Assembly: GCA_903930145.1 (NCBI GenBank)
Contig: CAIYXP010000283.1
Location: 1 to 48,765, forward strand
Reading direction: 5' to 3'
Length of the DNA stretch: 48,765 nucleotides
Source: an uncultured Methylococcaceae bacterium
GTDB taxonomy: Bacteria > Pseudomonadota > Gammaproteobacteria > Methylococcales > Methylococcaceae
The position numbers and the translations under genes are program-made. Shown one piece after another: positions 1 through 48,765 of this stretch; position 1 is the first letter of the stretch; the number at the start of each line of letters is the position of its first letter. The notes under the pieces are model-generated. The model was not told the DNA's origin, made no database searches, and saw only the letters and a program-made list of their open reading frames with translations.

Positions 1-351
1 AACAACGGCAGCTTGGCCTTCAACCGTTCCAATGCGGTTGACTTTGCCGGTGTCATTTCAGGGGTTGGCTCGTTGACTCAGGCCGGTAGCGGCAGCTTGA
101 GCCTGACGGGCGACAACACCTACACCGGCGGCACGACGATCAATGCCGGGTCTGCGCTACAGTTGGGCAACGGCGGTGCGACCGGCAGCATCGTCGGCAA
201 TGTCACCAACAACGGCAGTTTGGCCTTCAACCGTTCCAATGCGGTTGACTTTGCCGGCATTATTTCAGGGGTTGGCTCGTTGACCCAGGCCGGCAGCGGC
301 TCGTTGAGACTGACCGGCAACAACAACTACACTGGCTTGACCACCATCAAC
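1..351 (+). repeat. Coding tandem repeat, 207-bp period, in the autotransporter passenger
   Basis: The block starting at 1 recurs at 208 with near identity (a period of 207 bp, 69 codons), beginning each time with codons for NNGSLAFNRSNAVDFAG. Similarity fades at about 351. The first copy is cut by the window edge, so more copies may lie upstream. The high DNA identity points to recent duplication or gene conversion. Confidence 0.85.
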
Positions 352-2820
352 CCCGGCGCGACCTTGGCTTTGGCGAATTACGGGGATATCTATTATTCCA
401 GTGGCGTAGTTAATAACGGGGTGTTTGATATATCGGCTGTTAATTCTGGCTATAGCTTCATCAATAACCTAACGGGAAGTGGTGTGGTGAACCTAGGTAA
501 TAATACGTTGGCGTTGAACAATGCTTCGGGAACCTTCTCAGGTAATATCAATGGCAGTGTTGATTCTGGATTGATGATCGTAGAGGGAACCGAAACACTC
601 ACCGGCCAGAATAGCAATTACTCGGGATTCACCGACATTTTGAGCGGCGCGGCCCTTGCGTTGGCGGGTTCAGGCAGCATCGCCAATTCCACTGTCTATA
701 ACGATGGCTTGTTCGACATATCGGGGACCCAGGCAGGGGCATCCCTGCAAGGACTTTATGGCAGGGGGGTTGTGAACCTAGGGGCACAAACGCTAACGCT
801 GAACAGTTATGGCAGCTTTTCCGGGAACATTACCGGAACCGGCGGCCTGACGGTCAATTCCTATGAGTTCCTGAGCGGAACCAACACCTATACCGGTTTG
901 ACGACCATTAATAGTAGTGGATCGTTAATATTGGAGGGCGTTGGCAGCATTGCCCAGTCCAGCGCGGTGGTCAATAATGGTTGGTTTGATATTGCTGGCA
1001 CGAATGCTGGCGCTTCCATCCACTCATTGGCGGGGAGCGGTTTTGTGTCTCTAGGCGATCAAACCTTGACCCTGACCCACGCAGCCGATACCTATTCGGG
1101 AAGTATTTACGGTTACGACTTAAGCGGCTTGGTCCTTGCCGGCGGCTCTGAGACTTTGAGCGGGTTTGGCTTTGTCGGCAACACACTGATCCAGCAAGGC
1201 ACCTTGGCGGTGAATGGTCTCTTATTCAGCCCGGTCACGGTTGAAGCCCCCGGCACCTTGCGCGGCACAGGTATGGTCTACGGTCCCATCACCGTCAACG
1301 GCACCTTGGCCCCCGGCAACTCGCCCGGCACATTGACGACCATCGGTACGGTGACAATGAATAGCGGCAGCGTGTTCAAATCCGAGATCGACGGAACCGG
1401 CACGGGGAACGGCGCGGGCAATTATTCCCGTTTGGTGGTCATCGGCGAGGGAAATCAGTTCATCGTCAATGGCGCAAGCTTGAACACCGTCTTTCGCGGC
1501 ATCGGCGGCAATGCCAACAACAACTACACCCCGCAGTTGGGCGAAAAATTCAACATCGTGACGGCTGAAGGCGGCATCGTCGGGCGCTTTGCCAACAACA
1601 GCCTGACTGGGCTTAACGGCAACACCCGCTTGGATGCGTTTTACAATGTCGGTGGCAACAACACCATCGAATTGATCTCAACCCCCAATTCCTATGACGG
1701 GTTCATGGCACTCACTGGGTCCAATGGCAACGCCCGCTCGGTGGGCGGGGCGCTGGACCGGATGCGGGTCAAAAACGATATGGGTTGGACGACTCCCCGT
1801 CAAGACCAGTTGCTTTACTCCGTGGCAAATCTTAACGCCGTGCAACTGCCAACGGTTGCGACCGCGCTGGCCGGCGAAGTACATGGCGCAATCGCCGCCG
1901 CCGCCCCCGACGCGGGTCGCTGGCTGCAAACCGCGCTGGCCCGTCAATTGAGCACCGCCGCCCGTGAAGGCGAAGAAGTGGGTATCAAACCGGGTGACAA
2001 CCTCTGGTTCGACTTCAACGCCAGCCAAGGCCGTACCGATGGCGATTCCTATGCCTCCTCCTATGGGTATAGCCGGTATCAATTCGCCATCGGCGGCGAT
2101 GTTTTGCACAGCCAAGCCAATCGCTTTGGCTTAGGCGTCACCTACGCCTCGACCAGCGTGGCACCGAATACCGGATCGGGTAAATTTTACGAGACGGCGC
2201 CTTTCATCTATGGGCAATATGCGTTGGGCAAGGAGAAAAAGGTCTATATCGACGGCTTGTTCGCTTACGGCTTCACCGAGTGGCAAACGGAGCGGGCCAA
2301 TCCGCTTTACACGACGGGACCGCTCAAGACCAATGCCAGCGGCAGTAATATTGCCTGGGGTGTGGGCGTGCGCTCGCCTTTTGAGTTTGAAAGCTTCACG
2401 GTCGAACCCTTCCTGCGCGTGTTATGGCAAAACTCCAACCGGGGCAGCGCAAACGAAGGCTTCGCCAGTCCTTCCGCTTTAGGGTTAGGCAATTACTCAC
2501 AAAACGGAACCCGTCTCCTCGTCGGCGCGGCGTTTGGCTCGGCTAAGCATGACCCCTTGGCGACCTGCTTGACCTACCGGGCCAGCGTGGCGTTTGGCAA
2601 CGACTTCGGCGAACTCATACGCCCCTATGTGCAAGCAAACTTGGCGGGCGAATCGTTCCAGATTGCCTCTCCCCATGTCGGACGCCAATTCGCCCAACTG
2701 AATCTAAGCGGGACTTACCGCGTCATCGACAACACCTATGCCTATATCGGACTAAACGGCGAGGCCAGGGAAAACCGTCTCGATGGCAGCGTCAACGCAG
2801 GGGTTAATTTTAAATTCTAG
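1..2820 (+). CDS. Autotransporter (type V secretion), C-terminal part, 5' end outside window
   Basis: The reading frame is open from the first base, so the gene starts upstream; at least 939 residues are present. The N-terminal two thirds is made of Gly/Asn/Ser/Thr-rich beta-helix repeats of the autotransporter-associated beta-strand type (LTGxNxYTGxTTI and NNGxxxF recur). The last roughly 280 residues (about nt 1980-2817) form an autotransporter beta-barrel that ends in Phe (NAGVNFKF), as expected for Bam-dependent insertion in the outer membrane. Known for the family: the passenger is exported through or with this barrel and is typically an adhesin or surface protein. No catalytic motif is visible in the passenger part seen here. 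It is convergent with the next gene, with stop codons only 3 nt apart. The family call is secure; the function of the passenger is unknown. Confidence 0.92.
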   Translation, partial: NNGSLAFNRSNAVDFAGVISGVGSLTQAGSGSLSLTGDNTYTGGTTINAGSALQLGNGGATGSIVGNVTNNGSLAFNRSNAVDFAGIISGVGSLTQAGSGSLRLTGNNNYTGLTTINPGATLALANYGDIYYSSGVVNNGVFDISAVNSGYSFINNLTGSGVVNLGNNTLALNNASGTFSGNINGSVDSGLMIVEGTETLTGQNSNYSGFTDILSGAALALAGSGSIANSTVYNDGLFDISGTQAGASLQGLYGRGVVNLGAQTLTLNSYGSFSGNITGTGGLTVNSYEFLSGTNTYTGLTTINSSGSLILEGVGSIAQSSAVVNNGWFDIAGTNAGASIHSLAGSGFVSLGDQTLTLTHAADTYSGSIYGYDLSGLVLAGGSETLSGFGFVGNTLIQQGTLAVNGLLFSPVTVEAPGTLRGTGMVYGPITVNGTLAPGNSPGTLTTIGTVTMNSGSVFKSEIDGTGTGNGAGNYSRLVVIGEGNQFIVNGASLNTVFRGIGGNANNNYTPQLGEKFNIVTAEGGIVGRFANNSLTGLNGNTRLDAFYNVGGNNTIELISTPNSYDGFMALTGSNGNARSVGGALDRMRVKNDMGWTTPRQDQLLYSVANLNAVQLPTVATALAGEVHGAIAAAAPDAGRWLQTALARQLSTAAREGEEVGIKPGDNLWFDFNASQGRTDGDSYASSYGYSRYQFAIGGDVLHSQANRFGLGVTYASTSVAPNTGSGKFYETAPFIYGQYALGKEKKVYIDGLFAYGFTEWQTERANPLYTTGPLKTNASGSNIAWGVGVRSPFEFESFTVEPFLRVLWQNSNRGSANEGFASPSALGLGNYSQNGTRLLVGAAFGSAKHDPLATCLTYRASVAFGNDFGELIRPYVQANLAGESFQIASPHVGRQFAQLNLSGTYRVIDNTYAYIGLNGEARENRLDGSVNAGVNFKF

Positions 2821-2823
2821 ACT

Positions 2824-4461
2824 TCACAATCGCTTCACTGTGTTTAGCGATTCGTTGACTAGATAATAAGTTCCTGAAGGAGAGGAATCCAGAGACAGTG
2901 TACGGTATTGGGGAATATTGACATTGATTCCACTGTACTCCCGCAACGGTGAGAATAGGTAAACCAACCATTCCCTGTGCGGATCTTTGCCCATCACTAA
3001 GGCTATAGAAAATATGGGTATTTCGACCTCAAGCGTCCACGGGCGTTTGGGGTCGAGAGAGGTATCCAGCAGAAACCACCGTTGTTTTGCGACATACTCC
3101 GGGGGTATGGCCTGCTGATAAGGATGTTGAAGCTGGGTGTTGGGCAGCAAGCTGCCGTGCCTCCAAAACTTGGTCAGCACTGGGTTGCGATATAACTCGT
3201 CAACCGCACTGACGATGCCTCTAAAATAATCTTCCGTGTTATTCAATGTCTCGGTTGAGCCTCGGTATTCGCGCACCGACCTTGGCCGCAGCAGCCACAG
3301 GCCAAATTTGACCATACCCGCGTAACGCTGCGGGCTATAGGGTTGTCCGTGGGTAGCATAAAAGGCCCGCTTGTCGGTCGGACTGTTTGGCTGGGCACCG
3401 TCCCAAACGGATAGTTCAAACCAGAAACTAGGATTGAATCGGTAGGCTTCTTCAAGCATGAACACCCAATTCATCGCCTCGATTTGTGGACTCCATACCG
3501 TGTAGTCGGTGGAAGGGTTCCAGTCATGGACATAATAAGACACCGATCCGCCATCCCAAGCCAAGGGCCAAGGGCTTATGCGGTTTGGGATATAGAGCGA
3601 GCCTTCCACCCACCCGCCCCAACGTCCGAATGCGGGGTCGCCAAACGCATCATAGCCGACAAAGAATGCATTGTTTTTCCAAGTTTGATTGCCTAGCCCA
3701 TCCCGCATTCCGTTTTGCAAGGCACGATAGCGTTCTATCCACCCCTGGCCGACCGCTTGGCGTTTTGCTTCGTCATCCGTATATTGGTTGCCCGATTTGG
3801 TTAGGTAGCGCTGGTCGGCACTGGCATCTTTCCCTGCCAACCTAGGGTGTTCATTGTTAGAGATGAATAGAACTTTGGGAGGATTAGGATACCAATATTG
3901 CAATTGCTTTATGGCTTCAGATTGAGTCCATCGGCGTCCCGTGTCCGACCACGGGCCAAGCGGACCAAAAGGCGACACCACTGCCGCCACAGCCCCATTA
4001 GGCTTGACTACATTCGGGTTGAGTGCAACTGACAAGCCTAGGATTTTTTTATCATCGGAAAGCAGTTTTTCCCATTGCGAACTGATAAACGAGATTGGCA
4101 AACCCAGTTCGGCGCAACGCTGCACGGCTTTGCGATAATAGCCAAAGGTATTGTTGACATCTTTCCAGCCATATGGGGCATCTAGCTGAAACCAGGGCAA
4201 TAGATGATGCCCTTGCTCAATCATTCGAATCTGATAATCCGGGCCGTAGCTATTGGCAACGGTGCCGGTATTCCAACTTCCGACCAACGGCAGGGGGTGG
4301 CCTTTGGGTCCACTGTTAGGCAGTGTGGACTCGGCACGAATTTCGGCAGCCACTTGCAACCCAACGTCGCCGCACCATCCAAGGGCGGGGGACAGCACAA
4401 TCCCCAGACAGAAAACTGTTGAAATGCTAGAGAAGGTTAAGAGTCTATCCGGCAAGCCCAT
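2824..4461 (-). CDS. Secreted protein of unknown function, TIM-barrel glycosidase-like
   Basis: The product is 545 residues with an N-terminal signal peptide (hydrophobic stretch about residues 8-28, Ala-rich end near ALGWCG). I do not recognise a named family. Two segments look like the acid/base and nucleophile strands of clan-A glycoside hydrolases: a hydrophobic strand ending SNNEHPRL at about residue 200 and FWFELSVWDG at about 355. Aromatic-rich surroundings fit a sugar-binding protein. The start overlaps the stop of the upstream amidotransferase gene as TAATG, so the two are translationally coupled, which ties this protein to exopolysaccharide metabolism. A role in trimming or remodelling the polymer in the periplasm is inference; it could also be a catalytically inactive binding protein. 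Confidence 0.7.
   Translation of the reverse strand: MGLPDRLLTFSSISTVFCLGIVLSPALGWCGDVGLQVAAEIRAESTLPNSGPKGHPLPLVGSWNTGTVANSYGPDYQIRMIEQGHHLLPWFQLDAPYGWKDVNNTFGYYRKAVQRCAELGLPISFISSQWEKLLSDDKKILGLSVALNPNVVKPNGAVAAVVSPFGPLGPWSDTGRRWTQSEAIKQLQYWYPNPPKVLFISNNEHPRLAGKDASADQRYLTKSGNQYTDDEAKRQAVGQGWIERYRALQNGMRDGLGNQTWKNNAFFVGYDAFGDPAFGRWGGWVEGSLYIPNRISPWPLAWDGGSVSYYVHDWNPSTDYTVWSPQIEAMNWVFMLEEAYRFNPSFWFELSVWDGAQPNSPTDKRAFYATHGQPYSPQRYAGMVKFGLWLLRPRSVREYRGSTETLNNTEDYFRGIVSAVDELYRNPVLTKFWRHGSLLPNTQLQHPYQQAIPPEYVAKQRWFLLDTSLDPKRPWTLEVEIPIFSIALVMGKDPHREWLVYLFSPLREYSGINVNIPQYRTLSLDSSPSGTYYLVNESLNTVKRL
2828..2852. terminator. Possible bidirectional terminator hairpin between convergent genes
   Basis: AATCGCT at 2828-2834 pairs with AGCGATT at 2846-2852 (7 bp, 11-nt loop). 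It lies inside the last codons of the leftward gene and just after the autotransporter stop. There is no good T-run, so this is weak. Confidence 0.3.
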
Positions 4462-6344
4462 TATATCTTGTCCAAGTTAAAACCCAGTACCGACAAAGCC
4501 AAGGCCCTCGACCACATCGGTGATTCAGGCGCGGTGGCGAATTCGCTCCAAATCTGATCGATACCTTCGCCGCGCAATATTCCGGTCGATTTAAGCCTAG
4601 CCAGTGATTTTTCGCAATCTTCACGCAAAGGCCCTAGCATCCAATGTCGGATTGGAAGCGTGAAACCCATTTTGGCCTGATTGAGGAGGCTTGGTCTCAA
4701 TAACGGGGAAAATGCTTGTCGCAACAGGCTTTTGTTAGCCAGCGACGAGGGTAGCCGGATCGCGTCGGGAACCGTGCCCATTAGATTCACTAAAGTTTGT
4801 CCTAACATCGGTACGCGGATTTCCAACCCATGCGCCATACTGTTGGCATCCGTGTCGCGTAGCAATGTGTTGGCTTGGTAGAACCGGGATTCGAGTTGGG
4901 AGATTGTCCATATCGGTTGTTCGTCGGCAGTGTCGATGGAATCCAAGCTCTCCGGTGTCAGGTAATGCCGGGTCAACCCAAGACTGGCAGTTTCCACACC
5001 CAAGTTTAGAAGCTGTCGGTTAGACAGTAAGCGCCGCCTTTGCAGATACAGTGCCAGCAGGCTACCGTCGGTGGACAGAATATCATGGAGTTTTTGCCGA
5101 CTGGATTCGGGTTTGCGATAGGAAACTACCTTTCCCAACATTAATCGCAGCGATAGCGGCAGTTTGGTGGTGAGCCCAAACAGACGGTATAGGCGAGGCA
5201 CGTCAGAAAAACTGGAATACCCGCCAAACAATTCATCGCCGCCCAGCCCGGACAGCGCGACTTTAATGCCTTGCTGGCGAATCGCCTCGGAAATGACGTA
5301 GGTGTTCAGCCCGTCGATGGATGGCAAATCCATTGTCGCCAGCCAAGCAAGCGCGGCTGCCCGTGCTTGCGTGCTGGTAATCGAGATTTCAGTATGATCG
5401 AGATTGAAGCGCTTTGCTGTTTGCGCCGCCTCGCCCCATTCGCTCATGTCCGGCTGGTCGGCAAAACCGACAGTAAAGCTTTTGATCTGTGGTGATTGGC
5501 TGGCGGCAAGCCCGGCGATTATTGTACTGTCCAGCCCAGAAGACAGGCAAACCCCCACGGGGACATCGGCAACCAGATGCTCCCGAACCGAAGCTTCCAG
5601 TGTCCGGCGGATTTCATCCAGTGTGGTCCCTAGTGAACGTTCCGTGTCCGGTTTTGGCCAAGTCCAGAAAGCTTGGCATTCCGACACCTTGCCATCGGGG
5701 TCAAACCACTGATGGCAACCCGGCGGAAAAGACTGGATGCCTTGGTATAAGGTCAATGGGTGCTGGAATGAACCGTAGGCCAAGAACGACGCCAAACCAC
5801 GCTCGTCAATACGGACAGGCATGAGTTTAGAGGCGAGTATTGCACGAACTTCACTGGCAAAAACCCAACCATCGGCAAGTTTGCCCACATAGAGCGGTTT
5901 GATGCCTAGGGGGTCGCGGGCCAGCAGCAACCGATGTTCTTGGGCGTTGTAAAATGCCAGCGCAAACATGCCTTGCAAGCGCGGTAAGGCGTTGACTCCC
6001 CAAAGGCTTAATGCATGGAGCAACACTTCGGTGTCGCTATTTCCTACAAAATGGATACCAATACCTTCCAATTCTTTGCGCAGTGATTTGTAGTTGTAAA
6101 GTTCACCGTTAAAAATCAAAATATCCCCATTTTCAGGGTGGGTCATGGGTTGATGCCCGGCTCGACTAGTATCCAAAATCGAAAGTCGGCGATGCCCCAA
6201 GCCTAACAAGCCATGTCCGAATAGCGGAAACGCCTCTCCGACATCGTCCGGTCCGCGATGGGATTGGGCTTCGACAATAGCGTGTAATGCGGGGCGAATA
6301 TCGGTTAGAGGGTGATATGAGAGAATCCCTGCTATTCCACACAT
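4461..6344 (-). CDS. asnB: Asparagine synthetase-family glutamine amidotransferase (exopolysaccharide cluster)
   Basis: A 627-residue class II amidotransferase. The start is set at the ATG giving MCGIAG, because Cys2 must become the N-terminal nucleophile; a TTG two codons upstream would bury it. The N-terminal Ntn domain shows HRGPDD, GHRRLSILD, FNGELYN and SDTEVLLH. The C-terminal synthetase domain has the ATP pyrophosphatase loop SSGLDST and the GGDELFGGY motif. The family transfers glutamine-derived ammonia to an acyl-adenylate; paralogues near exosortase-linked polysaccharide genes are thought to modify sugars or uronic acids rather than make free asparagine. It is divergent from a glycosyltransferase gene across about 450 bp and coupled to the downstream secreted protein by TAATG. 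The family is certain; the substrate is unknown. Confidence 0.9.
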   Translation of the reverse strand: MCGIAGILSYHPLTDIRPALHAIVEAQSHRGPDDVGEAFPLFGHGLLGLGHRRLSILDTSRAGHQPMTHPENGDILIFNGELYNYKSLRKELEGIGIHFVGNSDTEVLLHALSLWGVNALPRLQGMFALAFYNAQEHRLLLARDPLGIKPLYVGKLADGWVFASEVRAILASKLMPVRIDERGLASFLAYGSFQHPLTLYQGIQSFPPGCHQWFDPDGKVSECQAFWTWPKPDTERSLGTTLDEIRRTLEASVREHLVADVPVGVCLSSGLDSTIIAGLAASQSPQIKSFTVGFADQPDMSEWGEAAQTAKRFNLDHTEISITSTQARAAALAWLATMDLPSIDGLNTYVISEAIRQQGIKVALSGLGGDELFGGYSSFSDVPRLYRLFGLTTKLPLSLRLMLGKVVSYRKPESSRQKLHDILSTDGSLLALYLQRRRLLSNRQLLNLGVETASLGLTRHYLTPESLDSIDTADEQPIWTISQLESRFYQANTLLRDTDANSMAHGLEIRVPMLGQTLVNLMGTVPDAIRLPSSLANKSLLRQAFSPLLRPSLLNQAKMGFTLPIRHWMLGPLREDCEKSLARLKSTGILRGEGIDQIWSEFATAPESPMWSRALALSVLGFNLDKI

Positions 6345-6798
6345 AAGCAATCAGTGAGTGAGTGAAGGTGATGAGGCTATGACTTAGCCCATGCATGTCT
6401 AATGCCAGCTACCATCCCGAGACGGGTAGTGAATTTTGACGCGATTTAAGACATGCCATGTGGTTGAGTCATTATTTTCTCATAAAATGTGTCACATAAC
6501 ACATCATCCAAGGCATATGACACACAATCACGTTTAGATTGCGGCGCTCGGCAAAATCTAATAAAGATGTGTTGAGGGGAAACATAGGAAACAGATGGCT
6601 GTGCGGTTGCCAGGCGGATACAAGCAATGCGCATGAAATCATTCAGCTAAGCCGACAATGGATTGAGTTCGGCGTGGCTTGACAATCCATTAGTATAAAG
6701 CAAACAAAAGCTTCAGATCGATAGGTTATTGGCTTGAAACGTGCTTAATATTGCCGGTTATTCATCGGTAGGCCATAACTTACCAAAACCTGACATCC
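6345..6798. promoter_or_regulatory. Divergent regulatory region between two exopolysaccharide operons
   Basis: These 454 bp separate two operons facing away from each other and contain no convincing gene. The near-perfect dyad TGTGTCACATAACACA occupies 6488-6503, and an inverted half-site (TATGACACA) follows at 6516-6524. The same dyad recurs before the pseudopilin operon near 29143. I infer an operator for a shared regulator; I cannot assign -35/-10 elements with confidence. Confidence 0.5.
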
Positions 6799-8001
6799 AT
6801 GACGATCTGGCAAGCCATTTCAACAAGCTTTAAGTTAAGTGTTACTTCGTTGCCTTACAACCCTAGTCGGATACTCCACATTATCCCCGCTATTTCTGAA
6901 GAGGCCAGCGGCCCGTCATATTCTGTGACACGCTTGTGCGAGTCCTTAATTGCAGGGGGTTGGGTAGTCACCTTGGCCACTTTGGACTACGGGCCGATGG
7001 GCTCGCCCCCTTCATTTTTGAAACAGCTCCCGCCGGGGTTGGGACCACGCCGACTGGGCCGGTCTCCCGCACTGTACCGCTGGCTGAGTGACATGGCGCA
7101 ACGTGGCGACATCAAGCTAATCCATAATCACAGCCTGTGGATGATGCCAAACGTGTATCCTGGCAGAATAGCAAAAAAATTTGGCTTGCCACTGTTGGTT
7201 TCTCCGCGTGGGACGCTCTCGCGCTGGGCGATGGCAAGCGGCTCCCCGTTAAAACGAGTGTTCTGGCCTTTGCTGCAAGCACCGGCGCTGAACTCCACAA
7301 GCTGCTTCCATGCGACATCGGAATCCGAATATGAGGATATCCGGCGCATGGGATTCAAGCAGCCCGTCGCGGTTATCCCCAACGGAATCGACATTCACTC
7401 ACTGGGTCCGAAGCAAGCAAGACCGCACAAAACCTTGCTGTTCCTAGGCCGCATTCATCCGGTGAAGGGCTTGGATTGGCTGCTGCCCGCGTGGGCAGCC
7501 GTGCAAGATCGCTTCTCCGATTGGCGCATCAAAATTGTCGGGCCGGATAATGGCGGCTATCTGCGCCGTATGCAAGATTTGGCAGAAGGCTTGAAGTTGC
7601 GGCGCATTGAGTTCGCCGGGCCTTTGTATGGTGAGGCGAAGTGGCGTGCGTACCATGATGCCGATTTATTCGTGTTGCCGACCCATTCTGAAAACTTCGG
7701 CATTTCCGTCGCCGAGTCGTTGGCAAGCGGCACACCGGCGATTGTGACTCAAGCCGCGCCTTGGCAGGGATTGGAGCGCCATGGCGCAGGCTGGTGGATC
7801 GGCCTTGGCGTGGATGCCCTCGTATCCTGCTTGGAAACGGCCTTATCGTCCCCGGCTGAGGCGTTGGACGCGATGGGGCAAGCGGGCAGGGCTTGGATGG
7901 AGGAGGAATTCTCTTGGTCGCCAATAGGCAGGCAGATGGCACAGACTTACTGCTGGATGATTGAGCAAGGAGAGCGTCCTGCCTGGGTGCTGTTGAATTG
8001 A
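6799..8001 (+). CDS. GT4-family glycosyltransferase
   Basis: The product is 400 residues with the GT-B fold. The N-terminal Rossmann domain includes RILHIIPAISEEASGPS (about residues 24-40). The C-terminal nucleotide-sugar domain has LLFLGRIHPVKGLDWLL (about 214-230) and the retaining-GT4 E-x7-E signature in ENFGISVAE (about 299). These enzymes act at the cytoplasmic face of the inner membrane, adding a sugar to a lipid-linked intermediate. It is the first gene of a rightward run, followed 15 nt later by a GT2 gene. The ATG at 6799 has no clear Shine-Dalgarno site, so the true start could lie a few codons downstream. Donor and acceptor are unknown. Confidence 0.9.
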   Translation: MTIWQAISTSFKLSVTSLPYNPSRILHIIPAISEEASGPSYSVTRLCESLIAGGWVVTLATLDYGPMGSPPSFLKQLPPGLGPRRLGRSPALYRWLSDMAQRGDIKLIHNHSLWMMPNVYPGRIAKKFGLPLLVSPRGTLSRWAMASGSPLKRVFWPLLQAPALNSTSCFHATSESEYEDIRRMGFKQPVAVIPNGIDIHSLGPKQARPHKTLLFLGRIHPVKGLDWLLPAWAAVQDRFSDWRIKIVGPDNGGYLRRMQDLAEGLKLRRIEFAGPLYGEAKWRAYHDADLFVLPTHSENFGISVAESLASGTPAIVTQAAPWQGLERHGAGWWIGLGVDALVSCLETALSSPAEALDAMGQAGRAWMEEEFSWSPIGRQMAQTYCWMIEQGERPAWVLLN

Positions 8002-8016
8002 GCAGGAGCCTCGCCG

Positions 8017-8883
8017 ATGGTTGATTCCACCCTAGCCGATGTCGCCGTCGTCATCCTAAGCTTTAACGAAGCGCCAAACCTAGGGCAGGCCTTGCGTTCG
8101 GTGCAGGGCTGGGCGCGGCAAGTGTTTGTACTGGATTCGTTCAGCACCGACGACACCTGCGAAATCGCCAAGGCGGCGGGTTGCCAAGTCATACAAAACC
8201 GTTTCATTGATTATTCCAAGCAGAGAAATTATGCAATTGAACAATTGCCGCTGGAAACCGAGTGGATATTGTTTGTGGATGCCGACGAATGGCTAACCGA
8301 GGAATTGAAAGCTGAAATAGCCCAAGTGATTGCCGACCAACCGGAGGAAAATGGGTTTTACATCAAATGGCGTTTGATTTGGATGGGGCGGTGGATTCGG
8401 CATGGCTATTACCCGACTTGGATATTGCGCCTATTCCGCCGTGGCAAGGGGCGTTGCGAGGAAAGGGGGATTAACGAGCATCTAATCGTCGAGGGAAAAC
8501 TAGGGTATTTGAGAAATGATTTCATCCATCAGGATCAAAAAACCATCGGTGACTGGATAATCAAACATGAACGCTATGCCGAACGGGAAGCCTTGGAATT
8601 GATGAAACGGGATGAACATCACATTCAAGACGAGATTGATGCGAAGTTCTGGGGTACCCAAGCCCAACGTAAGCGATGGATTCGGTATAAGATTTGGAAC
8701 CGGATGCCACCGCTAGTTCGCCCGTGGTGTTTCTTTGCCTATCGCTATGTGCTTCGGGGCGGTTTTCTCGATGGGCGCGAGGCATTTGTGTTCCATTTCC
8801 TTCAAGCCTTGTGGTTCATGACTTTGATTGATGCGAAGTACATTGAAAAGCAGGCATCCCGCAAGATCGCGATACATGAATAG
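8017..8883 (+). CDS. GT2-family glycosyltransferase (WaaE/KdtX-like)
   Basis: A 288-residue GT-A enzyme. Visible are the N-terminal VAVVILSFNEAPNL, the metal-binding DxD region in FVDADEW (about residues 88-94), and the QRNYAIEQ and INEHLIVEG segments typical of the LPS-core beta-glucosyltransferase (WaaE/KdtX) group. The C-terminal basic/aromatic region is probably membrane-associated. AGGAG at about 8004 sits a good distance before the ATG. The 3' end overlaps the methyltransferase start by 8 nt. In this context it most likely adds a hexose to an exopolysaccharide repeat unit; the exact sugar cannot be read from the sequence. Confidence 0.88.
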   Translation: MVDSTLADVAVVILSFNEAPNLGQALRSVQGWARQVFVLDSFSTDDTCEIAKAAGCQVIQNRFIDYSKQRNYAIEQLPLETEWILFVDADEWLTEELKAEIAQVIADQPEENGFYIKWRLIWMGRWIRHGYYPTWILRLFRRGKGRCEERGINEHLIVEGKLGYLRNDFIHQDQKTIGDWIIKHERYAEREALELMKRDEHHIQDEIDAKFWGTQAQRKRWIRYKIWNRMPPLVRPWCFFAYRYVLRGGFLDGREAFVFHFLQALWFMTLIDAKYIEKQASRKIAIHE

Positions 8884-9583
8884 CAAACCAATCCATCCCA
8901 ATGCAGTGGATTTGCATGATGCGATGGCGAAGGAATGGGAACAGAAATATACACACCCCCGTTTTCAACGTCGCGCAGCGCAATTTTTCAGGTTAGTCAG
9001 TGGCGTGTCGGTCGCTGGGCAACTATGGCTGGACGCAGGCTGTGGGACTGGCCACCTATTGCGGCAATTGCTGGAGAGGGATTGCAAAGTTATCGGCGTG
9101 GATGCTTCCAAGGAGATGTTGCATGCCGCGCAACGGCTAACAGGTGACGGTAAGGCTGCCCCCCATGGGTATTGCCGGATTAGGACGATAGGATGCCTTC
9201 CGTTTTCGGATACGACGTTCGACGGGGTGGTTTGCTCCAGCGTCATCGAGTATTTAGATGATCCCAATGCCGCCTTGGCTGAGTTAAGCCGGGTATTGAA
9301 ACCGGGAGGAATCTTGCTGATTTCCGCGCCCAACCGCCAGTCCCCGCTGCGACTTTGCCTGAAACTGGCTTATGCGATAAGTGCAATATTCTCGGCAAAC
9401 CCATGGCCTAAATATCTGAGCTATTCCATTAATGAATACAGCCGTGATGGGCTTGCCCAACACTTGGAATTGTATGGCTTCAAGGTCCGGCAAATGGACT
9501 ATTACTCGCCTGTAGGATCGCGCTTCATCCCGTCGTGGACTGGTAGCCTATTGATCGGCATGGCGGTCAAATCCTTCGCATGA
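8876..9583 (+). CDS. Class I SAM-dependent methyltransferase
   Basis: A 235-residue methyltransferase of the Methyltransf_11/25 type. Motif I is LWLDAGCGTGHLLRQL (about residues 47-62); an acidic residue after strand 2 is seen in VIGVDAS, and motif III/IV in PFSDTTFDGVVCSSVIEYL. The start is the ATG at 8876 that overlaps the end of the GT2 gene; a frame extension further upstream lies wholly within that gene and is not needed. By position it probably methylates a sugar or a lipid-linked glycan intermediate; ubiquinone-type or small-molecule methylation cannot be excluded from sequence alone. Confidence 0.85.
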   Translation: MNSKPIHPNAVDLHDAMAKEWEQKYTHPRFQRRAAQFFRLVSGVSVAGQLWLDAGCGTGHLLRQLLERDCKVIGVDASKEMLHAAQRLTGDGKAAPHGYCRIRTIGCLPFSDTTFDGVVCSSVIEYLDDPNAALAELSRVLKPGGILLISAPNRQSPLRLCLKLAYAISAIFSANPWPKYLSYSINEYSRDGLAQHLELYGFKVRQMDYYSPVGSRFIPSWTGSLLIGMAVKSFA

Positions 9584-9607
9584 CCCATAACTGACAAAGT
9601 ATTCCCC

Positions 9608-11773
9608 ATGAAACAAATCCTGCAAAACCTGAAGACAGGCGTAACCGAATTGGCTGAAGTACCGTGTCCCGCGACTAAGCGTGGTCAACTGCTGATTCGT
9701 TCGAGACTGAGTTTGGTGTCAACTGGCACCGAGCGCATGTTGGTGGCGTTTGGCAAGGGCAACCTAATTGAGAAAGCCCGCCAGCAACCGGACAAGGTCC
9801 GCATGGTCATGGATAAAATCAAGACTGACGGATTGGCGTCAACCTTGGAAACAGTCCGCAACAAGCTGGACCAAGCATTGCCCATGGGATATTGCAATGT
9901 CGGCACCGTGTTGGATCGGGGGGAAGGTGTCACGGGCTTCAATCTGGGTGATCGTGTTGCATCCAACGGAAAACACGCCGAAGTGGTCAGTGTGCCGGTT
10001 AACCTGTGCGCCAAAGTGCCAGATGCCGTCACTGACGAAGAAGCCACATTCACTGTGCTTGGGGCGATAGCCTTACAAGGCATACGGCTGGCACAGCCGA
10101 CTTTGGGCGAAGCCTTCGTGGTGACCGGCTTGGGTTTGCTGGGATTGCTGACTGTGCAATTGCTTCGCGCCCAAGGCTGCCGTGTGCTAGGGGTCGATTA
10201 TTCAAACGAGAGGCTGGATATGGCACGTCAATTTGGCGCACAAACCGTCGATTTGTCCGCGGGCGAAGATCCGCTGGTCGATGCGCTGACATTTTCTCGT
10301 GGGCGGGGCGTGGATGGCGTCATTGTGACGGCAGCAAGCAAGAGCAATACCCCAATCCGCCAAGCCGCACAGATGTGTCGAAAGCGCGGACGCATCGTGC
10401 TGGTCGGCGTTGTCGGCTTGGAGCTTTCGAGGTCGGATTTCTACGAGAAAGAATTGACGTTTCAGGTTTCGTGCTCCTACGGCCCCGGTCGTTATGACGC
10501 GAGTTATGAGGAAAACGGCCAGGATTACCCGGTGGGCTTTGTGCGTTGGACTGAACAGCGGAATTTCGAAGCGGTGCTAGATATGCTGGCTGATGGACGG
10601 ATCAATGTAAAACCGTTGATTTCCCATCGTTACAAACTTGAGGAGGCCGAAGAGGCATATAAGCTGGTTGGGGGGCCCTCGCCGTCGCTCGGCATTGTGT
10701 TGGAATACCCTGGCGAGGGAGAAAGGCCAGACGAGGCCATCCGGGGCAATCTGGTTCGGCTTAGGGCTTGCTCTGTCGCAGCCAGCATGGCCAATGTTGC
10801 CTTCATCGGAGCTGGCAATTACGCCACTGCAACTCTGATTCCTGCATTCAAGGCGGCGGGCACCCGGTTGAATACGGTAGTTTCACTCAACGGGGTGTCT
10901 GGCAGGCATGCGGGGCGCAAGTTTGGCTTCGAAACGACGACGACAGCAGTTGAGCAGGTTTTTGCCGACGAAGGCATCAATACGGTAGCCATCAGCACTC
11001 GGCATGACAGCCACGCCAGGCTGGTTTGCCAAGCCTTGGAGGCGGGTAAGCATGTCTTCGTCGAAAAGCCACTCGCCCTATCGCTTGATGAATTGGAACA
11101 AATCCAAGCCAGCTATTCGAAAACCTTGACCGCAGGCAATGCGCCTATGCTCATGGTGGGCTATAACCGCCGCTTCGCCCCGCAAATCGTCAAAATTAAA
11201 TCGCTATTGGCATCGACGCATGGCCCTAAATCCTTAGTGATGATGGTAAACGCCGGCGCCGTACCCCCTGAGCATTGGACTAACGATAGGCAAGAGGGAG
11301 GGGGGCGCATCATCGGGGAAGCCTGCCATTTCGTGGATTTGCTCAGGCATCTCACGGGTGCGAGGATCGTCAAAATCCAAGCGCTGGCGTTGCGGCATGA
11401 GTGCATGACGACTGAAGAGGACAAGGCCAGCTTTTCATTGCAATTCGCCGACGGTTCCGTGGGGACTGTTCATTACCTTGCGAATGGGCACAAATCATTT
11501 CCTAAAGAGCGGCTTGAAGTCTTTTGTGATGGACGTATTCTGCAATTGGATAACTTTAGGAAGTTAACGGGGTACGGTTGGCAGGGATTCGCCAAAATGA
11601 ACTTATGGCGGCAAGACAAGGGACAACGCGCTTGTGCTGCCGCCTTCGCGAAGGCAGTGGGGCAGGGGGGGGATTCGCCTATCCCGTTTGATGAGCTCAT
11701 TGAAGTCAGCCAAGCGACGATCGAGGTCGCGGAAGCTTTGCGAGGACCGGGCAGGGAGATGCCATCACCATGA
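9608..11773 (+). CDS. Bi-domain oxidoreductase: zinc-type alcohol dehydrogenase fused to Gfo/Idh/MocA
   Basis: A 721-residue two-enzyme fusion. Residues about 1-370 are a medium-chain dehydrogenase with a Rossmann motif VTGLGLLGLLTVQLL near 172. Residues about 395-721 are a Gfo/Idh/MocA oxidoreductase with VAFIGAGNYATATLI near 397 and the catalytic-lysine motif EKPLAL near 485. This bi-domain arrangement is a recognised family that recurs in exopolysaccharide clusters together with heparinase-like genes. A role in oxidising or epimerising a nucleotide sugar is the usual assumption, unproven here. The stop overlaps the next start as ATGA, so the two are coupled. The MDR part shows no obvious structural-zinc cysteine cluster. 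Confidence 0.9.
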   Translation: MKQILQNLKTGVTELAEVPCPATKRGQLLIRSRLSLVSTGTERMLVAFGKGNLIEKARQQPDKVRMVMDKIKTDGLASTLETVRNKLDQALPMGYCNVGTVLDRGEGVTGFNLGDRVASNGKHAEVVSVPVNLCAKVPDAVTDEEATFTVLGAIALQGIRLAQPTLGEAFVVTGLGLLGLLTVQLLRAQGCRVLGVDYSNERLDMARQFGAQTVDLSAGEDPLVDALTFSRGRGVDGVIVTAASKSNTPIRQAAQMCRKRGRIVLVGVVGLELSRSDFYEKELTFQVSCSYGPGRYDASYEENGQDYPVGFVRWTEQRNFEAVLDMLADGRINVKPLISHRYKLEEAEEAYKLVGGPSPSLGIVLEYPGEGERPDEAIRGNLVRLRACSVAASMANVAFIGAGNYATATLIPAFKAAGTRLNTVVSLNGVSGRHAGRKFGFETTTTAVEQVFADEGINTVAISTRHDSHARLVCQALEAGKHVFVEKPLALSLDELEQIQASYSKTLTAGNAPMLMVGYNRRFAPQIVKIKSLLASTHGPKSLVMMVNAGAVPPEHWTNDRQEGGGRIIGEACHFVDLLRHLTGARIVKIQALALRHECMTTEEDKASFSLQFADGSVGTVHYLANGHKSFPKERLEVFCDGRILQLDNFRKLTGYGWQGFAKMNLWRQDKGQRACAAAFAKAVGQGGDSPIPFDELIEVSQATIEVAEALRGPGREMPSP

Positions 11774-13416
11774 GCCCAATCCGCTATTACCATACCCTCA
11801 AACACCTTAAACCCGTGCAGATTTTTGGGCGTTTAAGGTATCGGTTAATGATCCCTAGGCCCAATCTCGCCCCCTCGCCGCCAGTGCGGACAAAAAACGC
11901 CGATTGGATGGAACCCGCAAGACGGCGCGCAAGTCTGCAAGGGCCGACACGCTGTTGCTTTTTAGATGAAGAGCATGACATTGGCTTACCCACGGCATGG
12001 AATGATCCCGTAAGGGAAAAACTTTGGCTCTACAACCTGCATTATTTTGATGACCTCAACGCCCTGGACGCTGACCAGCGTACTGGGTGGCAACGGACAT
12101 TGATTGGACGCTGGGTTCACGAAAATCCCCCAACCAAAGGTGTGGGCTGGGAGGCCTATCCAGCCTCATTGCGGATTGTGAATTGGATCAAGTGGGGGTT
12201 GGCCGGCAATGTTTTGGATTCGACTTGGCTTGATAGCTTGGCTGTGCAAGCCCGATGGTTAGCCGGGCGCTTGGAATTGCACTTGCTTGGCAATCACCTG
12301 TTCACCAACGCCAAGGCTTTGGTGTTTGCCGGACTGTTTTTTGACGGGACTGAGGCATCGGCTTGGTTGGAAAAAGGCATGGCGATACTGCGGGAGGAAA
12401 TACCCGAGCAGATATTGTCAGATGGGGGCCATTTCGAGCGCAGCACTCTGTATCATGCGCTTGTGCTGGAGGACTTGCTGGATCTGTTCAATCTCGCCGA
12501 AGCCTATCATGCCTCGATCCCGCCCGGTTTCCGCGACGTTAATGCCCTGTATACAGACACAATTCGCCGTATGCGCGTCTGGCTGGCGGCTTTATGCCAT
12601 CCTGACGGTGAACTTAGCTTTTTTAACGACGCGGCCATCGGAATAGCCCCCGCCGTCAATGAATTGGAATCTTATGCCATCCGGTTAGGTTTGGGTCCAT
12701 CATCTGCACCACAGGAAGCGTGCGCCCATTTTGGCGATAGCGGCTATATCCGTGTTGATTTAGGGGATAAAGGTGTGGCATTGCTTGATGTAGCACCGAT
12801 TGGGCCGGATTATCTGCCGGGGCATGCCCATGCCGACACACTGTCGTTCGAGATGTCTGTTTTCGGGCAGCGGGTGGTGGTCAATTCTGGCATATCCCGC
12901 TATGGATTAAGCCCGGAACGGTTGCGTCAACGCGGCACAGCCGCGCATAACACAGTCACGATAGACGGCCTTGATTCTTCCGAGGTTTGGGGTGGATTTC
13001 GCGTGGCTCGACGCGCCAAGCCGTTTGGCTTGAGAATTTGGGGCGACGGAAGAGCTTTGCGCATCCTCTGTGCGCATGATGGTTACCGACGACTCAAAGG
13101 AAAGCCAGTCCATTGGCGGGAGTGGCGATTCGAGAAAGGATTGGTCGAAGTGGTGGACAACCTTGAGGGTGGTTTCCGCGAGGCTGTCAGCCGACTGCAT
13201 TTTCACCCAGACATTGCTTTATCACATCAACCAGAAAGTGGCATGGGCCACGCCGTGTTGCCGACAGGCCAACAATTGCACTGGCAAGTCGAGGGGGCGG
13301 ACTCTTGGCTGGCGGAGTCTGCCTACTTCCCCGAGTTTGGCATTGCCATAGCCAACCAGTGCTTGGAAATGCGGCTGACAAGTTCGCGTTGCGCCGTTCG
13401 TTTACACTGGGTCTGA
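11770..13416 (+). CDS. Heparinase II/III / alginate lyase-family protein
   Basis: A 548-residue protein with an N-terminal alpha/alpha toroid (about residues 80-320; WEAYPASLRIVNW, LLGNHLFTNAKAL) and a C-terminal beta-sandwich of the heparinase II/III type. The hallmark PGHAHADTLSFE lies at about residue 350, followed by VVNSGISRYG and GTAAHNTVTIDG. No signal peptide is evident, as in other exopolysaccharide-cluster members of this family. Known lyases cleave uronic-acid polymers by beta-elimination; cluster-associated members may edit or release the growing polymer. It follows the bi-domain oxidoreductase with an ATGA overlap and precedes a GT4 gene by 1 nt, so all belong to one operon. Confidence 0.88.
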   Translation: MSPIRYYHTLKHLKPVQIFGRLRYRLMIPRPNLAPSPPVRTKNADWMEPARRRASLQGPTRCCFLDEEHDIGLPTAWNDPVREKLWLYNLHYFDDLNALDADQRTGWQRTLIGRWVHENPPTKGVGWEAYPASLRIVNWIKWGLAGNVLDSTWLDSLAVQARWLAGRLELHLLGNHLFTNAKALVFAGLFFDGTEASAWLEKGMAILREEIPEQILSDGGHFERSTLYHALVLEDLLDLFNLAEAYHASIPPGFRDVNALYTDTIRRMRVWLAALCHPDGELSFFNDAAIGIAPAVNELESYAIRLGLGPSSAPQEACAHFGDSGYIRVDLGDKGVALLDVAPIGPDYLPGHAHADTLSFEMSVFGQRVVVNSGISRYGLSPERLRQRGTAAHNTVTIDGLDSSEVWGGFRVARRAKPFGLRIWGDGRALRILCAHDGYRRLKGKPVHWREWRFEKGLVEVVDNLEGGFREAVSRLHFHPDIALSHQPESGMGHAVLPTGQQLHWQVEGADSWLAESAYFPEFGIAIANQCLEMRLTSSRCAVRLHWV

Positions 13417-13417
13417 C

Positions 13418-14647
13418 ATGCATATCCTATTTCTCACTGATAACTTTCCACCGGAAGTCAATGCCCCAGCAAGCCGGACATTCGAACATTGCAGGGAATG
13501 GGTAAAGTTAGGCCATCGTGTGACGGTTATCACTTGCGCGCCCAACTTTCCCAAAGGGCAATTATTTCCGGGATACCGAAACTGTTTGCTGCAAAGTGAA
13601 TTATTGGAGGGAATACGGGTAATCCGGGTATGGTCTTATATTGCCGCTAACGAGGGTTTCAGCAGACGCATCCTAGATTACCAGAGCTTTATGGCCTCAG
13701 CCGTTTTGGCAAGTCCTTTCGTATGTGAAGTGGATTTGGTGATTGGCACGTCACCTCAATTTTTCACAGTTTGTGCGGCTTATGTGATTAGTGTGCTCAA
13801 GCGAATTCCATTTGTTTTTGAATTGCGTGACCTTTGGCCTGAATCCATCAAAGCGGTTGGCGCAATGCACAATCGCTTCGCGCTGGGCTTATTGGAAAAT
13901 CTGGCTCAGTTTCTTTATCGCAAGGCCGCGGGCATTATTTCTGTTACCCATTCGTTTAGGCATATACTGACAGAAAAAGGGATTGACCCTAGCAAGATCG
14001 AAGTTGTCACCAACGGAGTGGATATAGCTAGGTTCAATGTGCAAACCAAAGATTTCGAACTGATCCAGTCATTAGGTTTGGGGGGGAAGTTTGTTGTGGG
14101 TTATATCGGAACCCATGGTATGGCTCACGGGTTGACGACAATACTGAAAGCGGCCAGCCGTCTGCGCCGACATCACGACGGCGGTAAGTTTTGCTTTTTA
14201 TTCATAGGCGACGGTGCGCGAAAACTTGAACTCATTAAACAGGCAAGGCAAATGGGATTGGACAATGCCATTTTTCTGGATTCGGTACCCAAGGGGGACG
14301 TGGTCAAGTACTGGTCATTGCTGGATGTCTCAGTCATTCATTTGAAAAAAAATGAATTATTCAACACAGTCATCCCTTCTAAGCTGTTTGAGGGGATGGC
14401 CATGGGGATTCCCGTACTCCACGGGGTTGCGGGAGAGTCGGCTGAGATTGTCGAACGGGAAGGCGTCGGACTGCTATTTGAGCCGGAAAACGATGAGCAA
14501 TTATGTGAACGCCTACTCAGTCTGCAAACCGATAAGACACTATATAAAACACTTAGCGATAATGCCGTCAATGCTGCACAGCATTATCAGAGGTCTAACT
14601 TGGCTAAGCAGATGCTGACCGTATTGGAAAAAATAATATCGCCGTAA
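13418..14647 (+). CDS. GT4-family glycosyltransferase, WbuB-like
   Basis: A 409-residue GT-B glycosyltransferase. The N-terminus reads MHILFLTDNFPPEVNAPASR, with FELRDLWPESIKAVGAM near residue 135, typical of the WbuB-like subgroup. The C-terminal domain has FVVGYIGTHGMAHGL (about 225) and PSKLFEGMAMGIPVL (about 320), a variant of the E-x7-E region. The start codon follows the previous stop by 1 nt. It is the last gene of the rightward exopolysaccharide operon. Its donor sugar is not predictable; some homologues are annotated as fucosyl- or aminosugar transferases. Confidence 0.9.
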   Translation: MHILFLTDNFPPEVNAPASRTFEHCREWVKLGHRVTVITCAPNFPKGQLFPGYRNCLLQSELLEGIRVIRVWSYIAANEGFSRRILDYQSFMASAVLASPFVCEVDLVIGTSPQFFTVCAAYVISVLKRIPFVFELRDLWPESIKAVGAMHNRFALGLLENLAQFLYRKAAGIISVTHSFRHILTEKGIDPSKIEVVTNGVDIARFNVQTKDFELIQSLGLGGKFVVGYIGTHGMAHGLTTILKAASRLRRHHDGGKFCFLFIGDGARKLELIKQARQMGLDNAIFLDSVPKGDVVKYWSLLDVSVIHLKKNELFNTVIPSKLFEGMAMGIPVLHGVAGESAEIVEREGVGLLFEPENDEQLCERLLSLQTDKTLYKTLSDNAVNAAQHYQRSNLAKQMLTVLEKIISP

Positions 14648-14778
14648 CTCATGGTTGCGAAGATGCATTACTTACAAACCAACTCTATCGCGACTACCCG
14701 AAAGGCTTGTGCGTCTTCATTGAATAATGATGCATCTCCACTTCTCTCTTGAGATTCCGGGCAATTGACATACACCCA
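14648..14778. other. Short intergenic stretch after the exopolysaccharide operon
   Basis: I see no gene, strong terminator or repeat in this stretch. Confidence 0.4.
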
Positions 14779-15081
14779 TTAACCCGTCCTGCGGCGTTTT
14801 GTCGTTACATTTAATGCGTTCGCATTATTGCTGGCCATGCACCCCTGGGGGTTGGGTTGCGGCAGAAAGCTCTGAAGGATTTCGTTTTGCAAAGCGATAT
14901 GCTGATTGGTTTCCTTGACCTGTGCTTGCAAGGATTCAATCAGTTCATGAAGGTATTGGAAATGGATCTGAAAATAACGGGGGGATGGGTATCTTAAATG
15001 ATCGCCGAAGTTATCAGAGCTTTCATCAACAGCATGAACTTTTAACACATCTGCGATCTGTTCAAGACGCATTGAAGTCAT
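14779..15081 (-). CDS. Small uncharacterised protein, possible regulator remnant
   Basis: A 100-residue ORF preceded by AGGTG five nt before its ATG. The start MTSMRLEQIADVLKV resembles the last helix of an XRE-type helix-turn-helix domain, and the middle (about residues 40-72) is heptad-like, which suggests a coiled coil. A stop codon lies immediately upstream in frame, so if it derives from an XRE regulator the DNA-binding half is missing. The codon pattern is less convincing than in neighbours. A longer plus-strand frame across the same DNA looks non-coding. It may be a real small gene or a decayed fragment. Confidence 0.35.
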   Translation of the reverse strand: MTSMRLEQIADVLKVHAVDESSDNFGDHLRYPSPRYFQIHFQYLHELIESLQAQVKETNQHIALQNEILQSFLPQPNPQGCMASNNANALNVTTKRRRTG

Positions 15082-15140
15082 TTGTCACCTCGCTTGAAAA
15101 ATATCATGATCTTGAAAGCTCTTTAATTCATAAAGTGGCA

Positions 15141-15172
15141 AAAGCCCCTTCACACAATGGAAAAGGGACTTT
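15141..15172 (-). terminator. Rho-independent terminator for the diheme cytochrome gene
   Basis: On the minus strand, AAAGTCCCTT pairs with AAGGGGCTTT (10 bp with one G-U pair, 12-nt loop) and runs into TTTT. It lies 30-60 nt beyond the stop of the leftward cytochrome gene. Confidence 0.7.
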
Positions 15173-15202
15173 CGACCTTGCGATCAAAGCGGCTTTGGTT
15201 TA

Positions 15203-17386
15203 TTACAATCCAAGTTCACTACAGGTGAACATCGGGCTGGTGCTAGTGGATGGCGTGGGTGCGGTCGGGTCGCAAGTCACGATAAGGCTCAGCGCCCCAC
15301 GTTTACGATTCACCGCAGCCTGAATGTATTGGTTGCGAAGCCCCGGTACGGCATAGGCCATGGTTTCCAATTTTAGCGCCTCCAAGAGTTTGTTAATCGC
15401 TTCAGGATAAGGCGATAAAACCCCTTCCTGCAAAACCCGGATCGCATCCTTGGTTTCATGCATCGCCAATTTCAAAACATCCGCAGCATTCGCGCCAGTC
15501 AGTCCAGACGCCTGCGCGTCTAGCTGATTGCTGCTGCGAATATTCTCCACAGCATTGATTGAACGCAAGAACAATGCCACGGCGACAACTTGGGTCGAAC
15601 CCAGCTTGATTCGGCGATCCGCCAATTTTGAGGTCAAAGCGCCGGGCGAATTGTTAAAGCCGTCGCCATTGTAGGCCGCCACGGATTCTTCCAATGTGCT
15701 GATGCTGTTGTTGTGGAAATAAGGCGCAGTGTCGGCCGCCTCGATAACCGTTGTGGTATTGAAACGCGCATCCCCAAAGCAGTTTTGATCGTGCGTCGGG
15801 CCGCAACTGCTCCGTGGCTCCTGCCCGAAGCCGCCATCCGTCGGAAACTCGCCGTGATTCGCCTGGGACAGATAAAGCAAGCGGGCGGATTGGTCGCCCA
15901 TGTTCTCGACGCCGGTGTCGCGGGTGGGGTTGCCGTGGGTAGTGGAACTGCGGGCGCCGCCATTCTGATGACAGCCATTGCAATTAGCCGTTTGGCCCAA
16001 CACGACGGTTTGCCCGGGGGGGCATTGCGCAGGGTTGCCGGATTGCTCCGTATTGTTGGTGCAGGGATTTTGCTTGGTGTCGAACAGGATTTTGCCGCGC
16101 TGCACGATGGGCGAAACAAACGTCAGTTGGGCCAGGTTGTAATCCTTGGCGCGGCCCAAGGAAAGCTGGAAGGCTTCCAATGCGGACAATTCCTCGTCGG
16201 TTGGCAGACTGAAATCGACCCCCTCCTTGCGGTTCAGCGTTTTCGGCATATGCTGTTTAATGGCACCCAAAGTGAACTCGCGCAACGACCCGCCACCAGA
16301 CGCGCCGTCGCCGGACCAGCCCAAGGCATTGGCAAATTGCGCATCTTGCATGAACTCACCCCCCATGGACATCAGTTCAGTGGTAATCGACGTGTTCAGC
16401 GCCAGCGTATGGGGTACGCTACGGAATACACCCGGCTTGTCGAAGCCGTCCACGTTGGTCAAGATTAAGCCTAGTTGCCGCAACAGTTTTGGGTTTTCCA
16501 GATCGGCAAGGGCTGGGTTGGTTTCCGCGATGAACAAAGGGTCGCTCGGCGGCAAGGTCGCTATGAATTGCGGGTTGATGGTGAAATTGTTTTCCTGACG
16601 GTGGCACGTGCCGCAGGTTCGACCGTTACCGCCGAACGTCCCGTTTAGGAACAATGCCCTACCTTTCGCAATTTGGGCGCTGAGGGCATCGGTCGTATTG
16701 ATCGGATTCCCTGCGGCATTGGCGGGTTTAGGGAGGATAAAATCGAAGGGCGTCTTGGTGGTTCCGCTCGGGGCGGTTTCAATTCCTCCCACTTGTGCCA
16801 TGGGCCAGTATTGCTCGCTATAATAAAACTGCTGCAAAAACCCCGGCGCACCCGTCAGCACCACGCTTTGGACAGGCGACTCGCCCTTGCGCGTGATGGC
16901 TACACGATCCAAGTTGAACCCCTGCATTTGCGACGAATTCAGCCGGGCTTCCAGGGTGGACTCGCCACCGTTGGATGCCAACTCGCCCAACCTTAGCAGG
17001 GTGTCGCCTGCCTCAGGCTTAAGCGTCCCCCCCGGTTTATTGTCGACTAGCCAGACCTCATAACCACTTCCCTCCAGCCCTTTGACACTGACTTTTACCG
17101 ACCCGTCCAACAGGTTCAAATCGAAAACGCCCCGCGCCCGACTGCTAACGTTGGACAAGCTGGGGGAATGCGCCAACGGCAACCGCAAGGTTTCGGCGTT
17201 CCCGCCGACTTTTTCGTATCCCGATCGCCAGTTGGCATAAACAGTTTGCAATGTATCGATATTGCCGTTCCCTAACACCTGTTCGGTGACGGGCGCATCG
17301 TGTGGGTCGAAGCCAGCTTGCAAAGCAATGCCGCAAGCTAAGGCAACTGTAGCAAAGGCTAGTTTGTAAAGTTTATTTCGTCGCAT
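15203..17386 (-). CDS. Diheme cytochrome c, BCCP/MauG superfamily, with RskA-like N-terminal domain
   Basis: A 727-residue exported protein. An N-terminal signal peptide (basic start, hydrophobic to about residue 25) is followed by a segment of about residues 80-185 (KGLEGSGYEVWLVDN, LGELASNGG, DRVAITRKG) that resembles the extracytoplasmic beta-sandwich of RskA-type anti-sigma factors. Two c-type heme sites follow: CGTCH at 258-262 and CNGCH at 469-473. The spacing and flanking segments (PHTLALN, TAPYFHNNSISTLEE) fit the cytochrome c peroxidase/MauG superfamily. Known members reduce peroxide or oxidise protein side chains in the periplasm or at the cell surface. A terminator follows the gene. 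The enzymatic activity is not assigned; the RskA-like call is by eye. Confidence 0.85.
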   Translation of the reverse strand: MRRNKLYKLAFATVALACGIALQAGFDPHDAPVTEQVLGNGNIDTLQTVYANWRSGYEKVGGNAETLRLPLAHSPSLSNVSSRARGVFDLNLLDGSVKVSVKGLEGSGYEVWLVDNKPGGTLKPEAGDTLLRLGELASNGGESTLEARLNSSQMQGFNLDRVAITRKGESPVQSVVLTGAPGFLQQFYYSEQYWPMAQVGGIETAPSGTTKTPFDFILPKPANAAGNPINTTDALSAQIAKGRALFLNGTFGGNGRTCGTCHRQENNFTINPQFIATLPPSDPLFIAETNPALADLENPKLLRQLGLILTNVDGFDKPGVFRSVPHTLALNTSITTELMSMGGEFMQDAQFANALGWSGDGASGGGSLREFTLGAIKQHMPKTLNRKEGVDFSLPTDEELSALEAFQLSLGRAKDYNLAQLTFVSPIVQRGKILFDTKQNPCTNNTEQSGNPAQCPPGQTVVLGQTANCNGCHQNGGARSSTTHGNPTRDTGVENMGDQSARLLYLSQANHGEFPTDGGFGQEPRSSCGPTHDQNCFGDARFNTTTVIEAADTAPYFHNNSISTLEESVAAYNGDGFNNSPGALTSKLADRRIKLGSTQVVAVALFLRSINAVENIRSSNQLDAQASGLTGANAADVLKLAMHETKDAIRVLQEGVLSPYPEAINKLLEALKLETMAYAVPGLRNQYIQAAVNRKRGALSLIVTCDPTAPTPSTSTSPMFTCSELGL

Positions 17387-18168
17387 TGTTTCAATCCGCT
17401 AAAAATTGAAGCCCCTCACCCTCAAGAGTGGGCGGGTGACCATAAATGAATCTCTGAAAATGACAGGGGTTGAAGGAAATGGAGGGGTTTAAATTCGACT
17501 GTTTCCATTGAAGTTACCAAGCACATGCACACAGAGAATTAAACACTGTAAAAGCAAACATCACGCCATAAAAAAAGCGCTAGGTTTTTTGTTGATTGCT
17601 ATATTTCTCCGAATCTTGTTTCAGTAATTAAATTGTGTTATTTGGCGCACACAATGGCATATGCCTCAGATTTATGCCCGCATGGGCATTGCCGGGCTAT
17701 TCGTCAGGCAAGCCCGTCCTTATAACCTGAGCAAGGAGGGGCTGCGCTGAAAACAATAGATGCCTTATGACAACCCATAACCATACGTCCAGGCATCAGA
17801 ATTAAGATTGCAAACCTAAAGACAAACACGACCAATATTTTCAAGCCGCCGGCAAAAGCAACCGCACCACATGTGCCGCCAGATTGCCGAGCATGCAATA
17901 TGGCTTAAAACCACAACGGATGCCGTTTTGTGGGGTGTGTGAAATAGCACATGCGATTGCTGGGGTAGATTGATAATGAATCGAGCAACGATTTCAAGTA
18001 ATTGATATATATTATTATATTATAATGGTACGTAAAATGCATTTAACAGATTTTTAGGTAGCATACTGTGTGTGCATGACCTCTCGGCACATAGCCCACA
18101 AACATTCGGCGATAGCTGTTCCTACGGTTACTTACTTTTTGGTGATAAAACACAACGGGAAGCAATAA
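17387..18168. promoter_or_regulatory. Divergent AT-rich intergenic region upstream of sorting-tail genes
   Basis: About 780 bp with no credible gene. It holds an AT-rich core with a perfect TATAAT at 18021-18026, which I take as a candidate -10 for the rightward gene at 18169, although no well-spaced -35 is present. TGTGTGAAATAGCACA at 17936-17951 matches the recurrent dyad at 13 of 16 positions. Small hairpins occur at 17691-17714 (CGGGCT/AGCCCG). Confidence 0.4.
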
Positions 18169-18921
18169 ATGTCAATCAATAAGCGGAAAAAGTTAATGAT
18201 GCTGGCTAGACAGCATGAACTGCTTTGGAGGGTCGGCCTAGTCCTGTGTTTTTTACCTAGCACAGCTCATGCCGCTTCAGCCGTGCCGAATTTCATCGTA
18301 GCCGGCATACCTCCGGCTGGTTTCCCTCATTTCGAAAACCCTGCGAGCATCACCTTAACCAAATCCGGCTCGGGCCCGACCGCCAGCTTCCTGTTGACAT
18401 CGGCGAGTACGTCGAGCAATTTTATTTTTCAATACAACCCTAATTCGGCATACACCGTATCGGGAACTTACAGCCTAAGCGCAAATTTCAACGCGACCGG
18501 CTCATTCACCGGCGGCAATCTGTCCATTTACGGAACCATGCCGGAATATAACGGGCCGGGCATCGCCCCAGCACCGACAACGCAAAATTTATTTTCGGCA
18601 AACCTGGCGGGTTTTGGTTCAGACATTGTGCCAGATAACTCGCCGGTGGCATTGGGGTTCAAAACAGACAATTTTTCCGGTTGGGCCACGCAATTCTCCG
18701 ACGGTAGCGCGGAAAGCGCCTATTTGTATAACTTCAATGTCCCCGGACTGATGAGCATGTTCGCCAACCCCAAGTTTAGAACCATTACCTTCCAAGGCTC
18801 GGCGATGACGACAGTGCCCATACCGGCAGCCGCGTGGCTGTTTGGCTCCGGCTTGGCATTGCTAGGCTTGATCCGCCGTAAACCGACCAGTGTTGTAAAG
18901 CTCCTCAAAGGCGAAGTTTGA
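18169..18921 (+). CDS. Secreted protein with PEP-CTERM-like sorting tail
   Basis: A 250-residue protein. A long signal peptide (basic start, hydrophobic to about residue 35, cleavage likely after THA/AHA) leads into a Ser/Gly/Asn-rich body of unknown fold. The C-terminus carries VPIPAAAWLFGSGLALLG followed by Arg/Lys: the gammaproteobacterial variant of PEP-CTERM, made of a short motif, a transmembrane helix and a basic end. Known for the family: an exosortase (not in this window) cleaves the tail and routes the protein to the envelope or matrix. GGGAAG lies before the ATG. Three nt separate its stop from the start of the next gene, so they are co-transcribed. Confidence 0.85.
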   Translation: MSINKRKKLMMLARQHELLWRVGLVLCFLPSTAHAASAVPNFIVAGIPPAGFPHFENPASITLTKSGSGPTASFLLTSASTSSNFIFQYNPNSAYTVSGTYSLSANFNATGSFTGGNLSIYGTMPEYNGPGIAPAPTTQNLFSANLAGFGSDIVPDNSPVALGFKTDNFSGWATQFSDGSAESAYLYNFNVPGLMSMFANPKFRTITFQGSAMTTVPIPAAAWLFGSGLALLGLIRRKPTSVVKLLKGEV

Positions 18922-18923
18922 AA

Positions 18924-19700
18924 ATGATAAAACCCACTGTGATGTACACACTCATGATGGCTTTCGCAGTATGCGATCTGGCAAACGAAGCCTTGGCGGC
19001 AAGTTATTCATTCTCTGGCGGATACGGGAACCTAGGCGGATTCACCCAGGACGATGAGGCCAGATTTTTCAGTTTCGTGGCAGACGGGACATCTGCGGTC
19101 ACGCTGGAAACCGTATCTTACGCTGGCGGAACACTGGTTGACGGCACTCCGGTGACGGCTGGCGGGTTCGACCCATTGCTAACCCTGCTCCAACCTTCCG
19201 GCTTGGTCATTAGCACCATCCCGTTGAATGCGGGGGACACATTCTCCAAGCCTTATGTTGCCGGTACGGGCTGGGATGACAAAGACCCCGGCGTTCTGCT
19301 CGATTCTTACTACCAAGGGATTCTCGACCCGGGCACCTATTGGTTAGTGCTGACGCAGTCGTTTAATTTAGTCAATGGTGCCAATAATAATTACTACAGC
19401 ACAGCAACCGGCTTTATTCAACAAGGCGATTACACGGGTGCTTTAAATGGTTGCTTACCAGCCACCGACCCGTTTTGCAATTTTTTGGGCGAAAACAAGA
19501 ACGGGGATTGGGCCTTGAATATCACGGGGGTCGTTTCTGCGCAGGCCGAATCCACCTTCGACCCGCCGCCGCCCCCGCCACTGCCGGTGAGACCGGACAA
19601 CACCGTGGCCGAACCCCCCACACTGGCATTGCTGGGATTAGGGTTTGCCTTCATGCGATGGAATCGGGTTCGTCTTGGCAAGCTGGCGGGTAGGGTTTAG
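18924..19700 (+). CDS. DVUA0089-like secreted protein with PEP-CTERM tail
   Basis: A 258-residue protein from the ATG at 18924; a TTG 6 nt upstream overlaps the previous stop and is less likely. A signal peptide ends near EALAAS. The body has the order typical of DVUA0089-family proteins: a Phe-rich FTQDDEARFFSFVADG strand, TLETVSYAGG, then GGFDPLLTLLQPSG and GTYWLVLTQ. A proline-rich linker (six prolines) leads to AEPPTLALLGLGFAF and a basic end, the classical PEP-CTERM form in which the first P of PEP is replaced by A. Its function is unknown; the fold is expected to be a jelly-roll-like carbohydrate- or calcium-binding domain. Confidence 0.82.
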   Translation: MIKPTVMYTLMMAFAVCDLANEALAASYSFSGGYGNLGGFTQDDEARFFSFVADGTSAVTLETVSYAGGTLVDGTPVTAGGFDPLLTLLQPSGLVISTIPLNAGDTFSKPYVAGTGWDDKDPGVLLDSYYQGILDPGTYWLVLTQSFNLVNGANNNYYSTATGFIQQGDYTGALNGCLPATDPFCNFLGENKNGDWALNITGVVSAQAESTFDPPPPPPLPVRPDNTVAEPPTLALLGLGFAFMRWNRVRLGKLAGRV

Positions 19701-19714
19701 ATTTAGCCGATAAG

Positions 19715-19732
19715 TGTGTGATATGAATCACC
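19715..19732. promoter_or_regulatory. CRP-like or shared-dyad operator upstream of a sorting-tail gene
   Basis: TGTGTGATATGAATCACC lies about 85 bp before the next ATG. Its core TGTGATATGAATCACC fits the CRP pattern TGTGA-N6-TCAC, and its left half also matches the recurrent TGTGTNATAT dyad of this window. Which regulator binds is not decided. Confidence 0.4.
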
Positions 19733-19816
19733 TGTAAGCCATATGGCCTATTTTTTATAAGTACGCATGGGATAGGTTAATTTTTAATTATTTTAGAATT
19801 CTTTCGGGAGATCGCT

Positions 19817-20635
19817 ATGAATAGAAAACTTCACAAAACCATTTTGCTTGTGTTGGGTGCAGCGGCAGCGGTGGGCATGTCCAGCAACGCCAGTGCGCAA
19901 AACGCCAATTACATCAGTGGAACCACCAGCTCCAATAACCCCCCCGCGAGCCAAGCCGCGTTGACTGCCATCCCTACCGGCAGCACTTATTCTGCTACGG
20001 CCACCCTCGGCGTTTTCACTTGGGATGGAAACAATAATGTGTTTGGCCAAGGGTGGGGGTGGGGTCACAACGCCAATTTTTACATTTTCAATCTGGGCAG
20101 CAATGACACTACGCTGGATATCAAACAGACCAAAGTGACTGGCGTGAACTTCAACCCTGCATTTACCTTATGGAAAACAACAGGTTATAGCGACCCTGCT
20201 TTCGACTCCGCATCGGGGCACACCTTCAGCCAAGTGAGTTCCGCCAGTAAAAGCGGTTGGCTCACCAACCCGGCGGAGGGCGGTGTCACTGGAACTTTGG
20301 GCTACGCCAACTCTGGGCCAACCGGGTGGTTGAATGGCAACGGGGAAACCGTGGGTGCGGGTAGTGCGGGGTCCTCCGTCGTGGCAGGCAGCAGCGCGGA
20401 GTTAATCTTAAGTGGACTCTCCTCCGGCGGCTATCTGCTGGTGGTTGGTAGTGACCTTGCTTGCGGTACGTTCGCGGGAAACACCTTAGCGGCGTGCCCC
20501 ACGACTTTCCTGAGCGGATCTTACAATTTAACCATTACGCCATCGGTTTCTGCCGTTCCCATCCCTGCTGCCGTCTGGCTGTTTGGAAGCGCATTAGCGG
20601 GTTTGGGTGTGTTTGGACGGCGCAAATCTTCTTAA
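19817..20635 (+). CDS. Secreted GYANAGPTGW-family protein with PEP-CTERM-like tail
   Basis: A 272-residue protein with a signal peptide ending near SNASA-QN and a good ribosome site (GGGAG before the ATG). The body contains FTWDGNNN, HNANFYIF, NPAFTLW and GYANSGPTGWLNGNG. The tail is VPIPAAVWLFGSALAGLG plus GRRK. The body blocks recur in the proteins at 25617-26393 and 40223-41485, defining a paralogous family that I cannot match to a named domain. The PAFTLW strand and the late GGYLLVVG strand suggest a beta-sandwich. It is a single gene with its own promoter region. Confidence 0.85.
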   Translation: MNRKLHKTILLVLGAAAAVGMSSNASAQNANYISGTTSSNNPPASQAALTAIPTGSTYSATATLGVFTWDGNNNVFGQGWGWGHNANFYIFNLGSNDTTLDIKQTKVTGVNFNPAFTLWKTTGYSDPAFDSASGHTFSQVSSASKSGWLTNPAEGGVTGTLGYANSGPTGWLNGNGETVGAGSAGSSVVAGSSAELILSGLSSGGYLLVVGSDLACGTFAGNTLAACPTTFLSGSYNLTITPSVSAVPIPAAVWLFGSALAGLGVFGRRKSS

Positions 20636-20771
20636 ATTCATGTGGCATGATTATAGCTCGTCAGGTAAGGAATTTTGTAGGGGAATAGCTAGGCTTGTCA
20701 TTCCTGATGACATTCTCAGCTTGAACACTCAACAAAATGTACGCTTATTCAAGATGACTAAGGTGATATAA

Positions 20772-21656
20772 ATGCAAAAATCCACACTGGCAAAAGCCAT
20801 TAGCATGGCAATTACGGGTGTTGCGCTTTCGGCAGGCGGAGTCACAAGCGCTTCTGCCGGCACCACGATGTACAACACCTACACGACAACCCTATCGACC
20901 AATACCGACGGTTGGGTTCGGTGGGAGGGCACCCCGGACAGCGGCCCTCCTACTGGCGGCAATTCGGGCCAAATCACGCCTTGGGTTGGCACTAGCGGTT
21001 CCAGCCCCTCCACCGTCCTGCCTTTCAATTACATCGGTTCGTCCCACTTGAACTGGGCGGTCGAACTAACCGGCAGGGGCGACACTGCCGTTATTTCCTC
21101 AGCCGATGCCGTGGCTCGGTACGGTTTCACTGCGGAAATCGACACAGGAGGCGGGGCTTGGCTGGACAACAGCGTCCCCCCTACGGGTTGGAGGCATCAA
21201 ACCGATATCGGGCTCATCAAGTCGGACGTATCCCAATATGTCAGGATTAATCTCTCAACGGTCAACGGGCTTTACAGCACCTTCGGGGTGACCTTATTTT
21301 CGAGCCAAGACACCAACACCGCAGCATACAGCCATCACGGTGCGTGGAACAGGCCCAGCACAGGCTTGGATTTCAACCTAAGCAATCCGTTTGGCACCAT
21401 TGGCCTGACTAATCTGGGCTGGAGCGATTTTGTGGATTCGGACAGACAATTTGTCTTCCGTGCCGATGCCGGCTCAGTCTATTCTTTGTACTTGGGTGGC
21501 GTGGGTTTTTCCAGGTGGAATGCCGGGGTGGATGGATACGTGGTTAACATTATCACGACCGATGTACCCGAACCGGGTACGCTGGGGCTATTCGCCAGTG
21601 CGGCTACCGGCTATTGGCTAACCAGACGGCGGAAACCCAAGGCAGCTTTAATTTAG
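20772..21656 (+). CDS. Secreted protein with canonical PEP-CTERM tail
   Basis: A 294-residue protein; AAGGTGAT lies just before the ATG. A signal peptide ends at ASA-GT. The body is Gly/Ser/Thr/Trp-rich without a recognised domain. The tail VPEPGTLGLFASAATGYWL then TRRRK is textbook PEP-CTERM. Its neighbours use the VPIPAA variant, so two sorting dialects coexist here. The preceding gap holds a short hairpin TGTCAT-tcctg-ATGACA at 20698-20714. Confidence 0.82.
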   Translation: MQKSTLAKAISMAITGVALSAGGVTSASAGTTMYNTYTTTLSTNTDGWVRWEGTPDSGPPTGGNSGQITPWVGTSGSSPSTVLPFNYIGSSHLNWAVELTGRGDTAVISSADAVARYGFTAEIDTGGGAWLDNSVPPTGWRHQTDIGLIKSDVSQYVRINLSTVNGLYSTFGVTLFSSQDTNTAAYSHHGAWNRPSTGLDFNLSNPFGTIGLTNLGWSDFVDSDRQFVFRADAGSVYSLYLGGVGFSRWNAGVDGYVVNIITTDVPEPGTLGLFASAATGYWLTRRRKPKAALI

Positions 21657-21866
21657 CTTGACGGCTAAGCCTCAAGCCGATTCCCGCCGGGAATTTGCTG
21701 TTTTGACATAGGCCCGCTTGGAACTGTGATTCAGGCGGGTCATTTCGCATTTGATTTCGAGCGAACCTATTTTTCTGCTACAGTTTGCCCCATCACCGAG
21801 TTGGCGGTCACAAGCCAGGCAATCTGTCCGTCCGCCAACACGCCCCCAAAGCACTAATTTTGCGTT

Positions 21867-23399
21867 ATGACAAGCTTCATGCAGCGCGGCTATGTCGCCA
21901 TTCAATCCAAGAATTTTGCCGAGGCCACCGATTGGTTTGCCAAGGCCGTGGCTGAAAACCCAAACGACGGCCAGGCCAAGGCGTGTCTGGGCCAGTCCCT
22001 ATGCTGGCTGGGCAGACGCGCAGAGGGCATTGATATGTTGCGCAAGGCTGGCCGCAATTACCTGAAAAAGGCCCAAAAGAAGAAAGACATCAGCGAACTT
22101 GTGCAATTGGCCCTGCAATTGCAGCACTGGGACGATTATGCAGGCTCGATTGAACTGGCCAGACAGTCGATTGCAATCAATAAAAATGACACCCAGTGCC
22201 ATTACCTGCTCGCACTCGGCTATGCGCGCATGAATCAAAACAAAAGCGCATTGGCATCCGGGAGGTTGGCTGTAAAGTTAGAACCCGACCACCCGTTGAT
22301 CAATATTTTGGTGGCCGGCTTGGAGTCCGCAGAGGGCCAGCCAGAGGTGGCCAAGCGCCGATTGGAAAGGGTTCTGACATCCCCCCTCACCCCCGAACTA
22401 TCGTTTAGGGCGCACAAAGAACTCGCAAAAATCCTAGATAAGGCAGGCCATTACGGCGAAGCCTTCAGGCATTTGCAAGCCGCCGCCGGATTTTCTACCG
22501 CGATACCCGAATTCAGCAGACTGGATGCCAGGCTAGTCCCCGCCATGGTCGAGACCTTCTCCAAGGAATATGACCGCGATTTACTCAATCGCTGGCCGGC
22601 CACGGCATTTCAAGGTCACCGGCCCGCGCCGGTTTTTTTGATCGGGTTCTTACGCTCCGGGACCACATTGACTCAAGAAGTATTAGGCACCCATTCGGAG
22701 GTGTTCGTTGCAGATGAACCTAACTTGATCATAGATTTGCGGGAGGAGCTAAACCGCATATCCTTTGTGGCTGGCTCGACCCCGCAGCAGCTTCGTCATC
22801 TCGACTTGGCCGGTGCTGTTCATTTGCGCCAATATTACTGGAACAAAGTGCGGGAGCGTTACGGAGATAAGTTTGACCACCGCGTGTTGTTGGATAAAAC
22901 AACCATGAACACCATCGACATCGGCTTGATCAATTGTATTTTTCCTGATGCCAAAATCGTTTTCGTCATGCGCGACCCACGCGATGTTTGCTTAAGCTGC
23001 TTCATGCAAATCATGACCCCCACACCTTCCACCGTCCACCTGACCGATTGGGAGGGGACCGCCCGGTTTTACGCCCTGATCATGGATTGGTGGATGCGGA
23101 TTAAGCAAAAAATGACGCTTGATTGTTTCGAGTTTCGCTACGAAGACGCAGTCACCCGGTTTGAACCCGTGTTCCGCGAAATTTTCGAATTCATCGGGCT
23201 TCCCTGGGAGTCGGCGGTTGTCGATTTCCATAGCCATGCCGCCAATAAGTTTATTTCCAGCCCCAGTTTCAATCAAGTGGCGCAGCCGCTGTATGCTTCG
23301 TCGGTGGCACGTTGGACGCATTATGAGGCCGAGTTTGCGCCAGTTGCCGAAATTCTGCGCCCTTACGTCAGTGCGTTTGGCTACAATGTCATAGCCTAG
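21867..23399 (+). CDS. TPR-containing sulfotransferase family protein
   Basis: A 510-residue protein. Residues about 5-215 are TPR-like helical repeats (FAEATDWFAKAV, YAGSIELARQSI, HYGEAFRHLQAA). The C-terminal half is a PAPS-dependent sulfotransferase: the phosphosulfate loop IGFLRSGTTL at about residues 256-265 and the 3'-phosphate site RDPRDVCLSC at about 368. The family transfers sulfate to a hydroxyl or tyrosine; the TPR part probably binds a protein or glycan acceptor. It is a tandem paralogue of the next gene but lacks that gene's N-terminal SEC-C zinc motif. There is no clear ribosome site; an internal ATG four codons in is an alternative start. Sulfation of the exopolysaccharide or of secreted proteins is inference. 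Confidence 0.88.
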   Translation: MTSFMQRGYVAIQSKNFAEATDWFAKAVAENPNDGQAKACLGQSLCWLGRRAEGIDMLRKAGRNYLKKAQKKKDISELVQLALQLQHWDDYAGSIELARQSIAINKNDTQCHYLLALGYARMNQNKSALASGRLAVKLEPDHPLINILVAGLESAEGQPEVAKRRLERVLTSPLTPELSFRAHKELAKILDKAGHYGEAFRHLQAAAGFSTAIPEFSRLDARLVPAMVETFSKEYDRDLLNRWPATAFQGHRPAPVFLIGFLRSGTTLTQEVLGTHSEVFVADEPNLIIDLREELNRISFVAGSTPQQLRHLDLAGAVHLRQYYWNKVRERYGDKFDHRVLLDKTTMNTIDIGLINCIFPDAKIVFVMRDPRDVCLSCFMQIMTPTPSTVHLTDWEGTARFYALIMDWWMRIKQKMTLDCFEFRYEDAVTRFEPVFREIFEFIGLPWESAVVDFHSHAANKFISSPSFNQVAQPLYASSVARWTHYEAEFAPVAEILRPYVSAFGYNVIA

Positions 23400-23472
23400 C
23401 AAACCACTCTGAAGCCATTCCAACACCAAAAGTGGGCTAACCCGCCCATAGACAATTGCAGACAGATTATAA

Positions 23473-25128
23473 ATGAACAAACCAGCACCCAGCAAAACCG
23501 GACGCAACGATCCATGCCCCTGTGGCAGCGGTCGCAAATACAAAGCCTGTTGCTTTCAGGAGGAGGCCAAATTCCAAACCGGTTCCGCACCCAACATTGC
23601 GCTGTGGCTGCAACTAGCCCAACAATCGGCGACGCGCGGGGATTATGCCAATGCAGAAGCTTGGTTCCGGCAGGTGCTCGCGGTCAAAGCGAACGATGCC
23701 CATGCCTTGGCGGGGATGGGGCAAACTCTATGCTGGCGGGGCAAACAGCGGGAAGGGGCTAGGTATTTGGTGAGGGCTGCCAGACAACTCGAAAAACAGG
23801 GTGCAAAATCCCGCGACCCGCTTCAATTAATCGAACTTTCCGGTCAGTTGCAGCATTGGGGCGAAATGGAGGCTGCCGTGCAGCTTGCCAAGTTGGCAGT
23901 GCAATTTGCGCCAAAATCCGCCCAAGCCCAGAACAATTTGGCGCTGGCCTTAAGCCGGGTGAACCGTGTCAATGAGGCTTTGCCAGCCGCTCAGAAGGCA
24001 TGTGAATTACTGCCAAACCATCCCGGCTGTCAAATCCTGCTCGCCATCCTCGATTTTCGCCAAGGCCGGCTGGCCGAGTCTCGCGAGCGGCTGGAGCGCG
24101 TCATTGCGCTAGACCAAGACACCGAGCAAACCGCCCGTGCCTGGCTGGAGCTGGGGACTGTCCTCGACAAGCTCAAAGAATATGATAGCGCTTTCGCAGC
24201 TTTGCTCCAGGCGGCATCGCTGCACCGCAGCTTGCCGCAATACCAAACGGCGAATCGGGCGCATATTTTCGACATGATCGCCAAGAACAAACAAAGCTTC
24301 GACTCAGATTTGCTACAACACTGGTCAGCCGACGAACTGCGCTCGGATGGTTTGCCCTCACCCTATTTCCTTATGGGGTTTCTGCGCTCCGGGACTACAC
24401 TCACCGAGCAGGTTCTGGGCGCGCATCCGCAAGTCTTTGCCAGCGATGAAAGCAGGATAGTGTTCGAACTGACGGAAGAACTAGGGCGGCTCAGCGGAAT
24501 CCCCCATGATACGGCGGCGGGTTTGCGCAAGGTGGGTCTGGCCGGGGTCTTGCACCTGCGAAAACGGTATTGGGACCGGTCGGTGGAAGAATATGGCGAA
24601 GCTGTGTTGAAAAAGGTTTTCGTCGATAAAAACGCCATGAACACGATGGAGTTGGGGCTTATCAGCGTGATTTTCCCCGAAGCGAAAATCCTCTTTGCGC
24701 TACGCGACCCCCGCGATGTTTGCCTGAGTTGTTTCATGCAAGCGTTCGGGTCGGCACCGGTGACGGTCAACCTGCTGGCATGGGAAGGAATCGCCCGGCA
24801 ATATGCTGCGGTGATGGATTTTTGGTTATCGTTGCGGGATTCGATCACCCCGGCTTATCTGGAATTGCGTTACGAGGACACTGTGACTGAATTCGAGGCG
24901 ACTTACCGACGGGTGTTTGAGTTTTTAAGCTTGGAATGGCGGCCCGAAGTCGTCAGTTTCCATGAAAAGGCGGTGGGGCGCTATATTTCCACACCCAGTT
25001 TCGCCGCTGTCAGCCAGCCGCTGTATTCCAGCGCGGTGGCGCGTTGGACTCACTACGCGAAACATTTCTCGCCCATCCAAGCTTTACTGGAACGGTTCAT
25101 CGAAATTTTTGGCTATAAAAGTGAGTGA
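23473..25128 (+). CDS. SEC-C motif, TPR and sulfotransferase fusion protein
   Basis: A 551-residue protein in three parts. Residues 10-28 (GRNDPCPCGSGRKYKACC) are a SEC-C zinc-binding motif like that at the SecA C-terminus. Residues about 38-275 are TPR-like repeats. The C-terminal sulfotransferase has MGFLRSGTTL (about 300) and RDPRDVCLSC (about 411), near identical in motif to the preceding gene. Known: SEC-C peptides bind zinc and contact SecB or ribosomes, so this enzyme may meet nascent or pre-secretory clients. That is speculative. The stop codon lies inside a perfect 14-bp inverted repeat. Confidence 0.88.
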   Translation: MNKPAPSKTGRNDPCPCGSGRKYKACCFQEEAKFQTGSAPNIALWLQLAQQSATRGDYANAEAWFRQVLAVKANDAHALAGMGQTLCWRGKQREGARYLVRAARQLEKQGAKSRDPLQLIELSGQLQHWGEMEAAVQLAKLAVQFAPKSAQAQNNLALALSRVNRVNEALPAAQKACELLPNHPGCQILLAILDFRQGRLAESRERLERVIALDQDTEQTARAWLELGTVLDKLKEYDSAFAALLQAASLHRSLPQYQTANRAHIFDMIAKNKQSFDSDLLQHWSADELRSDGLPSPYFLMGFLRSGTTLTEQVLGAHPQVFASDESRIVFELTEELGRLSGIPHDTAAGLRKVGLAGVLHLRKRYWDRSVEEYGEAVLKKVFVDKNAMNTMELGLISVIFPEAKILFALRDPRDVCLSCFMQAFGSAPVTVNLLAWEGIARQYAAVMDFWLSLRDSITPAYLELRYEDTVTEFEATYRRVFEFLSLEWRPEVVSFHEKAVGRYISTPSFAAVSQPLYSSAVARWTHYAKHFSPIQALLERFIEIFGYKSE

Positions 25129-25159
25129 TATGCCGATCAATATGTGGCATATCACTCAC
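25121..25159. repeat. Perfect 14-bp inverted repeat overlapping a stop codon
   Basis: GTGAGTGATATGCC at 25121-25134 is mirrored by GGCATATCACTCAC at 25146-25159, with an 11-nt loop. There is no T-run on either side, so it is an atypical terminator at best; it could equally be an operator or an RNA stability element. Confidence 0.75.
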
Positions 25160-25213
25160 TGTTAGCTAACCCTCCATGCCACCCCGGTCGGCAGTGAGAC
25201 AACGGGCCACCTT

Positions 25214-25352
25214 ATTGGCAAGATTCTTCAGCTAAAGCCCAAGAACCTCTGGGCAATGTAATACGCCAAACTTTGCCTCCCCTGGACGATGGATTTCGGC
25301 ATCCATGCCGAAATGACGGCGTTTTTAGTCTTGGCTGAAACAACTTGCCAAT
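25214..25352. repeat. Palindromic dispersed element with terminal inverted repeats
   Basis: The ends begin ATTGGCAAG and end CTTGCCAAT, with imperfect similarity continuing inward through TTCAGC. Inside is the hairpin TTTCGGCATCCATGCCGAAA at 25294-25313, followed by TGACGG, a core shared with the elements at 28752 and 45567. No target duplication is evident. The whole 25129-25616 gap otherwise has no gene. Confidence 0.55.
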
Positions 25353-25616
25353 CAGGACGGGTCAAGTCCTGAAAAGAGTCGGGCAATTCGCTTATTCGTC
25401 GGAATTTCCCGCAACATCGGCCTATTCCCGCTGTTGTACATTCTATAGTTGTGAGCGTGGCAGCACGGGGCAAACCCTAACAATCCTATTATGGCGTGAT
25501 TCTTGCTATTATTCATTTAATATAGGTTCCGCTGGCATTGGAGTGACTCAATGCTTGGATGCGTGGTTCCGTGTTAAGCAATCGTCTTTTAGATACTCAC
25601 GTTAGGGTTACGCACA

Positions 25617-26393
25617 ATGATCAACAAAATTCGCAGGGCGGTATCGGTCAGCCTAGGCATAGCCGTAGTCATGGGTGTTTCCACTGATGCCAGTGCTGCT
25701 AACGTCGTAACGACGTGGGGTCCATTGACTGTCGCGGGGTTCACGGGTAGCGGAAGCGTCCCAAGATACGCATGGGATGGAAACAATAATCGCTCATCCA
25801 TCACCGGGAAGTTCAACTATGGTTGGCAGCACAATTCAGATTTTTATCTATTCAGCGTTGCCGATGCGAGCAGCGTGGGCATTAAAATGACCTCGCCCGT
25901 AGGGGGCATCAACCCCGCATTCACCCTGTGGACTGCGACCAGCCGCGGCGTTGGCCATACCTATAACCAGGTAGGCCCCACCCCTTATTTTCTGCCAGAC
26001 GGCGAATCGGGCTTTGTGGGTTACGCCAATGCCGGTCCCACCGGCTGGACCAATGGGTACGGCTTGGATGGCTCCGGCCTGGGGGGAGTCGTAGGGACAG
26101 GTTCGGGGGGAACCGCCACTGTCGCGGCAGCCACAAGCACCTCTGCCGGGCTTGCCGATTTGGTGATTGGCAGTCTTGGCCCCGGCAATTACATGCTGGG
26201 GGTGGGAGGCAGTTGCAATACCGCAGCCCCCCCTTGCAGTGTGTCGACTGCCGGCTTCTCCTACAATTTGTCGCTCACCAATCTAGGTGCGCCAGTTCCC
26301 ATCCCTGCGGCGGTTTGGCTGTTTGGCAGCGCATTGGCCGGTCTTGGCTGGGTGGGTCGCGGCAAAAGGAAACCACCGGCGCACGATGCCTGA
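25617..26393 (+). CDS. Secreted GYANAGPTGW-family protein with PEP-CTERM-like tail
   Basis: A 258-residue protein with a signal peptide ending near DASA-AN. Family blocks: YAWDGNNN, HNSDFYLF, NPAFTLW, GYANAGPTGWTNGYG, then a late YMLGVGGSC strand. The tail is VPIPAAVWLFGSALAGLG followed by a basic GRGKRK. Its 3' end overlaps the start of the first pseudopilin-like gene by 8 nt, which links this family directly to the secretion locus. It is a paralogue of 19817-20635 and 40223-41485. Function unknown. Confidence 0.86.
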   Translation: MINKIRRAVSVSLGIAVVMGVSTDASAANVVTTWGPLTVAGFTGSGSVPRYAWDGNNNRSSITGKFNYGWQHNSDFYLFSVADASSVGIKMTSPVGGINPAFTLWTATSRGVGHTYNQVGPTPYFLPDGESGFVGYANAGPTGWTNGYGLDGSGLGGVVGTGSGGTATVAAATSTSAGLADLVIGSLGPGNYMLGVGGSCNTAAPPCSVSTAGFSYNLSLTNLGAPVPIPAAVWLFGSALAGLGWVGRGKRKPPAHDA

Positions 26394-27321
26394 TAACCTT
26401 CCGCTGAGTCTCAACGCAGCCATAGAAGTGGGCTATTCTCGCCGCAAGGGGGCTGGACTGACTTCAGTGCCGTTGTCCGCTTCCCCCCCCCCTCGCAGAA
26501 TGCGTGGGGTGACGTTGATCGAATTGGGGATGGTATTGCTAATCTTGGTCGCCTTGGCGGGGTTGTTGGTTCCATACGCCCAAAATTCCGGTGGCATCGC
26601 CGAATGCGTGGCGACGGACGCATCGCTTGTCGCCATCCGCGATGCGATCATGGGGAGCGGTGCCCAGTCCGGCTATTTGAGCGACACAGGGACATTCCCT
26701 AGGCATCCAGGCGTTGTGCCAGCCAATGTCAATCCTTATAGCCTGCATTATTTATTTAACGATTGGAATGGAAATGCCGAGCTTTCCAGCAATTCTTGCA
26801 TGAGCGAACCCACCGCGTCAGACTGCACCCACCTTCCACACTTCAACCCGACCACTCAACGCGGTTGGCGCGGACCCTATCTATCCAATTCCAGCAACTG
26901 TGGCAGCCTACCTAAGCAATACGCCGCACCCTGCCCACCTAAGCTAAGCCCATTGTTTGCCGTGTGCAAAATCGGTTTGCCTGATCAGTATGCGGAATGC
27001 GGGAGCGGCAGTTGCGCCGGCGAATGCAATGCGTGCGGGCTGTGCCAGACCAATGCCGGCAGTTCTTCCAACTATGTGCATGGCGGTCTTGGTGTGGCGC
27101 TGGACGCTTATCCGTTGATGGGTCCCACCGGCATGCAGCCTGTGCGTACCCCCATTCAACTGTTCAGCGACTCTCAAGGTCACCATTATCTGGTTTCCGC
27201 CGGGCGTGATAGCGTGACCTACCTGAGCAATGGTGTTGACCCCAGCGCCAATTTGCGCGGCGACGACCGGGTGCTGTACCTGGACAGCAACGACCCATGG
27301 GGTAATAAGCCGTGCCAATGA
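26386..27321 (+). CDS. Large pseudopilin-like protein 1
   Basis: A 311-residue product from the ATG at 26386, which overlaps the preceding stop (ATGCCTGA). A later ATG at 26500 would give a two-residue leader directly before the processing site. The prepilin signature is G-VTLIELGMVLLILVALAG, with Glu at position 5 of the mature protein. The globular part is far larger than GspG/H-type pseudopilins and carries a Cys-rich patch around CGSGSCAGECNACGLCQTN. In type II systems such proteins form the periplasmic pseudopilus after cleavage by a GspO/PilD peptidase, which is not in this window. The stop overlaps the next start as ATGA. The starting leader is uncertain. Confidence 0.8.
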   Translation: MPDNLPLSLNAAIEVGYSRRKGAGLTSVPLSASPPPRRMRGVTLIELGMVLLILVALAGLLVPYAQNSGGIAECVATDASLVAIRDAIMGSGAQSGYLSDTGTFPRHPGVVPANVNPYSLHYLFNDWNGNAELSSNSCMSEPTASDCTHLPHFNPTTQRGWRGPYLSNSSNCGSLPKQYAAPCPPKLSPLFAVCKIGLPDQYAECGSGSCAGECNACGLCQTNAGSSSNYVHGGLGVALDAYPLMGPTGMQPVRTPIQLFSDSQGHHYLVSAGRDSVTYLSNGVDPSANLRGDDRVLYLDSNDPWGNKPCQ

Positions 27322-28727
27322 ATGTGCGACATCGGCTTGCGGGGTTCACCCTGATTGAAATGATGGTGGTTCTCACCGTGATGGCAATCACCATGACCGT
27401 GCTATTGCAAGCCTCATCTGGACGGCAAGACCAAGTCCGCTATAATCAAACGGTGGAGCGCTACGACCGAATAAAGAAGGCCATCGTCGATGTCAGCAAC
27501 CTGAACGGCATTCCAATGGTCAGCGGGTTCGCTGCGGACATGGGGAGGTTGCCGATGAACTTACATGAACTGATGGAGCCACAACTCTGTCGGGCGGACA
27601 TCGCCAGCACAGATGAAGCAAACTGCGAGGGTGGCTGGCTTGCATTGGCCGCTTGGGGGGTCAAATCCATATGCGCAGACGGTTCGCCGCAGAATGGACA
27701 GCAGGCCACTTGCAGTATCTCTGTTTGCCCCGACGGGTCGCCGCAAAATGGCCTGCCTCCGACCTGCACCATCAACAATCCATCGCCTACCACTTTAGCA
27801 GTCTCATTGAATGCCGGCTGGCATGGGCCGTATTTTCAATCCACTCAAAACCCTTCCCATGTCGATATCTACAGCAAAGGGTCCGACGCCTTCACCGACG
27901 GATGGGGGAACGAAGGCTACAACACCGACAGGTCCTTTCCCGACCCTCGGCATAATTATGGTTGGTATTTGAATTGGTTGGGCAGCAGTGAAACCGGCTA
28001 TAACCCTCGTTGCGCACCCGCAGGCGTCGTGGTCAGTCGCGGCAATTGCCTGACCGTGTTCAGCTATGGCAATGGGTGTTTTAGGGACTCCTCGCTGTGC
28101 AAAGGCAACAACGCCGCGCCCGAAGCCTTGGATTTTACCTATCCACTATCGGCATCGCCACCCAACATCGGCATGGCCTATGACCCCAGCCTAAATTTGG
28201 CGATTACCCCGGACCTTTATCAAGTCTCTGTCTACGGCTTGACATTGCCCGCCGGTGGCCTGCCCGATTTGCCACCGCCCATGGTCAGGCCAAACGAATG
28301 GCAGGTGGACATCGGCAGCCCTAACACAGTCAATGTACTGATTGCACCCAAACTCTGTAAACCACTTGGAGCGACAGGAGTGACAGTAGAGGACTGCAGC
28401 GTAACTCCAGTACCACTGTGCTTGAACATCTACCATATTGCATCGGACGATCAACGCAACCCCGTGGCGGCTGTTGTCAGCAGTGGTGTCAGCAGCATTG
28501 GCCCACCGACGGTTCCTGCAACGATTCCAGAGAACGGCATGGCATTGCAGGTAAGTTTTGCATTTCCGTCGGGGACAGTCATCCCGGCGGGAAATGCTGC
28601 GATTAGTGTTCATGCCGGACCTTGCACGTCTCCGAATGGCACAAGCACTTTGACTTATCCGTCAACCGGTCGCCAAGCCGTGCCGGTCAAAATCCTGCCG
28701 GGCCGACCGCTTTCCCTCGCTTGGTGA
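27318..28727 (+). CDS. Large pseudopilin-like protein 2
   Basis: A 469-residue protein from the ATG at 27318 (ATGA overlap with the previous stop; a GTG 6 nt upstream is possible). The leader MNVRHRLAG is followed by FTLIEMMVVLTVMAITMTV with Glu5, the prepilin signature. The ectodomain of more than 430 residues is exceptional for the family. Around residues 119-155 there are two copies of a C(A/P)DGSPQNGxxxTC motif 18 residues apart. The C-terminal portion (about 330-469) is Pro/Val/Thr-rich and looks Ig- or fibronectin-like. I infer a minor pseudopilin at the tip or one with an adhesive head. The gene is followed by a miniature mobile element. Confidence 0.8.
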   Translation: MNVRHRLAGFTLIEMMVVLTVMAITMTVLLQASSGRQDQVRYNQTVERYDRIKKAIVDVSNLNGIPMVSGFAADMGRLPMNLHELMEPQLCRADIASTDEANCEGGWLALAAWGVKSICADGSPQNGQQATCSISVCPDGSPQNGLPPTCTINNPSPTTLAVSLNAGWHGPYFQSTQNPSHVDIYSKGSDAFTDGWGNEGYNTDRSFPDPRHNYGWYLNWLGSSETGYNPRCAPAGVVVSRGNCLTVFSYGNGCFRDSSLCKGNNAAPEALDFTYPLSASPPNIGMAYDPSLNLAITPDLYQVSVYGLTLPAGGLPDLPPPMVRPNEWQVDIGSPNTVNVLIAPKLCKPLGATGVTVEDCSVTPVPLCLNIYHIASDDQRNPVAAVVSSGVSSIGPPTVPATIPENGMALQVSFAFPSGTVIPAGNAAISVHAGPCTSPNGTSTLTYPSTGRQAVPVKILPGRPLSLAW

Positions 28728-28751
28728 AGCTATCGGCGGTTTACCCGATGG

Positions 28752-28954
28752 CAGCAATTTTTGGTAATGCCATTAAGTCAGCGTTAGTAGTTCCGCCTTT
28801 AGGCGGAAGCCAACCCCGAAAAGACCGGGTAAAGCCGGGACTACAAACGATTTTGACAGGCTAAAAATCCTTAGCTTAATGGCAGTGGTCCATGGCATGG
28901 ATTCCGGCATCCATGCCGGAATAACGGGGTTTAAATTCAAAATGGGAATTGCTA
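28752..28954. mobile_element. 203-bp miniature inverted-repeat element
   Basis: The left end CAGCAATT (28752) mirrors the right end AATTGCTA (28954), and the flanks ACCCGATGG / ACCCAATAG look like a decayed 9-bp target duplication. Inside are the hairpins TTCCGCCT-TT-AGGCGGAA (28791-28808), a GTAGTTCC...GGGACTAC frame (28787-28844), and ATTCCGGCATCCATGCCGGAAT (28901-28922). Its right part is closely similar to the element inside hsdM at 45567-45773. No ORF. Confidence 0.65.
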
Positions 28955-29142
28955 ACCCAATAGTGACCTGCGGGACCATCTGGTGAGTATGTCGCGGCTT
29001 AGCGTGATGCAAGGGGTGGAGTCACGAGTGACTGGCATCTTGCCGACACCCCATGACTATTGGGGGGTAAATTGGTTTTAAAATCTGCGGTTAATTACCG
29101 CCCATTCATTGAGAAACTAGGAGGCAAAGCAACCCTTATAGG

Positions 29143-29176
29143 TGTGTCATATAACACAACGCTGTGTCATATAACC
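29143..29176. promoter_or_regulatory. Tandem dyad operators upstream of the pseudopilin/secretion operon
   Basis: TGTGTCATATAACACA at 29143-29158 is followed exactly 20 bp on by TGTGTCATATAACC at 29163-29176, so both lie on one face of the helix. The dyad is nearly identical to the one at 6488-6503. They sit about 60-90 bp upstream of a candidate promoter, which suits an activator. Confidence 0.55.
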
Positions 29177-29232
29177 TATTTAATGGGGATAAAAAATAAG
29201 ACTTTCCATTTATTCCAATTTATATTAATTAC

Positions 29233-29262
29233 TTGCATATTAGGTACAGTATATGCTATATG
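29233..29262 (+). promoter_or_regulatory. Candidate sigma-70 promoter with extended -10
   Basis: TTGCAT (29233-29238) is followed after 18 bp by TATATG (29257-29262), preceded by TGC (extended -10). This is about 90 bp before the next start codon in an AT-rich stretch. The spacing and the AT-rich surroundings support it. Confidence 0.45.
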
Positions 29263-29355
29263 TTTTTAATAATAGTTAGTGAGAACTTTTTAGTATGCAA
29301 TGGATCATAGCCTGAGGCTTTCTGCTTACTTTGACCTATTAATTGGAGCAATACC

Positions 29356-30417
29356 ATGAACGAGAAAACATATTATTTCACGCCTACAACGTCTGCCTTG
29401 CAGCGCGGCCTGACCCTCATCGAATTAGCCGTCGTATTGGCTATTTTGGTCGCCCTGTCCACGCTGATGATTCCGTATGTTGGCAATTTTATCGGGAAAT
29501 CCGAGGTAGCCACCAGCAACTACAATTCAGCCGCCGTGTTGAATGCCATGCATCAGTATTATGCGCAATACGGTGTTTACCCTAACAATTTGGATTTGCT
29601 GTCGGACGGTAAGAAACCCGTGGCTTATTTGGATGACACCGTACAGGTTGGCCGGCCAGGATGGGTGAAGGCTGGTGCGTCTGGGGCGACCAGCACGAAC
29701 TTCGGGGTGATGCAAGACAATGGAGCGATGTCGGCCTCGATGGCCAAGGTGGGGGTGACGAAATATTTCTACCAGAAAGCAGGCACACCGACCCAAGACA
29801 CCGTCTCGGGCGAATGGTATATCAAAGATGACAAAACCGGGGCGCGTTTTGATGCCACTTACGGCTCTCAAGACACCAGCAATGCCGCCGGCGAGGGAGG
29901 GCAACCAAAACAAGGTTATGGGCTGAACGGCGAGGTGATTTTGTCAACCGGCCCCTATGGCACTCAACAGCGCGTGATGTGGGTGGCGGACAATTGCAGT
30001 GGGTACTGGGAGTTTGGCCATCCTGAGTGCCTTGCCAACATATTGGGTTACCGTAATTGCAAAATCGAACGGGGCGGGGTCTGCCCGGAATTGACCGATT
30101 CACAAGGTAACAAGGTTAGGCAAGGTGAACAGCATATGTTGATTTTGCTGGGCATCAACGCCAACAATGAGATGATCAACAAGACCATCGCCACCGCACC
30201 GGTGCATTTTCCTGAGAATAAATCCACCAACCCCTCATTGGTTTATAGCCGATTCCTAGCGGTGTTCGATGTGGACATGCGGGCCGATTGTTGGCTGGAT
30301 TCGATCGGCTGCGATCCCGCGAAACTGGTCGGTGTGGTGGTCGGCCCGGATGCCAACCGAGGCTGGCAGACCAGTACCACGGGTATGCAGCGTGCGCTCA
30401 AGCCAGCCACGGAATAA
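29356..30417 (+). CDS. Large pseudopilin-like protein 3
   Basis: A 353-residue protein; GGAG lies 8 nt before the ATG. An 18-residue leader ends in Gly, followed by LTLIELAVVLAILVALST with Glu5, the prepilin signature. The segment after the helix (ATSNYNSAAVLNAMHQYYAQYGVYP) matches the alpha-1C/loop region of GspG- or MSHA-like pilins, so this may be the major subunit, although the ectodomain is again oversized. A Cys-containing region follows (CSGYWEFGHPECLANILGYRNC). It has its own promoter region and a terminator-like hairpin after it. Confidence 0.82.
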   Translation: MNEKTYYFTPTTSALQRGLTLIELAVVLAILVALSTLMIPYVGNFIGKSEVATSNYNSAAVLNAMHQYYAQYGVYPNNLDLLSDGKKPVAYLDDTVQVGRPGWVKAGASGATSTNFGVMQDNGAMSASMAKVGVTKYFYQKAGTPTQDTVSGEWYIKDDKTGARFDATYGSQDTSNAAGEGGQPKQGYGLNGEVILSTGPYGTQQRVMWVADNCSGYWEFGHPECLANILGYRNCKIERGGVCPELTDSQGNKVRQGEQHMLILLGINANNEMINKTIATAPVHFPENKSTNPSLVYSRFLAVFDVDMRADCWLDSIGCDPAKLVGVVVGPDANRGWQTSTTGMQRALKPATE

Positions 30418-30514
30418 TTGTGAGGCAGTCCGGCAAACCCTAGCGTGATGTCCAATGGGTGAGGCGCTAGGTCAAACAGCTTGAGGCAAACGCCCGACTG
30501 AGGGGCAAAGGGAC

Positions 30515-30535
30515 AAGGGGCGCACTGCGCCCCTT
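30515..30535 (+). terminator. Hairpin terminator candidate after pseudopilin 3
   Basis: AAGGGGCG pairs with CGCCCCTT around the loop CACTG, followed by a weak GACTGTTGTT tail. The rest of the 30418-30678 gap shows no gene. Read-through into the secretion operon is possible. Confidence 0.5.
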
Positions 30536-30678
30536 GACTGTTGTTGAATGCTGATTGTCGGATACCGTCTGGCTTGGCATTTCACCAGATTAGGCGACAT
30601 AACCCAATCGTTAAGAGCGAACATTCTCAAGCCAGCAGTAAAGCTCTCATTCGTTTACCTCCGATAGGTTAAATTTCA

Positions 30679-32184
30679 TTGACGGATACTAAGGTTTCAT
30701 TGGCAGAGTCTGCAAAAGGCTTGCAGCAATTGATTCACCAAGCCAGCTTGCCCTTGGAGCAAGCAAGGCGTCTACTGCGTGGCAACCGTCCGGCGTTGAC
30801 ATTGCTTTGTTCGGTCAACAACCAGTTCGTCCGGGCTGAGGTGAATGACAAGGGTGAGCTATTGGGTGAACCGCAGCGATTGGCGGTCGAATACTACACC
30901 ATCACCGATCTGCCTTCGGCAATAACCACTGTATTGAAAAGCGACCAACCCCTAGGCCGGCAGCTTTGGCTACTCCACGACGCTTTGCCAAACCACACGG
31001 TTGAACTGCCTTCCGGGCAAGTGGCGGGGCTGAGTGATGAACAAATCAATCAGGCACTGCTGTTTGAACTGCAAGAACTCAGCGGTATCGTCACCACCAA
31101 CTTACAGTCTTCCCACGTATTGCTGGCTCAAGTGGAGGCCCAGAACCTGTACCTGCTTAGCCACGCCCCCAAAACCCTGATGGCGCAATTACGGCGTGTC
31201 GCCCGCGAATGCGGTTGCCGGTTTGCCGGCCTGATGCATCCAGGCGGTTTGCCCTATGGGATAATCCACGACAAACAGCCAAACGCTTGGGCCAGATTGG
31301 AGAGGTGGGCGGACGTGCTTATCGGCGTGAATGGGGATGGTCAAGGCCACTGTAAACTGTGGGCCATGCAGTCTGGCGCGAAACCGAAGCGGGTGCAGAG
31401 CGAGGTCGAGCGCTGGAGGCTGGCACTGGGCGACAAGATTCATTGGGAGTCGTTGGGGGAGGGCATGGCGATGGATTTCCTGCCGGAGCAAACGAGGGCA
31501 GTGAGCTTGGACCGGGATGACACGCTGGGCTTATGGCTGTCGGCTTGGGGGCGAACCCTGGCCGGCGGCAAACCCGCCCATCTACCGGCATTAGTCCCGC
31601 CCGATGATCCCAACCGTGAACGCTGGCTGATGGCGGCCGGTGCTTCGGTGGCGCTGGCACTCTGCTTATTGCATTTCGGCTGGCAGTATCGGCGCGAGCA
31701 TAGCTTGGAATCCGACAAGGTATTTTTGAAGGGAAGCGAATCCCAGATTCGAGGTTTGGAAACGGAAGTGGGGCGCTACCAGAAGCAACGCGATGAAATG
31801 GCAAAAAAACTTGAACCGGGCATGAGAGGGAGGGCCGCGGCGACCCCTGAGGTGCTCGCCGCGCTACGCCAGAGGTTGACGGCCCTATTGCGCGAAATTG
31901 CGGTCAATTCAACCGATGGTGTGGTCATTGAGGAGATTCGGACCAAGCCTGAGGCAACCATCGTCAAGGGTATCAGCCTAAACGCCGCCGAAGCCAACAA
32001 GCTGGCTTCGGCTTTGGAGGCGAGGCTGCGGGGTTTGGGCTGGCGCATCGAGCCACCCCGCAAGAAAGATTTGGCGCTGGACGCCGGGGGCGGGCCTTGG
32101 GAGTTTGAAATCCTGTTATCGGATGCCGGTTCGTCCGGCTACCCCAACGCCCCCAAGCCTCAAGCAACAACAGTCGCCAAGTGA
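30679..32184 (+). CDS. GspL / PilM-PilN-like inner-membrane assembly protein
   Basis: A 501-residue protein beginning at a TTG; no ATG is well placed, so the start is uncertain. The N-terminal roughly 300 residues look like a degenerate actin-like (PilM/GspL cytoplasmic) domain. A transmembrane helix lies at about 315-333 (WLMAAGASVALALCLLHFGW), then a coiled coil (about 340-380) and a ferredoxin-like periplasmic domain, as in GspL or a PilM-PilN fusion. Known role: it couples the cytoplasmic ATPase to the inner-membrane platform. The stop overlaps the next gene's GTG start. Confidence 0.75.
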   Translation: MTDTKVSLAESAKGLQQLIHQASLPLEQARRLLRGNRPALTLLCSVNNQFVRAEVNDKGELLGEPQRLAVEYYTITDLPSAITTVLKSDQPLGRQLWLLHDALPNHTVELPSGQVAGLSDEQINQALLFELQELSGIVTTNLQSSHVLLAQVEAQNLYLLSHAPKTLMAQLRRVARECGCRFAGLMHPGGLPYGIIHDKQPNAWARLERWADVLIGVNGDGQGHCKLWAMQSGAKPKRVQSEVERWRLALGDKIHWESLGEGMAMDFLPEQTRAVSLDRDDTLGLWLSAWGRTLAGGKPAHLPALVPPDDPNRERWLMAAGASVALALCLLHFGWQYRREHSLESDKVFLKGSESQIRGLETEVGRYQKQRDEMAKKLEPGMRGRAAATPEVLAALRQRLTALLREIAVNSTDGVVIEEIRTKPEATIVKGISLNAAEANKLASALEARLRGLGWRIEPPRKKDLALDAGGGPWEFEILLSDAGSSGYPNAPKPQATTVAK

Positions 32185-32810
32185 TTAAGCTCAACCCGCA
32201 GCAACGTAATAAACTTTTAATGCGCGTTTTCCCCGCGCTGTTGATACTGGTGGTATATTTTGTCTTCATAGGGCCCAAATTCACGGCCCAAGCCGAACGT
32301 GCCGAGAGGGAGGTTCAACAGATGAAGGACGCTTACCAGTTGGGGCAGGTAAAAATATCCAACTTGACCCAGCAGAAGGATCAACTGCTGGCTGAATTAG
32401 CAACATTGCGACAGTCTAGCGCCAAGCCCGAGGCCGAAGCAAATCGCCAACCCGGCTTTCTGGAACAGTCGGACTATGCCAGCCAAGCCATCAGCCGTTT
32501 GAATGAGAGCTTGGCAAACCATCGGCTGCGCGTCATCGAGGACGGCAGGCAGGCTTGGAGCGCTGCCAAGGATAGCTTACCGGTAACCGTGAACGAGTTG
32601 GGCAAACCCTCGCAACCATCCCTCCAAGACAAGGGTGGCGATGGCGGCTCTGCCCTCTGGCGGGTACGCTTCAGCGGCACTTACCCGGATGTTTACCGGG
32701 CTTTGGAAGACCTCGCCCGTGACGACTTGTCGATCATTCCGGTATCCTTGGAAATGGTTGCGCCGGACGGCGACGGAGACATGGAATGGATACTGCAAAT
32801 TTGGATTTAA
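32181..32810 (+). CDS. GspM / PilO-like inner-membrane protein
   Basis: A 209-residue bitopic protein with a GTG start inside GTGA, overlapping the previous stop. One transmembrane helix (about residues 15-31) is followed by a coiled coil (about 35-80) and a small ferredoxin-like domain (about 110-209; LWRVRFSGTYPDVYRALEDL). This is the PilO/GspM/MshJ architecture. It is expected to pair with the preceding GspL-like protein. Confidence 0.75.
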   Translation: MIKLNPQQRNKLLMRVFPALLILVVYFVFIGPKFTAQAERAEREVQQMKDAYQLGQVKISNLTQQKDQLLAELATLRQSSAKPEAEANRQPGFLEQSDYASQAISRLNESLANHRLRVIEDGRQAWSAAKDSLPVTVNELGKPSQPSLQDKGGDGGSALWRVRFSGTYPDVYRALEDLARDDLSIIPVSLEMVAPDGDGDMEWILQIWI

Positions 32811-34639
32811 ACCAAACCCTAACGATTAAAGATCGGTGTATAAGCATGAACCTAACCAGCCCAGACGGGCATTTACCGGCAACACCGCACACGGAAAGAC
32901 GGCTACACCAGCGCACCCCCGCCAGCGATGGCTGGATGGTGGAAATATTTCCGCCGGGAGGCGGCAAAGAAATGGAAGCAGATGTCATCAACCACTCGGC
33001 CGGCGGCATTGAGTTGCTGGTCAATAAAGGCGTTGCCGACTTACTTAATGTTGGCGACAGCGTGGTCTTGCGCATCCATAACCCTGACAAGACATTCTCC
33101 CGGCAATCCAGCATGAGCTGGGCGAGCAAAGAAGAAGGGGGGTTCTATTGCGGGTTCAACTTTATTGATGTCACACGCTTTGATCCCAAGGATCACGAAT
33201 TGCGCATATCCGAGATTCGCATTGACCCCGCCTGCGCATTGAAAATTCCCGCCTCGGTCGCCTTGCGGCGGCGTGTGCTGCCCTTCGCCCAAATGGATAA
33301 TATGATCCATGTCGCTTGCGAAGACAAGGACAACAGCGCCACGCTCGATACGGTCGAACGCCTGCTGAAAGCGGATGTGCAATTCTGGGAAGTGGATGCC
33401 ATCGAATTGAAGCAGATCTTGCGCCGTGTCTACGGGGACGGCCTGTTGACCACTCCGACCGGCACTCAGGGCGGGCAAGATGTCGCCGCAGTGGGCGACG
33501 AATTGCTCTACGCGGCTTATCTTCGGCAAGCCTCTGACATCCATATTGATCCCTGGCCTAAGAGTATGGTGGTCAGGTTCCGCGTCGATGGCAAGCTAGA
33601 ACTCCACAGCGAATTGCCGCCCGGGATGCAGATCGAATTGGTCAGCCGATTTAAAGTATTGGCAGGCATGGATATTGCCGAAAGACGAGCACCACAAGAC
33701 GGACGCTTCACCTTCTCCCCGCCTGGCCATAGCATCCAAATCGACATCCGCGCGGCAACCTTGCCGACCAAATACGGGGAGAGAATGACCTTGCGTCTAT
33801 TGGCGCTGCAAACCGAGTCATTGACCTTGGATCGGCTGGGCTTGGAGTCCACCTGTCGGCACTCCATCGAATCATTCCTACGGCGCAGCCAAGGCATGAT
33901 GATCCTCACTGGGCCGACAGGGAGCGGCAAAACCACCACGCTTTACGCCAGCATCCGCTTACTGCTGACCGAGCGCAACCTCAATGTAATGACCATCGAA
34001 GACCCGATTGAATACGCCATTGAAGGCGTCGCCCAGTGCGAAGTGGACGGCGCGGACAAGGTCAGCTTCGCCAAGGCGCTGCGCAGCATTTTGCGCCACG
34101 ACCCGGACGTGGTGATGATCGGCGAGATTCGCGACCGGGAAACTGCCGAAATCGCCATGAAAGCCGCCTTAACCGGACACTTAGTGTTGTCCACCCTGCA
34201 CACCAACTCGTCTGCGGCAACCGTTTCCCGTCTGCTGGATATTGGCCTTGAGCCTTACCTTGTGGCGGGCACCTTGCGCCTGGCCATTTCCCAGCGCCTG
34301 AGCCGCAAGCTGTGCCGACATTGCCGCATTCCAAGAGGCTTGACCGAAAGCGAGGCAAGCCTATTGAACCGCCCACATTTGGTAGGGCAGACCATCTATG
34401 AACCCGGCGGCTGCATTTATTGCGCCGGCCGCGGCTACAGTGGACGGATTGGCCTTTACGAGCTGTTGGAAATGAACGCGGCTTGGTCGCGTGAAATCGC
34501 CGAAGGCGCGGGCGAAAGCCGGTTGCAAGAAAATATGCGCGAGGCCGGGGTAAGCTTTCTTGAAGACGATGCGATTGCCAAATTGTTCAATGGTTCGATC
34601 TCCTTTGGCGACACCTTGCAAATCGTCAATTCATGGTGA
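32786..34639 (+). CDS. PilZ-domain GspE/PilB/MshE-type secretion ATPase
   Basis: A 617-residue protein. Residues about 38-130 are a PilZ domain: RLHQR (RxxxR) and NHSAGG ((D/N)xSxxG), the two c-di-GMP-binding signatures, are intact, and FYCGFNFIDV closes the domain. Residues about 150-215 match only the second half of the usual GspE N-terminal domain (ALKIPASVALRRRVLPFAQ). The T2SSE ATPase follows: Walker A GPTGSGKT at 376-383, Walker B with IGEIRD at 445-450, and two CxxC pairs (CRHC, CIYC) of the zinc-binding tail. GGAG before 32786 supports this start, within the previous gene; an ATG at 32846 is an alternative. It drives pseudopilus assembly. The PilZ fusion implies c-di-GMP control. Confidence 0.9.
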   Translation: MDTANLDLNQTLTIKDRCISMNLTSPDGHLPATPHTERRLHQRTPASDGWMVEIFPPGGGKEMEADVINHSAGGIELLVNKGVADLLNVGDSVVLRIHNPDKTFSRQSSMSWASKEEGGFYCGFNFIDVTRFDPKDHELRISEIRIDPACALKIPASVALRRRVLPFAQMDNMIHVACEDKDNSATLDTVERLLKADVQFWEVDAIELKQILRRVYGDGLLTTPTGTQGGQDVAAVGDELLYAAYLRQASDIHIDPWPKSMVVRFRVDGKLELHSELPPGMQIELVSRFKVLAGMDIAERRAPQDGRFTFSPPGHSIQIDIRAATLPTKYGERMTLRLLALQTESLTLDRLGLESTCRHSIESFLRRSQGMMILTGPTGSGKTTTLYASIRLLLTERNLNVMTIEDPIEYAIEGVAQCEVDGADKVSFAKALRSILRHDPDVVMIGEIRDRETAEIAMKAALTGHLVLSTLHTNSSAATVSRLLDIGLEPYLVAGTLRLAISQRLSRKLCRHCRIPRGLTESEASLLNRPHLVGQTIYEPGGCIYCAGRGYSGRIGLYELLEMNAAWSREIAEGAGESRLQENMREAGVSFLEDDAIAKLFNGSISFGDTLQIVNSW

Positions 34640-34709
34640 GGGCCGTCAACATCCGGCAGGTTCCCCGTCAACATGCCGATTGGTTTAACTTCGGGGGCTC
34701 ATCCTAACC

Positions 34710-35924
34710 GTGACTGAATTTCAATATACGGCCAGAAGCCAGTCAGGCGAGCAGATTGTCCAAAAACAGTCGGCGGAATCCCGCGAGGCGCTGATTCGAG
34801 AATTGCGCCAGCAAGGCTTGTTGGTGCTAGAGGTCAAGTTGGTGAAATCCAAGGCCGGGCGAAAGATAAGCCTGAACCCGTTGGAATACCTTTCGATCAA
34901 TTCACTTGATGTCGAGCGTTCGTTCTATCAATTGGCGGTGCTGCTGCGTAGCGGGTTGCCCATCTTGGAGGCACTGGAATTCATCCGCGATTTTTCACGG
35001 CCGGGCGTGCGCCGGGTATGGCAAACCATGGTTGAACGCATCAACGACGGCGACAGCCTAAGCGCCGCCATGGCAGAGCATAAGGTGTTCATGAACATGA
35101 CCTTGCAACTGGTGCGGGTCGGCGAAAGTTCCGGGCAACTCGACCATGTGCTGGAGCAAGCCTCCATCGCCATGGAACGTCGGCGGCTGAACCGCAAACA
35201 AGTCTTCGCGGCGTTAAGATACCCTGCTTTCATGATTTTGTTCGTCATCGGCATTATCGTGTTCATGATGAAAAAGCTGATCCCCGAACTGAAAAAATTC
35301 ATCAACACCATGGGCGGCAAGCTCCCGCCCATCACTCAGGCGTTGATTGATGTGTCTAATTGGTTTGAGAATTACGCCGGCATGTTGGCCTTGGGCATTG
35401 CCGCAACCGTGATTACGGTGATGCTACTGTACCAAGTGCGTCCAATACGCTTTCAAATGGACCGCTTTGTGCTGGGCTTGCCTGTGTTTGGACGCTTATT
35501 CCGGCTTTCCGGCACGACGACGCTGGCACAAAACCTCGGCATCCTCTTGCTGAGCGGGGTGCGCATATTGGATGCCTTGGTCACGATAGAGTCGCTCATC
35601 GGCAATCGGTTTCTCGCCAGCAAAGTCCGCTACGCAAGGGAGCGTGTCGCCCAAGGCTCCACCTTGGCAGATCCCCTGGCGGAAGACGATGTATTTATGC
35701 CGATGTTGACACGGATGATTCGGGTTGGCGAAAAATCGGGCAGGCTGGATGTCATCCTCCAAGAATTGGGGAAGCATTTCGAATTTGAACTCCAAGGCAT
35801 GATTGTATTCATGAGTAGTTTGATTGGGCCGGTGATGACCATTGTCGTGGGAGGCATCATCGGCTTTGTTTATGCGGCCTTTCTGGTGGCCATGTTTGCC
35901 GCCGGGTCTGGGTCGTCCAAATGA
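34710..35924 (+). CDS. GspF/PilC/MshG-type inner-membrane platform protein
   Basis: A 404-residue polytopic protein with a GTG start. Two T2SSF cytoplasmic helical domains (about 70-190 and 275-395) each contain the LRSGxPIL/LLSGVRIL and GExSGxLDxxL repeats. Transmembrane helices lie at about 170-190, 220-243 and 375-397. It is the platform on which the ATPase works. Its stop overlaps the next start as ATGA. Confidence 0.92.
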   Translation: MTEFQYTARSQSGEQIVQKQSAESREALIRELRQQGLLVLEVKLVKSKAGRKISLNPLEYLSINSLDVERSFYQLAVLLRSGLPILEALEFIRDFSRPGVRRVWQTMVERINDGDSLSAAMAEHKVFMNMTLQLVRVGESSGQLDHVLEQASIAMERRRLNRKQVFAALRYPAFMILFVIGIIVFMMKKLIPELKKFINTMGGKLPPITQALIDVSNWFENYAGMLALGIAATVITVMLLYQVRPIRFQMDRFVLGLPVFGRLFRLSGTTTLAQNLGILLLSGVRILDALVTIESLIGNRFLASKVRYARERVAQGSTLADPLAEDDVFMPMLTRMIRVGEKSGRLDVILQELGKHFEFELQGMIVFMSSLIGPVMTIVVGGIIGFVYAAFLVAMFAAGSGSSK

Positions 35925-36583
35925 TGCAGCGCTTACTATTGACATTGATCATCACCGCATCATCACCAGGCCATGGCCAACCCATTCTGCTGCCTAATTC
36001 AGCCAACCCCAAGCCATCTGCCAATCCCAGCCCAGGCTCTGCGCCTCAGCCGGCCGCCACGGCGGCAAATTACCCGGCGGCCTCGCCACCTCCTGCCAAC
36101 ATGCAGCGGCAAGCTGTGTCCATGCCACCACCCTCCGCCGCTGCCAATGCCCTGCCGCAACCGCCCATGCCCACCGACAGCAAGCCCGGCATTGCCGCTC
36201 AACCCGTCGAGGTGCCGAAACCTGCCATGGCCAGTGTGCCAAAAACTTCGGTGCGTGAGATTAAAGACCCAACCGACATGTCGCCTAGGTTCCGGCAGGC
36301 CATGAAACAGATGGTCCCAAGCGGGGGCAAAGGGGGCAACGCAGCAGACAGGATAACCCTGCCAGAGATTCGTTTGGCCGGAAGAAGTCTGGGCGGCAAA
36401 CACGGTGGGGCCACCGCCCTGATTCAAATCAAGGATGCCCCGCCCTTTCTGGTGCGTCCGGGTAGCCAGTTTTCGGTGCCCTCCCCGTCGGGAGACAGCT
36501 TGACCATACGGGTTGAATCGATAGACGAAGGCAGCGTCCAACTGGTGGTCTTGCCCTATAATCGGCGGCTATTTATCAACTAA
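35921..36583 (+). CDS. GspC/PilP/MshK-like periplasmic linker protein
   Basis: A 220-residue protein with a short hydrophobic N-terminus, a Pro/Ala-rich linker (about residues 20-110) and a small C-terminal beta domain (ATALIQIKDAPPFLVRPG, then TIRVESIDEGSVQLVVLP) with the outline of the GspC homology region or PilP. In related systems this domain contacts the N0 domain of the secretin, which is encoded next. The identification rests on architecture and position, not on strong motifs. Confidence 0.65.
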   Translation: MMQRLLLTLIITASSPGHGQPILLPNSANPKPSANPSPGSAPQPAATAANYPAASPPPANMQRQAVSMPPPSAAANALPQPPMPTDSKPGIAAQPVEVPKPAMASVPKTSVREIKDPTDMSPRFRQAMKQMVPSGGKGGNAADRITLPEIRLAGRSLGGKHGGATALIQIKDAPPFLVRPGSQFSVPSPSGDSLTIRVESIDEGSVQLVVLPYNRRLFIN

Positions 36584-36637
36584 CCGTTGGATCGTTTCCT
36601 TAATTGCCAGAATCAGACCCATTTATTAATTAGATTG

Positions 36638-38962
36638 ATGCAAATCCTCCGCAACAAATTTGTACGAACTGCCTTCTGGGTATTGATTTTGGTAGCCACC
36701 GCCGCCGAGGCACCCTCCACCACCGCCGCACCCGGTTCAAGGGGGAATGTGTTGATCAGCGAAATCGACCTGCGCGACATCACCGTAGGCGATGCACTGC
36801 GGATTTTGTCCACCCAGTACGGCATCAATGTGGTGGCATCGGAGAAAGCGTCCAAGATCAAAACCGCGTTATTTCTACGCGATGTCAAGCCAATGGAAGT
36901 GCTTGACGCACTGTCCAAGTCTTATAACTTGTGGTACGAGGAAGACCCGCAGTCGAAGATCATCCGCATCTTCACCGTGGACGAGTTCCGCATGGGCCAG
37001 GTGGAAGCCGTCCCGGACGAAACCGAGATTTTCACCATGCGGTATCCGAATGCCACTGACGTGGCTTATGCGATCCGTAATTTGTTCGGGGACCGCGTCG
37101 CCCTGAGCGAGGCGACCAATCAATTGGAAGTCGCCCAAGAATTGCAAGCCCGGTTTCAGCGCTTTGACTTGGTTGACCGGCGCAGGTCGGGGGTTGGCAT
37201 GACATCGGGCGCATCAGGCAGCAGCGGCGGCGGTGGGGGCGGTGGGGGCGGCGGTGGCAGCGGGGGTTTGAACAGCACGGGGCGCGGTAGTAATTCCAAC
37301 CAATCCCGTGCCGACCAGAGTGATATCGAGGAAGCCATGGGAAGCACCAAAAGGTTTACGGGCGATACCAGCACGCAAGGAGCGTTTTCAGGCCAAGCAA
37401 GCGAGGGCAAAGGGGCCATAGGAGAAGTCATGCGCCGACTTTCGCCCATTTACGTCACCGTCATCCGTTCGCAGAACCGGGTATTGGTGCGCACCCGCGA
37501 CCCGGAGGCGATGGCACAAATCCGTTCCTTGGTGAAAAAGCTAGATGTCAGCCAGTCCAGTCTGCTGATGGAAGTCAAGGTGCTTTCCGTTGACTTGTCT
37601 GATGGCTACCGTTCGGCATTCGATTTCATACTCAATGCGGGCGATTTTGCGCTGGCCGGCCTGCCCGGCGTGCAGCCCATCGCCGGCACGGCATTGTTGG
37701 CAGCGGTGGTGAACCAAAAATTCACCGCCAATTTGCAATTATTGGAGAGGGAGGGCCGCATTACCGAACTCGCCACTCCGATGTTGATGACCAGTAACCA
37801 AGAGGTTAGCCGGGTTTTCGTCGGCGAAGAGCGGCCCATCGTCACCGGATACACCAGTTCAAGCCCGACAGGGGCTGGCCAGATCGGAGGCATTGGTTCG
37901 TTCGCGACGCCTATTCTCGTCCCGCAAATCCAAACCAGGCCGCTGGGCACCACTTTATTGCTGACACCGAACATCAACGCCGACCGCACGGTCAATATTC
38001 GCATGGTGATCGAGCAGTCCAGCCTGGCCGCCGACAAGGCGGTGATCGAAATCCCCAATACCACTGTGCCCGATGCCCAGCCTGCCTCTGCAAAGATCGA
38101 TGTCGTCAAGTCACAGACCTTCAGCGGTACGATACTGGGCAAGGACGACATTGCCACCGCCGTCGGTGGCTTGATTCAAGACTCGGCAATCGACAGACAA
38201 ACCAAAACGCCTGTTCTAGGCGACGTTCCCCTGCTTGGACTCTTGTTTAAAGACGACGAAAGTCTTCGCGCACGCAGGGAGTTGATCATCATCATCAAGC
38301 CGCATATTTTGGAAACGCCTTCCGAGAGCGCCGAAGTCAGCCAAGAATTCCTGCACAACGAGAGCGTCCATCCCAATGCAAGGGCCATGGGCGGCAACAT
38401 GGACATTTACCGCAATCCGGGCCGTCACCACGACGATTACACCTTGCAGCAGCGTTACAAATTCTATGACGACCAAGACCAATTCGACCCCTACCATCGG
38501 CGGACGCGCAACCCGGATGAGGAACCTTCGATGCCGCCGAACGCCCCACCGGCCTTTCCACCCCGCAACGACGGTGCGCAGGCCGATGCCAACCCACAAG
38601 ACTATTTGGGCCTGACCCGCTTTGCCGCCCTCGCAATCCGTCAGCCCGACGCGGGCAAGAGTCCGCCCAAAGGCATTACCGAGGCCGGGTTGATTTACGC
38701 CAATGGCGAACGCCTGTTGGATGACCAGCGCCTGCAACTGGAACCGATGGAAGGCTGGAAAAAGGGCAATCTGTATGTCACCACCGTTGAAGTCAGTAAT
38801 CGCACGGATAAATCCGTCAATGTCGATTACAGCCAAGTGCGCGGTCAATGGTTAGCCTCGACCATCGAGACCCCCCGTCTGGCCCGCAAGGGAATGGCGG
38901 GTGACAAGACCTATTTGTATCTAGTTTCCAAGGAGCCGTTTCATGAAGCGCTACGCCGATAA
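36638..38962 (+). CDS. Secretin (GspD/PilQ/MshL-like) with extra C-terminal domain
   Basis: A 774-residue protein from the ATG at 36638, which gives a proper signal peptide (TAFWVLILVATAAEA); a TTG 17 codons upstream is less likely. An N0/STN-type domain (LRDITVGDALRILSTQYGI) is followed by an N1-type domain, a poly-glycine linker (about residues 195-205) and the secretin domain at about 375-560, ending in PVLGDVPLLGLLFK and IIIIKPHILETP. A further roughly 210 residues follow: an Asp/Arg/Pro-rich spacer and a small folded domain (about 670-770) that is not part of standard secretins. It forms the outer-membrane channel. It overlaps the next gene by 20 nt. Confidence 0.9.
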   Translation: MQILRNKFVRTAFWVLILVATAAEAPSTTAAPGSRGNVLISEIDLRDITVGDALRILSTQYGINVVASEKASKIKTALFLRDVKPMEVLDALSKSYNLWYEEDPQSKIIRIFTVDEFRMGQVEAVPDETEIFTMRYPNATDVAYAIRNLFGDRVALSEATNQLEVAQELQARFQRFDLVDRRRSGVGMTSGASGSSGGGGGGGGGGGSGGLNSTGRGSNSNQSRADQSDIEEAMGSTKRFTGDTSTQGAFSGQASEGKGAIGEVMRRLSPIYVTVIRSQNRVLVRTRDPEAMAQIRSLVKKLDVSQSSLLMEVKVLSVDLSDGYRSAFDFILNAGDFALAGLPGVQPIAGTALLAAVVNQKFTANLQLLEREGRITELATPMLMTSNQEVSRVFVGEERPIVTGYTSSSPTGAGQIGGIGSFATPILVPQIQTRPLGTTLLLTPNINADRTVNIRMVIEQSSLAADKAVIEIPNTTVPDAQPASAKIDVVKSQTFSGTILGKDDIATAVGGLIQDSAIDRQTKTPVLGDVPLLGLLFKDDESLRARRELIIIIKPHILETPSESAEVSQEFLHNESVHPNARAMGGNMDIYRNPGRHHDDYTLQQRYKFYDDQDQFDPYHRRTRNPDEEPSMPPNAPPAFPPRNDGAQADANPQDYLGLTRFAALAIRQPDAGKSPPKGITEAGLIYANGERLLDDQRLQLEPMEGWKKGNLYVTTVEVSNRTDKSVNVDYSQVRGQWLASTIETPRLARKGMAGDKTYLYLVSKEPFHEALRR

Positions 38963-40193
38963 AATATGCAAAGGATTGCTGTTCTTCCCGGCCTTATGGT
39001 CATGGCCGCTGCCGGGTGGGTGCGATGCGATTGACCAGCAGCTAGAGCGGAATATGCATGTGTTTGCCCATGGCCCGTCCAAACCGGGAAATTCCGGTCA
39101 AACCCTTGCCTACGAACGCGGGGTGGGGGTGCAAGCCCAGATGGTGGTGTTTGACCGCATGGGCCATGCCTATTCCCCGCAGCGTGTGGCCTTAGGCCCA
39201 TTGCCGCCCCCCCAAGCCGCGGCCGAACCGCCACTGACCGAATACCCCCGCCACCCGAAGCCCCCCAAGCCTAGTTGGGAGCTTGACTATAGCTTTACTT
39301 CGGGGTATCGGGAGGATAGGCTGAATTGGAATATTGCCGCCCCAAACTACTATCCTTGGTTCGGCCATCCCAATGTACTATCTGAATTGAAATGGGAAAA
39401 TATACAGTCCGCACAGATTGCCGGCAAGGCTGAAATAACGTCTCCCGGCGGCTGGCATTTCCAAGGCAAAGTAAACTACGGTTTCATCACGGCCGGGAAA
39501 CAACAGGATTCCGACTATCAAGGGGACAACCGCACACTTGAATATTCGCGATCCAATAATTCGGCAGACGGCGGCCATATGTTGGATGCATCCATCGGAA
39601 CGGGTTATCGCTTCGCCATGCGCGACAAGGAGGGTAATGTCCAGTTGGGTGCCACGCCCTTGGTGGGTTATTCCTATAATGAACAGTATCTAACCGGAAC
39701 CAATTTATTACAAACTGTTTCAGTGCCTTCAATATTCTGGTGCGATAATAGTCAGTCCACAACACCCTGCAATGGGCCGGCCCTCAGGCCATATCCTGGC
39801 TTGGACGAACGTTATACTGTTCAATGGCACGGGCCTTGGCTAGGTTTCCGGTTAACTGCGCAACCCCTGGACTGGATGGAGCTGTTTACCCAGTACGAGT
39901 ATCACTGGGTTAATTATTACGGCAAGGGCACTTGGAATCTCAGGCCAGAATATGCACAACCATATAGTTTTAAACACTATGCCGATGGAGGGGGAATGAC
40001 GGTCAGTGCAGGGCTTCGATTTAAGCTAACACCTGCTTGGGCGTTTGATCTCGACGCTAATTACTCGGAAATGACCACCAATTCCGGTACAGATAATACC
40101 TATTGGTCGGCTGGTTATGTGACCTCACAAAAATTTAACCGGGCGGTTTGGGAGTCTTATGGAGCCAATGCGGGTATACGTTACCGTTTTTAA
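38943..40193 (+). CDS. Outer-membrane beta-barrel protein of the secretion locus
   Basis: A 416-residue protein with an N-terminal signal sequence and a Pro-rich segment (about 85-110), then alternating amphipathic strands from WELDYSFTSGYRED to a C-terminal Phe (NAGIRYRF). The strand pattern (LSELKWENIQ, GWHFQGKVNYGFI, IGTGYRFAMRD) recalls omptin-like 10-strand barrels, but no catalytic residues are recognisable. Its start lies inside the secretin gene, so it belongs to the same operon. It may assist surface display or anchoring of the secreted product; that is inference. Confidence 0.7.
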   Translation: MKRYADKICKGLLFFPALWSWPLPGGCDAIDQQLERNMHVFAHGPSKPGNSGQTLAYERGVGVQAQMVVFDRMGHAYSPQRVALGPLPPPQAAAEPPLTEYPRHPKPPKPSWELDYSFTSGYREDRLNWNIAAPNYYPWFGHPNVLSELKWENIQSAQIAGKAEITSPGGWHFQGKVNYGFITAGKQQDSDYQGDNRTLEYSRSNNSADGGHMLDASIGTGYRFAMRDKEGNVQLGATPLVGYSYNEQYLTGTNLLQTVSVPSIFWCDNSQSTTPCNGPALRPYPGLDERYTVQWHGPWLGFRLTAQPLDWMELFTQYEYHWVNYYGKGTWNLRPEYAQPYSFKHYADGGGMTVSAGLRFKLTPAWAFDLDANYSEMTTNSGTDNTYWSAGYVTSQKFNRAVWESYGANAGIRYRF

Positions 40194-40222
40194 GTGTTTT
40201 AATTTTTTATGAGGACAAATCA

Positions 40223-41485
40223 GTGGATAACAGACTGTACAAAATCTTGTTGAAAACTCTTGTTCTATTGGCGTTTTTGGGGGTTTCCAGCCAAGCCAAT
40301 AGCGGTTGGTATGTCACTGACTTAGGAACCTTAGGCAATAAGCCTTTGTTCAACAATACCAATCCCGGTCTACGCCACGGATGGGATGGGTCTTATTATG
40401 CAATCAAGCTTGGCAGGGTGAATACAACCTTGTTCTATCGTTTCAAGATTATGGCTACCTCCGATGTTGAAATCAGGGTGGCGGCGATTGGGAAACCCTG
40501 CCATCAAAATACCTTTATTCCAGCTTTTACCGTTTGGGCTACGGCGGGTAGTTTCGACATTGTCAAACACGCTGACCAATCTGTTTATCCCCGTCCATAT
40601 TCTCCATGGGGGTTTGTCGATTGGGTTTACAACGGTGTCCAAGGTGCGCCCACAAACTTGAGCACTGGCCCTGCATGTCAGTCCGGTCAGTGCAATTCTA
40701 ATAACTGGTTGGCCCCAGGCGTTAGCGGTGTCAGTGCCTCGGACGGCATTACCACTCTGGTGGGCTATGCCAACGCGGGTCCGACGGGATGGGTAAACGA
40801 CAACGGTGACATAGTCGGCTCCGGCAGGGTGGGCAGCGATAATCAAGGCCCACTGGAAGGCTTAGTGCTTGTGCAAGGCCCGAATTATGATCCAGACCCA
40901 ACCAATACGGTGCAATATGCCTCATTGAAGCTGTACAATTTGTCACCCGGAACTTATGTCATCGCCTCAGGCGGTAGCTGCCGAGACCCAAACGCTTGCG
41001 CCATGAAGCCGGGGGTGTATTCCACCAATAATGATTACAGCATTACCGTCAGCACCTTGACCGATCAGTGGGGAGTCATTCCGCAGCCGACAACAACACC
41101 GCCAAACCAAACAACATACCCCTCTTCCAGTGGCGGGGAATCTGGTTCGCAAGCAACGGTAACAAATCCGGCAGTGAACCGATATTTTGGCAATGTCAGG
41201 GTTGATTCGTTATTACCATTGATTTCAAATGCATCTGTCTATTGGGATGCGACTGGTTATGAACAATTTGCTGTAGAGGTGGAGTGGTTTATTCCATGGG
41301 TTTATCCTGTTCTTCGTCCGCCAATCATTGTGAATACCCATAGTGTGGTATTTAACTTGGGTAATATCGCTCTTATAAGTGCGATTCGGGTAACTCCGAT
41401 GCAAGATGGGTATCCAGTCAGTTCAATGGCGATTACCATACCCTATACTCAATTCACCTATAAACCGTCACCCTTTTTTTTCTGA
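40223..41485 (+). CDS. Secreted GYANAGPTGW-family protein without sorting tail
   Basis: A 420-residue protein. I place the start at the GTG at 40223, because GAGGA lies 7 nt before it and a clean signal peptide follows (to NSGWYV); an upstream ATG within the barrel gene is less plausible. The body shares GWDG, PAFTVW, GYANAGPTGWVNDNG and the late YVIASGGSC strand with 19817-20635 and 25617-26393. Unlike these it has no PEP-CTERM-like tail; a Thr/Pro/Ser-rich linker (about residues 285-315) leads to an extra C-terminal beta domain of about 100 residues. It ends in a run of Phe. It is a candidate final substrate or surface partner of the machine. Confidence 0.8.
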   Translation: MDNRLYKILLKTLVLLAFLGVSSQANSGWYVTDLGTLGNKPLFNNTNPGLRHGWDGSYYAIKLGRVNTTLFYRFKIMATSDVEIRVAAIGKPCHQNTFIPAFTVWATAGSFDIVKHADQSVYPRPYSPWGFVDWVYNGVQGAPTNLSTGPACQSGQCNSNNWLAPGVSGVSASDGITTLVGYANAGPTGWVNDNGDIVGSGRVGSDNQGPLEGLVLVQGPNYDPDPTNTVQYASLKLYNLSPGTYVIASGGSCRDPNACAMKPGVYSTNNDYSITVSTLTDQWGVIPQPTTTPPNQTTYPSSSGGESGSQATVTNPAVNRYFGNVRVDSLLPLISNASVYWDATGYEQFAVEVEWFIPWVYPVLRPPIIVNTHSVVFNLGNIALISAIRVTPMQDGYPVSSMAITIPYTQFTYKPSPFFF

Positions 41486-41499
41486 TTTAATGAGTCAGC

Positions 41500-41841
41500 A
41501 TGATTAGTATAATTTTCAATAAGTTTTGCCCACCCTTATTGGGATTGTTATTGCTACAAGGCTGCACCTCCGCGCCCGTGAATGTGTTTCCCCTGCCCCC
41601 TGCCCATTATCAAATACTGGGCAGGGTGGAGGGCATGGGTTGCGGGACACAGTTATTGGGGTTTATTCCCATCCTATTCAATACCCGCGTGGAACGGGCT
41701 TATCAGGAGGCTGTCGGAATCTTGCCCGGTACACTTTCGTTAATCCATGTCCGTGTTCGCGAAGACTGGTTTTGGTGGGCGATAGCCACCAACCGTTGCA
41801 CGCTGGTCACCGGCGATGCCATTGGAAGGGCCAAGTTATGA
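41500..41841 (+). CDS. Small lipoprotein, TRL-like
   Basis: A 113-residue protein with a lipoprotein signal (LLQGC, Cys22). The mature part (GMGCGTQLLGFIPI, RVERAYQEAV, TLVTGDAIG) matches the outline of TRL-like lipoproteins. Its stop overlaps the next start as ATGA. It may be an accessory lipoprotein of the secretion operon; no pilotin-specific motif is seen. Confidence 0.65.
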   Translation: MISIIFNKFCPPLLGLLLLQGCTSAPVNVFPLPPAHYQILGRVEGMGCGTQLLGFIPILFNTRVERAYQEAVGILPGTLSLIHVRVREDWFWWAIATNRCTLVTGDAIGRAKL

Positions 41842-42179
41842 ACCGTTGGCTAAAGCGACTGATGAGCCTATTGTTGACCGGTGTTCTGCTCGGCTGCACC
41901 GGCGAGTGGATGAGGATTGATGACATCGCCGACACCGGTAGCCTGGATAGGAGCATGGGCAGGAAAATCACCGCGACCGCATCAGGGTTCCAGTTGTTTT
42001 TCGCACTCCCCACCAATGCCAGTTCGCGTCATGCAAGGGCTTTCCAAGCTTTGCGCGACCAAGCCTATAATGAAGCCATTGCCGATGTCACTATTCAAGA
42101 GTCGTGGACATTCGCGGTGATCGGCATGGTTTATACGACGACTATCGACGCCACAACTTACCCTAGGCGGCGATGGTAG
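41838..42179 (+). CDS. Small lipoprotein, TRL-like paralogue
   Basis: A 113-residue protein with lipobox LLGC (Cys20). The segment RAFQALRDQAYNEAIADVTIQ corresponds to the helical part of its upstream neighbour, and both proteins have the same length, so they look like a duplicated pair. The ATG overlaps the previous stop. It is the last intact gene before the mobile-element zone. Confidence 0.62.
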   Translation: MNRWLKRLMSLLLTGVLLGCTGEWMRIDDIADTGSLDRSMGRKITATASGFQLFFALPTNASSRHARAFQALRDQAYNEAIADVTIQESWTFAVIGMVYTTTIDATTYPRRRW

Positions 42180-42236
42180 CCACTCATAATGTCCTTTACA
42201 CTAGTGCGCCAACCGAATTAAATTGACCGTCGCTTC

Positions 42237-42444
42237 CTAAGAAACACACGGGGAGGACTGTAAGGTGAAGCCGAATTCAGCCGCACGGCGATGCAGTTGC
42301 TTAACGACGCGTTCGAGGTATTGGCGTTCGTAGTGGTCAGCGCCGGGGTCGCGGTAGTCCACGCCGAAGCGCATGGCGTTGTAGAACAATACAGCGATCT
42401 TCCGGGCGGTCGCGGTTACCGCCTTGGCCTTGCCGACACTCAAG
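42237..42444 (-). pseudogene. IS110-like transposase, C-terminal fragment
   Basis: The translation of this strand ([19 protein letters not shown], then [16 protein letters not shown] and [14 protein letters not shown]) resembles the C-terminus of IS110-group transposases. Homology stops abruptly at about 42444, where an istB fragment begins on the other strand. The DEDD catalytic part is absent. The exact IS family is moderately certain. Confidence 0.55.
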
Positions 42445-42755
42445 GCAAGTCGTTGGGTGGCAACCTGGCCAAACAACTCATTCCAATGGATGCCGTCATC
42501 CTGGATGAGTTGGGCTACTTGCCGTTCCCGAACTCCGGCGGTGACTTGCTGTTCCACTTGGTCAGCAAACTGTACGAAAAGACCTCACTGATCATCACCA
42601 CCAACCTCAGCTTCGCGGAATGGTCACAAGTTTTCGGCGATGCCAAGATGACCACGGCACTACTTGACCGCATCACCCACCACTGCTTCATCCTCGAAAC
42701 CGGCAACGATTCCTACCGGTTCAAGCAGAGCAAGAGGGCCAGTCATAACCCCTGA
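42444..42755 (+). pseudogene. istB: IstB (IS21-family ATPase helper), C-terminal fragment
   Basis: From about 42444 the frame reads [23 protein letters not shown] (Walker B region), then [22 protein letters not shown] and [16 protein letters not shown], which is clearly the C-terminal half of IstB. The Walker A half and the istA transposase gene are missing. The frame continues upstream over the IS110-like fragment only by chance. Confidence 0.85.
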
Positions 42756-42769
42756 TTGGCCCTTGAAAC

Positions 42770-42820
42770 TGGAAAGAATTGGATGTTGAAAGGTGGAAAC
42801 TTTTGGATGGTGATAGACAC
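42770..42820 (+). repeat. IS21-type right-end repeats
   Basis: TGGAAAGAATTGGATGTTGA (42770-42789) recurs with 16/20 identity at 42794-42813, 24 bp on. Multiple short repeats near the terminus are typical of IS21-family ends. The end of the element lies at about 42825-42845, where plasmid replicase sequence resumes. Confidence 0.55.
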
Positions 42821-42834
42821 TTTTTTTGCCTTGC

Positions 42835-43039
42835 GTTGCGGAATTAGGTCGAAGATCATCCACACCCGCAAATGGGGCGGGTTGGCTTGGATGTAGGGCT
42901 GTTTGATGGCGGTTTTAAGCTGCCTAATCCATTTCGCCGACTTGTCGTCTGAGCAATAGGGCTTCTTGGGCCATCGCTCCGGGGTGAACAAATCGAGTTG
43001 TTGACCTATAACCTTGGGTTCATTTACGATATTTAACAC
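42835..43039 (-). pseudogene. Plasmid-type replicase (ColE2 Rep-like), N-terminal fragment
   Basis: The first roughly 65 residues (QLDLFTPERWPKKPYCSDD, then IQANPPHLRVWMIFD) match the start of replicase/primase proteins of the ColE2 Rep family. After FDL the frame runs into the IS21 end and the rest is lost. A perfect TATAAT on the minus strand at 43120-43125 could have been its promoter. Confidence 0.65.
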
Positions 43040-43070
43040 TGCCTAATCCAAATGTGCTTGGTTGGACACA

Positions 43071-43106
43071 GAAACCCGCGCAAGGGTCCAAGCTTGCACG
43101 GGTTTC
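43071..43106 (-). other. Hairpin in the replicase leader
   Basis: GAAACCCG pairs with CGGGTTTC, continued inside by GCAAG/CTTGC after one mismatch. It lies in the presumed 5' leader of the truncated replicase, where plasmid copy-control antisense RNAs normally act. Confidence 0.5.
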
Positions 43107-43119
43107 GCCATTTACAGGG

Positions 43120-43161
43120 ATTATAACTGATTTTAAATCTTTTAATTACTTATGCTATACT
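43120..43161. promoter_or_regulatory. Divergent -10 elements
   Basis: Minus strand: TATAAT at 43125-43120, facing the replicase fragment. Plus strand: TGC-TATACT at 43153-43161, an extended -10 facing the non-coding stretch to the right. The -35 boxes are poor for both. Confidence 0.4.
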
Positions 43162-43865
43162 TTTTCCTACGTTACCATTTCGCGTCTGCGAAAGCGTTTT
43201 GCAAGTGCCACGGTTAAGTTTCCCCTAGGGTAAACTAAATGCGGGTACGCGATTTCTTGATGTCCTTCCCATTGGAAGGCTCACGATAAACCTGGCTGGG
43301 GTCTTTAATTAAGCAGCCCAACTGCCCTCGCTTCGGCGTCGGCGGCCCTAAAAAGCCAACATTCAAAGCTCTTAGAGCCCGTGTACTATCGGTATACTGC
43401 CGACGCTACACACTACTACTCGGCCTAACGCCGATTTCTAACAAACGCCTGGGGATATTTTTCCTTAAATTAAAGGGCGCGACTTCCTTTTGCCTTTTTT
43501 TCATGGCATTTGCAAGCGCTTTACAATCCCCGATAATCCCTGATCGTCGGCATGCTTGTGCCACGATCTGTAGTCTTCACAGCCGCGCCAGGCCCTGCCT
43601 GGGGTGCGCAACGTGCAATTTGTATCCTAAATCTTTGATCTGGATACAAAAATAGAGTGCGCAACCTACACTAAGAACTTAGTCTCTTACAGACGCGCTT
43701 GCGCGTCTCAAAAGCTAGTTTCATCTATGTTTGCCATTGCGAAAAACCCCTGCCAGGACGAAAGCCGGGGTTGTAATCAATAATTGTTTCAAGTGTGCAG
43801 ATTCTAGTATGAATCTGGCACTGCTCATACTGCCACTTTAAAAGCCAAACCACACACGAAGCTCA
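43162..43865. other. Long non-coding stretch with multiple hairpins
   Basis: No gene is visible. It contains ATTTCGCGTCTGCGAAAG (43177-43194), the near-palindrome AGTTTCCCCTAGGGTAAACT (43217-43236), a 9-bp stem TTTGTATCC/GGATACAAA (43619-43650) bracketed by direct GTGCGCAAC repeats (43604-43612 and 43657-43665), AGACGCGC/GCGCGTCT (43691-43708) and AACCCC/GGGGTT (43745-43772). It may be part of a former plasmid origin and control region. Confidence 0.4.
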
Positions 43866-44290
43866 GAAATGGGTATTGGTTATGGGGATTCCGATTGCCA
43901 ATCGGATGAAAATACCAATGGGTAGCGCTGGATGCATTGAGAGGTGCTCGTCCAGTGCGACGGAGGCTTCCGAGAGTAATCCGCAACCGATGGTTGCGAG
44001 TAATACTCGGATTCTATCCGTTATCGTGTTAATATATAATTGGATCTTGGCGACCTTATCGGTCGTAACGGAAATGGGTGAAAATCCCATCAGGGGGTAT
44101 TAATGGAGTATTTTGGAAACTGTATTACCTGGCTGCGGGGCAGACACTATGCAGCGGAAACGCTGCAAGCCGACCAGTCGTGTCGGTGGGGCTGGAAACA
44201 GACCTCGGTGCGGATAGCTTCTGCCCACCAAGCGCCTATAACATGGCGCAGCGCAGTGATTGCAATCAGAGCAGATAGGGCATATGGCCT
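43866..44290 (+). ncRNA. Large structured RNA candidate, HEARO/omega-RNA-like
   Basis: About 425 nt with no good ORF but a dense series of short perfect stems. These are TCCGATT/AATCGGA (43890-43906) inside ATTGGT/ACCAAT; CGCAACC/GGTTGCG (43982-43998) inside CCGAG/CTCGG; CGACC/GGTCG (44051-44065); ATGGG/CCCAT (44074-44090); GCAGCG-GAAA-CGCTGC (44151-44166); CCGAC/GTCGG (44170-44186); CTG-GAAA-CAG (44192-44201); and GCGCC/GGCGC (44232-44249). A long-range pair GGGCAGA (44138-44144) / TCTGCCC (44220-44226) encloses several of them. The GAAA tetraloops and this multibranch core remind me of HEARO RNAs, the guide scaffolds of IscB-type nucleases, but no iscB gene is present. The class assignment is from memory and uncertain; that it is a folded RNA is better supported. 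Confidence 0.45.
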
Positions 44291-44340
44291 GGCCAAATTG
44301 GGATGACGTTTTATCGGGTAGGTAAGGGGGCACGGCTTTC

Positions 44341-44532
44341 TCATAAAAATTTCACTTGCATAAGCATTGATTTCAAGTCATCGGGTGAATCCACAAATTT
44401 ATCGATGGCGGCTTGGAAGTTCTTGGGCATCGTTTTCCGGATCAACTCGATGGCGAGGCCGCGCAACAGGCCCATGACTTGGGCTTGGTTGCCCTCCTTC
44501 GTTTTGACGCCATCCTCTTTGAACCCAGGATT
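44341..44532 (-). pseudogene. Transposase C-terminal fragment, ISAs1-like
   Basis: The reading frame GFKEDGVKTKEGNQAQVMG then LLRGLAIELIRKT has the ED...GN..QV...LR.LAI.L.R pattern seen at the C-terminus of ISAs1-like DDE transposases. It abuts an IS630 fragment in another frame at about 44540, so the two are remnants of different elements. Family assignment is tentative. Confidence 0.45.
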
Positions 44533-44542
44533 GGAATGAACA

Positions 44543-45187
44543 GTCCCTGTCCATGAAGCCCAGCACATTGAGCCGCTTGCTTTTCGAGCAAGGCACTTCA
44601 AGCGTTTCCCCGACCGGCTGCCACGCATAGGGGACGCAAGGCTCCAGCGTGAAGCCCGACTGGTCGAAATAGTACAGGTCTATCTGCTGTTGCCCCGCCT
44701 GTGCGATCAGTGTGGCCAGTTGTTGCCGGGACTGCTCGAACAATTCGGGGTCGCGCCTGGACCTCAGCGATCTCCGAACCCGCTTCCAGCAGTACTTTGC
44801 CTGCTTGCAGATTCGCTTGAGCGTTGAGCAACTCAGCTTGATGCCCAGTTCCTCAGCCAATTGCGCCAGCACTTTCTTCAACGACCTCGGGGATTGCTTG
44901 ACCCGCTCCACCGCCCCGTGCTTTTGCCCCTCGGACAATTTGCACGGGCGGCCGCTCCGGGGGTCGTCGAACAAGGCGCACAGGCCCCCTTCCTCCCAGG
45001 AATGCAGCCAAGTCGAGGCGGTTTGCCGGCAAACGTCGAAAGTCGCCGACAGCTCGTTAAGGCTAAATCCCGCATCGCTCAACAAAACGGCGTGAGCACG
45101 CATCCGAGGCGCATGGCAGGGATGGTTTTTGCGCATGGCTTCCAATGTCAGTTTCTCTTCGCCAGAAAGGTTTTTTACATGAAACAT
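44543..45187 (-). pseudogene. IS630-family transposase, truncated
   Basis: The first 215 residues are IS630-like: helix-turn-helix regions (FSLNELSATFDVCRQTASTW), the GRPCKLSEGQ linker and the first catalytic Asp in YYFDQSGFTLEP (Asp175). Homology stops after LNVLGFMDRD, before the second Asp and the Glu, so it is inactive. The right end of the element lies at 45261, next to a TA dinucleotide. Confidence 0.82.
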
Positions 45188-45263
45188 GTCGAATGATGAA
45201 GTTGTTTAAAACCTGGACATGTTAGCCGATTTTTCTGTTAAAAGAAATTTGGTCAGCTACTTA
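45188..45263. mobile_element. Right end of the IS630-family element and its TA target
   Basis: The 74 bp upstream of the transposase start run to TTTGGTCAGCTACT, then TA (45262-45263), where the reading frame of a HigB-like toxin is broken. IS630/mariner elements insert at TA and duplicate it. The opposite end is lost. Confidence 0.55.
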
Positions 45264-45341
45264 CCAGTGATCTAAGGCTGTTGCCACTTCGGGATAGATA
45301 GCCTTGGCATCATTAATCCGCTTTTGGGTAATGATATGCAT
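45264..45341 (-). pseudogene. higB: HigB-family mRNA interferase toxin, N-terminal fragment
   Basis: Twenty-six codons read MHIITQKRINDAKAIYPEV then ATALDHW, the usual start of HigB-type toxins (normally continuing WY). A TAA follows, created by the junction with the IS630 element. The rest of the toxin and the HigA antitoxin are absent. Confidence 0.65.
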
Positions 45342-45566
45342 GGATGATTCCGTAAACAACTTTCTTAATTAGGGCATTAAAGGTTTTGCCCAACAAAGCT
45401 TACCAGTTTTTTCAGCAAGCCTTCTGTTTCCGCTTCAAGCGTCAATATTTCCGTGGTGACTTCTGCCAAGTCTCGCAAGGGTTTGTGCCGGTAGAACACT
45501 TTGTTGAAGCTCATTTCATAGCCTATCACGGTCTTGTCTAGGGCAACCCATGCATCTGCAACATGA

Positions 45567-45773
45567 CAGCAATTCTCATTATGAGGTAAAGAGTTGACAC
45601 GTAACCCGTCATTCCTGCCGGGAAGCAGGAATCCAGTCACAGGGACGTGAAACTTGGGCTGACTCACAGCGCTTAATCAAACGCTTACGCAGCCGACCCG
45701 TTACCGTCCATGGCACTGGATTCCGGCAGTCCATGCCGGAATGACGGCTTCCGCGCCAAAATGAGAATTGCTG
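45567..45773. mobile_element. 207-bp miniature transposon (MITE) inside hsdM
   Basis: The ends are perfect 14-bp inverted repeats, CAGCAATTCTCATT (45567-45580) and AATGAGAATTGCTG (45760-45773). Direct repeats GCAACATGA flank it at 45558-45566 and 45774-45782, a 9-bp target duplication. Inside are hairpins ATTCCTGC-CGGGAA-GCAGGAAT (45611-45632) and ATTCCGGCA/TGCCGGAAT (45720-45742). No ORF of its own. The hsdM coding sequence is continuous across it when the element and one duplicate are removed. Confidence 0.88.
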
Positions 45774-46590
45774 GCAACATGAGGGCGGACTTCGCGCAGG
45801 AAATAGCCGTGAATGTCGTCTTTCAGCGGCTCGTTTTCGGTGTCGCGCAATTCGCTATCCGTTTCGTATTCGATATATTCGCCGGCCTTTTCGTTTGGCC
45901 AAAGCCCAAAATCGGCCAGGTGTTCGGCTTCGGTGCGCAATTCGGTTAGCCGTTCCTTGAGCTTCTTGCCGGTGAGTGAGTGCGTTTTCTTGATGACCTT
46001 GGCGGCGGTTTCTTCACGCCAGCTTATGGCATTGAGGATTTGCTTGCGCTCGGTTGCTGGAAGCTTGGAACCTAGCATATCGACGGCGGCATCCAACTCT
46101 TTGACAAAAGCATTAAAATCCAAGCTGAGATTTTGACCGATAAAGCCCATTAATTTCTCGGCCTTTTCCATGATGCTTTTTTGTTCTTGCCAAATGCTTG
46201 GCAATAACAGTTCCTTGCGGTTGCGTGGTGACAGCGAGATTTCTTCCCGTTCCAGATGGTTTTCGATGGTTTCGGCGTGGTCGGCCAAACCGGCATAAAC
46301 CGCTTCGCCGTATTTGCCGTAAGCCCATTCCATCACTTCAACCAAGGCAGGGTGGAAGCGCAAAGCGGCAATTCTTTCCGGGGTGAATTGTGCTGCCAGC
46401 CTAAGTGGTCGCTCAATGGTGAGCTTGTAATAGCCGAAGTCGCGGTTGTCGAAGACTTTGGAAATATCCGTTTCGGCTAGTCCCAAATTAAGTTGGGTAA
46501 TTTGCTGGATATGTTCGTCTGCAAATTCGCAATTCTTCTGCCCTAGATTCTTGCGAAGTTTGCGATAAAGGTTGGATGCGTCGATCAATT

Positions 46591-46616
46591 GCACCTTGCC
46601 TTTGCACCTTGCCTTT
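46591..46616. repeat. 13-bp tandem duplication causing the hsdM frameshift
   Basis: GCACCTTGCCTTT occurs twice in direct tandem (46591-46603, 46604-46616). On the coding strand one copy would keep the frame (KGKVQLID); the second shifts it by +1. Confidence 0.9.
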
Positions 46617-48006
46617 GCGCTTTTCCTCCTTGCGGTTCGACAAAAGCCAGACATAGGTGGTAATGCCGGTGTTGTAAAACAGATTATTGGGCAGCTGGAT
46701 GATGGCTTCTAGGTAATCGTTTTCGATCAAATGACGACGGATGTTACTTTCCCCGCTTCCCGCATCGCCGGTAAACAAAGCGGAACCGTTATGTACGGTG
46801 GCAATACGCGAACCCAACGGGGTATCGTTTCTGCGCTTCATTTTGTTGACCATTTCCATCAGGAAAAGCAATTGACCGTCTGAAGAGCGGGGAATGGCAG
46901 GATAGAAGTCATATTGTTCGCCGGTCCAGTCGCCCAGATTGACCAAAAAGCGAGGGTCTGTCACTTCTTTTCCATCAATAATGTTGTCTTGATCGGACTT
47001 CCAAGACTTCCCATAAGGCGGATTACTGAGCATGAAGTCAAAACGCATGGTGGCAAATTCATCTTTTGCCAAGGTTGAGCCAAAGCGGATGTTTGCCGGG
47101 TCATTCTCCTTAATCATCAAATCCGATTTGCAGATGGCATAAGTCTCTGGATTAACTTCCTTGCCGTAAAGGTGAACACCCACCTTCGCATGGATTTCGC
47201 CTTCCGGGTCGAGAATGAAATTTTGCGATTCCGTGAGCATCCCACCCGAACCGCAAGCCGGGTCGTAGATCGTCAACGGATTGGGCAGTTTGTCTTTCAC
47301 CGGCAAGAAAACCAAGTGGGTCATCAGCTTGATAACCTCTCGCGGGGTGAAGTGTTCGCCGGCTTCTTCGTTGTTCTCCTCGTTGAATTTCCGAATCAAC
47401 TCCTCAAACACAAAACCCATGCCCAAATTGGAAAGGTCGGGTTGGTTGCGACCGTCTGCCCCTTTGCGGTCATTCGGTGACAAGTTGATTTCGTCAGAAA
47501 CGAATTTCTCAATGACATCGTGCAGCACATCAGACTGTGCCATTTTGTGGATTTGGTTGCGCAAATCGAATTTGGCGATAATGTCTTTTACATTATCCGA
47601 AAAGCCGTCAAGGTAGTTGTTAAGGTTGGCTTCTAATTGAGTGGGATTGCCGAGGAGTGTTTTTAGGGTAAAGCGGGACGTGTTGTAGAACACATAACCG
47701 GAAGCATCGCATAGACCATCCTTGTCTAGGTCTGCCATTTTGACTTCTTCGCGCTGGAAGCGGACTTCCTCTAAAACGGCATCTTTAGTGGGTTCAAGCA
47801 AACAATCCAACCGCCGCAACACGAACATGGGCAGGATGACATCGCGGTATTTGCCCCGGACGAACACGTCACGCAAACAATCGTCGGCAATCGACCAGAT
47901 GAAGGAAACGATCTTGTTATGTGTTGAGTGATCCATTATTTCTGATTTTATGATATGAGCTTGGAACTACCCTCATAATGAGGTAGGCGCAAGGATTCGT
48001 TCGACA

Positions 48007-48087
48007 ATGAATAATAACAAGATTCTGTTTGGTATTCTGACTTTACTCGGCGCGAAATGGGGAAAGTCTAACCGAAATGCCCACTGA
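48007..48087 (+). CDS. Possible 26-residue small membrane peptide
   Basis: ATG at 48007 opens 26 codons ending in TGA: a polar start (MNNNK), a hydrophobic centre (ILFGILTLLGA) and a basic end. AAGGAT lies about 10 nt before it. It could be a small membrane peptide, a leader or chance. Confidence 0.2.
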   Translation: MNNNKILFGILTLLGAKWGKSNRNAH

Positions 48088-48103
48088 TTGCTTGACATTG
48101 GAC

Positions 48104-48126
48104 TTATCCACACAATCTGTGGATAA
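48104..48126. promoter_or_regulatory. Inverted pair of consensus DnaA boxes
   Basis: TTATCCACA (48104-48112) and its complement TGTGGATAA (48118-48126) are both perfect DnaA boxes, 5 bp apart, with a TTGACA at 48093-48098 just upstream. This could be part of a replication origin, or a DnaA-regulated promoter. Confidence 0.6.
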
Positions 48127-48245
48127 CTCTGTTTTCATGCTGTCAAATCCTTTTGCCTCTGCGGCCTACGCCGAATGTACAAAAAATGACCAAATCGTTA
48201 CAACTACAAGAACTGGAAGATTGCGGTCAAGGAATGGCCGGAATT

Positions 48246-48491
48246 ATTTCGCGTGGCGAAAATCATCCTCTCCCCTACCCTACCCTTTCCAGCAATGGCT
48301 CAAATTGACGGCTGCGCCAGTCAGGGGAACGGCTTACCGTTACGACCATCAACTTCAAGATTTTCGCGTCGCGAAAATATGAGCGTTGCGGTCGCCGGTT
48401 GGCTGGCCTTGACGAAACTGGCTTGTTGGGTGGAAGTCAAAGGCAACACGAAGCTTTGCCGAAGTTGGAAATATTTTCGCGTCGCGAAAAT
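48246..48491. repeat. Three copies of a TTTTCGCG palindrome
   Basis: ATTTCGCGTGGCGAAAAT (48246-48263), ATTTTCGCGTCGCGAAAAT (48360-48378) and the same 19-mer at 48473-48491 are spaced about 114 bp apart. The intervening sequence is not repeated in a CRISPR-like way. A related palindrome lies at 43177-43194. Confidence 0.8.
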
Positions 48492-48765
48492 AAACAACCC
48501 TGCTGCCAGCCATGAACAGGCGTGTCTACCCTGCCCCGCACGGAGAGTGCCGACGACGATAGGACAAAGGCCGACATTGTTTATCGGTCGTTTACTGATA
48601 AAGGCAATTGGTAAATCCTATAACGCCAGACAACGGCCATTGTTTTACGTTGCTCGTCGGCGGCTTGACGGGCGTAGGCCGGCAGGGGGATGACAGGAAC
48701 CCATTGATGGTTTTATTACCTTCCGTGCAAACACACCCATCGGTGACGAACTCCCGCATAATTGT

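Follow-up and report, generated by a model that had tools for sequence, protein, structure and literature searches.

An additional type II secretion-like machine in Methylococcales with a TraK/VirB9-type domain on its secretin and a co-inherited Pom-family barrel

The window analysed here is a stretch of 48,765 nucleotides from an uncultured Methylococcaceae bacterium, and between positions 26386 and 40193 it encodes all of the genome's third type IV filament/T2SS-like machine, consisting of three large pseudopilins and the components L, M, E, F, C and D (Table 1). All genes listed in the initial annotation were found at their positions, including an outer-membrane barrel next to the secretin, now identified as a member of the Pom family (PF17251), and two downstream lipoproteins, both of which have lipoboxes. 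The locus had also been described as a run of mostly overlapping frames. The overlaps are real (4 nt between GspL and GspM, 25 nt between GspM and GspE, 4 nt between GspF and GspC, and 20 nt between GspD and Pom), but the run is not one continuous series, because the stretch 28727-29356 between PSP2 and PSP3 is gene-free and holds a repeat dispersed through the genome in more than 50 partial copies. Since orthologous loci occur in many genomes, a chance arrangement is ruled out. A small open reading frame lying between PSP2 and PSP1 in relatives was considered as a pilin and rejected, being a Y1 transposase.

Table 1. Features of the machine locus and its immediate neighbours (positions in the window).
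Feature	Coordinates	Strand	Evidence and remarks
GYA2, GYANAGPTGW-family, PEP-CTERM-like tail	25617..26393	+	8-nt overlap with PSP1; not beside PSP1 in relatives
PSP1, large pseudopilin-like, 311 aa, motif RG|VTLIE	26386..27321	+	homologues in nearly all orthologous loci
PSP2, oversized pseudopilin-like, 471 aa, GspH-like N-terminus	27312..28727	+	PF07963 E=7e-7; conserved
PSP3, large pseudopilin-like, 353 aa, GspG-like N-terminus	29356..30417	+	TIGR01710 E=2e-6, far under cut-off; conserved
GspL-like assembly-platform protein, 501 aa	30679..32184	+	position and conservation
GspM-like, 209 aa	32181..32810	+	NF040576 XpsM E=0.001, T2SSM E=0.09 (both weak); conserved
GspE-like ATPase, N-terminal PilZ and degenerate MshEN	32786..34639	+	PF00437 8e-111, PF05157 3e-10, PF07238 2e-5
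GspF-like inner-membrane platform protein	34710..35924	+	PF00482 1.5e-49; GspF 267 bits vs PilC 235
GspC-like, 220 aa, conserved C-terminal ~105 aa	35921..36583	+	position and conservation
GspD-like secretin, 791 aa, Gly-rich insert and C-terminal TraK/VirB9-type domain	36587..38962	+	PF00263 9e-29
Pom-family outer-membrane barrel, 416 aa, omptin-like fold	38943..40193	+	PF17251 E=2e-57
GYA3, secreted GYANAGPTGW-family protein, candidate substrate	40223..41485	+	absent at orthologous loci
LP1, small lipoprotein, 113 aa	41500..41841	+	lipobox LLLQGC; no Pfam match
LP2, small lipoprotein, 113 aa	41838..42179	+	lipobox GVLLGC; no Pfam match

The machine is probably a T2SS-type export machine, the third type IV filament-family system in this genome and separate from the ordinary T2SS (gspG...D, contig C389) and the ordinary T4P (pilMNOPQ, contig C296) found elsewhere in it; only three secretins are present in the whole genome. 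As in the T2SS (Gsp/Xcp/Xps), components L, M, E, F, C and D are accompanied by pseudopilins, with E, F, C, D, L and M in one locus (L and C recognised from position and conservation alone), and the secretin, ATPase and platform protein score best against T2SS models. Unlike in the T2SS, GspD, GspE and GspF fall below their equivalog cut-offs (119/351, 447/630 and 267/424 bits, respectively), three large pseudopilins, none exceeding a GspG-K cut-off, take the place of G-K, the gene order differs, and a C-terminal TraK-type domain and a Pom barrel have been added. Searches of Pfam and NCBIfam gave no match for the GspL-like protein, and no PDZ domain was found in the GspC-like protein. In GspE, a PilZ domain precedes the MshEN/T2SSE region, and a motif check showed its RxxxR and NxSxxG motifs to be intact. 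MshEN was rejected as a c-di-GMP site, its RLGxxL motif being absent, while the PilZ motifs are present in 14 of the 15 ATPases from Methylococcales that were compared.

At the C-terminus of the secretin lies a domain (residues ~673-789, about 38603-38953) that profile searches assign to the TraK/VirB9 type (TIGR03749, E=4.7e-20; PF11920, E=1.3e-15), with the TIGR03749 match restricted to model positions 141-259. Its AF2 model consists of one helix and four strands (core pLDDT >90), and the two best PDB matches returned by Foldseek are the F-plasmid T4SS outer-ring structures 7spb and 7oko (probability 1.00); four strands and one helix also make up the published TraK-CT fold (PMC8770708). A sequence search of the PDB with the secretin tail gave no match; the fold comparison alone succeeded. 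The machine thus shares with the T4SS outer ring (TraK/VirB9 with TraV/VirB7; PMC8770708; TIGR03749, TIGR03751) the fold of the TraK C-terminal domain, but this domain stands alone, fused to a true secretin: the TraK N-terminal domain is absent from the protein, the run of genes in the window contains no TraB/VirB10, TraV or DNA transfer genes, and a barrel occupies the place of the lipoprotein. An S-domain like those that pair with PulS or AspS was not recognised in the secretin. The extra secretin domain and the PilZ domain of GspE are additions to the gene description given initially.

Pom matches the PF17251 profile with 195 bits (cut-off 22.4), and while a PDB sequence search yielded nothing useful, Foldseek aligned its AF2 model with OmpT and the omptin fold (TMt 0.75-0.81). 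With the Protochlamydia Pom porins (PF17251, PMC3561449) it has the Pfam family and the barrel in common; the machine-linked members differ from them in lying inside a secretion operon and in having an N-terminal tail of 50-110 residues with two strand motifs (RNMHVF and AQMVVF in the window). These motifs are present in all machine-linked Poms and missing from the stand-alone Poms that occur at other loci in other Gammaproteobacteria. A comparable strand, LVMYVFPH, lies near the C-terminus of 22 of 22 TIGR03751 lipoproteins encoded beside TraK in ICEs, a hypothetical family that is likely the TraV counterpart. Pom tails score a mean of 7.6 bits against this strand, compared with 1.8 bits for control windows, though the resemblance is moderate protein by protein (p 0.0005 to 0.39), and the tail is modelled by AF2 with low confidence (pLDDT <50).

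The distribution of the machine in methanotrophs of the order Methylococcales is conserved yet patchy, with divergent relatives in two other gammaproteobacterial families. We compared 121 related genomes, 15 machine-bearing and 106 machine-free. Pom was found in 11 of the 121, each time adjoining the machine, and these are exactly the genomes whose secretin carries the domain (11 of 11), which supports the original reading of the barrel as part of the machine. On a tree built from the secretin core with the tail excluded, the domain changes seven times, and Pom agrees in 7/7 independent pairs (sign p=0.016); secretins that lack the domain end near the same domain border. A PEGA lipoprotein follows the secretin at 8 of 13 domain-less loci of the tree, as against 0 of 19 Pom-bearing loci.

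On balance, we favour a T2SS-type machine whose TraK/VirB9-type secretin domain is docked by the Pom tail and whose substrates are encoded just after Pom. The inner-membrane components L, M, F and C, together with the ATPase E, would build a short fibre of the three large pseudopilins under the secretin ring, probably under c-di-GMP control via the PilZ domain of E. At the end of the secretin, the classical S-domain/pilotin pair would have been exchanged for the TraK/VirB9-type outer-ring domain, on which the periplasmic N-terminal tail of Pom may dock through its two short beta strands, by analogy with TraV-type lipoproteins on TraK in conjugation machines. The arrangement resembles the known pilotin/S-domain pairs of T2SS secretins (PulS-OutS, AspS; PMC3542185) in that a C-terminal secretin segment co-occurs with a cognate outer-membrane partner in the same genome, and differs from them in having a folded TraK/VirB9-type domain as that segment and, as its proposed partner, a tailed integral beta barrel rather than a lipoprotein. 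Somewhat more tentatively, and with a little less than even confidence, we propose that the domain captures a TraV-like barrel tail, with barrels arranged as a ring that surrounds or anchors the secretin and replaces the lipoprotein pilotin, and that the pair is exchangeable for the PEGA lipoprotein module.

Several observations speak against docking: besides the low model confidence and the moderate motif resemblance of individual tails, one divergent machine (L151) has the secretin domain with no Pom anywhere in its genome, and the region coding for the domain is contiguous with pom, so that both could go in a single deletion or cassette swap even if the proteins never touch. An alternative we regard as unlikely, although it deserves weight, therefore holds that secretin tail and Pom form a single cassette exchanged or lost by recombination, Pom being a porin unrelated to secretin assembly: the genes adjoin (and here overlap), gain or loss of both in a single event would explain the perfect correlation, Poms stand alone in other Gammaproteobacteria, and PomS is a porin (PMC3561449). 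Against it, the seven separate changes keep or remove both elements with the secretin stopping near the same border, the two-strand tail is confined to machine-linked Poms, and a different lipoprotein fills the slot in many loci that lack the pair.

Secretins reach the outer membrane, and are held there, by lipoprotein pilotins or unaided. If the docking model is correct, an integral barrel would be a third solution for anchoring secretins, and a TraK-type domain on a T2SS-like secretin, with its co-inherited barrel, would link two secretion superfamilies. An export machine that combines a domain from DNA-transfer machines with a matching barrel appears to be a build so far undescribed; a literature search of partial coverage found no paper joining a secretin with DUF3438 and no description of this machine in methanotrophs. 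Because the machine is present in a cultured methanotroph, Methylotuvimicrobium buryatense 5G, both the idea and the candidate subtilase substrate discussed below are directly testable.

We consider it rather improbable that the machine is an adhesion pilus (MSHA or T4a-like) with the large pseudopilins forming a surface fibre. Its ATPase has an MshEN-type N-domain, counterparts of MshI/J/K/L/E/G can be named, the MshL and PilQ models also match the secretin, and in the distant relatives L048 and L149 a PilT-like ATPase lies between M and E. However, the secretin reaches 79 bits against the MshL model (cut-off 250), T2SS models give the highest scores for E, F and D, though under their cut-offs, MshM, MshN and MshA-like genes are missing, PilT is absent from this locus and from the main Methylococcales group, the gene set runs L-M-E-F-C-D, and relatives encode a secreted protease in the operon. 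A standard MSHA or T4P system was rejected, full T4P and T2SS sets being located elsewhere in the genome, and the machine is accordingly a dedicated one, as had been proposed.

The initial annotation further proposed that the machine is specialised in exporting or displaying the GYANAGPTGW family and is possibly linked to exosortase-sorted proteins. This now seems a poor prospect. In its favour, GYA3 starts 29 nt past Pom, the 8-nt overlap of GYA2 with PSP1 (ATG at 26386) is exact as reported, and GYA3 is without the PEP-CTERM-like tail that its paralogues carry and so could take another route. Neither export of the family nor the exosortase link is supported, however: homologues of the family are present in 5 of the 15 relatives with a machine and in 39 of the 106 without one (Fisher p=1.0), no orthologous locus encodes a GYA gene, no GYA3 orthologue was found elsewhere, and two paralogues lie on contig C305, which has no machine. 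The family is mostly found apart from the machine, and it was therefore rejected as the cognate substrate; GYA2 is probably a neighbour rather than part of the conserved machine. In some relatives the slot of GYA3 is held by a long subtilase, which adjoins Pom in 7 of the 11 Pom-bearing genomes, decayed into fragments in one of them, and is found in none of the other genomes (p=5e-9), and which in several relatives has a dockerin-like tail. By gene linkage, the strongest candidate for a substrate in relatives is this subtilase; it is absent from the window genome, which counts against the favoured model. Folded secreted proteins encoded right behind Pom would thus be the substrates, the subtilase in several relatives and possibly GYA3 here.

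The reading of Pom as an omptin-type outer-membrane protease trimming the exported protein at its exit is scarcely credible, and active protease function was rejected: the fold is that of omptins and the window Pom has a DxD and a His alignable with OmpT D83/D85/H212, but the profile alignment is weak, Phe stands at the D210 position, which leaves the catalytic set D83/D85/D210/H212 incomplete, and several Poms, including that of M. buryatense, lack the DxD.

Re-examination of the window recovered all the open reading frames, overlaps and domains of the initial annotation, and the T2SS-like machine reads along the + strand as PSP1-PSP2-(repeat)-PSP3-L-M-E-F-C-D-Pom-GYA3-LP1-LP2, where PSP1 to PSP3 are large pseudopilins, L to D are Gsp-like parts, Pom is a PF17251 outer-membrane barrel, GYA3 is a GYANAGPTGW-family secreted protein and LP1 and LP2 are small lipoproteins. 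PSP1 starts at 26386, with an 8-nt overlap with the preceding gene (GYA2, of the same family), and the 628 bp between PSP2 and PSP3 contain a dispersed repeat. The host genome (a 6.0-Mb assembly) encodes exactly three secretins by Pfam: judging from gene order, size and N-termini, those on contigs C296 and C389 are part of pilM-N-O-P-Q (T4P) and of a gspG-H-I-J-K-L-M...D run (T2SS), and the third is the GspD-like protein of the window. By NCBIfam scores, the window's E, F and D are closest to T2SS models, yet far below the equivalog cut-offs, and on these sequence scores we class the machine as T2SS-like within the type IV filament superfamily described by Denise et al. 2019, who noted chimeric or generic systems fitting no model (PMC6668835).

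Newly found here are a TraK-type tail on the secretin and its barrel partner. Secretin residues ~673-789 match positions 141-259 of TIGR03749, an ICE TraK-like family (E=5e-20), and also PF11920 (E=1e-15). Based on 13 orthologues, an AF2 model of the tail shows four strands and one helix in a confident core, and Foldseek against the PDB returned two significant matches, 7spb and 7oko, both F-type T4SS outer-ring entries. As the published TraK-CT likewise consists of one helix and four strands (PMC8770708), sequence and fold of the tail agree. In its AF2 model Pom is built of about ten long strands; the N-terminal tail is disordered and contains two five-residue strands (37-41 and 66-70, low confidence). 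Foldseek matches the barrel to that of omptins (OmpT, TMt about 0.8). Aligned to OmpT of E. coli K-12, Pom matches the DxD and His; because it has Phe where OmpT has D210, and DxD is missing from several Poms, protease activity is unlikely.

The tail and Pom occur together. Among 121 relatives, a protein search found the secretin family in 15 and Pom in 11, always directly 3' of the machine secretin, and the secretin-borne tail was in the identical 11 genomes (Fisher p=8e-16), the remaining PF11920 matches being stand-alone TraK proteins. A pattern scan of genome contigs yielded 28 loci, all from Methylococcales and relatives and partly overlapping the 15 protein-search genomes (same genomes, public names); they include Methylobacter marinus, M. 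luteus and Methylotuvimicrobium buryatense 5G. The closest named machine-bearing relative, Candidatus Methylumidiphilus alinenensis (G006; locus L065), of a gammaproteobacterial methanotroph lineage, belongs to the same genus as the host. Across the named loci the tail is present in all Pom-positive and absent from all Pom-negative members, weak profile matches in tail-less secretins stemming from a linker inside the profile. The exception is L075, from the Gigantopelta methanotroph endosymbiont, which retains the tail with no Pom match; its GspE and GspD are broken, and this pseudogenised machine is probably decaying. On an IQ-TREE tree of 33 loci, computed from the secretin core with the tail left out, the tail undergoes 7 changes and Pom 8, Pom agrees in 7/7 independent pairs differing in the tail (sign p 0.016), and L151 is the sole discordant locus. 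One deletion or cassette exchange could take out the adjacent tail and Pom together. A small PEGA-type lipoprotein follows the secretin in 8/13 tail-less versus 0/19 Pom-positive tree loci (p=1e-4), which fits a swap between a lipoprotein and a barrel partner; E. coli secretins, whose S-domain type matches pilotin type perfectly (PMC3542185), offer a precedent.

The Pom tail may itself recall a conjugation lipoprotein. ICEs from these as well as other Gammaproteobacteria encode a TIGR03751 lipoprotein, likely the TraV/VirB7 counterpart, near the TIGR03749 TraK; this lipoprotein carries a nearly invariant LVMYVFPH-type strand near its C-terminus (22/22 loci). Tails of machine-linked Poms carry an h-x-M-x-V/I-F motif twice (relaxed forms were accepted by eye for the second or for both copies in L049, L050 and L149); the pair was not found in stand-alone Poms of other Gammaproteobacteria, in which nothing but a signal peptide or unrelated sequence precedes the barrel. 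Under a position matrix from the 22 lipoprotein sites, each Pom tail tested had its top-scoring site at the Pom motif (mean 7.6 bits versus 1.8 +/- 2.8 for random windows). Since single-protein p values range from 0.0005 to 0.39 and Poms are mutually related, the resemblance is suggestive only. In the F plasmid, TraV-CT, two antiparallel strands and a joining loop, is sandwiched between TraK-CT domains (PMC8770708); the Pom tail would stand in for TraV.

The PSP1-3, L, M, E, F, C, D set is conserved across loci, with differing PSP positions. Two divergent machines come from other gammaproteobacterial families, L149 (L-M-PilT-E-F-C-D-Pom) and L151 (L-M-E-F-C-D, without Pom), and L048, from a Methylococcales genome (G033), also has a PilT-containing layout. 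The ATPases of these three loci lack PilZ; the PilZ motifs RxxxR and [DN]xSxxG of GspE are intact in 14/15 Methylococcales orthologues checked, and control of the machine by c-di-GMP may be envisaged.

The initial annotation had proposed export or display of the GYANAGPTGW family. That proposal is not supported: GYA proteins are not associated with the machine, so GYA3 is a possible but unsupported substrate. In several loci the gene directly 3' of Pom encodes a subtilase of 800-900 residues whose C-terminus is dockerin-like; at full length this subtilase occurs in 7/11 Pom-positive genomes (one as decayed fragments) versus 0/110 others (p=5e-9). The subtilase is absent from the window's genome, GYA3 occupying its slot; in genome G089 the subtilase is broken together with the secretin and Pom. 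Two additional GYA paralogues lie on host contig C305 (L060).

Coordinates of features in the window and in loci fetched for comparison
Feature	Location	Coordinates	Remark
PEP-CTERM-type protein cluster, GYA1/GYA2, two TPR-sulfotransferases	window	18918-26393	upstream of machine
Dispersed short repeats	window	28740-28960	PSP2-PSP3 gap; 58 more partial copies genome-wide, tandem groups among them
PilZ domain fused ahead of T2SS-type ATPase (GspE)	window	32786-33180	c-di-GMP motifs intact; conserved in Methylococcales loci
Mobile-element gene fragments	window	42291-47936	downstream of locus; one ORF like IS-associated ATPase, one like IS630-type transposase; read by eye
Type I restriction methylase-like gene	window	within 42291-47936	- strand; read by eye
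PilT-like ATPase gene between M and E	L048	8738-9817	divergent machine-family member
PilT-like ATPase gene between M and E	L149	2135-3244	divergent machine-family member
1572-residue protein with C-terminal Pom barrel	L143	8910-13628	another gammaproteobacterium
TIGR03751 lipoprotein beside TIGR03749 TraK	L153	6284-6730	
TIGR03751 lipoprotein beside TIGR03749 TraK	L154	4742-5299	
TIGR03751 lipoprotein beside TIGR03749 TraK	L155-L174		20 more ICE loci
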